Shown here piece by piece: positions 1 through 64,000 of a DNA stretch of 64,000 nt. The translations under genes and the position numbers were made by a program. Every line of letters starts with the position of its first letter. Position 1 is the first letter of the stretch. Below the pieces are notes generated by a model. It made no database searches. It was not told where the DNA came from and saw only the letters and a program-made list of their open reading frames with translations. Origin of the DNA: Pseudopyrenochaeta lycopersici (Eukaryota > Ascomycota > Dothideomycetes > Pleosporales > Pseudopyrenochaetaceae). The stretch lies in the NCBI GenBank assembly GCA_003313425.1, contig NHZP01000102.1:1-64000 (forward strand), given 5' to 3'.

Positions 1-83
1 TACCCTAACCCTAACCCTAACCCTAACCCTAACCCTAACCCTAACCCTAACCCTAACCCTAACCCTAACCCTAACCCTAACCC
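1..83. repeat. Terminal telomere repeat
   Basis: About 13.5 tandem CCCTAA units start at base 3 and run without a break to base 83. The C-rich strand reads inward, as expected for the left end of a chromosome capped with TTAGGG. It joins directly to the inside of a structured element at the bases TTACTTACC, so the chromosome end was healed within the array. Confidence 0.97.
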
Positions 84-377
84 TTACTTACCAGGGCTTT
101 TGCCCCTAGTCTCCAAGGAGCCTAACCCTTCGGTACTCCCTCCAGTCGCGGGCAAAGCTTAGAGTAAAGCCGTCGTGGTCCCGAGCGCAAGGCTCCTGAC
201 CACTTGACAACTTTCTAGTGAAAGGAATCATATATACGCAAAACGCCACACTAGAAAGTTGTCGGAGGGGCCCGTGCCCCAACTCGACCCATGTCTGCGC
301 TCTCTCGAGCCACACCCCCATGTGACCCAGCCTGTCTTCCAGCCACAGGGAAAATGAACTTACGCAATTTTTTTTTT
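84..377 (-). repeat. Structured element E1, left part lost
   Basis: First copy of the unit-boundary element. H1 to H4 are missing because the telomere replaces them. H5 is TAGTCTCC..GGAGCCTA, the H6 cap pair is C-G, H7 sits inside GTGGTC..GACCAC, and H8 has the full CACTAGAAAGTTG right arm at 242-260. It ends in a ten-base T-run at 368-377. Confidence 0.75.
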
Positions 378-592
378 GAGAGTTGGTATTCCATCCCAGG
401 GAGGGCTCACACCATTAACAAATTCAGCCTACGCTACCAACCCATTTACATCCCACACTGTGTACTGTAAACACATCAGAATACAATAACATATAAATAA
501 TACAAATCTGTATACTTCCAACGAGAAGTAGAAAACACGATGCTCCCTACATCAGCATGCGCCCAACCGCAAACACCTACCAGTGTCACATA

Positions 593-1391
593 TCAACATC
601 GTAAGACTCGCTGACGAGGACATGACAGCCAGTCTTCGCCTCCCGGGTGTACTTTTCCTACGGCATCGCTGATCCCAGCAAACCAACCAGACATTTTATC
701 TGGATATACACAAGAAAACGCATCCCAACGTTCAAACCTGGAGTGAACCCCCAACACTTCGCTACACGGCTTGCACACAGCCTGTAAATGGCATTCGCAT
801 AACGAGCCGCTAGAGAGACCCCCCAGGTCCAACAGAACGAACAACATACTAATAAGAGTAGCATCCGCAGCCTGCCCATCCGGCAAGACAATAAGAGGCA
901 GCACCCGCTGCAGAAACACATCGAATGTCTGCACAGAAAGCTTCGCAAACGCAACAAGGCTCCGCACTTCGCCATTCTGGACAACGTCCACCTTTACCAC
1001 AAAGAGTGCGCATCGACAACCATCACTTGCGCAAAACTCCATGTAGTCCTCTAGACAAGATGCGTGTTGTTCGTCCACGCACTGCTGAGGAGGCTTCCCG
1101 CTCTCCTTGGTGCACCACCAACGCACCTCGCCATTGAGTGCAAGGTGGCAGGTAATCGAAACACCGCGTTCTACAAACACTACACCTACGTCAGATGATC
1201 TTGTTTTTAACTTCTACAGTAAAAAGATCAAGACACCTACGGGGCACGTGATCCCTCACAGCCTGAAAAGTATTACCGCTCCACACAGAAGGAACCCCTC
1301 TTTCACCTACACGTAAAGTGTACGGGCAAAATACAACGGATGGTCTACCAACCGTACCTACCAGAAACCTTTGTCCAGGCCGCGACACCAT
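593..1391 (-). CDS. U1: family A protein, two exons
   Basis: Function unknown; this is the telomere-most member of the array's main gene family. Exon 1 is 1391-1241, a 55-nt intron is 1240-1186 (GTAGGT donor, CTGAC close to its GTAG end), and exon 2 is 1185-593, giving about 247 aa. The start is the ATG following GCG, as in other members. Exon 1 ends in V-R-D-H-V-P. Exon 2 shows WWCTKESGKPPQQC, then V-A-F-A-K-L-S-V, a CxCx5CxxC knuckle near residues 180-191 that could bind zinc, and WFAGISDAVG near the C-terminus. No signal peptide or membrane segment is obvious. The splice sites are inferred from sequence and keep the frame. Confidence 0.72.
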
Positions 1392-1493
1392 CGCTATCAC
1401 ATATACTCCCTAGGAACAAGAGAAGAAGACAAGCGCTACACGCTAATGCTACACAAGCACCACATCCATGGATGATATAAAGACAAGAAAAGA

Positions 1494-1502
1494 CTCTTAT
1501 AT
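1494..1502 (-). promoter_or_regulatory. U1 TATA box
   Basis: TATAAGAG on the minus strand, 103 bp before the start codon. Unlike most units it lacks the G/C palindrome just downstream. Confidence 0.6.
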
Positions 1503-1524
1503 GTCCCTCCAGACCTTGCGCAAC

Positions 1525-1929
1525 GCCAAGAGCACCTAGTCCCTAGCAGGCAATGTGGTGCCCCGTCCCTGCGTCCATGTTCATAGACCAATCAGACTGA
1601 CGTTCTGAAAAAGAGTGGGCAAGCAGTGATCATCTGACCCACACAGTCCGTGCTCTGCTTTGCTTACAGGGGACAGCGCCTCTAGGCTTTAAAAAGCCTA
1701 ACCCTTCGGTACTCCCTCCAGTCGTAGGCTCTGCTTACAGTAAAGTGTCAGGGGTCAAGGAGCGCAAGGCTCCTGACCACTTGACAACTTTCTAGTGAAA
1801 GGAATCATATATAGGCGGAACGCCACACTAGAAAGTTGAGGGAGGGTCTGTGCGCTCTCCGCGCCACAGCTAACGTGACTCTGCATCGCCCTCCAGCCAC
1901 AGCAAAATCGGACTTACGCATTTTTTTTT
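1525..1929 (-). repeat. Structured element E2
   Basis: A complete copy and a good reference. H3 is CAGA..TCTG, H4 AAGCAG..CTGCTT, H5 TAGGCTTT..AAAGCCTA, cap pair C-G, H7 AGGAGC..GCTCCT nested in GGTC..GACC, and H8 has an inner GGCG-gaa-CGCC stem. It ends in T9. A further conserved AAGGG..CCCTT hairpin lies beyond the T-run, to about 1970. Confidence 0.8.
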
Positions 1930-2214
1930 GCAGATGGTGTTCCATCCCAAGGGCGCCCACACCCTTCCTGACCAAGCTCCGCACCTCAAATTCTTAGTGC
2001 TTAACAACGCACTACCATTACAATATTCGTACTATTTTCTAACAGAAAAAAAAACTAGAGTACTATACATACTCACAACATAACATAAATAATAGTCATA
2101 GTCAACTTCTGCTGTAAAACAAAAAGTGTTCCATCTTAAGGTACGGCGTTTTCCACGCACATATACTACTCCGTACCCATACGTAAAGACAAAGAACACC
2201 CAACACAACTGTCC

Positions 2215-3002
2215 TTACAAGCAGCAAGTCAACCAGTCTTCTCCTGACGGCTGTATAATGCCTACTGCATCGCTGAGTCCACCAAACCAACCGCTCCATT
2301 CTTCCGGATAAATACCCATAAATTGTTCAACAGACTGAAATCGGGCAAACGCCCACTGTGCCGATGCGCAAGGCTCACATATAATGTCCAAAGTGCACGC
2401 GCAATCCACGACACTACCGTAGTGCCCAATGAACAATGCATCAAACAATGCTTCCACAGCTGACGCGTCCGCCATACGACAACCCGGTGATAGTACCACA
2501 AGCGGTAGAATGCGCTGCACCAACACATCCAGTGCCTCTAAGCAGAGCTGCGCAAACGCAACATGGCTCCGCACCTCCCCATCCGGGTGGAGTGCATCCA
2601 CCTTAAAAACCAAGAGTGACTGTCTTGCGCGCCCCCATGCACAAAGTTCCTTGTGATGCTTTAAACACTCCGTATGTTTCTGAGAAACGCACTGCGGAGG
2701 AGGCTTCCCGCTCTCTTTGGTAATCCACCAAATCCGTCTACCCGAAAACTCCACATGAAACGTGAGAGAAACACCACGTTCCATAAATACTACGTTCATG
2801 TCAGATGGCTCCCCGACTGACATCTACAACGAGAGAAAGAGAAACACTTACTGGGCACGTGATCTCTCACGGATTGCCACTCTATGGGTGTCGAGACATA
2901 CACCATGCAGGAAGTCCCTTCCTCTAACGCTTCTACAACAGAGAATAAATCTGTTGCACAACTAGCCTCCGCGTAAAAAACCTCTCCAGATTGCGATTCC
3001 AT
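2215..3002 (-). CDS. U2: family A protein, two exons
   Basis: Exon 1 is 3002-2852 (151 nt, starting MESQSGE), the intron is 2851-2790 (62 nt, GTAAGT donor, CTGAC branch, GTAG end), and exon 2 is 2789-2215; product about 241 aa. Joining restores V-R-D-H-V-P-I-F-M-E-R-G. Exon 1 carries a conserved E-E-G-T-S-C stretch seen as Q-E-G-S-S-C in U4 and U35. Exon 2 has WWITKESGKPPPQC, RQSLLVFKVD, a CACTLDIICEPC knuckle and WFGGLSDAVG. Exon 1 length is identical in U1, U4 and U35, which supports the model. Function unknown. Confidence 0.78.
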
Positions 3003-3070
3003 CTTAAACGAACGAAAAAAAAAACCCGTAATGTTCAGTCCCTTCAGAACATGCAGCACCTCCATACAAA

Positions 3071-3095
3071 CAGATCCTCTGTTGTGTCTTATATA
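3071..3095 (-). promoter_or_regulatory. U2 TATA box and ACAG..CTGT palindrome
   Basis: TATATAAGAC lies at 3086-3095 on the minus strand. Just downstream is an ACAGA-tcc-TCTGT inverted repeat, which replaces the G/C palindrome used in other units. The same class is seen in U20, U33 and U35. Confidence 0.6.
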
Positions 3096-3114
3096 TCCCT
3101 CTACATTGGTGTAT

Positions 3115-3565
3115 ACCAAGAGTTACTAGTCCCTAGAGAGCAACCAAGTGCACATTCCATGCCTCTACGTCCATAGGCCAATCAGAAAGCTGATTGAAAA
3201 AAGAGTGGGCAAGCAGCGATCATCTGACCCGCACCGTCCGTGCTCTGCTCTGCTTAGTAAGTGCAGCGCCCTAAACTACTCGTAGTTTAACGCTCCGCTG
3301 CCTAGTCCCTAGGCGTGCCCTGCTTAACGGTAAAGTGTCCGTAGTCAGGAGCACAAGGCTCCCGACCACTTGACAACTTTCTAGTGAAAGGAATCATATA
3401 TAGGCGGAACGCCACACTAGAAAGTTGTCGTGGCTGGGGAGTGACCTCCCCGCACACCAAGGAATGCCTGAACGGCATGTACCTCCAGAACCGCGCTAAA
3501 CTGCGCACAGGGCAATTGACAACTTCTTTTTGCGCCACACTCTGTCGTACTTAGCCAAAATTTCT
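3115..3565 (-). repeat. Structured element E3, variant right domain
   Basis: H3 is CAATCAG-aaag-CTGATTG, H5 TAAACTAC..GTAGTTTA, H7 AGGAGC-acaag-GCTCC. After the cap it carries a second CTAG-tcc-CTAG hairpin at 3302-3313, normally found only at H1. Right of H8 the usual domain is replaced by the GTGACCTCCC-type domain also present in E13, E23 and E34. Confidence 0.7.
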
Positions 3566-3760
3566 TTTGAGGGAAAACACCTTACAAAATTTCTTTTGAG
3601 GGAAAACACCTTACAAAAATTCCATGGCAGCACAATGTGGTACATCCAGACACTCCGTACAACACAGAACACAGTGACTACAGAACAACAATCTATTCGT
3701 CTCCTAAAACGCAAGTCCCTATAGTACATTAACAACCGTAAATCAAGAATACAGATGTAT

Positions 3761-4515
3761 CTAGTCTGCTCCACCTTCCACAGCCTCCGCCGTTTGTAAA
3801 TGCGCTGCAACAACCTTACGGTCCACGCGCAGGGTGTGACAGGGACCACAGTCACACAAATCATCCTTACTGTGCCGGGAACCCCGTTTGGCTTTGCCTT
3901 TTCCAAGCCACATATGTCGCAAAGAACACCTTGCACCAGGCGACAAACTGGAAATCGTACCATCGCCGTGTGAGGTAGGTTCGACCACACGAACCATACA
4001 CACTTCCACCTGCATACCGTCCTTGAAGTGAACATAACACAGCTCGTTTTGCGGACCCACGCATATTTGATGCTTATACTGGCTGCACCTACCAGTACGC
4101 CCACTCTTCGTGAACACCGTGCACTACATCGCCATGTTAGCTTTCCTAACCATACAGTCGAAAAGTTTGCCCCCACTGCTCTGTCACTAGAGGCAAAAGA
4201 CATCACTACCTTCTCCAAGTCGCAAAGAAACGGCTCTTTGCCGACATACTTCATCATATCACTGTGCTCCTGCAAATGTCTCTCCCGCAGCTCACGCCTA
4301 GCGGGGCCAGCCTTCCGCGGCAACACAGCCGTGTTGTTGTGCTTGCCGACATGCCTACGACAGGCAACACCTCTACGTTTGCCATCCAACGGTTTGCGGA
4401 ACAAGTCGCTCCACGCCAACACATTACCATGACGACTAGAGGTGCCCACATCGCATCCACTATACATTGCATCCGCATCGTCCCGCATGTCCTTCTTGGA
4501 GGAGCGCTGATTCAT
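3761..4515 (-). CDS. U3: unrelated protein in the gene slot, probably two exons
   Basis: Not recognised, and not visibly family A. Exon 1 starts at the ATG 4515-4513 (MNQRSSKKD) and is rich in basic residues. Exon 2 runs 4123-3761 after a CTAAC branch and GTAG acceptor, and ends with a C-D-C-G-P-C cluster. The donor is ambiguous: GTATGG at 4155 gives a 32-nt intron, and a weaker GTGGGG at 4176 gives 53 nt, closer to the other units. Either keeps phase 0 and yields 233-240 aa, about the family A size. The same frame stays open over a longer stretch, but that reading runs into E3 and is less likely. Confidence 0.5.
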
Positions 4516-4604
4516 GCTACGCAAAAAGACAGTACCTACCAGTGCAACTCCATGCACACGCGGCAAGACAATCCGCGAGAAGGAAAAAGGAGAATAAGAA
4601 AGAG

Positions 4605-4637
4605 AGGGACGGGGAGCCCCCTCCCCTCTTATTATAT
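4605..4637 (-). promoter_or_regulatory. U3 TATA box and G/C palindrome
   Basis: TATAATAAGAG at 4626-4636 with a GGGGAG..CTCCCC inverted repeat directly downstream. Confidence 0.6.
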
Positions 4638-4686
4638 GCCGCACCTCCATGTCGCCATGTGACTTTTGCCCACTTTCCTTGTGTAG

Positions 4687-5103
4687 TGCCAAGAGCACCT
4701 AGTCCCTAGTTGGCAGTGTGGTGCCCATTCCATGCTGTCTATGTTCATAGACCAATCAGATAGATAATCTGAGAAGTGTGGCAACACAATGATCCGATGA
4801 TCATCACGCACAGTCCGTGCGTTGTGTTACTTACAAGGGGCAGCGCCTCTAAACTAATTCTAGTTTAACCCTTCGGTATTCGTTCCACTCACAGGCTCTG
4901 CTTAGAGGTAAAGCCGTCGTGGTCCCGAGCGCAAGGCTCTCGACCACTTGACAACTTTCTAGTGAAAGGAATCATATATACACAAGAAAGTTGACAGAAT
5001 GGGCCCGTGCCCATCACAACCCGTCTGTGCGCAGAACCCGCCACAGCTAACGTGACCCTGCGTGACTGTCAGCCACAGGGAAATTGGACTTAGCCAATTT
5101 TTT
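4687..5103 (-). repeat. Structured element E4
   Basis: H3 is CAGAT..ATCTG. H4 is AACACA..TGTGTT, a full replacement of the AAGCAG..CTGCTT pairing. H5 is TAAACTA..TAGTTTA, cap pair C-G, H7 CCCGAGC..GCTCTCG. H8 has the CACAAGAAAGTTG right arm. Confidence 0.78.
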
Positions 5104-5396
5104 GAAGACTCGATGTTCCATCCTGAGGGCTCCCACCCTTACTAACCAAGCTCCGCCATACAAATTCTTTGTTACTCTTCCTACTGCCGTATAACCCCTA
5201 CATTATAACGTTAGTATATATTAGACTAAATAGTAACTCAATTTTCAAGGAAAATAAATAAAATAAAAGACATATACAACACATACTTGCTATTCAAAAA
5301 TCTACACCCATAACCATAGCTTTAAAGGCGCCACCGGTCCCTTACTAAGACATGACACTGACTGAATACGTCCTCCTATAACAACCTGCCTATTCT

Positions 5397-6181
5397 TCAT
5401 AGCCGGCACGTTAACCACTGCTCTCCTTCCGGCTGCATTATCCCTACTGCATCACTGATCCTAATAAACCAATAAAGCTTTGACACCGGCCTTACAGAAG
5501 AAAATCCTTCTGAACGATTAAACCGCCGTTTTTCATAAGACACTGACTCGCACTCTTTGCAACGCTTATCGAGCTTGCACCCGCAGTCCACGGAAGTTCC
5601 ATAACACCCAAGGTCTAACCCGTAAAACACTGTAGTAACAACAGAGACATCCGCCGTCTTGCCGGAGGGCAATACGAGAAGAGGTAGGACGCGCTGCACA
5701 ACCACCTCCAGTACCTCTACCGAGAGCTTCGCAAAAGTAACATGGCTCCGCACCACCCTATCCTGATGGAGCGCCTCCACCTTGAGGACCAGGAGCGACT
5801 GCCGGGTAACCCCCTCTGCACACAGTTCCTTGTGGTACTGTAAACACTCCGTGTGCTTCTGAGAAACGCATTCGCGAGGAAGCCGTCCACTCTCTTTGGT
5901 CACCCACCAAGATTGTCTCCCCGACAAATCCAAGGAGAGAGTGAGAGAAATACCGCGTTTCATGAATACTGCACTCATGTCAGATAGGCTCCCCTACTGC
6001 CATCGCCAACGACACAAAGAGATCACCTACCCGGCACGTGACCCCTCACTACGTTAAACTCTGCCTCTGTCTCTACCGACACCGCGCAAGAAGATCCTTC
6101 TTGCAGCCCATCTATCGTCGATGGGAGGATAGGGGTGCCAGCGAAACCCGCCTCAGCCTCTTGCCCAGTGTGCGATGCCAT
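5397..6181 (-). CDS. U4: family A protein, two exons
   Basis: Exon 1 is 6181-6031 (starts MASHTGQEAEAG), the intron is 6030-5969 (62 nt, GTAGGT donor, CTGAC branch, GCAG end), exon 2 is 5968-5397; about 240 aa. Exon 1 has LQEGSSC and V-R-G-H-V-P. Exon 2 has W-W-V-T-K-E-S-G-R-L-P, a CGCKLDKRCKEC knuckle and, in place of the usual W-F-x-G, WFIRISDAVG. The whole unit recurs as U31. Function unknown. Confidence 0.78.
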
Positions 6182-6227
6182 CGCAGTGTAGAAAAGATGA
6201 AACTACACAAAGTAGAACACTCCGTGC

Positions 6228-6254
6228 GCGGGGAGGGGGCTCCCCTCTTTTATA
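6228..6254 (-). promoter_or_regulatory. U4 TATA box and G/C palindrome
   Basis: TATAAAAGAG at 6245-6254, followed by GGGGAG-gggg-CTCCCC, which probably spans the transcript start. Confidence 0.65.
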
Positions 6255-6276
6255 TGTCGATGTCTATGCTGTCTTT

Positions 6277-6684
6277 GCCAAGAGACACTAGTCCCTAGCA
6301 GGCAATAATGTGCCCCTTCCATGCTGTCTACGTTCATAGACCAATCACAGTACTGATTGAGAGAAAAGTGGGCAAGCAGTGATCATCTGACCCGCGACGT
6401 CCGTGCTCTGCTTTGCTTACAGGGGCTTTTGCCTCTAGCCTCTAAAGAGCCTAACCCTTCGGTACTCCCTCCAGTCGTGGCAACGCATACAATGTAAAGT
6501 GTCAGGGGTCAAGGAGCGCAAGGCTCCTGACCACTTGACAACTTTCTAGTGAAAGGAATCATATATAGGCAAAACGCCACACTAGAAAGTTGAGTCGGGG
6601 CCCGTGCCCCCCCATGTGCCACATCTCCTGCTGACTCGGCGTGCCCTCCAGCCACACGGAAAATGGACTTACGCATTTTTTTTT
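6277..6684 (-). repeat. Structured element E5
   Basis: H3 pairs CAATCA with TGATTG, H4 AGCAG..CTGCT, H5 TAGCCTCT..AGAGCCTA with one C.C mismatch, cap C-G, H7 AGGAGC..GCTCCT, H8 full arm with GGC..GCC. T9 at its end. Confidence 0.78.
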
Positions 6685-6906
6685 CTTTGGAGATGGTGTT
6701 CCATCCTAAGGATGTGGACGCCCTTCATAACTGAACGACACGCAATACACAACGACAATAATGTACACATTACCATAACACAGTTAAATAAAATAACTCA
6801 TACCTACACTCTGTTACTATAACCTACTATTACATTATACACTGTATAAACGCACCTTGTACTCTTTACGTCTGTACAGCCAAAGAAATTCCATACCAAA
6901 ACGCCA

Positions 6907-7656
6907 TCACATCGTCCTAACAACCCAGACAGGTTTATCAGGGTCCACCTGCGCATCAAAGCTTCGAAGCCGACCGTCGCTACTCCCAGTGCAATCAGGG
7001 CATACTTCATGCATACAACATACACAGAAGGCGCCTCCACGAAAACCGCCACCAACGAGAACATCAACTGCGCGCTCCCACTGCTTACACTCCAAGCAGC
7101 CTCTTACTAAAGGCTCAAAGGCTACGCCCCATTTAGCGCGCCCCAAAATATTGGTCACCACAGCATCCAACGACCGTTGACTAAGCTTAGCATGAAAGAG
7201 AGTCTCCCTGACAGCGCATCCACACCAGGGCCCTCCAAGGACCTGCACAACAATGTGAGACGAGGGACTACGTTCTCCAAAGACGCCTTCGCCTTCAGCA
7301 GTCTCCAAAGCCCGCCACCTGTTCTTCCCCACAGGCCGTAGGGGCAACCGAGTCAACCACCACGTAGCACGGTTTGCGGACACAACGCAGACCAACGACA
7401 CATCCTGTTCCACCAAAGCTGTGTGTCTATCAGTTGGGCTCCCCAACTTCTTCCGTGTCTAGAAAGGATAATAAAAGAGACACTTACCAGGCACGTGATC
7501 TCTCACGAACCGTACTTCGTCAGCGTCCTCCAGCCTGACCACTGCGTCTGGCATAGGCCACGTATTCAGCCAAACAGAAAAGCTTCTCAGCAGTCGCGCC
7601 GCATCCTCGCATGACGTCCTTCGTTCCGAGACCCATTCAGACAACGTCCTCTTCAT
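6907..7656 (-). CDS. U5: divergent family A protein, C-terminally short
   Basis: Exon 1 is 7656-7488 (starts MKRTLSEWVSERR, ends V-R-D-H-V-P), the intron is 7487-7419 (69 nt, GTAAGT donor, CTGAT branch, internal AGTTGGG..CCCAACT hairpin), exon 2 is 7418-6907; about 226 aa. It keeps L-V-E-Q and W-W-L-T but has lost the K-E-S-G core. The knuckle is C-V-C-C-M-H-E-V-C-P-D-C. The protein stops at D-P-D-K-P-V-W-V-V-R-T-M, so the S-D-A-V-G tail is absent. Exact copies occur as U12 and U22, so the change predates the duplications. Confidence 0.7.
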
Positions 7657-7811
7657 AGCTCCGCAATGTTAACAAGAAAAGTGCCTATAGAGACACTCTC
7701 ACGGCTACGATCCACATCAAACCACTTCCGTGTCGCGCGCAAAATGCGTCCCACCAGGAAACAGCATACGCTGCAGTAAGAGAATCCCCCAGGGGAATAG
7801 AGCCCATGCGC

Positions 7812-7835
7812 GGGAGAGGGGGCTCCCCTCTTATA
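7812..7835 (-). promoter_or_regulatory. U5 TATA box and G/C palindrome
   Basis: TATAAGAG at 7828-7835 with a GGGAG..CTCCC inverted repeat downstream. Confidence 0.65.
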
Positions 7836-7854
7836 CATCTCTGTCTTGCGCAAT

Positions 7855-8275
7855 GCCAAGACCACCTAGTCCCTAGCAGGCAATGTGGTGCCCCGTCCCT
7901 GCGTCTACATTCATAGACCAATCAGAATAAAATTCCGAAAAAGAGTGGGCAAACCAAGGTCAAACGACCCGCACCGTCCGTGCTCTGGCTTACTTACAGG
8001 GGCTTATGCCTCTAGTCTTATTCAAGACTAACCCTTCGGTACTCGTTCCACTCGTTGGCAACGCATACGTGTAAAGTGTCGAGGGTCTCCAGCGCAAGGC
8101 TGGTGACCACTTGACAACTTTCTAGTGAAAGGAATCATATATAGGCGGTTCGCCACACTAGAAAGTTGAGTCGGGGCCCGTGCCCCCCCCATGTGCCACA
8201 CCTCCATGTGACTCTGCATCGCCTCCAGCCACAATTCCTGTGGACTTAGCCAAAAAAATTTGGGATTTTTTTTTT
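7855..8275 (-). repeat. Structured element E6
   Basis: H3 is reduced to GAAT..ATTC with an A.C mismatch that becomes G.U on the minus strand. H4 ACCA..TGG, H5 TAGTCTT..AAGACTA, cap C-G, H7 CCAGC..GCTGG, H8 with inner GGCG-gtt-CGCC. The right domain has an AAAAAAATTT insert before the T-run. Confidence 0.75.
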
Positions 8276-8539
8276 CGCACTTACCTTACTGAGCCCAACT
8301 AAATTCATACGACGTCCCCCGTCTACTACCAATACGATACTCTTGCACTACCCTTATTATTATAAGGTATATTCCTAAAAAAATCAAAATAAACTTAAAA
8401 TGTAATCAAATTTAATCATTCTAGAACACTTACTGTATAAGCGCTCACACCCTTATCATGCCAATTCTTAACATCATAGCAAAACTTCGTTTATGTACTG
8501 CATTTCTGTACTACAGCAAAAAAAAGCAAACACTCCCAG

Positions 8540-9335
8540 TTAACACTGAGATGCATCCGCATACCAACAACGCAGCCACTCGGCCCCAAACGGGTACACT
8601 GTACCAGGAGCGTCACTGACACCAGCGAACCACGCTGAATCTCTATTCGGACGCATGCAGTGAAATCTATCCCAACGCTCGAACCGCCGCTGCTTTCTCG
8701 TGAGCGCCGCACAGCATGCGCAGTCTTCATACAAGGTACAACTACACAACGCGCTGCTAGAAAACCGCCCGTTCTCCAACGCAGCGCACACTGCGAGCAA
8801 CAACTGCACATCTGCAGCGTGCCCTCCTGGCAACACCACAAGAGGCAACACACGTTGCACAAACACATCGAGTGTCTCTTCCGAGAGCCGAGCAAAGAAG
8901 ACAATGCTCTGCCAGCGACCACTTATCGGGGTCAGGGTATCCACCTTAAAAACAAGCAAGGCCTGCCGACTATCGCGGAGGGAAATAGAATCAACATAGC
9001 CCCTAAGACATCCGTCATGTTGTTCGTCCACGCACTGCTGAGGAGGCTTCCCGCTCTCCTTCGTGGGCCACCACAATACGCCGCCATCTTCTCTATTATG
9101 GCACGTCATCGATATTCCTTGTTCCACAAGCTCTGTCCCAGAAAACAAAATCAAGTTAGTTAGGCGTCTCTAACTTGTTTACAACGAAAAAGCGCCTACC
9201 GTGCAAGTGCTCCCGCACCCACTGTATGTTAACATCAGTCCCTTCAAACGGCTCCCCGCGCACACCTGGTTCCAGTGTGTCTATCGACCACCTCTTGCTT
9301 CCACCAAGCGAACTCACTCCGGCTTGCGTCTCCAT
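8540..9335 (-). CDS. U6: family A protein, two exons
   Basis: Exon 1 is 9335-9200 (starts METQAG), the intron is 9199-9133 (67 nt, GTAGGC donor, CTAACTAAC branch, ACAG end), exon 2 is 9132-8540; about 242 aa. The join reads V-R-E-H-L-H-E-L-V-E-Q-G. Exon 2 shows WWPTKESGKPPQQC, RQALLVFKVD, knuckle C-S-C-T-L-Y-E-D-C-A-C-C, and WFAGVSDAPG with P in place of V. The first M of a longer open frame (upstream of 9335) is not an ATG. Function unknown. Confidence 0.76.
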
Positions 9336-9381
9336 CGCAGTCAACGAGGAGTTGATCAAGGAAAGACACCACCTCCGTGGG

Positions 9382-9403
9382 TGGGAAGCCCTCCCCTCTT
9401 ATA
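9382..9403 (-). promoter_or_regulatory. U6 TATA box
   Basis: TATAAGAG at 9396-9403, with a weaker GGGAAG..CTCCC inverted repeat. Confidence 0.6.
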
Positions 9404-9426
9404 TATTCCTCGATACCTTGCGCTAC

Positions 9427-9841
9427 GCCAAGATGTGTTAGTCCCTATCAGGCAGCGGAATGCCCCGTCCCTGTGTCTATGTTCATAGCCCAATCATATA
9501 GATGATTCAAAGAAAAGTGGGCAAAGCAGCGTCATCTGACCCGCACCGTCCGTGCTCTGCTTTGCTTACTAAGTGCATTGCCTCTAAACTACTCGTAGTT
9601 TAACGCTTCGCTTCTCGTTCCACTCGAGGCCCTGCTTAATTGTAAAGTGTCCAGGGTAACCAGCGCAAGGCTGGTGACCACTTGACAACTTTCTAGTGAA
9701 AGGAATCATATATACACAAGAAAGTTGACAGAATGGGCCCGTGCCCATCACAACCCATGTCTGCGCTCCCCGCGCCACAGCTAACGTGACCCTGCGTGAC
9801 TGTCAGCCACACACAAAATCGACTTAGCCAATTTTTTTTTT
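9427..9841 (-). repeat. Structured element E7
   Basis: H3 is AATCAT..ATGATT. H4 is perfect over nine bases, GCAAAGCAG..CTGCTTTGC. H5 TAAACTAC..GTAGTTTA, cap pair G-C, H7 ACCAGC..GCTGGT, H8 with the CACAAG arm. T-run of ten. Confidence 0.8.
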
Positions 9842-10534
9842 CTGAAAAATGATGTTCAATGTTCCATCCCAGGGCGCCCACACCCTTACTGACTGAGCTC
9901 CGCAATAATAACTTCTCGTTATACTGGCTAACCTTCAAAAATCTATACGATATAGTTACTATAGAGTAACACCATATACTATGACTTTATCTTAAAGGAA
10001 AATAAAAGACATAAAATACCTATAAAAAAAAATCCTTCTTGGTTACACCACAAAATACGATCCTCTTAGTTCCACAGAACATCTTAACAAAACGTAGTAC
10101 ACTACACCACGCTTACTAGCTTTACTACCATTCTCTTTATTAGCATCCACCATCTAAACATAGGGAAGTCTACAACAAAACGCAGTAGAAGGGTAAACAA
10201 ACCACACTACGCGCAGAAACAATTATTGTTTTTCTTGCCCTGCAAACACACTACTGTAGGTGAAAGGTACGCAAATCATAGATTGTACAGATAGAGAGAC
10301 ACCCTCGTCTACCGCATCAGCGACCGACAAGCTACACAGGGAGAGACCACCGGGGTACGGCTCCGCGACATCGCCTAACGGTATAGCAACTTATCCTATA
10401 ACGCCTCCTACGATGGCCTACGCCCACCACGCTGCATGCACGGGGTGTGCACGAGGCAGCTCCCGCACGTAAACATGTCTCCACAGTTGCCTCCAGCACC
10501 GCATAATAAGTACCTCCGCTATGCACCACACGGC
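9842..10534. other. U7 gene-poor stretch
   Basis: AT-rich from 9842 to about 10240, with no convincing coding frame. From 10332 to 10537 a minus-strand frame is open and reads a cysteine-containing stretch (E-T-C-L-R-A-G-A-A-S-C-T-P-R-A-C); it may be a downstream exon of the U7 gene, but no clean splice pair was found. Confidence 0.4.
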
Positions 10535-10654
10535 CTACCGGACCACAGCGCGAACGAAGAGACGTCCTACGCAGGGCCAAAGGGCTAGGGCCATGGCCAA
10601 AATCGAAATGACCAATGCTGCCACAGCTAGCACAGGCACCAACCCTCCGTCCAT
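10535..10654 (-). CDS. U7: small membrane peptide or first exon
   Basis: The ATG at 10654-10652 opens a 39-codon frame, MDGGLVPVLAVAALVISILA and onward, which is a clear single membrane-spanning segment (about residues 5-27) followed by a basic stretch. It ends at a TAG that lies inside a GTAGGC donor-like site identical in form to the U6 donor. The frame may therefore be exon 1 of a spliced membrane protein continuing into 10537-10332. It is unlike family A. The real extent and function are unknown. Confidence 0.35.
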   Translation of the reverse strand: MDGGLVPVLAVAALVISILAMALALWPCVGRLFVRAVVR

Positions 10655-10963
10655 CGCCTACGTCTCTGCAGATGTCTTCTACAACAAAGACCCTTAACAC
10701 AAGTGCGTACAACGCATCCGCGATCCCGCTACACGACCCTATGTCTTCCGCCCAGTGCTACGAATAGAAGACCACTTACGTGAACAACGTTGGGAGGCAC
10801 CGCCTTCAGCAAGATACCTCAACCCCTCCCTGGGAAAACCACCGGTTTATCAATGGGCATCTACCCACAAAACAGTACTGTTACGTTCCTCTTCAACGCT
10901 GAGGCGTACGACAAGACGTTCCACGAAAGGAGCAGCTACTCCAAAACAAAAATGATCATACCA

Positions 10964-10990
10964 TCCGTGGGCGGAGGCAGATCTCTTATA
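10964..10990 (-). promoter_or_regulatory. U7 TATA box
   Basis: TATAAGAG at 10983-10990; the downstream palindrome is degenerate. About 330 bp of leader separate it from the U7 ATG, and I see no frame in that leader I would defend. Confidence 0.5.
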
Positions 10991-11004
10991 ACCATCCTGT
11001 CTTC

Positions 11005-11420
11005 GCCAAGACACACTAGTCCCTAGTTAGCAGAGGGCTGCTCACTCCCCGTGTCTATCGCCATAGACCAATCAGACTGACGTTCTGAAAAAGAGTGGGC
11101 AAAGAAGCGTCATCTGACCCGCACAGTCCGTGCTCTGCTTTGCTTACAGGGGGCAGAGGCCCTACACTCTAAAGAGTCTACCGCTTCGCTACTCCTTCCA
11201 GTCGTTGGCCCTGCTTACATGTAAAGTGTCAGGGGTCAAGGAGCACGGGGCTCCTCGACCACTTGACAACTTTCTAGTGAAAGGAATCATATATACACAA
11301 GAAAGTTGTCGGAGGGGCCCGTGCGCGCAACATTCGCGCCACAGCTGACTCTCCCGAGCCACACCCATGTGACTTAGTGTGCCCCCCCAGCCACAGTTCC
11401 TGTGGACTTACGCATTTTTT
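11005..11420 (-). repeat. Structured element E8
   Basis: H3 CAGA..TCTG, H4 GCAAAG..CTTTGC, H5 shortened to ACTCT..AGAGT, cap G-C, H7 AGGAGC-acggg-GCTCCT, H8 with the CACAAG arm. Confidence 0.75.
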
Positions 11421-11965
11421 CTTCGGGAAATAGTGTTCCATCCCAAGGGTGCCCACACCCTTCCTAACTGACCTCTGCACCACAATTCCTTCATTGTACT
11501 AAAGCCCTTGCCATTACGACATTAGCTTTTTTTTTTCTGCAATTTGAAAAAGGTAAACACACTTATAATAATGTACTTTACTGTAACATACAAGAGACCG
11601 CAGGAGAGAGAAGAGGGTACGCGCCCTTGCCTCCGCATCCTCTACTACTGCTTCGCGCCTGATACAGATACCTGTATACTAGACACACTTCTGTGCTGTC
11701 CCAGGAATGCTACCTGCAACGAAAAATACCTTAAAACGCAGGGTATTTTACTTACACAGTCAAACCAAGACTACGCTTCTACTCTTATTTCTTTTCTCCA
11801 CTTACTGTACCCAGTAAGAGACTACAGTCACGTGTACAGTCTGCACATACACTTCTAGTATAACAACAATGTGACGAGACACTGCCTACATTTCTAAACC
11901 TGTTCTGCCCCACCACCAATACTTGGTTGGAAAAGAAGAGGTCGCGCTACTCCCCTATACAACAG
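11421..11965. other. U8 spacer, no supported gene
   Basis: AT-rich stretch between the U8 frame and E8. A 104-codon plus-strand frame at 11544-11858 opposes every other gene and shows no family features. Several GTAAGT-like sites on the minus strand leave room for further exons of the U8 gene. Confidence 0.4.
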
Positions 11966-12190
11966 TCATCTGTTCCTGCCTTCACCACCATTGCAATCGT
12001 CGTGCTGTGCCGATTGAGGAGCAAGAGGAGCAGAACATAATATTTCTGCCGCCTGAAGCGCAAGATACTCCGTATTGCCCGCCGTCTCCCCGGCTGCCAC
12101 TCCCTGGCCAAGCACCTCCAAAACGTCTACAGCTTCCAGCGCACTACGATCCTCATGCGCGGTCCCCGCACAACCTCCAGATGAAGACAT
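11966..12190 (-). CDS. U8: small acidic protein, unrecognised, may be partial
   Basis: The ATG at 12190 opens a 74-aa frame, MSSSGGCAGTAHEDRSALEA and onward, acidic and Ala/Gly-rich, ending G-E-G-R-N-R. Upstream on the minus strand near 12203-12250 lies a V-V-R-D-H-S stretch, which resembles the end of family A exon 1 and is preceded by a GTAG acceptor. A GTACGT donor sits at about 12455. A spliced protein with one or two leader exons is therefore likely. Exact copies occur as U14 and U24. Function unknown. Confidence 0.42.
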   Translation of the reverse strand: MSSSGGCAGTAHEDRSALEAVDVLEVLGQGVAAGETAGNTEYLALQAAEILCSAPLAPQSAQHDDCNGGEGRNR

Positions 12191-12471
12191 CCTGTACCAA
12201 GTTCACCTTGGGCACAAGAAGCGCTGGTACGAAACAGACGCTGGGAGTGATCCCTCACAACCGCCTACGTGGATACTAACGTACGTTTTCCAATAGAAAA
12301 ACTGCGCTACACACAGTATACAATCTGCGTAAACAGCCGCAGAATAAGAACAAAACGTATGCTCCGCAACGTAAACCAGCCAGAACTCCACTGGCCCTGT
12401 CAACAGAGACAGTAACGAGACTTCGTCTAAACCTAAGCTGTCCCAGCAACGTACCTGCACTCCGTGTAGCA

Positions 12472-12497
12472 GAAGAAGAAGAAGAAGAAGAAGAAGA
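12472..12497. repeat. GAA microsatellite in the U8 leader
   Basis: About nine GAA triplets on the + strand, so the minus-strand transcript would have a CUU-repeat leader directly after the promoter. The same length is kept in the copies at 21916 and 37651. Confidence 0.9.
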
Positions 12498-12538
12498 CAG
12501 AGAACGGGAGGAGAGGGGGAAGCCACCCCTCTTATATC

Positions 12539-12546
12539 TCTGTCTG
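12539..12546 (-). promoter_or_regulatory. U8 TATA box
   Basis: TATAAGAG, followed by a G/C-rich stretch with a poor palindrome. Confidence 0.6.
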
Positions 12547-12570
12547 TCCAAGTGTCCGTCCACACTCTTG

Positions 12571-12977
12571 GCATTACTAATACACACTAGTCCCTAGTTA
12601 GCAGAGGTATGCGCATTCCATGTAGTTATATCCATAGACCAATCAGACAACTGATTGAGAGAAGAGTGGGCAACCCAGCGTCATCTGACCCGCACCGTCC
12701 GTGCTCTGCGTTGCTTACAGGGATCTTTGCCTCTAAACCCCAAGTGGTTTAACACTTCGTTATTCGTTCCACTCATAGGCAAAGCTTAGAGTAAAGTTGC
12801 AAGGGCTGGCAGCACGAGGCTGCCGACCACTTGCTCAACTTTCTAGTGAAAGGAATCATATATAGGCTGCGCCACACTAGAAAAGTTGAGGAGTGGCTGA
12901 AAAATTTTTCAGCACCCCGGTAAAACGTGACTCTGCGTGCCCCTCCAGCCACAAGGAAAATGGACTTACGCATTTTT
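12571..12977 (-). repeat. Structured element E9, AT-palindrome variant
   Basis: H3 CAATCAG..CTGATTG, H4 GCAAC..GTTGC, H5 TAAACC..GGTTTA, cap pair A-T, H7 GGCAGC-acgag-GCTGCC. H8 follows TTGCTC instead of TTGAC. The right domain has an 18-bp perfect palindrome GCTGAAAAATTTTTCAGC at 12896-12913, shared only with E37. Confidence 0.75.
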
Positions 12978-13172
12978 CGAGAGGATTGACGTTCCATCTG
13001 AAGGGCTCGCACCCTTAACAAATTCAGCTTACGCTAAAAATAAACTCAACCTACGCATAGCTCTACTATAAAATAATAGTAACCAAAAAAAGAACAAACA
13101 TAGTTCTTACAAGACAACAGAAAATACAAGACATACCTTACTCTCTGTGCCGATAACACAACTAAAGTAGGA

Positions 13173-14056
13173 TCACAAGCTCTGCCACCCAGAAGCACAA
13201 CTCAGCCATGGGAACCCACTGAACAACAACAACTGTGTAGAGTCTGTAACACCAGCAAACCAATGCTGCCGGCCCCGTGGAAACACGCCCTGAAACTGTG
13301 GTATACGTAAAAACCGACGCCGACCCTCCGTTACTGCATCACATGCAGTACACAGTCCTACTAGATAACACTTACATCGATTACCATCTGTAGAATATGC
13401 ACCGTTATTCAAACGATCAACATAGGTCGTAACTTCCGTTAACGCCCACCGCTGCCGACAGCCATACGTTCCTTCGCCCTGCGCCCGCAACTCTATGAAA
13501 CGGGGCAACACAGTTGACACCACCATGTCCAACGCATCTCGCGTAAGGAGAGCACACACTGCCTCTGCAAACCAGACAGACTCGTTCCACCACCATCCAC
13601 TGGCCTCCACCACGAGGTAGGAACGACGCAAATCCTCTCCAGTTGCTTTACACGCAAAACAAGAAGATCCATCCACCCGACTACATTGTGCGGGAAGGGC
13701 GCCACTCTCTCGCGTTAAACGCCAGGACACGCTCTCCGCGGTGATCAACCAACTTACTGAAACACTGTGTTCCACCAGTACTGAAGCTACTCATTAGCTT
13801 CAGAAAAACAGTCCACCAAAAAAAAAGGACTGTGCTAACCATCAAGGTGATTCCTCACCACCTGCAACTCCTCCGTCGTTCCTTCTGACTGTACCAAACA
13901 TTGCCCTTCCGGCACCTCCGCAATCCGCGCAGAAAGCAAGGGTGCACAAGTCAACCCGTTCGGGACCACCACTGCTGTTAGCTCCGCAAACCATGACTGA
14001 AACTCAGTGTTGCCATACAACATAGGAGAGGGCATCTCTGACACGGCCTCCGCCAT
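13173..14056 (-). CDS. U9: divergent family A protein, two exons
   Basis: Exon 1 is 14056-13840 (72 codons, starts MAEAVSEMPS, ends V-V-R-N-H-L-D), the intron is 13839-13781 (59 nt, GTTAGC donor, CTAAT branch, a CAGTCC..GGACTG hairpin inside), exon 2 is 13780-13173; about 274 aa. Exon 2 reads W-R-L-T-R-E-S-G with R for K, has the knuckle C-K-C-Y-L-V-G-L-C-T-A-C, and ends WFAGVTDSTQLLL, so the D-A-V-G core is changed. Function unknown. Confidence 0.72.
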
Positions 14057-14119
14057 GCCTATTACAACTTCGCTGTCCCTCTACGTAGAACAGCAATGTA
14101 CCCAAACACACTCCGTGAG

Positions 14120-14144
14120 CGGGGGGACGGCCTCCCCTCTTATA
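14120..14144 (-). promoter_or_regulatory. U9 TATA box and G/C palindrome
   Basis: TATAAGAG at 14137-14144, followed by GGGG..CCCC centred on the expected start. Confidence 0.65.
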
Positions 14145-14167
14145 TGTCTTTCCCGACCTCGCGCGAT

Positions 14168-14572
14168 GCCAAGAGAACCTAGTCCCTAGTTGGCAGGGGC
14201 CTGCTCATTCCATGTAGTTATATCCATAAGCCAATCAAATGATTGATTGAGAGAAAAGTGGGCAAGCAGTGATCATCTGACCCGCGACGTCCGTGCTTCG
14301 GCTTGCTTACAGGGGGCAATGGCCCTAGGCTTTAAAAAGCCTACCGCTTCGCTACTCGTTCCACTCGCCGGCCCTGCTTAATTGTAAAGTGGCAAGGGTA
14401 AGGAGCGCAAGGCTCCTGACCACTTGACAACTTTCTAGTGAAAGGAATCATATATAGGCGGTTCGCCACACTAGAAAGTTGAGTCGGGGTCTGTGCGCAC
14501 GATCTGCGCCACAGCCAACGTGACTCTGCATGGCCTCCAGCCACTGTGAAATTGGACTTAGCCAATTTTTTT
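14168..14572 (-). repeat. Structured element E10
   Basis: H3 AATCA..TGATT, H4 AAGC..GCTT, H5 TAGGCTTT..AAAGCCTA, cap G-C, H7 AGGAGC..GCTCCT, H8 with inner GGCG-gtt-CGCC. The final hairpin is AAATTGG..CCAATTT before the T-run. Confidence 0.78.
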
Positions 14573-14743
14573 GAAGGTTCGATGTTCCATTAACCACCCT
14601 ACGCTAATGTCAGCCTTCGCTTCCCAGAATATTGCACAGTACTATGCCGTACCACAGCCATGCATACCTTAACAACAGAATTCTACTACCGCACGTACTA
14701 ATGCTACAAATCAACCATTCTTCCATGGTCTATCCAACAAAAC

Positions 14744-15633
14744 TCAATCATTCCTAAATATAGTCATCCATAGTAACTCATCTACAGAACAATTACTAAG
14801 TGCACCGTCAATAGACAAAGTAGACGATAACGCAATATGCGGACATGTGAGCCAGTCAAGCGCCAACGGTTGTACAATTCCAACCGCATCACTGTACCCA
14901 GGAAACCAGCCGTCTGGACCACATGGGAATGGCCCACTGAACATGTCCCATCTCGTGAAACGTTGCCGATTAAAACGCAACGACAAACAGGACAGACAAT
15001 GCTCTCGCAATGTGCACCCGCACCCCACGCTACTGGAAAATCCGCCTACGTCTAGCAAACCAAACAGCGTATCCACGTCCTCCGCCTGCACAAGATCCCT
15101 ATCACGTGTATACACACAAGGCAGCACGCTTTTGATGAATACATCAAATGTATCGGAACAGAGCTTCGCGAACACAACCATGCTCCGCACTTGATTGTAT
15201 TCTCCTACAACATCTGCTCTCCAGACAAGAAATGCAGTCAGGGCATTGTCGGCAGACGCACAATTTCCAAAATAGCACCCACACACATTGGGCGCAGAAC
15301 ACTGGCGAGGAGCCTGCCCGCTCTCCCGAGTGAGCCATACGTCTAAGGCGCCATCCGGCTTTAGATGAAACGTAAAAGAGATGCCTTGCTCCACCAACTC
15401 TGCTACTCCGTTAGTTGGGGGACCTCCGCCCAACTACTAAAACATCTACAAAAAGAGAACATACTGTCTATGTGCGCCCGCACACAATGTAAGCTAGATG
15501 CACTCGCTGCAATAGCTTCCCCTCGAATTCCTTCTACAAGGCAGTCGATCCCCGACAAAACACGCTCCAGCTGTACGCTAGAAACACTTCCATCATGCTC
15601 CGTAGAGATGTGCACTCTGGGTGACGACGCCAT
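14744..15633 (-). CDS. U10: family A protein, two exons
   Basis: Exon 1 is 15633-15465 (starts MASSPRVHIS; an ATG two codons upstream is also possible), the intron is 15464-15403 (62 nt, GTATGT donor, CTAAC branch, GTAG end), exon 2 is 15402-14744; about 275 aa. The join reads V-R-A-H-I-D-T-E-L-V-E-Q-G. Exon 2 has W-L-T-R-E-S-G, knuckle CGCTLREHCLSC, W-F-P-G-Y-S-D-A-V-G, and a tail about 25 residues longer than most members. Confidence 0.74.
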
Positions 15634-15669
15634 CGTCATTTGGAGTAAACCAAAAACATCACTTCCATG

Positions 15670-15698
15670 GGCGGGGGAGGCCCTCCCCTGCTTATATA
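15670..15698 (-). promoter_or_regulatory. U10 TATA box and G/C palindrome
   Basis: TATATAAGC at 15690-15698, with GGGGGAGG..CCTCCCC downstream. Confidence 0.65.
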
Positions 15699-15720
15699 CC
15701 GTGATATCCACGCTGTCTTC

Positions 15721-16141
15721 GCCAAGAGTTACTAGTCCCTAGTTAGCAGAGGGCTGCCCATTCCATGTTGTCTACATTCATAGACCAATCAGACAACTGA
15801 TTGAAAAAAAAAGTGGGCAAGCAGCGATCCGATGATCAGCACGCGCCCGTGCTCTGCTATGCTTAGTAAGTGCATTGCCTCTAGTCTTATTCAAGACTAA
15901 CACTTCGTTGTTCCCTCCAGTCACAGGCTCTGCTTACAGGTAAAGTGTCCAGGGTAGGCAGCGCGAGGCTGCCGACCACTTGACAACTTTCTAGTGAAAG
16001 GAATCATATATACACTCGAAAGTTGACGGAATGGGCCCGTGCCCATCACAACCCGTCTGTGCGCAAAACGCGCCACAGCAACCCAGCGTGACTCTGCATG
16101 ACCGTCAGCCACACGGAAAATGGACTTACGCATTTTTTTTT
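15721..16141 (-). repeat. Structured element E11
   Basis: H3 CAATCAG..CTGATTG, H4 AGCAG..CTGCT, a GCACG..CGTGC hairpin inside it, H5 TAGTCTT..AAGACTA, cap A-T, H7 GGCAGC-gcgag-GCTGCC, H8 with the CACTCGAAAGTTG arm. Confidence 0.78.
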
Positions 16142-16270
16142 GAAGGTTCGACGTTCCATCTGAAGGGCTCCCACCCTTAACAATGAAGCTGCGCAATAAT
16201 AACTTCTCATTGTTCCAATGTTCCCACTCTTACAAAATTAGTACTGCTGCCCCATAATAACAGCTGTCAG

Positions 16271-17094
16271 TCAACTTAACGACAACCAGTTGATGCTATT
16301 GCGAATATCTCCCACAGCATCCGTAACGCCGCTCCACCAGTGTCCTTCGCCGAGAGGAAACAATCCACAAAACCTCCACTGCTCTACAAACAGCCCTGCC
16401 TGGTTGCAATTCGTTATGCAACTATCGCATACTCCACAAATCGTACAACTACACAAACAACCACTGGAAAAGGCACCAGCCTCCAGCAACGCAAAAACAT
16501 TCTGTGCAAGACGCACCCACAGCGTCACTGCATATCTCCCAAGCGGTGCCTCTACACCGCACGCCTGCTCTCCAAAAAGTCCAACAAGCATGGGGACAAC
16601 CCGATGCTCAATCACCCAAAGCGAATGACCACTAAGTTCGCTAACAAGCACTTCACTCCATTGCACAGTCTCCGCCCAGAAACGTGTACTAAGCTTCACG
16701 ACAGCATACGCAGTCCGTACCATAACACGAGGGTGACGAGGGTGTTCAACTCCAACACCACTGGAGATGTAAGGAACCCGTCCGGTCTCCTCTGTAAGCC
16801 TCCAGGATACTTTGCCATCCAGCAAGACACACGTGACTGAAATGTGCTGCTCCACCAGCACTACAAGGGTATTAGCCAGAGTCCCTCCCTACAAGAAGGA
16901 AATGGAGAGCGCACACCATGCACATGCTCCCATAAAAACCGCAAGTCAGCAGTCTCCACAGCGGCAACGTGGCCTATCGAGCCACACACATAATGCCGAA
17001 GCCACGACAGTAACGCCCTGTCCGCCTCCAGAACAGAACAGCCGATCTGCTCACACAGGGCAACCAGCTCTCCAAGCTGCCTTGAAAAGGACAT
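16271..17094 (-). CDS. U11: divergent family A protein, two exons
   Basis: Exon 1 is 17094-16917 (starts MSFSRQLGEL, ends L-W-E-H-V-H), the intron is 16916-16861 (56 nt, weaker GTGTGC donor, CTAAT branch, GTAG end), exon 2 is 16860-16271; about 255 aa. Exon 2 reads W-R-L-T-E-E-T-G, so the K-E-S-G core is diverged, then a long insertion before the knuckle C-S-C-T-I-C-G-V-C-D-S-C, then WWSGVTDAVG. Function unknown. Confidence 0.7.
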
Positions 17095-17261
17095 ACCTGT
17101 TTAACCAAAGGAACGCAGCTCCCTGCTATTCAATGATCTATTGTTTCGTTTTTAGGGACGAAACCAGTTCCCAAACCCTAATGGCATACACCATAAACTA
17201 ACACAAGCGATACAATCGTAATGTACCGTTGTTACTACATAGTAGAGAACACTCCGTGAGC

Positions 17262-17285
17262 GGGGGAAGGCCTCCCCCTCTTATA
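17262..17285 (-). promoter_or_regulatory. U11 TATA box and G/C palindrome
   Basis: TATAAGAG at 17278-17285, with a near-perfect GGGGGAAGG..CCTCCCCC inverted repeat. Confidence 0.65.
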
Positions 17286-17307
17286 TTTTGATGTCCATGC
17301 TGTCCTT

Positions 17308-17714
17308 GCCAAGACACACTAGTCCCTAGGGAGCAACAGAGTGCCCCTTCCATGTTGTCTACATTCATAGACCAATCAAAGCATCGATTGAATAAAATGT
17401 GGGTAACCTGAGATCAGATGACCTGCACAGTCCGTGCTTCGTGTTACTTACCGGGGTCTCTTGCCCTAAACTAATTCTAGTTTACCGCTTCGCTGTTCCC
17501 TCCAGTCACGGCCAGAGCTTACAGGTAAAGTGTCCAGGGTAACCAGCGCAAGGCTGGTGACCACTTGACAACTTTCTAGTGAAAGGAATCATATATAGGC
17601 AAAACGCCACACTAGAAAGTTGAGTCGGGGCCCGTGCCCCCCCATGTGCCACATCTCCTGCTGACTCGGCGTGCCCTCCAGCCACACGGAAAATGGACTT
17701 ACGCATTTTTTTTT
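17308..17714 (-). repeat. Structured element E12
   Basis: H3 CAATC..GATTG, H4 GTAAC..GTTAC, H5 TAAACTA..TAGTTTA, cap G-C, H7 ACCAGC..GCTGGT, H8 full arm. Left of H8 it differs from E5; right of H8 it is identical to E5, marking an exchange point. Confidence 0.78.
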
Positions 17715-17936
17715 CTTTGGAGATGGTGTTCCATCCTAAGGATGTGGACGCCCTTCATAACTGAACGACACGCAATACACAACGACAATAATGTACACAT
17801 TACCATAACACAGTTAAATAAAATAACTCATACCTACACTCTGTTACTATAACCTACTATTACATTATACACTGTATAAACGCACCTTGTACTCTTTACG
17901 TCTGTACAGCCAAAGAAATTCCATACCAAAACGCCA

Positions 17937-18686
17937 TCACATCGTCCTAACAACCCAGACAGGTTTATCAGGGTCCACCTGCGCATCAAAGCTTCGAAGC
18001 CGACCGTCGCTACTCCCAGTGCAATCAGGGCATACTTCATGCATACAACATACACAGAAGGCGCCTCCACGAAAACCGCCACCAACGAGAACATCAACTG
18101 CGCGCTCCCACTGCTTACACTCCAAGCAGCCTCTTACTAAAGGCTCAAAGGCTACGCCCCATTTAGCGCGCCCCAAAATATTGGTCACCACAGCATCCAA
18201 CGACCGTTGACTAAGCTTAGCATGAAAGAGAGTCTCCCTGACAGCGCATCCACACCAGGGCCCTCCAAGGACCTGCACAACAATGTGAGACGAGGGACTA
18301 CGTTCTCCAAAGACGCCTTCGCCTTCAGCAGTCTCCAAAGCCCGCCACCTGTTCTTCCCCACAGGCCGTAGGGGCAACCGAGTCAACCACCACGTAGCAC
18401 GGTTTGCGGACACAACGCAGACCAACGACACATCCTGTTCCACCAAAGCTGTGTGTCTATCAGTTGGGCTCCCCAACTTCTTCCGTGTCTAGAAAGGATA
18501 ATAAAAGAGACACTTACCAGGCACGTGATCTCTCACGAACCGTACTTCGTCAGCGTCCTCCAGCCTGACCACTGCGTCTGGCATAGGCCACGTATTCAGC
18601 CAAACAGAAAAGCTTCTCAGCAGTCGCGCCGCATCCTCGCATGACGTCCTTCGTTCCGAGACCCATTCAGACAACGTCCTCTTCAT
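17937..18686 (-). CDS. U12: exact copy of U5
   Basis: Exons 18686-18518 and 18448-17937, intron 18517-18449. Identical in sequence to U5 and U22. Its left flank comes from a different element lineage, so only the unit itself was copied. Confidence 0.7.
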
Positions 18687-18841
18687 AGCTCCGCAATGTT
18701 AACAAGAAAAGTGCCTATAGAGACACTCTCACGGCTACGATCCACATCAAACCACTTCCGTGTCGCGCGCAAAATGCGTCCCACCAGGAAACAGCATACG
18801 CTGCAGTAAGAGAATCCCCCAGGGGAATAGAGCCCATGCGC

Positions 18842-18865
18842 GGGAGAGGGGGCTCCCCTCTTATA
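18842..18865 (-). promoter_or_regulatory. U12 TATA box and palindrome
   Basis: TATAAGAG at 18858-18865; same as U5. Confidence 0.65.
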
Positions 18866-18884
18866 CATCTCTGTCTTGCGCAAT

Positions 18885-19336
18885 GCCAAGACCACCTAGT
18901 CCCTAGCAGGCAATGTGGTGCCCCGTCCCTGCGTCTACATTCATAGACCAATCAGAATAAAATTCCGAAAAAGAGTGGGCAAACCAAGGTCAAACGACCC
19001 GCACCGTCCGTGCTCTGGCTTACTTACAGGGGCTTATGCCTCTAGTCTTATTCAAGACTAACCCTTCGGTACTCGTTCCACTCGTTGGCAACGCATACGT
19101 GTAAAGTGTCGAGGGTCTCCAGCGCAAGGCTGGTGACCACTTGACAACTTTCTAGTGAAAGGAATCATATATAGGCTGCGCCTCACTAGAAATGTTGACT
19201 GTGGCTGGAGTGTGACCTCCCGCCCACCCACTTCTGGGTGAGCACCATGTACCCCCAAATGACGCTAAATCGCGCACAGGGCAATTGACAACTTTTTTTT
19301 TGCGCCACACTGTGTCGTACTTAGTCAAATTTTTTT
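18885..19336 (-). repeat. Structured element E13, variant right domain
   Basis: Identical to E6 up to the H8 loop, then switches to the variant right domain: TGCGCCTCACTAG arm, a CACCCA-cttc-TGGGTG hairpin and two T-runs (to 19301 and 19336). Confidence 0.75.
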
Positions 19337-19734
19337 GACTACAACACTTGGACACACCAAGTCCAATGTACGCACATACAACACCAACTCCGTGACGAAC
19401 AACTTACCTAGCATAAAGCCATACTCGCCAAAAAAACACACTGTGTTTAGCAATACGGACGTCCAACGCATAACCAAAATCTAATCGTTATACATTGGGA
19501 ACACTGTCTCTGTTAGTAACAGTTCCATGTCTACTCAAATGATCAGAAAAAGTAGAAGCCTCACAAAGTCACTCCGACATTCAAAAAATGTAAAATCCGC
19601 ATAGGAAACTACAAAAACCCTATGGAACCTAGGACTCCGAAATTACAGTATCCGTACGTTCCCCCTACTTGAGCTCCTTAGGTATGCCACTCTACATACC
19701 ATAGCGTAGTTAGCAAGCTACAGTCCCCGTTCCT
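19337..19734. other. U13 spacer
   Basis: AT-rich 3' region of the U13 gene. I see no gene, RNA or repeat in it beyond short A/T runs. Confidence 0.5.
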
Positions 19735-20203
19735 CTACCACCAATCCATTAACACTGCGAACGTGTTCTCGTCGACTGTGCAATACAAAAGGCCCACCTC
19801 TGCAAGCTCCTGCATTGCTGTAGCTACACAGTGTACACACATACTACACAAGCCTCGCTCCACCACGTTAATAGCGCAAAGTCCTTGCTCCTCTTGCTCC
19901 TCTTCAGACCCACAATGCTTAAGGGCTTCCGAGTGTACATTCCATAGAACGGTATACACCTTACACAACGGTGAACTAAGCTACCGCTCCACAGATCAGT
20001 AAACCCAGAAGGGCACTCGCCCCTGTCATGAGCATCCGCTGTAGAATACCACTTACGTTATCTAGAATAGACTGAACGGCTGGTGGCCATGGCGATTCCA
20101 CACCAACAGCTACGCCATACGCCGGCAACTCCATACAAACTCGATGCTCCGCACAGCAGACTGCCTCTTTATGCCCCGCTGCTGCCTCCACAGCCAATGT
20201 CAT
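19735..20203 (-). CDS. U13: small cysteine-rich protein, two exons
   Basis: Not family A and not recognised. Exon 1 is 20203-20057 (starts MTLAVEAAAGHKEAVCC), the intron is 20056-19981 (76 nt, GTAAGT donor, CTGAT branch, GTAG end, phase 0), exon 2 is 19980-19735; about 130 aa. Exon 2 has an acidic S-E-E-E-Q-E-E-Q stretch and a closely spaced C-S-M-C-V-H-C cluster that could bind metal, and ends V-L-M-D-W-W. The intron phase differs from family A, which argues for an independent origin. Copy: U23. Confidence 0.55.
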
Positions 20204-20409
20204 TGCGAACAATAACCCTTACCAAGCGTATACACGATAACGAGATCCCCTCCGTAGGCGGCCACCTACTAAATAAAGTTAGCCGTCGCTGCTACCTGCA
20301 GCAAAATCGCTTTTGTTGATGACAATAAAGCGATAACTAGTGCACCGCACCCTATCCAGATTTTACGCTGTAAAAGAAACACTCTGTGTCTCGTGTAAAG
20401 AGGAGGACG

Positions 20410-20432
20410 GGGGAGAGGGCTCCCCTCTTATA
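20410..20432 (-). promoter_or_regulatory. U13 TATA box and G/C palindrome
   Basis: TATAAGAG at 20425-20432, with GGGAG..CTCCC downstream. Confidence 0.6.
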
Positions 20433-20451
20433 CATCTCTGTCTTGCGCAAT

Positions 20452-20864
20452 GCCAAGACCACCTAGTCCCTAGCAGGCAATGAGCTGCCCACTCCATGCT
20501 GTCTACGTTCATAGACCAATCAGAAACCTGATCGATAAAAAGAGTGGCAAAACATGAGTCACCTGACAACATATCCATGTTCTGCTTTGCTTACAGGGGC
20601 TTATGCCTCTAGCCTCTAAAGAGCCTAACCCTTCGGTACTCCCTCCAGTCGTGGCAACGCATACGTGTAAAGTGGCAAGGGTAACCAGCGCAAGGCTGGT
20701 GACCACTTGACAACTTTCTAGTGAAAGGAATCATATATACACAAGAAAGTTGTCGGAGGGGCCCGTGCGCGCAACATTCGCGCCACAGCTGACTCTCCCG
20801 AGCCACACCCATGTGACTTAGTGTGCCCCCCCAGCCACAGTTCCTGTGGACTTACGCATTTTTT
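20452..20864 (-). repeat. Structured element E14
   Basis: H3 AATCAG..CTGATC with an A.C that reads G.U on the minus strand. H4 uses ACATG..CATGT. H5 TAGCCTCT..AGAGCCTA, cap C-G, H7 ACCAGC..GCTGGT. From H8 rightward it equals E8. Confidence 0.75.
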
Positions 20865-21409
20865 CTTCGGGAAATAGTGTTCCATCCCAAGGGTGCCCAC
20901 ACCCTTCCTAACTGACCTCTGCACCACAATTCCTTCATTGTACTAAAGCCCTTGCCATTACGACATTAGCTTTTTTTTTTCTGCAATTTGAAAAAGGTAA
21001 ACACACTTATAATAATGTACTTTACTGTAACATACAAGAGACCGCAGGAGAGAGAAGAGGGTACGCGCCCTTGCCTCCGCATCCTCTACTACTGCTTCGC
21101 GCCTGATACAGATACCTGTATACTAGACACACTTCTGTGCTGTCCCAGGAATGCTACCTGCAACGAAAAATACCTTAAAACGCAGGGTATTTTACTTACA
21201 CAGTCAAACCAAGACTACGCTTCTACTCTTATTTCTTTTCTCCACTTACTGTACCCAGTAAGAGACTACAGTCACGTGTACAGTCTGCACATACACTTCT
21301 AGTATAACAACAATGTGACGAGACACTGCCTACATTTCTAAACCTGTTCTGCCCCACCACCAATACTTGGTTGGAAAAGAAGAGGTCGCGCTACTCCCCT
21401 ATACAACAG
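20865..21409. other. U14 spacer
   Basis: Copy of the U8 spacer at 11421-11965; same remarks. Confidence 0.4.
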
Positions 21410-21634
21410 TCATCTGTTCCTGCCTTCACCACCATTGCAATCGTCGTGCTGTGCCGATTGAGGAGCAAGAGGAGCAGAACATAATATTTCTGCCGCCTGA
21501 AGCGCAAGATACTCCGTATTGCCCGCCGTCTCCCCGGCTGCCACTCCCTGGCCAAGCACCTCCAAAACGTCTACAGCTTCCAGCGCACTACGATCCTCAT
21601 GCGCGGTCCCCGCACAACCTCCAGATGAAGACAT
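21410..21634 (-). CDS. U14: exact copy of U8
   Basis: Same 74-aa frame as U8 at an offset of 9,444 bp, with the GAA microsatellite leader at 21916-21941 kept at the same length. Probably also lacks its upstream exon in this annotation. Confidence 0.42.
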   Translation of the reverse strand: MSSSGGCAGTAHEDRSALEAVDVLEVLGQGVAAGETAGNTEYLALQAAEILCSAPLAPQSAQHDDCNGGEGRNR

Positions 21635-21982
21635 CCTGTACCAAGTTCACCTTGGGCACAAGAAGCGCTGGTACGAAACAGACGCTGGGAGTGATCCCTC
21701 ACAACCGCCTACGTGGATACTAACGTACGTTTTCCAATAGAAAAACTGCGCTACACACAGTATACAATCTGCGTAAACAGCCGCAGAATAAGAACAAAAC
21801 GTATGCTCCGCAACGTAAACCAGCCAGAACTCCACTGGCCCTGTCAACAGAGACAGTAACGAGACTTCGTCTAAACCTAAGCTGTCCCAGCAACGTACCT
21901 GCACTCCGTGTAGCAGAAGAAGAAGAAGAAGAAGAAGAAGACAGAGAACGGGAGGAGAGGGGGAAGCCACCCCTCTTATATC

Positions 21983-21990
21983 TCTGTCTG
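21983..21990 (-). promoter_or_regulatory. U14 TATA box
   Basis: TATAAGAG; same as U8. Confidence 0.6.
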
Positions 21991-22014
21991 TCCAAGTGTC
22001 CGTCCACACTCTTG

Positions 22015-22424
22015 GCATTACTAATACACACTAGTCCCTAGTTAGCAGAGGTATGCGCATTCCATGTAGTTATATCCATAGACCAATCAGACAACTGATT
22101 GAGAGAAGAGTGGGCAACCCAGCGTCATCTGACCCGCACCGTCCGTGCTCTGCGTTGCTTACAGGGATCTTTGCCTCTAAACCCCAAGTGGTTTAACACT
22201 TCGTTATTCGTTCCACTCATAGGCAAAGCTTAGAGTAAAGTTGCAAGGGCTGGCAGCACGAGGCTGCCGACCACTTGCTCAACTTTCTAGTGAAAGGAAT
22301 CATATATAGGCAGAACGCCACACTAGAAAGTTGAGGATGGGCCCGTGCCCTCTTCGCGCCACACCTCCATGTGACCCAACATGGCCTCCAGCCACACGGA
22401 AATTGGACTTAGCCAAATTTTTTT
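22015..22424 (-). repeat. Structured element E15
   Basis: Equal to E9 as far as the H8 loop, including TTGCTC, then carries the standard right domain with GGC-agaac-GCC rather than the AT palindrome. Confidence 0.75.
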
Positions 22425-22756
22425 GATCTTCGCTATTCCATCCTAGAGCCTCACTCCCTGGCCATTTTAAAAAATTCTGCGCATTCTAAGACTGCATCCC
22501 TACAACTACCGTAAGCAAAATGTCTAAAGAGTAGGACATTACCAATACTTCCTGTGTGCAAACCTTTGAACAGGTAAAATAATAAACCCATTACTACCAA
22601 TAACTTGGTTACAAGCATATACCACCGTACAAATAAGCGTCCCATACAACTAACTTTAAACACAACCCATGTAAAAACTTATCCCATTGCATTATGGAAC
22701 ATACTCCTACATAATAGCCAAATATGTATCTAACCTACAAGGATGGACGTAAGGGC
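22425..22756. other. U15 spacer
   Basis: AT-rich sequence between the U15 stop codon and E15. A 70-codon minus frame here is hydrophobic and AT-driven; I do not call it a gene. Confidence 0.45.
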
Positions 22757-23413
22757 CTACAACTTAACGCTCGACGCAGAACTCGACGACGCGGCAGACC
22801 CTGCATACACAGCACCTAGTGATGCTCGAGTATAAAGAAACACGGAAGCGCATTCGCGAAACATACCCACAGTACAAACAAACCACCGCGTACCCGGTTT
22901 AGAGACTAAAGGACAAGCAGATACATTGACATACCGCTTCTCTTCTAGAGTAATAGGGACCGTCCGTCCGACAGAAGACGATGATACTGGCGCGACCAAA
23001 AGGCTACTTTCCGAGATATCCGCCCTGGTGAATGGCCTGACAAAATCCATCTGTTCCTTATCCAAGTCACCGAAAAGGACATTGCATGTATCGACCTCTC
23101 CCGTGACAACTCGCTCTGCAAGGGCAGCGTCCGCGGCAAACGCAATCACATGCACCATACCTGCCGCCAGGTGAGCATCCGACGCTCCGCTTACAGCCAC
23201 ATACATGTCCGTAACTAGCAGAAGTTTATCAACATCAGAAGGGATACCGCGAGCGGGAGTAAACTCCGTCACAATCATCCCAGTCGACACCTCCGGTAGC
23301 TCCCCAATCCGCCATGTCTTCTCAGAAAACCCACGAGACAGTTCCACCACGTGACCACGCAACCGAGCCGTTGCTAGTAAAGGACCCAACTCCGCCGGGG
23401 TAGGGCACTCCAT
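22757..23413 (-). CDS. U15: unrecognised 218-aa protein, single exon
   Basis: The ATG at 23413 (MECPTPAELGPLL) is the first in frame after the TATA box; the frame extends upstream without another ATG. The middle reads A-G-M-V-H-V-I-A-F-A-A-D-A-A-L-A-E-R-V-V, which by position resembles the family A segment V-A-F-A-K-L-S-V-x-x-x-D-V-F, so very remote kinship is possible. The C-terminus is serine-rich (S-A-A-S-S-S-S-A-S-S-V-K-L). No TKESG, no cysteine knuckle. Copy: U25. Confidence 0.55.
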   Translation of the reverse strand: MECPTPAELGPLLATARLRGHVVELSRGFSEKTWRIGELPEVSTGMIVTEFTPARGIPSDVDKLLLVTDMYVAVSGASDAHLAAGMVHVIAFAADAALAERVVTGEVDTCNVLFGDLDKEQMDFVRPFTRADISESSLLVAPVSSSSVGRTVPITLEEKRYVNVSACPLVSKPGTRWFVCTVGMFRECASVFLYTRASLGAVYAGSAASSSSASSVKL

Positions 23414-23554
23414 AGTAGTTTCCCAAAGAAACAAAAGACAATTGTTATGAACACGCAACAATAGTATACACACCGCGCCACTCCGTGAGCATAAAAAAGA
23501 ATAATGTTCAGTCCCTACGAACACAAACTACTTGGCATAACCCATCTCCATGGA

Positions 23555-23578
23555 CGGGGAGAGGGCTCCCCTCTTATA
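23555..23578 (-). promoter_or_regulatory. U15 TATA box and G/C palindrome
   Basis: TATAAGAG at 23571-23578, followed by GGGGAG-aggg-CTCCCC. Confidence 0.65.
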
Positions 23579-23600
23579 TGTTGATGTCCATGCTGCCTTT

Positions 23601-24039
23601 GCCAAGAGACACTAATCCCTAGAAGGCAGGGGCTGCCCATTCCATGTTGTCTATGTCCATAGCCCAATCAGAATTTTATTCTGAAAAAGAGTGGGCAACC
23701 TGAGGTCATCTGACCCGCGACGTCCGTGCTTCGCGTTGCTTACAGGGGGCAATGGCCCTAAACCCCAGGTGGTTTAACGCTTCGCTGTTCCCTCCAGTCA
23801 CGGCCAAAGCCTACAATGTAAAGTGGCAAGGGTAACCAGCGCAAGGCTGGTGACCACTTGACAACTTTCTAGTGAAAGGAATCATATATAGGCTTTTCGC
23901 CACACTAGAAAGTTGAGGGAGGGTCTGTGCGCGAAATCCGCGCCACACCCCCAGCGCGTGCTCTCTCGAGCAACCGTGACTCAGCATCGCCTCCAGCCAC
24001 ACACAATCGGACATAGCCAAAAAAATTTGCGATTTTTTT
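23601..24039 (-). repeat. Structured element E16
   Basis: H3 is CAGAAT-ttt-ATTCTG, H4 GCAAC..GTTGC, H5 TAAACC..GGTTTA, cap G-C, H7 ACCAGC..GCTGGT, H8 full arm with GGC-ttttc-GCC. It has the AAAAAAATTT insert also seen in E6. Confidence 0.77.
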
Positions 24040-24355
24040 CTTGGACTTACCGTTTTTTGTTTTTGGTTGTTCCACATCTCAATCTACTGACTCTGTTTAC
24101 ACACCCCGCTCCCTGAGCTCCTACAGCCGCAACATACTGCAACACAAATATCATGTGTGCTACAACAACTATTCCTAGTTCCCTCTCTACAGACACGAGA
24201 GAAAATCATCATCTTTACTGCTAATTCTTAGCAACAACCTATACTCGCTTCACGTATACAGAGTACAAAACCTGTCACTCACAGCCCAACGTACAGTATA
24301 CAACATACACACTTCGTGCAAAATAATTGTCCTACATACGAACAATCCCTTCCAT
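24040..24355. other. U16 spacer
   Basis: AT-rich 3' region; nothing recognisable. Confidence 0.45.
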
Positions 24356-25041
24356 CTAAGTCTCCAGCGCCGCCTGATCAGACAAACAACGAGTAGGTCT
24401 CAAGACACATTCGCATGTTATATCCATGACACCAAACCCCTCTAATAGTACCACTAATACGCTAAACCTGGAACCTTCGACGACTTTATAGACGTTCGGT
24501 AGCACACTCTGTACCAGAAAATCAAACGCTGCGTCCGTCAACGGCACACACATACTAATCTCCCTCATCCCTAACCCAGTCCGTCCACGCCCGTGGCCTG
24601 CATACGTGATGACAAGGTGCGACCCCTTCGCACAGGGTCGGCCCTTACTAACAACCTCAAAGTGCCTATAACGTTGCAAAAACTCTGGCGAAATCTCTTT
24701 CTCGTCTTCGTCGGATACACCGCGGCCAGGAACCTGTTGATCCTTTACAAGGTTCCACTTGACAGTACCAGAAGGCTCCGCCTCGCACCAGACTGATGTG
24801 CCTTGCTTCACAAACTCTGTCCCAGAGAACAAGACCAAATTAGTTGGGGATCTCCCAACTTATATAGAGAGATAAGAGAGCACTCACCGTGCAACTGCGC
24901 CTTCAACGTATACACCTCCTCGCTATCCAGCTTCAACGCAGTCCCTGGGTCTATCTTCATAGACCAATCAGATAAGAAATCTGAATCCGACTTAGGCGTG
25001 CTACCCTTTGTCCAGGACCATGATCCGGCTTGCATCTCCAT
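24356..25041 (-). CDS. U16: remote, C-terminally shortened family A protein
   Basis: Exon 1 is 25041-24888 (starts MEMQAGSW), the intron is 24887-24817 (71 nt, GTGAGT donor, CTAAT branch, ACAG end, internal AGTTGGG..CCCAACT palindrome), exon 2 is 24816-24356; about 204 aa. It keeps F-V-K-Q-G and F-D-F-L-V-Q-S-V-L-P, but the T-K-E-S-G site reads L-V-K-D-Q-Q-V-P, and the knuckle is C-E-C-V-L-R-P-T-R-C with the fourth cysteine lost. The S-D-A-V-G tail is missing. It may be decaying or specialised. Copy: U26. Confidence 0.65.
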
Positions 25042-25143
25042 CGCAATCAACTACCCGTTGAAATTAAGGAAAGGATATGAAAAATACTACAGAGAAACTG
25101 TAGATTTAGATACGCTCACTACCCGTGAGAAGAGATGGAGGGC

Positions 25144-25159
25144 ACTCGCCTCTCTTATA
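25144..25159 (-). promoter_or_regulatory. U16 TATA box
   Basis: TATAAGAG at 25152-25159; the downstream palindrome is degenerate. Confidence 0.55.
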
Positions 25160-25188
25160 CATCTCTGTCTTCTCAGACCCTTGCCAAT

Positions 25189-25618
25189 GCCAAGCTAAAC
25201 TATTCCATACTTGGCAGGGTTCTGCCCACTCCATGCTGTCTATGTTCATAGACCAATCAGACTAAAGATCTGAAAAAGAGAGTGGCAACCCAGCGTCATC
25301 TGACTCACACGGTCCGTGCTGCGTGTTGCTTACAGGGGGCAGCGCCTCTAGCCTACAAGTAGTCTAACACTTCGTTACTCGCTCCACTCGCAGGCTCTGC
25401 TTAATTGTAAAGTGGCAAGGGTAACCAGCGCAAGGCTGGTGACCACTTGACAACTTTCTAGTGAAAGGAATCATATATAGCACTCGAAAGTTGAGAGAAT
25501 GGGCCCGTGCGCGCAAAAATAGCGCCACAGCATCCCAACGTGACTCTCCCGAGCCACAGCATCCTGACTCAGCCTGTCTTCCAGCCACACAGGAATTGGA
25601 CTTAGCAATTTTTTTTTA
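25189..25618 (-). repeat. Structured element E17
   Basis: H1 is altered (AAACTATTCC in place of CTAG..CTAG). H3 CAGA..TCTG, H4 GCAAC..GTTGC, H5 TAGCCTAC..GTAGTCTA, cap A-T, H7 ACCAGC..GCTGGT, H8 with the CACTCG arm. T9 end. Confidence 0.73.
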
Positions 25619-25889
25619 ACACAAAACTGACGTTTAGCGTACAAATACTCCAACAATGCCACACATGCCTCATACGACCAATGTCATCAATAAACGCTAA
25701 CGCCCTCATGTTAGCCAACATGCGCAAAACACTTGCCAAAAACGTACCTTAGTTAGGGAAACACCAATATCCCCATAAAATACTCCATACCACACAACTC
25801 CGTGTACCCAACATAAAAGCCGTACACCTTGAAGTGATGTAACAACAAGGTCACCATATCGCCACAACACAAAGTTCTTGACCAGACTT

Positions 25890-26522
25890 CTAACCGGTCC
25901 GTAGGCAAACGGGAACGCAATACTCCATAATCGGCTCAAAATCCGGACGTACAACATACGGCCTAAGGGCAGCTGGGTCTGAGATCGTTCCATCCAAAAG
26001 TTCGGCATACCCGAACAGCGTTAACTGACGACAAACAGCAAACGACTCCGTATCGAGCTCCAAGCCGGTTCTGTCAAACCCAATGCCGAAACATCCCAAC
26101 GACACCTGGTCCTCACAAGCGTCGCTCCACTGGCAAAGTATCGACACCGCAAATACGCACATATTGCGACTTTGTGCTGCCTTGACAACAACGGCCGCCT
26201 TCCAGACACGCGGCGCAAAGGTAAACCTACGCGAACAAGACCCTACCCGGATCTGCGCAGGAAAGACGACGAGTACATCAAACACGTCGAATAAATCGCC
26301 ATCCGCGGCCTCGCTTCGACTAGACAAAACAGGCCTTGCTATCCACGCATCGGCACTACGTTGACCACTCATCGTGGGGTTCATCAAGTAGCGATGAAAG
26401 GCTTTGCTGAAGTCCTCCACACTTAACATCTTCCCTCCGGGAACAAGCGTATAGCGTATTACCGCAGACCGAAGTCGAACTTCGCACCGCCTCCGCGCAG
26501 AATACTCCTTTCCAGTTGGCAT
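25890..26522 (-). CDS. U17: family B protein
   Basis: Unrecognised, but clearly related to U18: both share R-x4-R-L-x-S-x3-R-Y near the start, an S-C/H-S-R-R-F/L beta-like segment, and the block G-C-F-G-x-G followed by a conserved loop and Y. Single exon from the ATG at 26522 (MPTGKEYSARRRCEV), 210 aa. No TKESG and no knuckle. It is preceded by a promoter of a different class. Whether a 3' intron extends it past 25890 cannot be excluded. Copy: U27. Confidence 0.6.
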   Translation of the reverse strand: MPTGKEYSARRRCEVRLRSAVIRYTLVPGGKMLSVEDFSKAFHRYLMNPTMSGQRSADAWIARPVLSSRSEAADGDLFDVFDVLVVFPAQIRVGSCSRRFTFAPRVWKAAVVVKAAQSRNMCVFAVSILCQWSDACEDQVSLGCFGIGFDRTGLELDTESFAVCRQLTLFGYAELLDGTISDPAALRPYVVRPDFEPIMEYCVPVCLRTG

Positions 26523-26599
26523 CGCAACCACGCTGATAACAAGGAAAAAAATAAGAAGGGTTAAATAGCATTAAAAGGCAGTCACTGCACCCCGACACT

Positions 26600-26619
26600 A
26601 CGGGGACCCCATTTATATA
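26600..26619 (-). promoter_or_regulatory. U17 TATA box, second class
   Basis: TATATAAATG at 26610-26619, followed by GGGGTCCCCG instead of the usual GAGGGGAG. Confidence 0.6.
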
Positions 26620-26772
26620 CACCCTTCTGAGGAATTAACCGACGCAGCCAAACCCGACTGCGTCAACGTACGCAATTCGTGCTTCACACCAACCTATCCA
26701 GGATGAGAAAACCAATCTCCGAAACGCCGCACTACATACGACATATCCAATCACCGTCCAGTGATAACCAAT

Positions 26773-27158
26773 GCCAAGCAGGACTATTCCATAGTCGGCC
26801 ATATCCTGCCCACTCCCCGTGTCTATGAACATAGACCAATTAGATCAAAGATCTTGTGAGGCACAGCAATAGTCATCTGACCCGCACCGTCCGTGCTCTG
26901 CTCTGCTTACTAAGTGCAGCGCCCCTAGCCTACAAGTAGTCTACCGCTTCGCTACTCGTTCCACTCGCCGGCCCTGCTTACATGTAAAGTGACAAGGGTA
27001 AGGAGCGCAAGGCTCCTGACCACTTGACAACTTTCTAGTGAAAGGAATCATATATAGCACTCGAAAGTTGAGGGAGGGTCTGTGCGCGAAATCCGCGCCA
27101 CAGCTAACGTGACTCTGCCTGGCCCTCCAGCCACAACAAAATGGACTTACGCATTTTT
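26773..27158 (-). repeat. Structured element E18
   Basis: H1 degenerate (GGACTATTCC). H3 AGATC-aaa-GATCT, H4 AGCA..TGCT, H5 TAGCCTAC..GTAGTCTA, cap G-C, H7 AGGAGC..GCTCCT, H8 with the CACTCG arm. Confidence 0.73.
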
Positions 27159-27502
27159 CGAGAGGTTTGATGTTCCATTAACAGGGCGCCCACACCCTTC
27201 ATGACGACAGCTCCGCCATACAAATTCTTTTTTCTTGGCTTCTGTACAAAACCTACATACAATAATTAGTGAATAATACAAACCAATCTAAAACTGTGCA
27301 TAATACTACTCTATTTCTTTGGCTAGGAGTAGTATACAACTCAAATAGTACCTCTACCGATAATATGGCGTCCGCAAAAAAACATAAAACTGGCTCTACC
27401 TACCAAAATTAACCCATACTGCGTAAAGCTATGAAAAACAAGCCTATTCAGTAACATACCCTAACGCTTCTACTAAGGCTAGTTTACCAGTAACATCTAC
27501 TG
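27159..27502. other. U18 spacer
   Basis: AT-rich 3' region; no feature supported. Confidence 0.45.
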
Positions 27503-28291
27503 TTACAAGCATAAACCATCAACATAACAATTAACTTCCTCGAGAAGACGTGTAAGACGACACATCTCTAAAAAAATGGCCTCTAGCTCCGCAGTAAAAG
27601 ATACCATCTGCCGATACTCTTGACGTTTCTTATCATCAACAGCGCTCCTCGTGCTCAACAACGTGTACCCGCCACTATCGTAACGTCGAAATCCCCCACG
27701 AACGGCCACTTCATAGCCAGACTGGTTTACGCCGACAGCCTCGAGTCCGGTGCCAAAACAACCGGCAGAAAAGGGAGCTCCACGACTCCATCGCTCGAGT
27801 TCATCGCGGAAAAACTCCTTCCGCACCTTGCCATGACACGGTACCCGCTCAATAGTAACATTCCACTCGCTCCGCTGCAGATGGAGACGTCGAGACGAAT
27901 GCGCTACCCGAGTCCGCTGCGCAAACGACACCAACACTTCATACTCCGTACAGGAACCTATCGGGGACACTCCATGAGAACCCACGGGTCTCACTGCGGC
28001 TACCAACCATGATGGCGCTTCCCAGCGCACCGTACGCCCACCGATACTATTCAGAACACCTCCCAGTAGTTGAGCAAACTCAACCTCGCTAAGCGCGGCG
28101 GTGGGAACAGACGTCGAGTAACGCATACGCCCACTCTGAAGCCGGGTCTCCAATTGTCGCATCCTGACAACAACCCTACTCGGAATGCACACTGTGCAGA
28201 CGCAGAGGACACGCCGACCACGGCGTACAATATGACTAGAACTGTACAGTCCATGAAGACCGCTCCGCTGCCCACTCTCTAACACTACCAT
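27503..28291 (-). CDS. U18: family B protein
   Basis: The longest intron-free frame in the array: ATG at 28291 (MVVLESGQRSGLHG), 262 aa. It shares with U17 the R-x4-R-L-x-S-x3-R-Y segment, S-S-R-R-L and the G-C-F-G-T-G-L-E block. A helical, charged C-terminus (E-L-E-A-I-F-L-E-M-C-R-L-T-R-L-L-E-E) follows. No TATA box is visible upstream, and the 5' end lies almost at the structured element. Copy: U28. Function unknown. Confidence 0.6.
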   Translation of the reverse strand: MVVLESGQRSGLHGLYSSSHIVRRGRRVLCVCTVCIPSRVVVRMRQLETRLQSGRMRYSTSVPTAALSEVEFAQLLGGVLNSIGGRTVRWEAPSWLVAAVRPVGSHGVSPIGSCTEYEVLVSFAQRTRVAHSSRRLHLQRSEWNVTIERVPCHGKVRKEFFRDELERWSRGAPFSAGCFGTGLEAVGVNQSGYEVAVRGGFRRYDSGGYTLLSTRSAVDDKKRQEYRQMVSFTAELEAIFLEMCRLTRLLEEVNCYVDGLCL

Positions 28292-28339
28292 GTGTCCGCT
28301 CCACAGACAAATCTCAGCCGGTGTATCCAAACAGCCAGC

Positions 28340-28761
28340 ACTACCAGGAGTGACTAGTCCCTAGTTGGCAGTGTCCTGCCCGCCCCCCGTGTCTATGTTC
28401 ATAGACCAATTAGATCGAAGATCAAAGCGTGCCACACCATGTCAGATGACCACACGTCCGTGCTTTGCTGTGGTTACTAAGTGCAGCGCCCCTAGTCTTT
28501 AAAAAGACTAACACTCCGTTGCGATCTCCAATCGCGGGCTCTGCTTACAGGTAAAGTGTCAGGGGTCAAGGAGCACGGGGCTCCTCGACCACTTGACAAC
28601 TTTCTAGTGAAAGGAATCATATAAGGGCGAAACGCCACACTAGAAAGTTGAGTTCTGGCCCGTGCGCACAATCTGCGCCACATGTGTGCTCTCTCGAGCC
28701 ACAGCATCCTGACTCAGCATGGCCGTCAGCCACACGGAAAATGGACTTACGCGTTTTTTTT
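28340..28761 (-). repeat. Structured element E19
   Basis: H3 GATC-gaa-GATC, H4 CCACA..TGTGG (another complete replacement), H5 TAGTCTTT..AAAGACTA, cap A-T, H7 AGGAGC-acggg-GCTCCT. The normally fixed loop base run CATATATA reads CATATAAG here. Confidence 0.75.
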
Positions 28762-28936
28762 GAGAGGTTTGATCTTCCAAACCCACATCTTACCCCGATT
28801 AGCCAAACTTAACATACTCTCCGAGCGCATCCACTTACTAATAAAAAATAGATAGATTACTGCCTGTACCTATAATCTCCTAAAGAAAATAAAGTTCGAT
28901 TATAAAAGAACAGTCCTTACATTGCTATCCTCCAAC

Positions 28937-29782
28937 CTAACTAGGCACACGCTTCGCCTTCTTCAATCGCCGTTCCTTGATAGAAAAGAACGGACAACTC
29001 AACCAGTTCACCCCTGCCGGCTTTATTATGCCTACTGCATCCGTGATACCACTAAACCAAACATTCGATCCAGACGGATATGGACAATAGAATCTGTCGA
29101 AACAGACAAACCTTGAATATGTTGGCTGTAGGATAGCACACTCTCTACAAGCGAGATAGAGACTACATCCGCAATCCACACTGCTAGAAAAATACCCGTT
29201 ATCTAGCAACTCGAACACGGTATCCACCATCACAGTCTCCGCAGGCTGCCCGTCCGGCAAGACAATAAGAGGCAGCACCCGCTGCAGAAACACATCGAAT
29301 GTCTGCACAGAAAGCTTCGCAAACGCAACGAGACTATATGTCCCACTCTCCTGTTTGGTATCCACCTTGAAGACCAGGAGCGCTCTCCTATTATCACTAC
29401 ATGCCGTGAAAATATCATAGCAGTCAAGGCACCCCTCATGTTGTTCCTCCACGCACTGCTGAGGAGGCTTCCCGCTCTCCTTGGTTAACCACCAATGCTG
29501 TATACCATCAAGCTGAACGTGATACGTCAACGAAATGCCATGTTCCATTAGCACTTACTCCGTGTTAGTTGTCTCCACACCTGTTCCACATAACTAAGAA
29601 CGAAGGACCTACTCACTGTGTATGTGCCTCCGCACCACTTGAACTTGGCTTTCTGTCCCTACGAAAGGCTCACATGAAGCTCCCTTGACAAGCTTGTCTA
29701 AGGGGAGAGCGCTACACTCCAGAGACGCACTCAATGCACCACCAGCCTCCGCCTGAGCCTCTTGTCCAGTATGCGACCCCAT
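28937..29782 (-). CDS. U19: family A protein, two exons
   Basis: Exon 1 is 29782-29617 (starts MGSHTGQEAQAEAGG, ends V-R-R-H-I-H), the intron is 29616-29554 (63 nt, GTGAGT donor, CTAAC branch, TAAG end), exon 2 is 29553-28937; about 260 aa. Exon 2 has WWLTKESGKPPQQC, RALLVFKVD, knuckle CGCSLYLACREC and WFSGITDAVG. A stretch in the middle (Q-T-F-D-V-F-L-Q-R-V-L-P-L-I-V-L-P-D-G-Q) matches U1 almost base for base, suggesting gene conversion inside the coding region. Copy: U29. Confidence 0.78.
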
Positions 29783-29867
29783 CGCAAAGTAGAACCCACT
29801 TGATACTTCGAGTATCCAAGTGCGTTAGAAAACGAACTACGTTACTACCGAAACTCCATGAAAGAGG

Positions 29868-29885
29868 AGGGACTCCCCTCTTATA
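29868..29885 (-). promoter_or_regulatory. U19 TATA box and palindrome
   Basis: TATAAGAG at 29878-29885, followed by GAGG-agggact-CCTC. Confidence 0.6.
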
Positions 29886-29907
29886 TATTCCTCGATAGCT
29901 TGTCTTC

Positions 29908-30315
29908 GCCAAAAAAATGCTAGTCCCTAGTTAGCAGGGTTCTGCTCACTCCCTGTGTCCATATTCATAGACCAATCAGATAGATAATCTTAGAAGTGTG
30001 GCAACCCAGAGACCAGATGATCTCGCGCTACGTCCGTGCGCTGTGTTGCTTACTAAGTGCATTGCCTCTAAACTACGAGTAGTTTAACCCTTCGGTACTC
30101 GCTCCACTCACAGGCAAAGCTTACAGTAAAGTGTCAGGGGTCAAGGAGCGCAAGGCTCCTGACCACTTGACAACTTTCTAGTGAAAGGAATCATATATAG
30201 GCAAAACGCCACACTAGAAAGTTGAGGGCAGGCCCGTGCACCCCCGAGCCACAGCCCCCAGCGTGACTCTGCATGGCCTCCAGCCACAGGGAAATCGGAC
30301 TTAGCCAATTTTTTT
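29908..30315 (-). repeat. Structured element E20
   Basis: H4 GCAAC..GTTGC, H5 TAAACTAC-ga-GTAGTTTA, cap C-G, H7 AGGAGC..GCTCCT, H8 full arm. It diverges from E30 only right of the H8 loop, marking the end of the eight-unit duplication. Confidence 0.77.
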
Positions 30316-30514
30316 GTGAAGAGTGATGTTCCATCCCAAGGGCACCCACACCCTTACGAACCAAGCATTGTAGTAAAATCTAATGCATCATTTTTCCTAT
30401 AAACAATGTTTGCAGGACAAGAAAAATAATAATTGTACTAAACTATATTAAAAGAGTACGACTCACGCATAACCTACCATTACAACACTTCAATTACCAA
30501 ACTCAATCAAACAA

Positions 30515-31369
30515 TCAAGAATGCGGACTACACTCCATGCACCCGCAATCAGAACTACTCAATACTATCTCGGGGAACACAGTACCGCAGCTTAGCCAGT
30601 CTTCTCCGAACGGCTGTACCATGCCTACCGCATCGGTGATCCCAACAAACCAACCAGAAATTCCATCTGGAGCAACCCCACTAAAGCCATCCCGCCACGT
30701 AAACCTCCACTGCTGAGAGGGGATCGCCCTACACTGTGGACAAATCACAGCAAGTGTACACCCACACCAAAGAGTGCTAGAAAAGCACCCATTGTCTAAC
30801 GACTGAAACAACGTTTCCACAACTGAAGGTTCCACAGCACCACCTCCCGGTAGTATGAGCAGAGGTACTATGCGCTGCAAGAGCACATCCAGTGCCTTTA
30901 CAGAGAGCTCCGCGAATACAACTAGACTCCGCACCTGATCGCCTGCAAGGACATCCACCTTAAGGACCAACAGGGACTGCCTGACCCGATCATCCATGTA
31001 GATGTCGCCGCATCCTAACAAACAATCGCACTGCTTCCCGGAAATGCATTCATCCGGGGGCTTCCCGCTCTCCTTGGTGCACCACCAACGTCGTCTGCCA
31101 TTCGGCAAGACGTGGCATGTTAGCGACCTATCTTGTTCCACCAGCTCTATGACGGTGTCAGTTGGGGAGATGCCCAACAAGCACTGTAAGGTCCACCTAC
31201 CTTGCACGTGACTCCGCACCGATTGCATCTGATTCTCTGTTCCTGCAAACGGGTACCCCTTACTACCCTCTTTGGACGTCACCGGTAACTGATCCCAGTT
31301 AAACAAAGACAGCGAATGGGACCGCTTCACACCGGAGATAGTCGTACCCTCTCCAAATTGCGATTCCAT
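30515..31369 (-). CDS. U20: family A protein, two exons (intron stop-free)
   Basis: Exon 1 is 31369-31201 (starts MESQFGEGTT, ends V-R-S-H-V-Q), the intron is 31200-31147 (54 nt, GTAGGT donor, CTGAC branch, ATAG end), exon 2 is 31146-30515; about 266 aa. Because the intron length is a multiple of three and has no in-frame stop, an unspliced message would encode a protein 18 residues longer. Exon 2 has WWCTKESGKPPDEC, RQSLLVLKVD, knuckle CGCTLAVICPQC, WFVGITDAVG and a short cysteine-containing tail. Confidence 0.77.
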   Translation of the reverse strand: MESQFGEGTTISGVKRSHSLSLFNWDQLPVTSKEGSKGYPFAGTENQMQSVRSHVQGRWTLQCLLGISPTDTVIELVEQDRSLTCHVLPNGRRRWWCTKESGKPPDECISGKQCDCLLGCGDIYMDDRVRQSLLVLKVDVLAGDQVRSLVVFAELSVKALDVLLQRIVPLLILPGGGAVEPSVVETLFQSLDNGCFSSTLWCGCTLAVICPQCRAIPSQQWRFTWRDGFSGVAPDGISGWFVGITDAVGMVQPFGEDWLSCGTVFPEIVLSSSDCGCMECSPHS

Positions 31370-31430
31370 CGTAAATGACAACAATAAGAAAACGTTCAAT
31401 CCCTTAGGGGAGAGCAACACTCCGTAAACA

Positions 31431-31454
31431 CAGATCCTCTGTTCTTGTTATATA
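31431..31454 (-). promoter_or_regulatory. U20 TATA box and ACAG..CTGT palindrome
   Basis: TATATAAC at 31447-31454, with ACAGA-tcc-TCTGT downstream. Confidence 0.6.
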
Positions 31455-31473
31455 CCTTCACAACTTGGTAACT

Positions 31474-31885
31474 ACCAAGAGCACCTAGTCCCTAGTGGGC
31501 GAAGAAACGCACACTCCCTACCTCTATATCCATAGACCAATCATATAGATGATTGAATAAAATGTGGGTAACCCATGGTCAGATGACCGCACTGCCCGTG
31601 CGTTGTGTTACTTACAGGGGGCAGAGGCCCTAGCCTACAAGTAGTCTAACACTTCGTTATTCGCTCCACTCACAGGCTCTGCTTACAGTAAAGCCGTCGT
31701 GGTCCCGAGCGCAAGGCTCTCGACCACTTGACAACTTTCTAGTGAAAGGAATCATATATACACAAGAAAGTTGTCGGAGGGGGCCCGTGCCCCAACATGA
31801 CCCATGTCTGCGCTCCCCGCGCCACAGCTAACGTGACCCTGCGTGACTGTCAGCCACAGGGAAAATGGACTTAGCCATTTTTTTT
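31474..31885 (-). repeat. Structured element E21
   Basis: H3 AATCAT..ATGATT, H4 GTAAC..GTTAC, H5 TAGCCTAC..GTAGTCTA, cap A-T, H7 CCCGAGC..GCTCTCG, H8 with the CACAAG arm. Confidence 0.77.
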
Positions 31886-32359
31886 GAAGGTTCGATGTTC
31901 CATCTGAAGGGCTCCCACACCCTTACCGACTGACCTCCGGTAATCCAAATTCTTCATTGTCCCCACAACGACGTAAACCCTATATAACATAATTAATATA
32001 TATATAAATATACTACTTTTGTTTTACAAAATAAAACAAGTATGAAATAACATACCTTCCTATTATTTTCCAATAATCTCCATACTACAACTCCCCTTGT
32101 ATATCTACACTCCGCATCCTCGACGTACCTACGTAAAATCAGATAACATATCTACCCATCTATGATTACCAAGACACTCCATAGTACGCGTACACACTAC
32201 TAACCTAATTTACCAATAATGCACTTACCTTACAACTAAACAAGACCAAAGGTAAGAGAACATTACGATAATTGAGTTTCGCAAACTCTACAACAATTGA
32301 ATGACAGAGACAGCTCCCTAGCCTCTACGTTACACCATCAACATCTCTGGAAAACAACG
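31886..32359. other. U21 spacer
   Basis: Long AT-rich 3' region (ATAT-rich near 32000); no gene or repeat supported. Confidence 0.5.
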
Positions 32360-32944
32360 CTACGCGCCACCGCCAACTCTTACATGGCGAGGACGTACAG
32401 ATATTTTTTTGTTTTTTCCTGCACGCAACCTGCGCAGGCCCTGAACAGCACCAGCAGTGCATACAAAGCTTCCTCCAAGTCGATCTCCACGACCATCACA
32501 GAAGCGCTGGCTACTCCGTACAAGACTTTCATCAACAACGTCATGAGAGGTTCCCTCTACGTCCGCCAGCGTTGGAAACCGCCCTAAATCACATACAGCC
32601 TCCAGCAGAGGACACGTCCGCGACAAAAAACACCCATCGCTCTCTTGGGTGCTAGGTGTATCCACATCGATTACATCAAAGCATAGAAGTTCCACATCTC
32701 CGAGCCAATCTAGGACGATATCCATGTTTATAGGGCTACCCGCCACGATCCACACTGTGAAAAGACATGAAGTGGGATACACTTCCTGCAAACAACCAAA
32801 AAGCAGAGTACCATCTGCACAGGACGTCGCCAACTCCGCCTGCAACTCCATCGTCAATCGCTGCACCCAGGATGACTTCATGATGCTGCTACCACAGACC
32901 AGCTGCACTTTAAAGCAGCGACACCTTGCTAATGATTCCATCAT
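32360..32944 (-). CDS. U21: unrecognised 194-aa protein
   Basis: Single exon from one of two adjacent ATGs (32944 or 32941; MESLARCRCF follows). Residues 1-60 are cysteine-containing with alternating hydrophobics, the middle is acidic (D-V-I-D-V-D-T-P), and the end is strongly basic (R-A-G-K-N-K-K-I-S-V-R-P-R-H). That tail could contact nucleic acid, which is inference only. No match to family A motifs. Its TATA box is of the TATAAACA form. Confidence 0.5.
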   Translation of the reverse strand: MMESLARCRCFKVQLVCGSSIMKSSWVQRLTMELQAELATSCADGTLLFGCLQEVYPTSCLFTVWIVAGSPINMDIVLDWLGDVELLCFDVIDVDTPSTQESDGCFLSRTCPLLEAVCDLGRFPTLADVEGTSHDVVDESLVRSSQRFCDGRGDRLGGSFVCTAGAVQGLRRLRAGKNKKISVRPRHVRVGGGA

Positions 32945-33003
32945 CACCTACTAAAAGAGAAGAATAAAAAAATGTTCATAGAGACTGAACATTCACACTC
33001 CGT

Positions 33004-33021
33004 GCAGAAATGCTGTTTATA
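33004..33021 (-). promoter_or_regulatory. U21 TATA box
   Basis: TATAAACA at 33014-33021; only a short CAG..CTG inverted repeat downstream. Confidence 0.55.
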
Positions 33022-33043
33022 TGTTAATGTCTATGCTGTCTTT

Positions 33044-33449
33044 GCCAAGACACACTAGTCCCTAGTTGGCACGAGTGTGCCCCTTCCATGAATCTATGTC
33101 CATAGACCAATCAAATGATTGATTGAAATAAAATGTGGCAACCCAGCGTCACCTGACTCACACGGTCCGTGCTGCGTGTTGCTTACAGGGGGCAGCGCCT
33201 CTAAACTAATTCTAGTTTAACCCTTCGGTACTCCCTCCAGTCGTAGGCTCTGCTTACAGGTAAAGTGGCAAGGGTAACCAGCACGAGGCTGGTGACCACT
33301 TGACAACTTTCTAGTGAAAGGAATCATATATAGGCAAAACGCCACACTAGAAAGTTGAGTCGGGGCCCGTGCCCCCCCATGTGCCACATCTCCTGCTGAC
33401 TCGGCGTGCCCTCCAGCCACACGGAAAATGGACTTACGCATTTTTTTTT
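33044..33449 (-). repeat. Structured element E22
   Basis: H3 AATCA..TGATT, H4 GCAAC..GTTGC, H5 TAAACTA..TAGTTTA, cap C-G, H7 ACCAGC-acgag-GCTGGT; becomes identical to E12 from H7's right arm onward. Confidence 0.77.
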
Positions 33450-33671
33450 CTTTGGAGATGGTGTTCCATCCTAAGGATGTGGACGCCCTTCATAACTGAA
33501 CGACACGCAATACACAACGACAATAATGTACACATTACCATAACACAGTTAAATAAAATAACTCATACCTACACTCTGTTACTATAACCTACTATTACAT
33601 TATACACTGTATAAACGCACCTTGTACTCTTTACGTCTGTACAGCCAAAGAAATTCCATACCAAAACGCCA

Positions 33672-34421
33672 TCACATCGTCCTAACAACCCAGACAGGTT
33701 TATCAGGGTCCACCTGCGCATCAAAGCTTCGAAGCCGACCGTCGCTACTCCCAGTGCAATCAGGGCATACTTCATGCATACAACATACACAGAAGGCGCC
33801 TCCACGAAAACCGCCACCAACGAGAACATCAACTGCGCGCTCCCACTGCTTACACTCCAAGCAGCCTCTTACTAAAGGCTCAAAGGCTACGCCCCATTTA
33901 GCGCGCCCCAAAATATTGGTCACCACAGCATCCAACGACCGTTGACTAAGCTTAGCATGAAAGAGAGTCTCCCTGACAGCGCATCCACACCAGGGCCCTC
34001 CAAGGACCTGCACAACAATGTGAGACGAGGGACTACGTTCTCCAAAGACGCCTTCGCCTTCAGCAGTCTCCAAAGCCCGCCACCTGTTCTTCCCCACAGG
34101 CCGTAGGGGCAACCGAGTCAACCACCACGTAGCACGGTTTGCGGACACAACGCAGACCAACGACACATCCTGTTCCACCAAAGCTGTGTGTCTATCAGTT
34201 GGGCTCCCCAACTTCTTCCGTGTCTAGAAAGGATAATAAAAGAGACACTTACCAGGCACGTGATCTCTCACGAACCGTACTTCGTCAGCGTCCTCCAGCC
34301 TGACCACTGCGTCTGGCATAGGCCACGTATTCAGCCAAACAGAAAAGCTTCTCAGCAGTCGCGCCGCATCCTCGCATGACGTCCTTCGTTCCGAGACCCA
34401 TTCAGACAACGTCCTCTTCAT
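33672..34421 (-). CDS. U22: exact copy of U5 and U12
   Basis: Exons 34421-34253 and 34183-33672. Third copy of this shortened family A gene, making it the most amplified unit together with U8. Confidence 0.7.
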
Positions 34422-34592
34422 AGCTCCGCAATGTTAACAAGAAAAGTGCCTATAGAGACACTCTCACGGCTACGATCCACATCAAACCACTTCCGTGTCG
34501 CGCGCAAAATGCGTCCCACCAGGAAACAGCATACGCTGCAGTAAGAGAATCCCCCAGGGGAATAGAGCCCATGCGCGGGAGAGGGGGCTCCC

Positions 34593-34600
34593 CTCTTATA
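34593..34600 (-). promoter_or_regulatory. U22 TATA box
   Basis: TATAAGAG; same as U5. Confidence 0.65.
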
Positions 34601-34619
34601 CATCTCTGTCTTGCGCAAT

Positions 34620-35071
34620 GCCAAGACCACCTAGTCCCTAGCAGGCAATGTGGTGCCCCGTCCCTGCGTCTACATTCATAGACCAATCAGAATAAAATTC
34701 CGAAAAAGAGTGGGCAAACCAAGGTCAAACGACCCGCACCGTCCGTGCTCTGGCTTACTTACAGGGGCTTATGCCTCTAGTCTTATTCAAGACTAACCCT
34801 TCGGTACTCGTTCCACTCGTTGGCAACGCATACGTGTAAAGTGTCGAGGGTCTCCAGCGCAAGGCTGGTGACCACTTGACAACTTTCTAGTGAAAGGAAT
34901 CATATATAGGCTGCGCCTCACTAGAAATGTTGACTGTGGCTGGAGTGTGACCTCCCGCCCACCCACTTCTGGGTGAGCACCATGTACCCCCAAATGACGC
35001 TAAATCGCGCACAGGGCAATTGACAACTTTTTTTTTGCGCCACACTGTGTCGTACTTAGTCAAATTTTTTT
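34620..35071 (-). repeat. Structured element E23
   Basis: Copy of E13 with the variant right domain. Confidence 0.75.
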
Positions 35072-35469
35072 GACTACAACACTTGGACACACCAAGTCCA
35101 ATGTACGCACATACAACACCAACTCCGTGACGAACAACTTACCTAGCATAAAGCCATACTCGCCAAAAAAACACACTGTGTTTAGCAATACGGACGTCCA
35201 ACGCATAACCAAAATCTAATCGTTATACATTGGGAACACTGTCTCTGTTAGTAACAGTTCCATGTCTACTCAAATGATCAGAAAAAGTAGAAGCCTCACA
35301 AAGTCACTCCGACATTCAAAAAATGTAAAATCCGCATAGGAAACTACAAAAACCCTATGGAACCTAGGACTCCGAAATTACAGTATCCGTACGTTCCCCC
35401 TACTTGAGCTCCTTAGGTATGCCACTCTACATACCATAGCGTAGTTAGCAAGCTACAGTCCCCGTTCCT

Positions 35470-35938
35470 CTACCACCAATCCATTAACACTGCGAACGTG
35501 TTCTCGTCGACTGTGCAATACAAAAGGCCCACCTCTGCAAGCTCCTGCATTGCTGTAGCTACACAGTGTACACACATACTACACAAGCCTCGCTCCACCA
35601 CGTTAATAGCGCAAAGTCCTTGCTCCTCTTGCTCCTCTTCAGACCCACAATGCTTAAGGGCTTCCGAGTGTACATTCCATAGAACGGTATACACCTTACA
35701 CAACGGTGAACTAAGCTACCGCTCCACAGATCAGTAAACCCAGAAGGGCACTCGCCCCTGTCATGAGCATCCGCTGTAGAATACCACTTACGTTATCTAG
35801 AATAGACTGAACGGCTGGTGGCCATGGCGATTCCACACCAACAGCTACGCCATACGCCGGCAACTCCATACAAACTCGATGCTCCGCACAGCAGACTGCC
35901 TCTTTATGCCCCGCTGCTGCCTCCACAGCCAATGTCAT
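35470..35938 (-). CDS. U23: exact copy of U13
   Basis: Exons 35938-35792 and 35715-35470. The 35072-35469 spacer is AT-rich as in U13. Confidence 0.55.
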
Positions 35939-36159
35939 TGCGAACAATAACCCTTACCAAGCGTATACACGATAACGAGATCCCCTCCGTAGGCGGCCAC
36001 CTACTAAATAAAGTTAGCCGTCGCTGCTACCTGCAGCAAAATCGCTTTTGTTGATGACAATAAAGCGATAACTAGTGCACCGCACCCTATCCAGATTTTA
36101 CGCTGTAAAAGAAACACTCTGTGTCTCGTGTAAAGAGGAGGACGGGGGAGAGGGCTCCC

Positions 36160-36167
36160 CTCTTATA
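36160..36167 (-). promoter_or_regulatory. U23 TATA box
   Basis: TATAAGAG; same as U13. Confidence 0.6.
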
Positions 36168-36186
36168 CATCTCTGTCTTGCGCAAT

Positions 36187-36599
36187 GCCAAGACCACCTA
36201 GTCCCTAGCAGGCAATGAGCTGCCCACTCCATGCTGTCTACGTTCATAGACCAATCAGAAACCTGATCGATAAAAAGAGTGGCAAAACATGAGTCACCTG
36301 ACAACATATCCATGTTCTGCTTTGCTTACAGGGGCTTATGCCTCTAGCCTCTAAAGAGCCTAACCCTTCGGTACTCCCTCCAGTCGTGGCAACGCATACG
36401 TGTAAAGTGGCAAGGGTAACCAGCGCAAGGCTGGTGACCACTTGACAACTTTCTAGTGAAAGGAATCATATATACACAAGAAAGTTGTCGGAGGGGCCCG
36501 TGCGCGCAACATTCGCGCCACAGCTGACTCTCCCGAGCCACACCCATGTGACTTAGTGTGCCCCCCCAGCCACAGTTCCTGTGGACTTACGCATTTTTT
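36187..36599 (-). repeat. Structured element E24
   Basis: Copy of E14. Confidence 0.75.
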
Positions 36600-37144
36600 C
36601 TTCGGGAAATAGTGTTCCATCCCAAGGGTGCCCACACCCTTCCTAACTGACCTCTGCACCACAATTCCTTCATTGTACTAAAGCCCTTGCCATTACGACA
36701 TTAGCTTTTTTTTTTCTGCAATTTGAAAAAGGTAAACACACTTATAATAATGTACTTTACTGTAACATACAAGAGACCGCAGGAGAGAGAAGAGGGTACG
36801 CGCCCTTGCCTCCGCATCCTCTACTACTGCTTCGCGCCTGATACAGATACCTGTATACTAGACACACTTCTGTGCTGTCCCAGGAATGCTACCTGCAACG
36901 AAAAATACCTTAAAACGCAGGGTATTTTACTTACACAGTCAAACCAAGACTACGCTTCTACTCTTATTTCTTTTCTCCACTTACTGTACCCAGTAAGAGA
37001 CTACAGTCACGTGTACAGTCTGCACATACACTTCTAGTATAACAACAATGTGACGAGACACTGCCTACATTTCTAAACCTGTTCTGCCCCACCACCAATA
37101 CTTGGTTGGAAAAGAAGAGGTCGCGCTACTCCCCTATACAACAG

Positions 37145-37369
37145 TCATCTGTTCCTGCCTTCACCACCATTGCAATCGTCGTGCTGTGCCGATTGAGGAG
37201 CAAGAGGAGCAGAACATAATATTTCTGCCGCCTGAAGCGCAAGATACTCCGTATTGCCCGCCGTCTCCCCGGCTGCCACTCCCTGGCCAAGCACCTCCAA
37301 AACGTCTACAGCTTCCAGCGCACTACGATCCTCATGCGCGGTCCCCGCACAACCTCCAGATGAAGACAT
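37145..37369 (-). CDS. U24: exact copy of U8 and U14
   Basis: Third copy of the 74-aa acidic frame; the microsatellite leader is at 37651-37676 and the gene-poor spacer at 36600-37144. Confidence 0.42.
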   Translation of the reverse strand: MSSSGGCAGTAHEDRSALEAVDVLEVLGQGVAAGETAGNTEYLALQAAEILCSAPLAPQSAQHDDCNGGEGRNR

Positions 37370-37717
37370 CCTGTACCAAGTTCACCTTGGGCACAAGAAG
37401 CGCTGGTACGAAACAGACGCTGGGAGTGATCCCTCACAACCGCCTACGTGGATACTAACGTACGTTTTCCAATAGAAAAACTGCGCTACACACAGTATAC
37501 AATCTGCGTAAACAGCCGCAGAATAAGAACAAAACGTATGCTCCGCAACGTAAACCAGCCAGAACTCCACTGGCCCTGTCAACAGAGACAGTAACGAGAC
37601 TTCGTCTAAACCTAAGCTGTCCCAGCAACGTACCTGCACTCCGTGTAGCAGAAGAAGAAGAAGAAGAAGAAGAAGACAGAGAACGGGAGGAGAGGGGGAA
37701 GCCACCCCTCTTATATC

Positions 37718-37725
37718 TCTGTCTG
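37718..37725 (-). promoter_or_regulatory. U24 TATA box
   Basis: TATAAGAG; same as U8. Confidence 0.6.
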
Positions 37726-37749
37726 TCCAAGTGTCCGTCCACACTCTTG

Positions 37750-38159
37750 GCATTACTAATACACACTAGTCCCTAGTTAGCAGAGGTATGCGCATTCCAT
37801 GTAGTTATATCCATAGACCAATCAGACAACTGATTGAGAGAAGAGTGGGCAACCCAGCGTCATCTGACCCGCACCGTCCGTGCTCTGCGTTGCTTACAGG
37901 GATCTTTGCCTCTAAACCCCAAGTGGTTTAACACTTCGTTATTCGTTCCACTCATAGGCAAAGCTTAGAGTAAAGTTGCAAGGGCTGGCAGCACGAGGCT
38001 GCCGACCACTTGCTCAACTTTCTAGTGAAAGGAATCATATATAGGCAGAACGCCACACTAGAAAGTTGAGGATGGGCCCGTGCCCTCTTCGCGCCACACC
38101 TCCATGTGACCCAACATGGCCTCCAGCCACACGGAAATTGGACTTAGCCAAATTTTTTT
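37750..38159 (-). repeat. Structured element E25
   Basis: Copy of E15. Confidence 0.75.
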
Positions 38160-38491
38160 GATCTTCGCTATTCCATCCTAGAGCCTCACTCCCTGGCCAT
38201 TTTAAAAAATTCTGCGCATTCTAAGACTGCATCCCTACAACTACCGTAAGCAAAATGTCTAAAGAGTAGGACATTACCAATACTTCCTGTGTGCAAACCT
38301 TTGAACAGGTAAAATAATAAACCCATTACTACCAATAACTTGGTTACAAGCATATACCACCGTACAAATAAGCGTCCCATACAACTAACTTTAAACACAA
38401 CCCATGTAAAAACTTATCCCATTGCATTATGGAACATACTCCTACATAATAGCCAAATATGTATCTAACCTACAAGGATGGACGTAAGGGC

Positions 38492-39148
38492 CTACAACTT
38501 AACGCTCGACGCAGAACTCGACGACGCGGCAGACCCTGCATACACAGCACCTAGTGATGCTCGAGTATAAAGAAACACGGAAGCGCATTCGCGAAACATA
38601 CCCACAGTACAAACAAACCACCGCGTACCCGGTTTAGAGACTAAAGGACAAGCAGATACATTGACATACCGCTTCTCTTCTAGAGTAATAGGGACCGTCC
38701 GTCCGACAGAAGACGATGATACTGGCGCGACCAAAAGGCTACTTTCCGAGATATCCGCCCTGGTGAATGGCCTGACAAAATCCATCTGTTCCTTATCCAA
38801 GTCACCGAAAAGGACATTGCATGTATCGACCTCTCCCGTGACAACTCGCTCTGCAAGGGCAGCGTCCGCGGCAAACGCAATCACATGCACCATACCTGCC
38901 GCCAGGTGAGCATCCGACGCTCCGCTTACAGCCACATACATGTCCGTAACTAGCAGAAGTTTATCAACATCAGAAGGGATACCGCGAGCGGGAGTAAACT
39001 CCGTCACAATCATCCCAGTCGACACCTCCGGTAGCTCCCCAATCCGCCATGTCTTCTCAGAAAACCCACGAGACAGTTCCACCACGTGACCACGCAACCG
39101 AGCCGTTGCTAGTAAAGGACCCAACTCCGCCGGGGTAGGGCACTCCAT
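38492..39148 (-). CDS. U25: exact copy of U15
   Basis: 218-aa single-exon frame from the ATG at 39148; the spacer 38160-38491 is AT-rich without features. Confidence 0.55.
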   Translation of the reverse strand: MECPTPAELGPLLATARLRGHVVELSRGFSEKTWRIGELPEVSTGMIVTEFTPARGIPSDVDKLLLVTDMYVAVSGASDAHLAAGMVHVIAFAADAALAERVVTGEVDTCNVLFGDLDKEQMDFVRPFTRADISESSLLVAPVSSSSVGRTVPITLEEKRYVNVSACPLVSKPGTRWFVCTVGMFRECASVFLYTRASLGAVYAGSAASSSSASSVKL

Positions 39149-39305
39149 AGTAGTTTCCCAAAGAAACAAAAGACAATTGTTATGAACACGCAACAATAGT
39201 ATACACACCGCGCCACTCCGTGAGCATAAAAAAGAATAATGTTCAGTCCCTACGAACACAAACTACTTGGCATAACCCATCTCCATGGACGGGGAGAGGG
39301 CTCCC

Positions 39306-39313
39306 CTCTTATA
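39306..39313 (-). promoter_or_regulatory. U25 TATA box
   Basis: TATAAGAG; same as U15. Confidence 0.65.
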
Positions 39314-39335
39314 TGTTGATGTCCATGCTGCCTTT

Positions 39336-39774
39336 GCCAAGAGACACTAATCCCTAGAAGGCAGGGGCTGCCCATTCCATGTTGTCTATGTCCATAGCCC
39401 AATCAGAATTTTATTCTGAAAAAGAGTGGGCAACCTGAGGTCATCTGACCCGCGACGTCCGTGCTTCGCGTTGCTTACAGGGGGCAATGGCCCTAAACCC
39501 CAGGTGGTTTAACGCTTCGCTGTTCCCTCCAGTCACGGCCAAAGCCTACAATGTAAAGTGGCAAGGGTAACCAGCGCAAGGCTGGTGACCACTTGACAAC
39601 TTTCTAGTGAAAGGAATCATATATAGGCTTTTCGCCACACTAGAAAGTTGAGGGAGGGTCTGTGCGCGAAATCCGCGCCACACCCCCAGCGCGTGCTCTC
39701 TCGAGCAACCGTGACTCAGCATCGCCTCCAGCCACACACAATCGGACATAGCCAAAAAAATTTGCGATTTTTTT
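39336..39774 (-). repeat. Structured element E26
   Basis: Copy of E16. Confidence 0.77.
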
Positions 39775-40090
39775 CTTGGACTTACCGTTTTTTGTTTTTG
39801 GTTGTTCCACATCTCAATCTACTGACTCTGTTTACACACCCCGCTCCCTGAGCTCCTACAGCCGCAACATACTGCAACACAAATATCATGTGTGCTACAA
39901 CAACTATTCCTAGTTCCCTCTCTACAGACACGAGAGAAAATCATCATCTTTACTGCTAATTCTTAGCAACAACCTATACTCGCTTCACGTATACAGAGTA
40001 CAAAACCTGTCACTCACAGCCCAACGTACAGTATACAACATACACACTTCGTGCAAAATAATTGTCCTACATACGAACAATCCCTTCCAT

Positions 40091-40776
40091 CTAAGTCTCC
40101 AGCGCCGCCTGATCAGACAAACAACGAGTAGGTCTCAAGACACATTCGCATGTTATATCCATGACACCAAACCCCTCTAATAGTACCACTAATACGCTAA
40201 ACCTGGAACCTTCGACGACTTTATAGACGTTCGGTAGCACACTCTGTACCAGAAAATCAAACGCTGCGTCCGTCAACGGCACACACATACTAATCTCCCT
40301 CATCCCTAACCCAGTCCGTCCACGCCCGTGGCCTGCATACGTGATGACAAGGTGCGACCCCTTCGCACAGGGTCGGCCCTTACTAACAACCTCAAAGTGC
40401 CTATAACGTTGCAAAAACTCTGGCGAAATCTCTTTCTCGTCTTCGTCGGATACACCGCGGCCAGGAACCTGTTGATCCTTTACAAGGTTCCACTTGACAG
40501 TACCAGAAGGCTCCGCCTCGCACCAGACTGATGTGCCTTGCTTCACAAACTCTGTCCCAGAGAACAAGACCAAATTAGTTGGGGATCTCCCAACTTATAT
40601 AGAGAGATAAGAGAGCACTCACCGTGCAACTGCGCCTTCAACGTATACACCTCCTCGCTATCCAGCTTCAACGCAGTCCCTGGGTCTATCTTCATAGACC
40701 AATCAGATAAGAAATCTGAATCCGACTTAGGCGTGCTACCCTTTGTCCAGGACCATGATCCGGCTTGCATCTCCAT
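40091..40776 (-). CDS. U26: exact copy of U16
   Basis: Exons 40776-40623 and 40551-40091. The same loss of the fourth knuckle cysteine is present. Confidence 0.65.
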
Positions 40777-40886
40777 CGCAATCAACTACCCGTTGAAATT
40801 AAGGAAAGGATATGAAAAATACTACAGAGAAACTGTAGATTTAGATACGCTCACTACCCGTGAGAAGAGATGGAGGGCACTCGCCT

Positions 40887-40894
40887 CTCTTATA
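40887..40894 (-). promoter_or_regulatory. U26 TATA box
   Basis: TATAAGAG; same as U16. Confidence 0.55.
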
Positions 40895-40923
40895 CATCTC
40901 TGTCTTCTCAGACCCTTGCCAAT

Positions 40924-41353
40924 GCCAAGCTAAACTATTCCATACTTGGCAGGGTTCTGCCCACTCCATGCTGTCTATGTTCATAGACCAATCAGACTAA
41001 AGATCTGAAAAAGAGAGTGGCAACCCAGCGTCATCTGACTCACACGGTCCGTGCTGCGTGTTGCTTACAGGGGGCAGCGCCTCTAGCCTACAAGTAGTCT
41101 AACACTTCGTTACTCGCTCCACTCGCAGGCTCTGCTTAATTGTAAAGTGGCAAGGGTAACCAGCGCAAGGCTGGTGACCACTTGACAACTTTCTAGTGAA
41201 AGGAATCATATATAGCACTCGAAAGTTGAGAGAATGGGCCCGTGCGCGCAAAAATAGCGCCACAGCATCCCAACGTGACTCTCCCGAGCCACAGCATCCT
41301 GACTCAGCCTGTCTTCCAGCCACACAGGAATTGGACTTAGCAATTTTTTTTTA
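40924..41353 (-). repeat. Structured element E27
   Basis: Copy of E17. Confidence 0.73.
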
Positions 41354-41624
41354 ACACAAAACTGACGTTTAGCGTACAAATACTCCAACAATGCCACACA
41401 TGCCTCATACGACCAATGTCATCAATAAACGCTAACGCCCTCATGTTAGCCAACATGCGCAAAACACTTGCCAAAAACGTACCTTAGTTAGGGAAACACC
41501 AATATCCCCATAAAATACTCCATACCACACAACTCCGTGTACCCAACATAAAAGCCGTACACCTTGAAGTGATGTAACAACAAGGTCACCATATCGCCAC
41601 AACACAAAGTTCTTGACCAGACTT

Positions 41625-42257
41625 CTAACCGGTCCGTAGGCAAACGGGAACGCAATACTCCATAATCGGCTCAAAATCCGGACGTACAACATACGGCCTA
41701 AGGGCAGCTGGGTCTGAGATCGTTCCATCCAAAAGTTCGGCATACCCGAACAGCGTTAACTGACGACAAACAGCAAACGACTCCGTATCGAGCTCCAAGC
41801 CGGTTCTGTCAAACCCAATGCCGAAACATCCCAACGACACCTGGTCCTCACAAGCGTCGCTCCACTGGCAAAGTATCGACACCGCAAATACGCACATATT
41901 GCGACTTTGTGCTGCCTTGACAACAACGGCCGCCTTCCAGACACGCGGCGCAAAGGTAAACCTACGCGAACAAGACCCTACCCGGATCTGCGCAGGAAAG
42001 ACGACGAGTACATCAAACACGTCGAATAAATCGCCATCCGCGGCCTCGCTTCGACTAGACAAAACAGGCCTTGCTATCCACGCATCGGCACTACGTTGAC
42101 CACTCATCGTGGGGTTCATCAAGTAGCGATGAAAGGCTTTGCTGAAGTCCTCCACACTTAACATCTTCCCTCCGGGAACAAGCGTATAGCGTATTACCGC
42201 AGACCGAAGTCGAACTTCGCACCGCCTCCGCGCAGAATACTCCTTTCCAGTTGGCAT
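41625..42257 (-). CDS. U27: exact copy of U17 (family B)
   Basis: 210-aa frame from the ATG at 42257. Confidence 0.6.
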   Translation of the reverse strand: MPTGKEYSARRRCEVRLRSAVIRYTLVPGGKMLSVEDFSKAFHRYLMNPTMSGQRSADAWIARPVLSSRSEAADGDLFDVFDVLVVFPAQIRVGSCSRRFTFAPRVWKAAVVVKAAQSRNMCVFAVSILCQWSDACEDQVSLGCFGIGFDRTGLELDTESFAVCRQLTLFGYAELLDGTISDPAALRPYVVRPDFEPIMEYCVPVCLRTG

Positions 42258-42344
42258 CGCAACCACGCTGATAACAAGGAAAAAAATAAGAAGGGTTAAA
42301 TAGCATTAAAAGGCAGTCACTGCACCCCGACACTACGGGGACCC

Positions 42345-42354
42345 CATTTATATA
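42345..42354 (-). promoter_or_regulatory. U27 TATA box
   Basis: TATATAAATG; same as U17. Confidence 0.6.
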
Positions 42355-42507
42355 CACCCTTCTGAGGAATTAACCGACGCAGCCAAACCCGACTGCGTCA
42401 ACGTACGCAATTCGTGCTTCACACCAACCTATCCAGGATGAGAAAACCAATCTCCGAAACGCCGCACTACATACGACATATCCAATCACCGTCCAGTGAT
42501 AACCAAT

Positions 42508-42893
42508 GCCAAGCAGGACTATTCCATAGTCGGCCATATCCTGCCCACTCCCCGTGTCTATGAACATAGACCAATTAGATCAAAGATCTTGTGAGGCACA
42601 GCAATAGTCATCTGACCCGCACCGTCCGTGCTCTGCTCTGCTTACTAAGTGCAGCGCCCCTAGCCTACAAGTAGTCTACCGCTTCGCTACTCGTTCCACT
42701 CGCCGGCCCTGCTTACATGTAAAGTGACAAGGGTAAGGAGCGCAAGGCTCCTGACCACTTGACAACTTTCTAGTGAAAGGAATCATATATAGCACTCGAA
42801 AGTTGAGGGAGGGTCTGTGCGCGAAATCCGCGCCACAGCTAACGTGACTCTGCCTGGCCCTCCAGCCACAACAAAATGGACTTACGCATTTTT
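42508..42893 (-). repeat. Structured element E28
   Basis: Copy of E18. Confidence 0.73.
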
Positions 42894-43237
42894 CGAGAGG
42901 TTTGATGTTCCATTAACAGGGCGCCCACACCCTTCATGACGACAGCTCCGCCATACAAATTCTTTTTTCTTGGCTTCTGTACAAAACCTACATACAATAA
43001 TTAGTGAATAATACAAACCAATCTAAAACTGTGCATAATACTACTCTATTTCTTTGGCTAGGAGTAGTATACAACTCAAATAGTACCTCTACCGATAATA
43101 TGGCGTCCGCAAAAAAACATAAAACTGGCTCTACCTACCAAAATTAACCCATACTGCGTAAAGCTATGAAAAACAAGCCTATTCAGTAACATACCCTAAC
43201 GCTTCTACTAAGGCTAGTTTACCAGTAACATCTACTG

Positions 43238-44026
43238 TTACAAGCATAAACCATCAACATAACAATTAACTTCCTCGAGAAGACGTGTAAGACGACACAT
43301 CTCTAAAAAAATGGCCTCTAGCTCCGCAGTAAAAGATACCATCTGCCGATACTCTTGACGTTTCTTATCATCAACAGCGCTCCTCGTGCTCAACAACGTG
43401 TACCCGCCACTATCGTAACGTCGAAATCCCCCACGAACGGCCACTTCATAGCCAGACTGGTTTACGCCGACAGCCTCGAGTCCGGTGCCAAAACAACCGG
43501 CAGAAAAGGGAGCTCCACGACTCCATCGCTCGAGTTCATCGCGGAAAAACTCCTTCCGCACCTTGCCATGACACGGTACCCGCTCAATAGTAACATTCCA
43601 CTCGCTCCGCTGCAGATGGAGACGTCGAGACGAATGCGCTACCCGAGTCCGCTGCGCAAACGACACCAACACTTCATACTCCGTACAGGAACCTATCGGG
43701 GACACTCCATGAGAACCCACGGGTCTCACTGCGGCTACCAACCATGATGGCGCTTCCCAGCGCACCGTACGCCCACCGATACTATTCAGAACACCTCCCA
43801 GTAGTTGAGCAAACTCAACCTCGCTAAGCGCGGCGGTGGGAACAGACGTCGAGTAACGCATACGCCCACTCTGAAGCCGGGTCTCCAATTGTCGCATCCT
43901 GACAACAACCCTACTCGGAATGCACACTGTGCAGACGCAGAGGACACGCCGACCACGGCGTACAATATGACTAGAACTGTACAGTCCATGAAGACCGCTC
44001 CGCTGCCCACTCTCTAACACTACCAT
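43238..44026 (-). CDS. U28: exact copy of U18 (family B)
   Basis: 262-aa frame from the ATG at 44026; as in U18 no TATA box is visible. The spacer 42894-43237 is AT-rich. Confidence 0.6.
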   Translation of the reverse strand: MVVLESGQRSGLHGLYSSSHIVRRGRRVLCVCTVCIPSRVVVRMRQLETRLQSGRMRYSTSVPTAALSEVEFAQLLGGVLNSIGGRTVRWEAPSWLVAAVRPVGSHGVSPIGSCTEYEVLVSFAQRTRVAHSSRRLHLQRSEWNVTIERVPCHGKVRKEFFRDELERWSRGAPFSAGCFGTGLEAVGVNQSGYEVAVRGGFRRYDSGGYTLLSTRSAVDDKKRQEYRQMVSFTAELEAIFLEMCRLTRLLEEVNCYVDGLCL

Positions 44027-44074
44027 GTGTCCGCTCCACAGACAAATCTCAGCCGGTGTATCCAAACAGCCAGC

Positions 44075-44496
44075 ACTACCAGGAGTGACTAGTCCCTAGT
44101 TGGCAGTGTCCTGCCCGCCCCCCGTGTCTATGTTCATAGACCAATTAGATCGAAGATCAAAGCGTGCCACACCATGTCAGATGACCACACGTCCGTGCTT
44201 TGCTGTGGTTACTAAGTGCAGCGCCCCTAGTCTTTAAAAAGACTAACACTCCGTTGCGATCTCCAATCGCGGGCTCTGCTTACAGGTAAAGTGTCAGGGG
44301 TCAAGGAGCACGGGGCTCCTCGACCACTTGACAACTTTCTAGTGAAAGGAATCATATAAGGGCGAAACGCCACACTAGAAAGTTGAGTTCTGGCCCGTGC
44401 GCACAATCTGCGCCACATGTGTGCTCTCTCGAGCCACAGCATCCTGACTCAGCATGGCCGTCAGCCACACGGAAAATGGACTTACGCGTTTTTTTT
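44075..44496 (-). repeat. Structured element E29
   Basis: Copy of E19. Confidence 0.75.
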
Positions 44497-44671
44497 GAGA
44501 GGTTTGATCTTCCAAACCCACATCTTACCCCGATTAGCCAAACTTAACATACTCTCCGAGCGCATCCACTTACTAATAAAAAATAGATAGATTACTGCCT
44601 GTACCTATAATCTCCTAAAGAAAATAAAGTTCGATTATAAAAGAACAGTCCTTACATTGCTATCCTCCAAC

Positions 44672-45517
44672 CTAACTAGGCACACGCTTCGCCTTCTTCA
44701 ATCGCCGTTCCTTGATAGAAAAGAACGGACAACTCAACCAGTTCACCCCTGCCGGCTTTATTATGCCTACTGCATCCGTGATACCACTAAACCAAACATT
44801 CGATCCAGACGGATATGGACAATAGAATCTGTCGAAACAGACAAACCTTGAATATGTTGGCTGTAGGATAGCACACTCTCTACAAGCGAGATAGAGACTA
44901 CATCCGCAATCCACACTGCTAGAAAAATACCCGTTATCTAGCAACTCGAACACGGTATCCACCATCACAGTCTCCGCAGGCTGCCCGTCCGGCAAGACAA
45001 TAAGAGGCAGCACCCGCTGCAGAAACACATCGAATGTCTGCACAGAAAGCTTCGCAAACGCAACGAGACTATATGTCCCACTCTCCTGTTTGGTATCCAC
45101 CTTGAAGACCAGGAGCGCTCTCCTATTATCACTACATGCCGTGAAAATATCATAGCAGTCAAGGCACCCCTCATGTTGTTCCTCCACGCACTGCTGAGGA
45201 GGCTTCCCGCTCTCCTTGGTTAACCACCAATGCTGTATACCATCAAGCTGAACGTGATACGTCAACGAAATGCCATGTTCCATTAGCACTTACTCCGTGT
45301 TAGTTGTCTCCACACCTGTTCCACATAACTAAGAACGAAGGACCTACTCACTGTGTATGTGCCTCCGCACCACTTGAACTTGGCTTTCTGTCCCTACGAA
45401 AGGCTCACATGAAGCTCCCTTGACAAGCTTGTCTAAGGGGAGAGCGCTACACTCCAGAGACGCACTCAATGCACCACCAGCCTCCGCCTGAGCCTCTTGT
45501 CCAGTATGCGACCCCAT
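44672..45517 (-). CDS. U29: exact copy of U19 (family A)
   Basis: Exons 45517-45352 and 45288-44672, intron 45351-45289. Last unit of the duplicated block. Confidence 0.77.
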
Positions 45518-45612
45518 CGCAAAGTAGAACCCACTTGATACTTCGAGTATCCAAGTGCGTTAGAAAACGAACTACGTTACTACCGAAACTCCATGAAAGA
45601 GGAGGGACTCCC

Positions 45613-45620
45613 CTCTTATA
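45613..45620 (-). promoter_or_regulatory. U29 TATA box
   Basis: TATAAGAG; same as U19. Confidence 0.6.
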
Positions 45621-45642
45621 TATTCCTCGATAGCTTGTCTTC

Positions 45643-46058
45643 GCCAAAAAAATGCTAGTCCCTAGTTAGCAGGGTTCTGCTCACTCCCTGTGTCCATATT
45701 CATAGACCAATCAGATAGATAATCTTAGAAGTGTGGCAACCCAGAGACCAGATGATCTCGCGCTACGTCCGTGCGCTGTGTTGCTTACTAAGTGCATTGC
45801 CTCTAAACTACGAGTAGTTTAACCCTTCGGTACTCGCTCCACTCACAGGCAAAGCTTACAGTAAAGTGTCAGGGGTCAAGGAGCGCAAGGCTCCTGACCA
45901 CTTGACAACTTTCTAGTGAAAGGAATCATATATAGCACTCGAAAGTTGAGAGAATGGGCCCGTGCCCATCACAACCCATGTCTGCGCTCCCCGCGCCACA
46001 GCTAACGTGACCCTGCGTGACTGTCAGCCACAAGGAAAATGAACTTAGCCATTTTTTT
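45643..46058 (-). repeat. Structured element E30
   Basis: Same as E20 up to the H8 loop, then takes the CACTCG arm and a different right domain. This is a chimera with its join in H8. Confidence 0.78.
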
Positions 46059-46404
46059 CTGGATGTTGGTGTTCCATCCCAGGGCGTCCACACCCTTACT
46101 AACCAAGCTCCGCACCACATCCTCTTCATTATTCTCACAATAATGTAACCCCTGTACATTATGGTCAGTAACTATACCTATACACTGCTTTTGTTCTAAA
46201 ATAAAAACACCAAAAAAAAAGAAGTAAAAGGAAATGCGAAATTAAACATCCTCTTACTACGGTGAAATCCTCTATCTAATATAACACAACGTGTATATCT
46301 ATACATCAATACTATCCCTCTTTTACCAAAGACACTACCGCCTTCCTGAAAACGAATTAGACTACATCGGCCGCATCCACTACACAGACGACCCTCCGTA
46401 CGTA
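46059..46404. other. U30 spacer
   Basis: AT-rich 3' region; no feature supported. An identical spacer is at 49238-49583. Confidence 0.45.
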
Positions 46405-47041
46405 CTACACTTGCATAGGCCCGAAACCATCCGGTAGATACCGAGGAAGCCAACAGAAACGCTGCCACGCCCTAGACACTTTCTTCAATGCTTCCTGTGA
46501 AGACTTATTCTGCCAAATCGTATGGAAACCATTCCCAAGAATTTCTGCGACGTCAGAAGAGTACACCAGCTTTCCATATTGCTGATCAAAGCAAGGCAAC
46601 ACCTCTCGCACCAGCGCACACAGCGCCTCTACGGAAAGCTTCGCAAACGCAATCTTGCGACAATGACTACCGTCAGACAATATGTCATGAATCTCCAGCA
46701 AAAGCAGCGGACACGGCCCACCGTCTTCTGCTCTAATCAGACGATCACGACGTTCCTGGTCGTCTTTACTAATCTTCAAAGGATCGCTAACCCACCATGA
46801 CTGCCTGCCATCCGGCGTGAGTGAACAAGTCATCGACATTCGTCGCGATACGAAATCTGCTACTCCGTTAGTTGGGCATCGGCCAACCTATACGAGAACA
46901 CACAAAGGGGACAAGTATCCACTCACTGTCCATATACCAACATAACGCTTCCAGCTTCTCCTCTGTTACTACGAACCGCTCCCCCCGGACGCCTTGCACC
47001 AGCACGTCTATACAGACTTCACGCTGTTCCTCGACTCCCAT
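46405..47041 (-). CDS. U30: truncated family A protein without knuckle
   Basis: Exon 1 is 47041-46927 (38 codons, starts MGVEEQREVC), the intron is 46926-46860 (67 nt, GTGAGT donor, CTAAC branch, GTAG end, GTTGG..CCAAC hairpin inside), exon 2 is 46859-46405; about 189 aa. The segment S-W-W-V-S-D replaces W-W-x-T-K-E-S-G. I-A-F-A-K-L-S-V-E-A-L is well kept, but the knuckle region reads T-I-W-Q-N-K-S-S-Q-E with no cysteines, and the protein ends before S-D-A-V-G. Repeated as U32, so this reduced form has been propagated. Confidence 0.7.
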
Positions 47042-47165
47042 CTCGATGCGTACCCACTAACAAAACACTCAAAGTGTTAGCAACGTCTACTCGACCGCCC
47101 TTCCCAGGAAGCGACGTTATCGCAATGTAAAAAACAAATGATGTTGGACATCTACACTCCGTGCC

Positions 47166-47188
47166 CGGGGAAGCCCTCCCCTCTTATA
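47166..47188 (-). promoter_or_regulatory. U30 TATA box and G/C palindrome
   Basis: TATAAGAG at 47181-47188, with GGGGAAG..CTCCCC downstream. Confidence 0.62.
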
Positions 47189-47217
47189 CATCTATTGTCC
47201 TCCAGACCTTGCGCGAT

Positions 47218-47649
47218 GCCAAGGAATGCTAGTCCCCAGGGAGCACAAGTGTGCCCCGTCCCTGCGTCTACGTTCATAGACCAATTAAATCATAGATTTA
47301 GCTGGAGTGGGGGCAGGGGTGCCTCCCACGTGCCCACAACAGTCAGATGACCCGCACTGTCCGTGCTTTTGTAGGCTTACAAGGGTCTTTGCCTCTAGCC
47401 TCTAAAGAGACTAACACTTCGCTACTCCCTCCAGTCGTGGGCAAACCTTAAGGTAAAGTGTCAGGGGTCAAGGAGCGCAAGGCTCCTGACCACTTGACAA
47501 CTTTCTAGTGAAAGGAATCATATATACACAAGAAAGTTGACAGAATGGGCCCGTGCCCATCACAACCCGTCTGTGCGCAGAACCCGCCACAGCTAACGTG
47601 ACCCTGCGTGACTGTCAGCCACAGGGAAATTGGACTTAGCCAATTTTTT
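47218..47649 (-). repeat. Structured element E31, extra arm
   Basis: H1 is CTAG-tccc-CAGG. H3 TAAATC-ata-GATTTA is followed by an inserted G/C arm around 47299-47340 (GGGGGCA..TGCCTCCC) also seen in E33, E35 and E39. H5 TAGCCTCT..AGAGACTA and the cap both show A.C pairs that are G.U on the minus strand. From H8 it equals E4. Confidence 0.75.
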
Positions 47650-47942
47650 GAAGACTCGATGTTCCATCCTGAGGGCTCCCACCCTTACTAACCAAGCTCC
47701 GCCATACAAATTCTTTGTTACTCTTCCTACTGCCGTATAACCCCTACATTATAACGTTAGTATATATTAGACTAAATAGTAACTCAATTTTCAAGGAAAA
47801 TAAATAAAATAAAAGACATATACAACACATACTTGCTATTCAAAAATCTACACCCATAACCATAGCTTTAAAGGCGCCACCGGTCCCTTACTAAGACATG
47901 ACACTGACTGAATACGTCCTCCTATAACAACCTGCCTATTCT

Positions 47943-48727
47943 TCATAGCCGGCACGTTAACCACTGCTCTCCTTCCGGCTGCATTATCCCTACTGCATCA
48001 CTGATCCTAATAAACCAATAAAGCTTTGACACCGGCCTTACAGAAGAAAATCCTTCTGAACGATTAAACCGCCGTTTTTCATAAGACACTGACTCGCACT
48101 CTTTGCAACGCTTATCGAGCTTGCACCCGCAGTCCACGGAAGTTCCATAACACCCAAGGTCTAACCCGTAAAACACTGTAGTAACAACAGAGACATCCGC
48201 CGTCTTGCCGGAGGGCAATACGAGAAGAGGTAGGACGCGCTGCACAACCACCTCCAGTACCTCTACCGAGAGCTTCGCAAAAGTAACATGGCTCCGCACC
48301 ACCCTATCCTGATGGAGCGCCTCCACCTTGAGGACCAGGAGCGACTGCCGGGTAACCCCCTCTGCACACAGTTCCTTGTGGTACTGTAAACACTCCGTGT
48401 GCTTCTGAGAAACGCATTCGCGAGGAAGCCGTCCACTCTCTTTGGTCACCCACCAAGATTGTCTCCCCGACAAATCCAAGGAGAGAGTGAGAGAAATACC
48501 GCGTTTCATGAATACTGCACTCATGTCAGATAGGCTCCCCTACTGCCATCGCCAACGACACAAAGAGATCACCTACCCGGCACGTGACCCCTCACTACGT
48601 TAAACTCTGCCTCTGTCTCTACCGACACCGCGCAAGAAGATCCTTCTTGCAGCCCATCTATCGTCGATGGGAGGATAGGGGTGCCAGCGAAACCCGCCTC
48701 AGCCTCTTGCCCAGTGTGCGATGCCAT
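47943..48727 (-). CDS. U31: exact copy of U4 (family A)
   Basis: Exons 48727-48577 and 48514-47943. Offset of 42,546 bp from U4, the most distant copy pair in the array. Confidence 0.78.
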
Positions 48728-48790
48728 CGCAGTGTAGAAAAGATGAAACTACACAAAGTAGAACACTCCGTGCGCGGGGAGGGGGCTCCC

Positions 48791-48800
48791 CTCTTTTATA
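48791..48800 (-). promoter_or_regulatory. U31 TATA box
   Basis: TATAAAAGAG; same as U4. Confidence 0.65.
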
Positions 48801-48822
48801 TGTCGATGTCTATGCTGTCTTT

Positions 48823-49237
48823 GCCAAGAGACACTAGTCCCTAGCAGGCAATAATGTGCCCCTTCCATGCTGTCTACGTTCATAGACCAATCACAGTACT
48901 GATTGAGAGAAAAGTGGGCAAGCAGTGATCATCTGACCCGCGACGTCCGTGCTCTGCTTTGCTTACAGGGGCTTTTGCCTCTAGCCTCTAAAGAGCCTAA
49001 CCCTTCGGTACTCCCTCCAGTCGTGGCAACGCATACAATGTAAAGTGTCAGGGGTCAAGGAGCGCAAGGCTCCTGACCACTTGACAACTTTCTAGTGAAA
49101 GGAATCATATATAGCACTCGAAAGTTGAGAGAATGGGCCCGTGCCCATCACAACCCATGTCTGCGCTCCCCGCGCCACAGCTAACGTGACCCTGCGTGAC
49201 TGTCAGCCACAAGGAAAATGAACTTAGCCATTTTTTT
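48823..49237 (-). repeat. Structured element E32
   Basis: Left half equals E5, right half equals E30; the switch is in the H8 loop. Confidence 0.78.
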
Positions 49238-49583
49238 CTGGATGTTGGTGTTCCATCCCAGGGCGTCCACACCCTTACTAACCAAGCTCCGCACCACATC
49301 CTCTTCATTATTCTCACAATAATGTAACCCCTGTACATTATGGTCAGTAACTATACCTATACACTGCTTTTGTTCTAAAATAAAAACACCAAAAAAAAAG
49401 AAGTAAAAGGAAATGCGAAATTAAACATCCTCTTACTACGGTGAAATCCTCTATCTAATATAACACAACGTGTATATCTATACATCAATACTATCCCTCT
49501 TTTACCAAAGACACTACCGCCTTCCTGAAAACGAATTAGACTACATCGGCCGCATCCACTACACAGACGACCCTCCGTACGTA

Positions 49584-50220
49584 CTACACTTGCATAGGCC
49601 CGAAACCATCCGGTAGATACCGAGGAAGCCAACAGAAACGCTGCCACGCCCTAGACACTTTCTTCAATGCTTCCTGTGAAGACTTATTCTGCCAAATCGT
49701 ATGGAAACCATTCCCAAGAATTTCTGCGACGTCAGAAGAGTACACCAGCTTTCCATATTGCTGATCAAAGCAAGGCAACACCTCTCGCACCAGCGCACAC
49801 AGCGCCTCTACGGAAAGCTTCGCAAACGCAATCTTGCGACAATGACTACCGTCAGACAATATGTCATGAATCTCCAGCAAAAGCAGCGGACACGGCCCAC
49901 CGTCTTCTGCTCTAATCAGACGATCACGACGTTCCTGGTCGTCTTTACTAATCTTCAAAGGATCGCTAACCCACCATGACTGCCTGCCATCCGGCGTGAG
50001 TGAACAAGTCATCGACATTCGTCGCGATACGAAATCTGCTACTCCGTTAGTTGGGCATCGGCCAACCTATACGAGAACACACAAAGGGGACAAGTATCCA
50101 CTCACTGTCCATATACCAACATAACGCTTCCAGCTTCTCCTCTGTTACTACGAACCGCTCCCCCCGGACGCCTTGCACCAGCACGTCTATACAGACTTCA
50201 CGCTGTTCCTCGACTCCCAT
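49584..50220 (-). CDS. U32: exact copy of U30
   Basis: Exons 50220-50106 and 50038-49584, offset 3,179 bp. U30 and U32 flank U31, so the order here is X-Y-X. Confidence 0.7.
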
Positions 50221-50359
50221 CTCGATGCGTACCCACTAACAAAACACTCAAAGTGTTAGCAACGTCTACTCGACCGCCCTTCCCAGGAAGCGACGTTATC
50301 GCAATGTAAAAAACAAATGATGTTGGACATCTACACTCCGTGCCCGGGGAAGCCCTCCC

Positions 50360-50367
50360 CTCTTATA
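50360..50367 (-). promoter_or_regulatory. U32 TATA box
   Basis: TATAAGAG; same as U30. Confidence 0.62.
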
Positions 50368-50396
50368 CATCTATTGTCCTCCAGACCTTGCGCGAT

Positions 50397-50839
50397 GCCA
50401 AGGAATGCTAGTCCCCAGGGAGCACAAGTGTGCCCCGTCCCTGCGTCTACGTTCATAGACCAATTAAATCATAGATTTAGCTGGAGTGGGGGCAGGGGTG
50501 CCTCCCACGTGCCCACAACAGTCAGATGACCCGCACTGTCCGTGCTTTTGTAGGCTTACAAGGGTCTTTGCCTCTAGCCTCTAAAGAGACTAACACTTCG
50601 CTACTCCCTCCAGTCGTGGGCAAACCTTAAGGTAAAGTGTCAGGGGTCAAGGAGCGCAAGGCTCCTGACCACTTGACAACTTTCTAGTGAAAGGAATCAT
50701 ATATAGGCAAAACGCCACACTAGAAAGTTGTCGGAGGGGCCCGTGCCCCATCACAACCCATGTCTGCGCTCCCCGCGCCACACCCAACGTGACCCAACGT
50801 GACTGTCAGCCACACACAAAATGGACTTACGCATTTTTT
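50397..50839 (-). repeat. Structured element E33, extra arm
   Basis: Left half equals E31 including the inserted arm; right of the H8 loop it has the full arm with GGC..GCC. Confidence 0.76.
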
Positions 50840-50912
50840 CTTGGAGAAGATTCGATGTTCCATCTGAAGGGCTCACACCCTTAACAATATAGCTCCGTAC
50901 CACTCCAGTACA

Positions 50913-51831
50913 TTACTCCTCGTCATACTCCCGCTCTTCCAAACACAACATTCGCACCCTATTGCACATCAACCAAGGAAGACCATCGCCCATTGTCCCA
51001 ATAGCATCTGTAACACATCCATGCCCAGGTTGTCCCTTAAAAGGCTTACAATAGTACCTATCCCTCAACACAAACCTGCGTTGGACAGCTGGCTTATCAA
51101 GACATGCGCGACAAACAACACTGGCACTGCAACCGCAATCCAGTTCACCTGAATAGAGGCCTCCCTCCAGTAAATAGAACATATTAAGTCCTTCCCACTG
51201 AAGGTTCCCTTGACACAGCTTGACAATGTCAGGGCAAATCCTACGCTGCAATACAATCAATGCATCCACACTAAGATCCGCAGACGTAGCTACCGTTGCC
51301 GATTCGCCGTACTCACGATTAAACGTAAAAACAAGGGCCACAACCGGCCGCGGCGTTACCACACCTTCATCAATAACGGGTTGAGCAGGATGCCACGACA
51401 CTCCCTCACCATTCGGACAACACGGAGGGACTTTGCCACTTTCCTTCGTGAGCCACCACTCCAAAGATAAAGACTCTTCTGTAGAGACTTTGCACGTAAT
51501 CGAGACAGAGCGCTCCATGAATACTACTTCCTAGTTAGCTCTGCACTATGCATACTCCATGCATAACCAATGAAAGGAGACGCATACAGCGTGTAAGATC
51601 TGTAAGTACAGACAACTCCATCTCAGTTCCTTCGAAAGGTGCTAAGGGAACTCCCGTAGGCTGACTCTGCAGCCAGACCCTACAAAATGACTCTCTCCAG
51701 AACATCATCCGGGACACAATGTCCACCAGCTCTGAAAACGTCGACCCTGCGACAAGTGACTCCATCACCATAAGCCATACATCCCGAGAGAGGCCTCCGC
51801 CATGCTCCGCCATATACTCGAAGAAACCCAT
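50913..51831 (-). CDS. U33: family A protein with long first exon
   Basis: Exon 1 is 51831-51588 (81 codons, starts MGFFEYMAEHGGG), the intron is 51587-51524 (64 nt, GTATGC donor, CTAAC branch, GTAG end), exon 2 is 51523-50913; about 284 aa, the longest member. The join T-R-L-F-M-E-R-S-V-S-I-T-C fits the family. Exon 2 has WWLTKESGKVPPCC, knuckle CGCSASVVCRAC, and C-V-T-D-A-I-G in place of G-x-S-D-A-V-G, then an acidic tail. The AT spacer is nearly absent here, so unit length is held despite the longer gene. Confidence 0.74.
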
Positions 51832-51961
51832 CCGGGTACGCTACGCGAAAAAGGATTAAAAAAAGTTAAACAATATAGAGCAGTCCCTCTATGACAATTG
51901 TAGCTACCACTACAAAAAGAAAAGCACAAAGTCCCTTACAAGAGTGAAGCACATCCGTGAA

Positions 51962-51987
51962 CACAGCTCCCCTGTTGTAGTTATATA
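51962..51987 (-). promoter_or_regulatory. U33 TATA box and ACAG..CTGT palindrome
   Basis: TATATAAC at 51980-51987, with ACAG-ctccc-CTGT downstream. Confidence 0.6.
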
Positions 51988-52006
51988 GATATCTACCATA
52001 GATGCT

Positions 52007-52453
52007 GCCAAGCGAAACTACTCTATAGCAGGCAGACAACTGCCCACTCCATGCTGTCTATGTTCATAGACCAATCAAAAGCCTGATTGAAATAAAATGC
52101 GGCACAGCAGGGTCAGATGACCCGCACCGTCCGTGCTTCGGCTTGCTTACAGGGGTCTTTACCTCTAAACCCCAAGTGGTTTAACACTTCGTTACTCGCT
52201 CCACTCGCAGGCAAAGCTTAGAGTAAAGTGTCAGGGGTCAAGGAGCGCAAGGCTCCTGACCACTTGACAACTTTCTAGTGAAAGGAATCATATATAGGCT
52301 GCGCCTCACTAGAAATCTTGTCAGCATAGCCACAGTGACCTCCCGCCCACCCACTTCTGGGTGAGGACCATGTACCCCAAAACGACGCTAAATCGCGCAC
52401 AGGGCAATTGACAACTTTTTTTTGCGCCACACTGTGTCGTACTTAGCCAAAAT
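52007..52453 (-). repeat. Structured element E34, variant right domain
   Basis: H1 degenerate (ACTCTATAGC). H3 CAATCA..TGATTG, H5 TAAACC..GGTTTA, cap A-T, H7 AGGAGC..GCTCCT. The right domain has CACCCA-cttc-TGGGTG and a T8 run, as in E13. Confidence 0.74.
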
Positions 52454-52843
52454 TTCTTCGAAAAAATAATGTAAACCCTACACAAAGCAGCCTGCTTAAC
52501 CATGAAGCACTACACTGCAAACACGACCCTACTATTAAGCGCAGTCCACGCAGAGTAATACATGTTACGAATACATACCACTCTGTCGATAAACAAGCAC
52601 AACATAAAATGTTATGGAACAAGTTTCTCTGTACAAACACAGAATGCCCACCGAAGCCCGCAACAACGTCGCTGAAGGATATAAAGTACGAAACGTATAA
52701 GCTTTCCACCACAACCTGGACGGCCAGGGGGCTCTGCGCTTGAATAAAACCACAGCGCAACCAAAGCCGGCCACAGATCCTCGCAAAAATGCCGAAGACA
52801 ACTAACTGCGTGCTCCACACTCGCCGTTAACGTACCACCAAGA
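52454..52843. other. U34 spacer
   Basis: 3' region of U34. Overlapping minus frames (for example 52443-52820) are open but show no family features and no good ATG context; I do not call them. Confidence 0.4.
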
Positions 52844-53401
52844 TCAACACTGTTGAACGAGAGGAAAACCAAAGATGCTCCCGCAAAGCTCCTGCTGCCA
52901 CATCCACAGAGACGTATCCACTGACTGCTCTGCCTCAACAGGGCCGACAACAGCAGGAGCGCGGCCGACAGAACTTACGTACGGCATAACGCTTGCCACA
53001 CAGAACTCAGCGGCAACATTTCCTTCGAGCTTAACAACCCTCTTGCGGTCTACACCGCCAAAATCTACTAACACAACGACATCCATAGGTCGCGCTGCTC
53101 CTCCTACACTGCCATACCACCGACTTCCATCGGGCAACACTGAAGTTATGCACTGCTCCCACTCCAGCTTCGTCTTCAACGATCGAGCTCCGCCCGAATA
53201 CTGCAGGATAAAAAATCGTCGCTTGGGGGCGAACACGCCTCCACCTAATCGTGCAAACAACACAAGACTCGTGTTGAGATGTGGGAGAAAACATCTCTGC
53301 AGCAACACCTTGCCAGCATCACTCCGCGTGTCTGACTCCCCATCAGAATACAGGGCCTCATCGCCCGGCCAACGTGTCCCACCCTCCGTTCCGTGTGCCA
53401 T
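52844..53401 (-). CDS. U34: very remote family A-like protein, single exon
   Basis: ATG at 53401 (MAHGTEGGTRWPG), 185 aa. Alignment by eye puts S-V-L-P-D-G-S-R-W-Y-G-S on the T-C-H-V-x-x-D-G-x-x-x-W-W-x-T segment, V-V-V-L-V-D on L-L-V-F-K-V-D, and F-C-V-A-S-V-M-P-Y-V on V-F-L-Q-R-V-L-P-L. The knuckle and S-D-A-V-G are gone, ending ...P-L-V-Q-Q-C. It may be a remnant fold or a diverged paralogue. The start is the first ATG downstream of TATAATAG. Confidence 0.55.
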   Translation of the reverse strand: MAHGTEGGTRWPGDEALYSDGESDTRSDAGKVLLQRCFLPHLNTSLVLFARLGGGVFAPKRRFFILQYSGGARSLKTKLEWEQCITSVLPDGSRWYGSVGGAARPMDVVVLVDFGGVDRKRVVKLEGNVAAEFCVASVMPYVSSVGRAPAVVGPVEAEQSVDTSLWMWQQELCGSIFGFPLVQQC

Positions 53402-53494
53402 GGCGTATTATACCAATATACGCCTTAAAGAGAGTAAAAAGGCAAACAATTGCCTACAGTTCCTACGTGTCCACGACACAAGGGGCAGGGCCGC

Positions 53495-53502
53495 CTATTA
53501 TA
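53495..53502 (-). promoter_or_regulatory. U34 TATA box, second class
   Basis: TATAATAG; no clear palindrome. Confidence 0.5.
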
Positions 53503-53565
53503 GTGCTCACCGCACTGAATCCGATGACGCTCCACTGCATGGACATCCGTCCAATCATAAAATAT

Positions 53566-53996
53566 GCCAAGAGCACCTAGTCCCTAGTGCGCAACAGAGT
53601 GCTCACTCCATGACTCTACATCCATAGACCAATCAGAAACCCGATTGAGAGGGTGGTGGGGCCAGGTGTGTCTCCCACGTGCCCACAGCAGTCATCTGAC
53701 CCGCACAGTCCGTGCTTTTGTAGGCTTACAAGGGTCTTTACCTCTAAACTACAAGTAGTCTAACCCTTCGGTACTCGCTCCACTCGTTGGCAAAGCTTAC
53801 AGTAAAGCCGTCGTGGTCCCGAGCGCAAGGCTCTCGACCACTTGACAACTTTCTAGTGAAAGGAATCATATATAGGCAAAACGCCACACTAGAAAGTTGA
53901 GGGAGGGTCTGTGCGCGAAATCCGCGCCACACCCAGCTGACCCAACGTGCCCTCCAGCCACAACAAAATTGGACTTAGCCAATTTTTATTTTTTTT
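53566..53996 (-). repeat. Structured element E35, extra arm
   Basis: H3 CAATCAG..CCGATTG and H5 TAAACTAC..GTAGTCTA each have one A.C that is G.U on the minus strand. A variant of the inserted G/C arm follows H3. Cap C-G, H7 CCCGAGC..GCTCTCG, H8 full arm. Confidence 0.76.
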
Positions 53997-54274
53997 CGAC
54001 AGGATTGACGTTCCATCCTGAGGGCTCCCACCCTTACTGACTGACCTCCGCACCACAACTTCTTTAGTGTTCCTGCTTTCTGCGGGGCCTGTACGCTACC
54101 GTTAGTATATCGTAAAATGTACAATGACTTTATTTTGGGGGAAAGAAAATAAACCATATACTGTATAAAATACATACTTGCTGTTACAGGCCGTACTACG
54201 TCCTATCCTACTACTCAACACCTATCTCCATAGATTTGCTAGATATCTGTGTCTTACTCTTCCTATCGCTGTCC

Positions 54275-55060
54275 CTATACACAACTCAGCCAGTCTTCGC
54301 CTTCCGGCTGAACTTCTCCAACAGCGTCACTGATCCCAGCGAACCAGTCAGACCTTCCGAATGGCCATACCTCATAAAATCTATCCAGCCAGTGAAACCT
54401 CGATGAAATCCGTTGCGCACACGCACAAGGCTGACAGATCCTATCGAGAATACATGCGCAGTCCACCCGCGTACTGTAGTACCCTTCCTCTAAAACGTAG
54501 AACAATCTACGTACCGTAACAGAAGAAGCAACCGCAGCTTGCCCACTAGGCAATGCGATAAGCGGCAGTACCCGCTGCAGAAACACATCTAGTGTCTCCA
54601 GAGAGAGGTCCGCAAATGCAACGCGGCTCTGCACTACACCCCTAACCAAGGTATCCACCTTGAAGACCAGGAGAGACTGCCGGATGGGACCCTGTGCACA
54701 GAGTTCCTTATGAGCGTTTAAACACTCCGCGTGCTTCTGAGAAATACACTGTCGAGGGAGCTGCCCGCTCTCCTTGGTCAACCACGCGGATTGTCTCCCC
54801 GACAAATCGAAATAGAGAGTAAGAGATACTCCACGCTCCACCAGCTCTACTACTCCGTCAGTTTGGGAATCCCCAACTACTTCCGTGTCTAGAAGACAAA
54901 GACACTGACTGTGCACGTGATCTCTCACGCGGTGCAGTTCCACAGCTGTCTCTACAGACAATGAACAGGAACTCCCTTCCTGTAACGCATCCACAAGGGA
55001 TAAGAACGTTCTTGCAGCACTAGGACCCGCCATAGTGCCCTGTCCAGAGCGCGACTCCAT
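54275..55060 (-). CDS. U35: family A protein, two exons (intron stop-free)
   Basis: Exon 1 is 55060-54910 (starts MESRSGQG, contains LQEGSSC, ends V-R-D-H-V-H), the intron is 54909-54850 (60 nt, weak GTCAGT donor, CTGAC branch, GTAG end), exon 2 is 54849-54275; about 241 aa. The intron is a multiple of three without stops, so an unspliced product 20 residues longer is possible. Exon 2 has W-L-T-K-E-S-G-Q-L-P, RQSLLVFKVD, knuckle CACILDRICQPC and WFAGISDAVG. Closest relatives appear to be U2 and U4. Confidence 0.78.
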   Translation of the reverse strand: MESRSGQGTMAGPSAARTFLSLVDALQEGSSCSLSVETAVELHRVRDHVHSQCLCLLDTEVVGDSQTDGVVELVERGVSLTLYFDLSGRQSAWLTKESGQLPRQCISQKHAECLNAHKELCAQGPIRQSLLVFKVDTLVRGVVQSRVAFADLSLETLDVFLQRVLPLIALPSGQAAVASSVTVRRLFYVLEEGYYSTRVDCACILDRICQPCACAQRISSRFHWLDRFYEVWPFGRSDWFAGISDAVGEVQPEGEDWLSCV

Positions 55061-55106
55061 CGCAATGTAGTAAAAGAACTACATAGTGTAAAACATGTCC
55101 ATGAAC

Positions 55107-55134
55107 ACAGCAGAGACGCTGTTGTAGTTATATA
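55107..55134 (-). promoter_or_regulatory. U35 TATA box and ACAGC..GCTGT palindrome
   Basis: TATATAAC at 55127-55134. The palindrome ACAGC-agagac-GCTGT has a G-C pair where U2 and U20 have A-T. Confidence 0.62.
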
Positions 55135-55153
55135 CATCTCGGTCTTGCGCACC

Positions 55154-55571
55154 GCCAAGAGAGCCTAGTCCTTACGAGGCAGGGTCCCGCCCATTCCATG
55201 TAGTTATATCCATACACCAATCAGACAACTGATTGATAAAAAGAGTGGCAAAACATGAGTCACCTGACAACATATCCATGTTCTGCTTTGCTTACAGGGG
55301 GCAATGGCAGTAAACTCTAAAGAGTTTAACGCTCCGCTGTTCCCTCCAGTCACGGCCAAAGCCTACGTGTAAAGTGACAAGGGTAAGGAGCGCAAGGCTC
55401 CTGACCACTTGACAACTTTCTAGTGAAAGGAATCATATATAGCACTCGAAAGTTGATTTCTGGTCTGTGCGCGCAGAATCCGCGCCACAGCTGACTCTCC
55501 CGAGCCACAGCCAACCTGACTCGGCGTGCCCCCCCAGCCACAGCAAAAATGGACTTATGCATTTTTTTTTT
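55154..55571 (-). repeat. Structured element E36
   Basis: H3 CAATCAG..CTGATTG, H4 as in E14, H5 TAAACTCT..AGAGTTTA, cap G-C, H7 AGGAGC..GCTCCT, H8 with the CACTCG arm. Ends in T-run to 55571. Confidence 0.77.
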
Positions 55572-55744
55572 CTTTGGAGATGGTGTTCCATCCCAAGGGC
55601 GCTCACACCCAAAATGAAAAATCTTGCGAATACAACATAGGTATTCTACATAATCCAGTCCATCAAAACAGATCGTACACAATGGTAGACCAACTGCACA
55701 ATAAGTCAACCATAAAATAGACATACCCTACAATAATTCCATAC

Positions 55745-56627
55745 CTACGAATACTCCCCTAACAACAGATCCCCACTACGATCATACAACACATCCGTAA
55801 GAGCCCCCAGCTCCCAGTCCTCCATCTCTACAAGACCAAGACCACCCTCTCCTTCATCGCTGTTAAAGGGTTCTGGTGCTAATGACATCCAATCAGCGGA
55901 ATCGTAATCAGAAGCCACACTGTCAGAGTGGCCAGGAAGTACAAAACTACTAGCATAACAACAAAACCCTTCCGGGGGCTCCAGCCAAGCAGGGTCGACA
56001 TAAGCGCATCCACCACCACCGGATCCAAAACCGGACAGTCCCGGGGTTTCCACAATATCCATAGAGGCAGCATTCACTGGCCCGCAACCATCGCCGACAC
56101 TCAACGGCGGGTACTCCCCCGTGAATACAGAGGGATAACATCTCAGTGTATCCGCTCCATACATGAGGCTTCCCATAACAGAGGGAGCAGACAGGCCTTC
56201 TAAATTTCGCACCACGTTATACTCTGCAAGGTCCACCTTGGCACGTAAAAAGCTCTCCACCAAAGCGACTTCTTCGCTCCCACAAGATCTAAGAAACCCC
56301 CACTTCGTGGATATAGTTGACAGACGTTCTAGGAACCACTTCGCGGGCCCTTCGAGCAATTTATCGACCTTCTGTACCTTCGGAACCTGCAAAAACGAAG
56401 GAGTCAGCATTATCATGCTACACAAGCGCCAAACAGAGACCTACTCTGGAGAGACCCGGATCACTACCGGGCTTACGCCTCCGCTTCCCAAGTAAAGCTG
56501 TCCCAGCAGCAACGACAGTAGCAGCGTACAACGCCCCACCTTGCAAACAAGACGTAAACATAGAGCTCCACCGTCCGTCAGCTCCCTGACTCGAAACAAG
56601 TGTGCAGACATTCCATCGTGCATCCAT
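55745..56627 (-). CDS. U36: candidate membrane-anchored protein with acidic tail, two exons
   Basis: Exon 1 is 56627-56445 (starts MDARWNVCTLVSSQG), the intron is 56444-56387 (58 nt, GTAGGT donor, CTGAC branch, GCAG end, phase 0), exon 2 is 56386-55745; about 274 aa. Residues 30-47 (G-G-A-L-Y-A-A-T-V-V-A-A-G-T-A-L-L-G) form one membrane-like segment followed by K-R-R-R-K. The second half is rich in Asp, Glu, Gly and Ser and ends D-L-L-L-G-E-Y-S. Not family A. The acidic tail could be an activation-like or partner-binding region; this is inference only. Confidence 0.6.
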
Positions 56628-56696
56628 AATAAGGCACACTCAAAGAGTGAGGAAAAGAAGAACCTCCGGTGCCACGAGACCCGTGGGAACGAGCAC

Positions 56697-56704
56697 CATT
56701 TATA
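56697..56704 (-). promoter_or_regulatory. U36 TATA box, second class
   Basis: TATAAATG, 70 bp before the start codon, without the G/C palindrome. Confidence 0.58.
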
Positions 56705-56770
56705 CAACGCGCAGACACCGCGCCGCAGTGACACGTCCGTGCACAAGTAAACCAACGCTCCCAACCCAAT

Positions 56771-57139
56771 CGCGCACCTACATCACCTCCGTGCATCCCT
56801 GCATCCACAGGCCAATTAGGTCAGAGACCAAAAATGTGGCAACCCGGAGATCAGATGATCTCGCGCTACGTCCGTGCGCCGGGTTACTTAAGCGTGCATT
56901 GCCCCTAGCCTCTAAAGAGACTAACGCTTCGCTACTCCCTCCAGTCGTAGGCAACGCATACGTGTAAAGTGTCTAGGATCAGAAGCGCAAGGCTCCTGAC
57001 CACTTGACAACTTTCTAGTGAAAGGAATCATATATAGGCTGCGCCACACTAGAAAAGTTGAGTCGTGGCTGAAAAATTTTTCAGCACCCCGGTAAAACGT
57101 GACCTCCAGCCACAACAAAAATGAACTTAGCCATTTTTT
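56771..57139 (-). repeat. Structured element E37, AT-palindrome variant
   Basis: H1 is missing. H3 is GGTC-aga-GACC, H4 AACCCGG..CCGGGTT (seven replaced pairs), H5 TAGCCTCT..AGAGACTA, cap G-C, H7 GAAGC..GCTCC with a minus-strand G.U. GCTGAAAAATTTTTCAGC is at 57068-57085. Confidence 0.76.
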
Positions 57140-57746
57140 CGAGAGGTCTGATGTTCCATCTTCCATCCCAAGGGCTCCCACCCTTAACAATGAAGCTCCG
57201 CACTTCCTAACGTACTATGCCCCACCACAAGCAACGCACGTCTAACGCATAGTACCTCTTACCTAGTTCCTATATAACACAAATTAGTAAAAACACCCAT
57301 GATAGAGACAAAACAAATAGCCTCGCAATTCTAAAAAAAAAAAAAGAACCTACGACATAGATACCATCAACGTATTGTAAAAAAGCAAGTAGGGTAGGAA
57401 ATACCCTAAACACAGAACACAAGGCTACTACCTAGCCTATCAGTAGGGAAATAAAACATTTACAGAAACAAACACTCACGTAATAGACGCTGCCCTAACA
57501 TTATAGCTACGCATTATGAGAAAAACAGTACTACGCACATACTGCATCCTCAAATAGGGAAGAGTAAAGATAACTCTATACGTTACAGGCTACACGACAT
57601 ATGCTTCCCGCAGTACAACCACATATCGTAGAGAACTACGAAGACAGAAACGTCAGTAACATGATACACAAGCCTTCTTAACTTGTCGCAATAGACAAGG
57701 CGGTATACTTACCAAAAAGCCCACACCTTCGGCGCAGCAACCATCC
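57140..57746. other. U37 spacer
   Basis: AT-rich, including an A13 run near 57333-57347; no gene supported. Confidence 0.45.
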
Positions 57747-58314
57747 CTACCCACTGCGTCCACAGTGCGTCCGCTTCCGCAAGTAACTCTCCGAGGCCGA
57801 CCGATCACCAACCCAGCACATCCGTGACAGGCAAGTGCAACAGAGTAAAGCACTCTGTAGGACGCTCACGAAAATCACCCCAAGCGCCTCCAACGCAATC
57901 GAGCTACACTCGACCGATATCGCGGCCTTCCCGCTCTCCAGCACCTTCATCCAGTGTTGTGACTGGGCCTGCGCCTTCCAAACCATTGTTCGCTCCCGCC
58001 GAAGAACGACCATCGTAAAGTATTCCGCTCTGCATCCAGGTCTGCCAACCGGGAGACACGCTCCACGCACCACTCGTGCTTTGCATAAACACCTCTTGGG
58101 GCCGGTTCCACCGTGCGTCCATGTCCAATATGTGCGGCGCACAAGGAATACGATATGCGAGGCTCCGCCGTACAATGAGAAAACGTCCCTTTTCGTTGCA
58201 ATTCTTGCTCAATGCGTCCGCGATGGAAGAGTTAAAGAAGTCTTTGCGATAACCCCGCAACAGACAGAAGCCGCGAGCCTCCGCCAGCCCCGCGGAAAAA
58301 CGGCGGAAAAACAC
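57747..58314 (-). pseudogene. U37: probable broken family A-like gene
   Basis: Two overlapping minus frames together resemble a remote family A protein. Frame 1 (58314-57904) has an N-terminal part with A-R-W-N-R-P but no ATG until deep inside. Frame 2 (58175-57747) carries T-M-V-V-L-R-R-E and K-A-A-I-S-V-E-C-S-S-I-A-L-E-A-L-G-V-I-F-V-S-V-L-Q, which matches the family's A-F-A-K-L-S-V-x-x-L-D-V-F-L-Q-R-V-L. The frames meet near 58010 with no splice site I would trust, and no TATA box is seen upstream. A frameshifted relic is the simplest reading; an unusual intron is the alternative. Confidence 0.45.
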
Positions 58315-58349
58315 CGGTGCCCCGCCTTGATGTCATCCGACCAATAAGC

Positions 58350-58767
58350 ATACCAGTAGATACCTAACCCACGTCCGTGACCCGCTACTAGCTCCCAACG
58401 CTCCCGCTAACAAATCAGACCAAAGATCTGAGAGAGAGTGGGCAACCCTGCGGTCATCTGACTCACACGGTCCGTGCTGCATGTTGCTTACCGGGGCTTT
58501 TGCCATTAAACTACAAGTAGTTTGACGCGTCCGCTGTTCCCTCCAGTCACAGGCAAAGCTTACAGTAAAGCCGTCGTGGTCCCGAGCGCAAGGCTCTCGA
58601 CCACTTGACAACTTTCTAGTGAAAGGAATCATATATACACAAGAAAGTTGACGGAATGGGCCCGTGCCCATCACAACCCGTCTGTGCGCAAAACGCGCCA
58701 CAGCCCCCGTCTGACTCTGCATGGCCTCCAGCCACAGGGAAATCGGACTTAGCCAAAAAATTTGGGG
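58350..58767 (-). repeat. Structured element E38
   Basis: H1 and H2 are lost or diverged. H3 CAGACC..GATCTG (C.A on +, U.G on minus), H4 GCAAC..GTTGC, H5 TAAACTAC..GTAGTTTG, H7 CCCGAGC..GCTCTCG, H8 with the CACAAG arm. It ends in AAAAAATTT without a long T-run. Confidence 0.7.
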
Positions 58768-58991
58768 ACGGAACTAATGCTTCCCCAAAAAATAATCCTG
58801 TTACTATTAGTAAACTTCATTATAATAACGTGAATGCATTCACTTACAGCTAACAAACAAATCTCCGTAGCCTAAATCATAACAAATATAAACTATAAAC
58901 ACAAAAATACACAGTTTAAACAAAATGCACAATACGTACACGAAGAACGGATTTCATCATAGTATAACCCTTACAGAGGACAGTACCCATC

Positions 58992-59654
58992 CTATACATT
59001 GCAACACAACCCGGTTCGGGCCCGTTGCATCATAACCAGCACTCGCTCCGCATCCCAGAGCCCTAACAGTCCTTTACAAGTTGCGAGAGAAAGCATCTCC
59101 CCCAAAGTACAACCACATGTCCACGAACAACTCGGACAAACATCATACTCTTCCTCAGCGGATACCTCCTCAGGCTTACGCTTCCGCTGCCATGCATGAT
59201 TCGAACACTCGCTACGCGTAACTTTGCGAAACGTGCCCACCGCTTCCGTAAGAAATTGCAAGTGCGCCGCATGGTACAGAACACCATCTGCACATTTTGC
59301 ATCCAACCCACTGTCTGCTAGCTGCCTTGCTTGCTCTCGCACATCCCCTACTACTGCATCCGCATCAGAATCGCACGCCAACGCAAGCGACCGCAATTCT
59401 TCCTCTAGAACCGTACACTTCGTGACAAGATCGCCGACCTCCGCAGGCAAAGCACCTCGTTTACCCTTCACACCATCTCCATGGGGGGCGGCAGAAACCA
59501 CGTCACAGTTGCCCTGCAATACAACAGCATTCTTCGTCGCCGTAACCGGACCACTGCTAAACCTCGAATGTACGGCTCCGCTAACAGGAGGCAAGCCGCC
59601 AAACGTGCCCGGCTTCAACGGTGCAAACGTAGCAACACCGATAGGGACGCTCAT
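58992..59654 (-). CDS. U38: unrecognised protein with coiled coil and cysteine cluster
   Basis: ATG at 59654 (MSVPIGVATFAPLKPG), 220 aa, single exon. The first ~60 residues are Gly/Pro/Ala-rich. Residues about 75-120 (E-V-G-D-L-V-T-K-C-T-V-L-E-E-E-L and on) look like an alpha-helical coiled coil. W-Q-R-K-R-K-P is a possible nuclear-import signal. The C-terminal cluster C-P-S-C-S-W-T-C-G-C-T-L contains C-G-C-T-L, the same start as the family A knuckle in U10 and U20. It is the first gene next to the ancient telomere. Function unknown. Confidence 0.58.
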   Translation of the reverse strand: MSVPIGVATFAPLKPGTFGGLPPVSGAVHSRFSSGPVTATKNAVVLQGNCDVVSAAPHGDGVKGKRGALPAEVGDLVTKCTVLEEELRSLALACDSDADAVVGDVREQARQLADSGLDAKCADGVLYHAAHLQFLTEAVGTFRKVTRSECSNHAWQRKRKPEEVSAEEEYDVCPSCSWTCGCTLGEMLSLATCKGLLGLWDAERVLVMMQRARTGLCCNV

Positions 59655-59854
59655 TATACACGCACCTTCCCGGAGCTGACCAAAGAGACACCCTACAACG
59701 CACACCGTGCAAGCGTAGACACGCAATAGAATCCCCACCGGGAAATAACTAACGTTAGAAGCTCCCGTCCACGCTATCCGCAACTAGGTCACTGGGTACA
59801 CCAGTAAGCAAAAAATGCTACTAAAGAAAGAGGTACCCAAACACACTCCATGCG

Positions 59855-59879
59855 CGGGGGAGGGGGCTCCCCTCTTATA
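59855..59879 (-). promoter_or_regulatory. U38 TATA box and G/C palindrome
   Basis: TATAAGAG at 59872-59879, followed by GGGGAG..CTCCCC. Confidence 0.65.
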
Positions 59880-59898
59880 CCTCTCTGTCTTGCGCACC

Positions 59899-60201
59899 GC
59901 CGAGATAGTCTAGTCCCTAGCAGGCAACGGAGTGCCTAGTCCCTGCGTCCATGTTCATAGCCCAATCAAAGTACTGATTGAGGACGGAGTGGGGGCAGGA
60001 GTGCCACCCACGTGCCCACTACGATCAGATGATCTCGCGCTACGTCCGTGCGCTAGCGGGCTTACTAGTGCATTGCCTCTAAACTAATTCTAGTTTAACA
60101 CTTCGTTGTTCCCTCCAGTCACAGGCAAAGCTTACGATGTAAAGTGTCCAGGGTAGGCAGCGCGAGGCTGCCGACCACTTGACAACTTTCTAGTGAAAGG
60201 A
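59899..60201 (-). repeat. Structured element E39, truncated in the H8 loop
   Basis: H1 to H7 are complete: H3 CAATCA..TGATTG, extra arm, H5 TAAACTA..TAGTTTA, cap A-T, H7 GGCAGC-gcgag-GCTGCC. The H8 left arm is whole, but the copy stops in the loop after GTGAAAGGA, where telomere repeats begin. Confidence 0.85.
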
Positions 60202-60218
60202 ACCCTAACCCTAACCCT
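60201..60218. repeat. Interstitial telomere remnant
   Basis: AACCCTAACCCTAACCCT, three repeats in the same orientation as the terminal telomere, exactly at the join between the array and RIP-affected DNA. Fits a former chromosome end. Confidence 0.93.
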
Positions 60219-61263
60219 GGTCTTGCTAAGCTTACCTAGTAATTACTGATTAGCTAGATTCTTTAATACCCTAGTTTCTCCACTATTTTTAATCGCGCAG
60301 TAAGGAGATTAACCTCCTAGTAACTCTAAATAATATTTCGTTTAATTTTAACTTATTTTTATGTGCCTAGGAGGTTACGCTGCGTATATATAATACTAAA
60401 TATATAAAAATATACAAAAATTTAACAAAGGAAATACAGCCCCTCCCCTACTTTAAGATAAAAGCCCGTCCCCTAGGCTTAAGTAAGCTTATCTTCTAAG
60501 TTAGAATTAATTTCTAAATTAGGTATTTAAATATATTATTATCTCTTAGTCTCTGTTAAAGATCTTAGTATAATAATAGGATAGCTGCGCGTAGTTAGCT
60601 GTATTATATCTTTAGATAAATCTAAGTTTATAAAAGGGTTAATCTCTATCTCTTATAACTAAATCGCGTCTTAGTTAGGATTCTTAATAACTATAAACTT
60701 ATTATCTTAAGAGTTATTAAATTAAGTAGGTAGTAGTAAAAAGTTAGCTTTAATATCCTATAATAATAGATCTTATAGCTTTATATAACCTTAATACTCC
60801 TAAGTAACCTTACTTTTATCTTAAGGTACCTATAGTTTAAGTCTCTATCCTAGAGTAGTATTTCTAAATCGCGTGCTATTAAGGTCTATAAGTTAATAGT
60901 TACTTTTATCTTAGTTAGTATAAAAGACTTTATATAGTTCTAGCTATCTACTTATAAGCTTCTTATCTCTTAATATATTAATATCTCTAGCTAAGTCCTA
61001 TATTAGTATAAAGTTATCTTCTTTAATTTCTTCTTAATAAATCTCCCTATAATTATCTTAATATTCCTTCTTTTTACGTTATAGGCGCTTAGTTCTTAAA
61101 ACTACGTCCTTAAGAAATTAATCTCTTAAATCTAGCTGTATAGCTCGCACTACTAATAACTAGCCTCTTAATATTACTTATCTAAATAGTAATATCTACT
61201 ATATTAGAAGAGTAAGCTTAATTAGAAGTACTAGATTCTAACTAGTAACTAACTAATAAGGAG

Positions 61264-61347
61264 AATATCTAGTCTAACTCTAAGTAGAAATTCTGTCTAC
61301 CTATAATATCTAGTCTAACTCTAAGTAGAAATTCTGTCTACCTATAA
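61264..61347. repeat. 41-bp tandem duplication in RIP DNA
   Basis: TATCTAGTCTAACTCTAAGT and the following 21 bases occur twice in direct succession, identically. As RIP would have altered two older copies differently, the duplication is probably younger than the mutations. Confidence 0.85.
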
Positions 61348-61379
61348 TACTATTAGAAGATTATTAACCTAAGGTCTAG

Positions 61380-63470
61380 GAAGCTTTACTAGTGCGTTAT
61401 ATATTAGCTTATAACTACCTTTAATTTTTCCTATAGCCTAAGGGTTGTATACTAATACTTAGATCCTCCTAATATAATAAATCTTAGTAAGAGCTTTAAC
61501 TACCTTTCTAAAATTAGGCCCGCTGTCTATAGTAAGTGTCCTTATTATACTCTAGTAATATAAGATTTCTTTATATAGAAACTTAGTAATAGTAGATAAC
61601 TTATTATAAGCTATTACTTGTACCTCTAGCTATCTACTCAGGTATTCTTATATAATTATAATAAATTTCTTTCTTTAATAATATAGTATATAAATAATAT
61701 CTATAGTAACTCGTTCCTATAACGCGTAATAGTAGGTATTTATTAGTATCTCTTACTTACGACTTAATAATCTTCGCTAGCACTGTTTATATAATATAAT
61801 TATACGTCGCACCTCCTTATATATTCTTTCCTACTAGTATTATTAAGTAAGTATTAAATAGACGCTATTTACTCCTCTATAACTAATCTATTAATATACT
61901 TTCTATATAGCTATAGTTTTAAGATTAGGATTATCTATAACTTAATAAATAGCTATATTCTTTATAGACTTTTAGAAGAGATACTCTTCTTATATAAAGA
62001 AATTTATTACTCTCTTTTTTTACGCTTAAAGTTATACCCTTATAAAGCCTTTAGGCTTCTTAAATCTTATTAAGAACTAAGTAATTACTTTAGACTTATC
62101 TAAGTATTACTTATTTAGTACTCTACCTATCTTAGCAGGTAAAGTAAACTTAAGGTTAGTAATTATATTTTTAATAAAATCTTTAAAGTTATCTTTAGTC
62201 TTATCTAGCTATTCCTATCCTTCTAGCTTTAGGTAACATAATAACGTATTAGTAATAATATTCTTCTTTCTAAGAATATACTTAATATTAAAGTCCTAGG
62301 TAAGATTAGCTGCGAGCTACCTATTTTAGACTAACCTAGGAACTTTAAGTAATAATCTATTAAGTTAATAAATAAGCGTCTAAGCGTCTATTTTAATAGT
62401 AAAATATTATCTATATAGCTAGGTTCTAAATTTCTTTAATACCTATAATACTACCTTATACTTAAGCTTTATTAAGTACTAGAGACTCTTAGCTTTTAAC
62501 TAAATTATACTTTTAAATTAATATAGATATCTTTTTCTATCTACTCTAATCTGTTTAAGAGACGCGCCTGCGCCTTCTTTACTCGCATCTACTACTATAA
62601 AAATTATACCTCTATTCTTATAGTTAGGACTTACTAATACTAGGGCTAAAGTAATATATTACTTTAAAGTACGCATAGCCTCTTATTAAGCCTTTTACTA
62701 TATCTATTTAACGCTAGTCCTTATTAACTAGAATAGGGGCTTTGCGCAAATAGTAAAGCTAGGCACTTATATCCTGTAGTAGACATAGATACCTATAAAT
62801 ACCCTTACTTCTTTTATATTTCTATATTCTAGCTAATCTAGAATCTTAGCTACTTTTTATTAATCTAGATATCTCCCTTACGCAGTAACCTTATATCTAA
62901 CTACCCCTAATCTAAAGACTCCCTAATAATACTTCTTACCTAAAATTATAGCTCTAGCTCTTTCTATGTTAGCTAGGGCCCTATCTAGCTGCTAAATATA
63001 TTCTAATATATATCTTCTTACTCTAGGAAATACTTCTTCTCCTCTATAGTTAGTTTTAAGACTGCTAGTAGTAATATTATCTATAAAAGGAATAGTATAT
63101 AGCTAATAATCCTTTATAATCTTTATAACTACTTACTAAAAGATTATAACTAAGTTAGTTACGCCTTAAACTATTATATAGTATTAAAGTAAGCTAACTA
63201 GTATATAAAAGGTAGTTATATCTCTGCTGTCTAGATAAAGTATAATCTAGTTATATCTTAAGAATAGATCTATAAGAGATAGAATTTAACATCTACTAAA
63301 ACGCTTAGAGAATTTATCTACTATTAGAGGTAGATTAGTATCCCTAAGAGATACTGCGTTTATCTTAATTAACCTAAGTATTATCTAATAACTCTTATCC
63401 TTCTTTTTAACTAGAAACTATAAGTTTCTGTACTAACTAGCGTATCTTTCTAGTTCCTCTTAATTAAGTC
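61380..63470 (-). pseudogene. Relic of Gypsy pol (RT, RNase H, integrase)
   Basis: Seen on the minus strand: E-E-L-E-R-Y-A near 63450 and a degraded F-I-D-N-I at about 63060-63080, where active elements have the catalytic Y/F-V-D-D; V-D-A-S-K-E-G-A-G-A near 62570-62600 (RNase H); and T-I-D-S-G-P near 61530 with Y-N-P and a following K-I-x-G (integrase core). Multiple in-frame stops make it inactive. Strand and order are from the sequence; family assignment rests on these motifs and their order. Confidence 0.8.
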
Positions 63471-64000
63471 TGTTATTAAATATTATAACTACTTCCTCTT
63501 TAATAGCTTACGGTATTAGGAATAATTTTTCTTACTAAGCTTTATATTTAATAGTCTATATCTTATATAGAGGATATATATTCTTAATAATTTATTCTAT
63601 CTTAGAGAAAGTAAAAGTAATTACGCCTTTAATATTTATTAATATTTTAATAAATAACTAAACTTCTAATTTTATTAACTTAGATCTAAACTTTTATAAG
63701 GCTAGCCTTTCTAGTATTAATCTTATACCTTATAGGAATACTATATATCTATACTTAAAAAGGTAATTAAAAAATCTAATATTAGGAGGTCTTAGACTTT
63801 TTCTTAAGAGGTATAGTTTAATAGTATATTACTTCTAATCCTTACGCCTAAACTCTTTAATATCTAATACTATAGGAATATCTATAAGTTGCACCTTATT
63901 AGCTACCCTCTTATATAAGGTATTAACCTAACTATCTATATACTTCTTTCTCTTTTCCTATTACGCCTAATAGTTAAGTTTATATATAACTAAAAAAGAC

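What the first reader, a model, noticed from the sequence alone, without database searches (positions are those of the whole stretch)
84..60201. Thirty-eight single-gene units held to a near-constant length of about 1.58 kb
H8-to-H8 distances are 1,555-1,604 bp for all 38 intervals, although the genes range from a few hundred bases to over 900 and are often unrelated. Long genes sit in units with almost no AT spacer (U33) and short ones in units with long spacers (U7, U8, U37). A fixed unit size with free gene content suggests a physical size limit such as encapsidation, circle size or replication, or strong selection on register. I know of no described fungal subtelomere with this layout.
Basis: seen in the sequence. 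Interest (0 to 1): 0.95.

Follow-up and report, generated by a model that had tools for sequence, protein, structure and literature searches.

The report
Many-segment virus arrays capping fungal telomeres
The 38 equal-sized gene units look like separate pieces of a small-circle DNA virus, one gene per piece and perhaps about 90 different pieces in all, joined end to end at the tips of a fungus's chromosomes; if so, it has many more pieces than its closest described relatives and a new way of lodging in telomeres.

Summary
In detail: 38 intervals of 1,556-1,601 bp, between the telomere and a short telomeric stub. The genome has 795 matches to the hairpin sequence. Units in other arrays of this genome encode a CRESS-type Rep (HUH motifs, Walker A/B, motif C), a basic capsid-like protein, Rad52 and an F-box protein. 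In 140 units read, 69 discrete segment types recur; 104 of 120 same-type pairs are identical end to end, in random order. About 89 types are estimated. Unit length does not follow ORF length (r=0.08). Nearly all joints read fall at one point in the hairpin loop, TATGATT^CC; telomere repeats sit at that same point. Best reading: rolling-circle segments of a many-segmented genomovirus-like virus, size-limited by packaging, joined at the origin to telomere ends. Closest published layout: four-segment BcssDV1. Capsid identity, free circles, activity and host are not shown; Rep's Pfam scores are below curated cut-offs.

The parts
1..84 (+). terminal telomere repeats (CCCTAA)n
85..227 (-). outermost unit, only its origin-proximal 143 bases left; the telomere starts inside it
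   Evidence: junction found once in the genome at up to three mismatches
85..60202 (-). array: 38 complete segments plus one truncated; main genes read towards the telomere (35 of 42 ORFs of at least 100 aa are on the - strand)
205..261 (-). first of 39 origin-like hairpins; joining site lies in the loop, TATGATT^CC on the gene strand
228..1804 (-). unit 1 (type t18), ORF 593-1042, TKESG family
1805..3393 (-). unit 2 (t19), ORF 2215-2823, TKESG family
3394..4971 (-). unit 3 (t20), ORF 3496-4650, orphan
4972..6558 (-). unit 4 (t21), ORF 5397-5978, TKESG family
6559..8134 (-). unit 5 (t3)
8135..9705 (-). unit 6 (t39), ORF 8540-9109, TKESG family
9706..11286 (-). unit 7 (t4), no ORF of 60 aa or more
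11287..12855 (-). unit 8 (t11), ORF 12203-12574
12856..14447 (-). unit 9 (t22), ORF 13173-13526
14448..16003 (-). unit 10 (t0), ORF 14744-15181; 13 exact places in the genome for a 32-base tag
16004..17588 (-). unit 11 (t5), ORF 16271-16723
17589..30190 (-). units 12-19 (t3 t23 t11 t6 t12 t24 t25 t7), ORFs 21647-22018, 22757-23413, 25890-26522, 27503-28291, 28937-29548; block that recurs at 33324-45925
30191..31751 (-). unit 20 (t40), ORF 30515-31369, TKESG family
31752..33323 (-). unit 21 (t26), ORF 32360-32944, orphan
33324..45925 (-). units 22-29, second copy of the eight-unit block, ORFs 37382-37753, 38492-39148, 41625-42257, 43238-44026, 44672-45283
45926..47517 (-). unit 30 (t13), ORF 46405-46839
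47518..49104 (-). unit 31 (t21, as unit 4), ORF 47943-48524
49105..50696 (-). unit 32 (t13, as unit 30), ORF 49584-50018
50697..52287 (-). unit 33 (t27), ORF 50913-51518, TKESG family
52288..53865 (-). unit 34 (t14), ORF 52844-53401 on -, orphan; a 250-aa ORF overlaps it on + (52875-53627)
53866..55432 (-). unit 35 (t28), ORF 54275-55060, TKESG family; at least nine copies 100% identical over 1,401 bases in the genome
55433..57027 (-). unit 36 (t8), ORF 55745-56416, orphan
57028..58628 (-). unit 37 (t29), longest sense ORF 88 aa
58629..60202 (-). unit 38 (t41), ORF 58992-59654, orphan; 11 exact places in the genome for a 32-base tag
60203..60218 (+). inner telomeric stub CCCTAACCCTAACCCT, joined to the origin (cut position ambiguous by two bases)
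60219..64000 (.). chromosomal flank, AT-rich with RIP-like dinucleotide bias

Best explanation
The array is a provirus-like concatemer of many different circular ssDNA segments of one genomovirus-like (CRESS-DNA) virus or viral replicon. Each segment is about 1.58 kb, usually carries one main gene and shares a common region with an origin hairpin. Size is held constant by the replicating and packaged circle. Sequence shown: a joining point in the hairpin loop, TATGATT^CC; fixed orientation in the pieces read; telomere repeats on either side of that point; random order of mostly identical segments; Rep and capsid-like genes in arrays of the same genome. Inferred: Rep nicks at TT^CC, its attached 5' CC end is joined to a 3' end that also ends in TT, either another segment (TATGATT) or the telomere G-strand (..GGGTT), and telomerase can then extend the new TATGATT-3' end with AGGGTT. 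Repeating this grows the arrays outwards. Homologous exchange, perhaps helped by the captured Rad52, later duplicates blocks, and truncated tips are healed by telomerase.
For: Rep: 392 aa with VTW, HYH and YCFK motifs, Walker A GPSRLGKT, Walker B, motif C (by eye). Its Pfam matches up to E 0.03 are three HUH/gemini Rep families (whole protein: Gemini_AL1_M 8.7e-4, REP_ORF2-G2P 1.5e-3, Gemini_AL1 0.026; pieces: 4.3e-4, 1.3e-4, 3.7e-3). A nuclease-only paralogue, 47% identical over 120 aa, matches REP_ORF2-G2P (1.4e-4) and Gemini_AL1 (0.018) on its own. Nine full-length 100% Rep copies and eight full-length 100% capsid-like copies in the genome. Joining point: 32 of 32 places with the unit end joined to CCCTAACCCTAA match without mismatch though two were allowed. 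Of 143 unit-unit joints read, 139 are direct and 4 carry one to three telomere repeats at the joining point, one of them slightly trimmed. 138 of 140 units end TATATGA; that 140 of 140 begin TTCCTTTCA is partly by construction, since units were cut at that motif with up to three substitutions. Discrete segments: 67-70 types at thresholds from 80 to 98%; 104 of 120 same-type pairs identical end to end. Order: 1 repeated neighbour pair against 1.06 expected among 123 once the duplicated block is left out. Similar copy numbers for six segments: 9, 8, 11, 13, 14, 9 (lower bounds). The AT-rich spacer zone on the gene strand is C 0.11, G 0.26, T 0.37, A 0.26, as expected for a strand exposed single-stranded. 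Genes are under constraint: dN/dS 0.20-0.49 in the 15 closest of 165 paralogue pairs; median pN/pS over all 165 is 0.54.
Against: All Pfam scores of Rep are below the curated cut-offs, the best PDB sequence match is E 0.15, and a six-frame search with Gemini_AL1 found nothing (its controls rang nowhere either, so uninformative). No free circle was seen. About 89 segments is far beyond the described multisegmented ssDNA viruses found here. The window's own array has no match to the Rep, capsid-like, Rad52 or F-box proteins. The strand skew is weak in the origin-proximal 250 bases (GC skew 0.07). One inverted joint exists in C101. 16 of 120 same-type pairs are not identical, two of them only because of an N that I placed. 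14 of 69 types have no sense ORF of 90 aa.
Confidence: 0.85

Rival explanations
1. A non-viral, telomere-targeted transposon family with an HUH Rep (Helitron-like or a new kind), in which the basic protein is not a capsid and the unit size is set by circle replication alone.
For: Rep, precise origin joints and telomere targeting need no capsid. The capsid-like protein has no detectable relative.
Against: Constant size to 0.7% over 69 types is not known to me for transposons. The layout of one gene per 1.6-1.7-kb circle with shared common regions, G+C of 46-49%, Rep on one segment and a protein of 327 aa assigned as capsid on another is that of BcssDV1. A segment-like set of identical parts is odd for a transposon.
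Confidence: 0.1
2. Telomeric non-LTR retrotransposons like MoTeR or FoTeR that insert into telomere repeats and form head-to-tail arrays.
For: Head-to-tail arrays in telomeres, TTAGGG tracts between some units, truncated tips followed by telomere repeats, as described for MoTeRs (passages).
Against: No reverse transcriptase family among 55 ORFs scanned. MoTeRs always point their 5' end to the chromosome end, whereas here the main genes read towards the telomere (35 of 42 window ORFs of at least 100 aa). In MoTeR arrays TTAGGG tracts separate the elements; here 139 of 143 joints have none.
Confidence: 0.02
3. Ordinary subtelomeric gene-family array made by unequal crossing-over and gene conversion.
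For: One eight-unit block is duplicated. 30 of 55 ORF-bearing types are paralogues.
Against: Neighbour order is random between arrays while the segments themselves are mostly identical. Types are discrete with no gradient. Rep and telomere repeats at the origin are unexplained.
Confidence: 0.02
4. Assembly artefact: reads of a free multi-segment replicon wrongly strung together and attached to contig ends. (Not exclusive of the viral reading: it would touch the telomeric form, not the segments.)
For: C61 (301 kb) carries units from about 1 kb to 283 kb. C61 does not begin with a telomere, and C4 and C10 do not end in one. Six of the 16 non-identical pairs involve the C4 end.
Against: Arrays from about one unit (C10) to about 70 (C65) are attached through telomeric stubs to non-array flanks on ten contig ends read here; several are capped by telomeres; in the pieces read all units keep one orientation, although C101 has an inversion. 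Library chimeras would not join at one base.
Confidence: 0.05

Closest known systems
[quoted passage not shown] PMC10731770: abstract, passages and sections 14 and 17 read)
   Same: One ORF per circular segment of about 1.7 kb (1,669-1,707 nt), G+C 46-49%, long and short common regions, origin in a stem-loop with nick after TT (TACTCTT^CA in three of four segments), Rep of 321 or 380 aa, capsid protein of 327 aa, proteins of unknown function on the other two, fungal host.
   Different: Four segments against about 89 estimated here; described from particles, against telomeric concatemers here; words beginning 'telomer' do not occur in its text; no Rad52 or F-box protein in the parts read; sequence identity to ours not tested.
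Fusarium graminearum gemytripvirus 1 (FgGMTV1; abstracts in the listing)
   Same: Three circular ssDNA segments, multisegmented genomovirus of a fungus.
   Different: Three segments; no telomeric arrays mentioned in what I saw.
Nanoviruses (recalled; no call)
   Same: One gene per similarly sized ssDNA circle with a common stem-loop; an F-box protein (Clink) among the genes.
   Different: About 1-kb segments, 6-8 of them, plant hosts, no telomere integration.
Telomeric retrotransposons MoTeR (PMC7367193, passages)
   Same: Arrays inside fungal telomeres with TTAGGG tracts and telomere-capped truncations.
   Different: MoTeR1 codes for a reverse transcriptase; opposite orientation; two element types.
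CRESS-like endogenous viral elements in fungal genomes (PMC6186406, passages)
   Same: Rep sequences in fungal genomes that cluster near Genomoviridae and Geminiviridae.
   Different: Words beginning 'telomer' do not occur in its main text, and the passages seen mention no multi-segment array.

Membership tests
CRESS-DNA viruses (Cressdnaviricota) | Rep with HUH endonuclease motifs I-III and superfamily 3 helicase (Walker A, B, motif C) | tested here: met
   All six motifs in order in a 392-aa ORF by eye (motif definitions recalled); Pfam HUH/gemini Rep families as top hits but below the curated cut-offs
CRESS-DNA viruses (Cressdnaviricota) | Origin hairpin with the nick site in the loop | tested here: met
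   Hairpin at unit boundaries, median folding energy -13.8 against -6.9 for 300 random stretches, 5% of which reach it; nearly all joints at TATGATT^CC in the loop, two bases ambiguous. Nicking itself not assayed
CRESS-DNA viruses (Cressdnaviricota) | Single-jelly-roll capsid protein | tested here: inconclusive
CRESS-DNA viruses (Cressdnaviricota) | Circular single-stranded DNA genome | not testable with these tools
   Only integrated copies are available; strand composition of the spacer is compatible
Genomoviridae | Rep phylogeny within the family, with GRS domain | tested here: inconclusive
   Weak Gemini_AL1_M and Gemini_AL1 matches point to that branch; no reference set could be searched and no tree was made
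Multisegmented genomoviruses (BcssDV1, FgGMTV1 type) | Segments of equal size with a shared common region and one gene each | tested here: met
   Types of 1,556-1,609 bp; shared start (partly by construction) and end (138 of 140); 55 of 69 types have an ORF of at least 90 aa
Telomeric non-LTR retrotransposons (MoTeR type) | Reverse transcriptase | tested here: not met
   No RT family in 55 ORFs at E up to 0.01
Telomeric non-LTR retrotransposons (MoTeR type) | 5' end towards the chromosome end | tested here: not met
   Main genes read towards the telomere against the MoTeR description
Helitrons | RepHel protein with a long helicase, AT target site (definition recalled) | tested here: not met
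   392-aa Rep with a short SF3-type helicase by motif; joined to telomere repeats

The most novel reading that the evidence does not exclude
A single ssDNA virus with roughly 80-105 different one-gene segments (about 140 kb in all, against four segments in its closest described relative) that persists by Rep-mediated joining to telomere ends: the telomere 3' end GGGTT imitates the viral origin end GATT, so each segment is added in fixed orientation and telomerase can extend it. Many chromosome ends of this fungus are then built of viral segments, and may be lengthened by them.
Probability: 0.6. Interest if true: 0.97.

Novelty: new variant of a known kind. Interest (0 to 1): 0.93.

Why it matters
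The multisegmented fungal ssDNA viruses I found described have three and four segments. About 89 would change ideas of how many pieces a virus can keep together and why: the pieces sampled occur in similar numbers. Origin-precise joining to telomere repeats would be a new, easily tested route of viral integration, and a telomere-building system that uses viral DNA and the viral Rep in place of reverse transcription. It also explains a striking subtelomere layout that could be mistaken for a host gene family, and it gives a large set of constrained orphan genes (one family with dozens of members) to study.

Tried and rejected
Selection on register or phasing: rejected, because order is random and the joining site itself sets register. 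Ordinary gene family and retrotransposon: see rivals. Host gene array with one regulatory box: rejected, because the box is at the physical joint with telomere repeats. Homologous exchange as the main joining route: disfavoured, because the type-specific first and last 150 bases travel with the core in 115 and 108 of 120 pairs; it can explain the duplicated block.

Led nowhere: Pfam and PHROGs on ten window proteins (best E 0.043); PDB sequence searches; NCBIfam; IMG/VR scans; AlphaFold model of the TKESG family (mean pLDDT 45, not used); Gemini_AL1 over the genome (nothing rang anywhere, so uninformative); F-box link for the TKESG family (too weak, only one protein has a weak F-box match); host identity by small-subunit rRNA (not completed) and by paper search (9 papers with two of the terms, 8 listed, none identified as this genome). 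Paper searches for telomeric arrays or integrated or many-segment ssDNA viruses listed no paper whose title or abstract start describes this; of the listed papers I opened passages of three (PMC10731770, PMC6186406, PMC6431247), and the library holds open-access papers only. In one search two papers held all terms; I saw only their listing.

Full report
Check of the observation. The window starts with telomere repeats. A conserved hairpin sequence recurs 39 times, with 38 intervals of 1,556-1,601 bp. The last unit ends at 60,202 and is followed by CCCTAACCCTAACCCT and then AT-rich DNA with a strong RIP-like bias (TA/AT 1.74, (CA+TG)/(AC+GT) 0.15, against 1.10 and 1.05 in the array). The same genome (62.7 Mb, 188 contigs, unnamed) holds 484 + 311 matches to a 33-base hairpin sequence at up to two mismatches. 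I read 140 complete units from six contigs, the window included. Two more units with an internal look-alike were dropped. Length per type is 1,579 +/- 10.8 bp (69 types), and it does not follow ORF length (r = 0.08; ORFs 117-1,194 nt). The size constraint is real and holds in all six contigs read, with one truncated unit of 1,319 bp.

What the units are. Ten window proteins have no Pfam or PHROGs match better than E 0.043. Units in other arrays are informative. One encodes a 392-aa protein with the ordered motifs of a CRESS-DNA Rep: VTW, HYH, YCFK, Walker A GPSRLGKT, Walker B, motif C VTCN (by eye; motif names recalled). Its pieces hit REP_ORF2-G2P (E 1.3e-4), Gemini_AL1 (3.7e-3) and Gemini_AL1_M (4.3e-4), all below the curated cut-offs. 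A second, nuclease-only ORF of 187 aa, 47% identical over 120 aa, hits the first two families on its own. Another unit encodes a 353-aa protein with a basic N-terminus that I read as a capsid protein; no sequence match supports this. Others encode a Rad52 domain (E 7e-28) and a weak F-box-like domain (E 7e-4). In a scan of one ORF from each of 55 types, these were the only Pfam families at E up to 0.01. Rep is present in nine full-length 100% copies (plus partial and broken ones, and the paralogue in three places), the capsid-like gene in eight, plus two cut off by telomeres.

Segments, not a gene family in place. The 140 units fall into 69 types, and the number is 67-70 for any identity threshold tried between 80 and 98%. 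In 104 of 120 same-type pairs the units are identical from end to end. Of the 16 others, four involve the first complete unit of C61, six the C4 end, two a truncated unit, two an N that I placed, and two differ by a few bases near the joint. One segment is found in nine places with 100% identity over 1,401 bases and once in part at 99%, while paralogous segments form separate steps at 74, 73 and 71% (which scored 40 of 776 candidates). Neighbour order is random: after removing the second copy of the duplicated block, 1 repeated neighbour pair among 123 is seen against 1.06 +/- 1.03 in 2,000 shuffles. Abundances of 132 units (the eight of the second block copy left out) fit equal frequencies of about 89 types (range about 80-105; sum of squares 340 against 326 +/- 20). 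Genome counts for six segments are 9, 8, 11, 13, 14 and 9, which are lower bounds. Mostly identical parts in random order in similar numbers point to a pool of free segments.

The joints. All 140 units begin TTCCTTTCA on the gene strand, partly because they were cut at that motif, and 138 end TATATGA, which was not used for cutting. Genome-wide, 32 of 32 places where the unit end meets CCCTAACCCTAA match exactly. Of 143 unit-unit joints read, 139 are direct and 4 hold one to three TTAGGG repeats at this point (one of these is slightly trimmed); a further one with four repeats is in C23. At ten inner ends read, the joint is to one to three telomere repeats (a variant with an extra C in C4) and then to non-array sequence. 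The site lies in the loop of the hairpin. Because the telomere strand reads ..GGGTT and the unit TATGATT, the cut can be placed after TT: TATGATT^CC. This resembles the BcssDV1 site TACTCTT^CA and the geminivirus site (recalled). The main genes read towards the telomere (35 of 42 window ORFs of at least 100 aa), so the unit's 5' end is joined to the 3' end of the telomere G-strand. That is the polarity an HUH Rep would produce and the opposite of target-primed reverse transcription (MoTeRs: 5' end always towards the chromosome end). Outer ends differ: the window's outermost unit is cut after 143 bases (found once), and two others are cut inside the capsid-like gene at ..CCTGG|TTAGGG, as in telomerase healing.

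Mechanism. Shown by sequence: size constancy, precise joints, orientation, random order, Rep in the same genome's arrays and telomere repeats at the site. Inferred: rolling-circle replication, packaging as the size limit, Rep as the joining enzyme, telomerase extension between joinings, and telomere targeting by likeness of GGGTT to GATT. The AT-rich spacer is C-poor and T-rich on the gene strand (C 0.11, T 0.37), which fits C-to-T change on an exposed single strand; the origin-proximal 250 bases show little skew. The paralogous genes are under purifying selection (dN/dS 0.20-0.49 in the 15 closest of 165 pairs; median pN/pS 0.54 over all). The arrays lack RIP marks although they are repeated DNA in a genome with RIP-like flanks, so they are recent, or have not passed through the sexual cycle since they formed (inference).

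Known relatives. BcssDV1 has four circular segments of 1,669-1,707 nt, one ORF each, G+C 46-49%, long and short common regions, Rep of 321 or 380 aa and capsid protein of 327 aa. The layout is the same; the number of segments and the telomeric form are not. Paper searches listed no description of telomeric arrays of such a virus, but only open-access papers are held and I saw mostly listings. I therefore call it a new variant of a known kind, with an unusually large step in segment number and a joining route that I have not seen described.

Limits. No free DNA, reads or particles could be examined. The capsid assignment rests on analogy.

Noticed in passing
L050 (C101:24500-26300), base about 1217-1300: A head-to-head joint: two units meet in opposite orientation across the origin hairpin, as if replication had folded back through it.
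   Followed up: partly
L049:260-820 (C92; also C119 and C131): A nuclease-only Rep paralogue of 187 aa without helicase, in three places; it recalls split Rep forms of other ssDNA viruses.
   Followed up: partly
L023:8-853: A segment carries a Rad52 domain gene (282 aa), perhaps taken from a host; it could drive annealing between segments or arrays.
   Followed up: no
L047 and L048 (C65 and C89 ends): Two chromosome tips are truncated at the same base of the capsid-like segment and capped by telomere repeats: shared descent of the tip or a preferred telomerase seed.
   Followed up: no
17589-30190 and 33324-45925: An eight-unit block is present twice without a difference; recent duplication or assembly error.
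   Followed up: partly
C65 unit of 1,319 bp and the units split 1,010+558 in C65 and C61: The few exceptions to constant spacing: one unit truncated by about 260 bp inside the array, and two units with an internal look-alike of the origin sequence.
   Followed up: partly
C17:1-10000 (L036): A telomere-capped contig end without any unit in its first 10 kb, so not every telomere carries an array.
   Followed up: no
593-1250 (unit 1) and other units with short ORFs: Some genes may start at a splice acceptor (CTGTAG in unit 1, by eye) instead of an ATG, so they may be spliced, as proposed for the BcssDV1 Rep.
   Followed up: no
52844-53627 (unit 34): A 250-aa ORF on the + strand overlaps the 185-aa ORF on the - strand; which one is the gene is not settled.
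   Followed up: no
61264-61349: A perfect 41-bp tandem duplication in the AT-rich flank.
   Followed up: no
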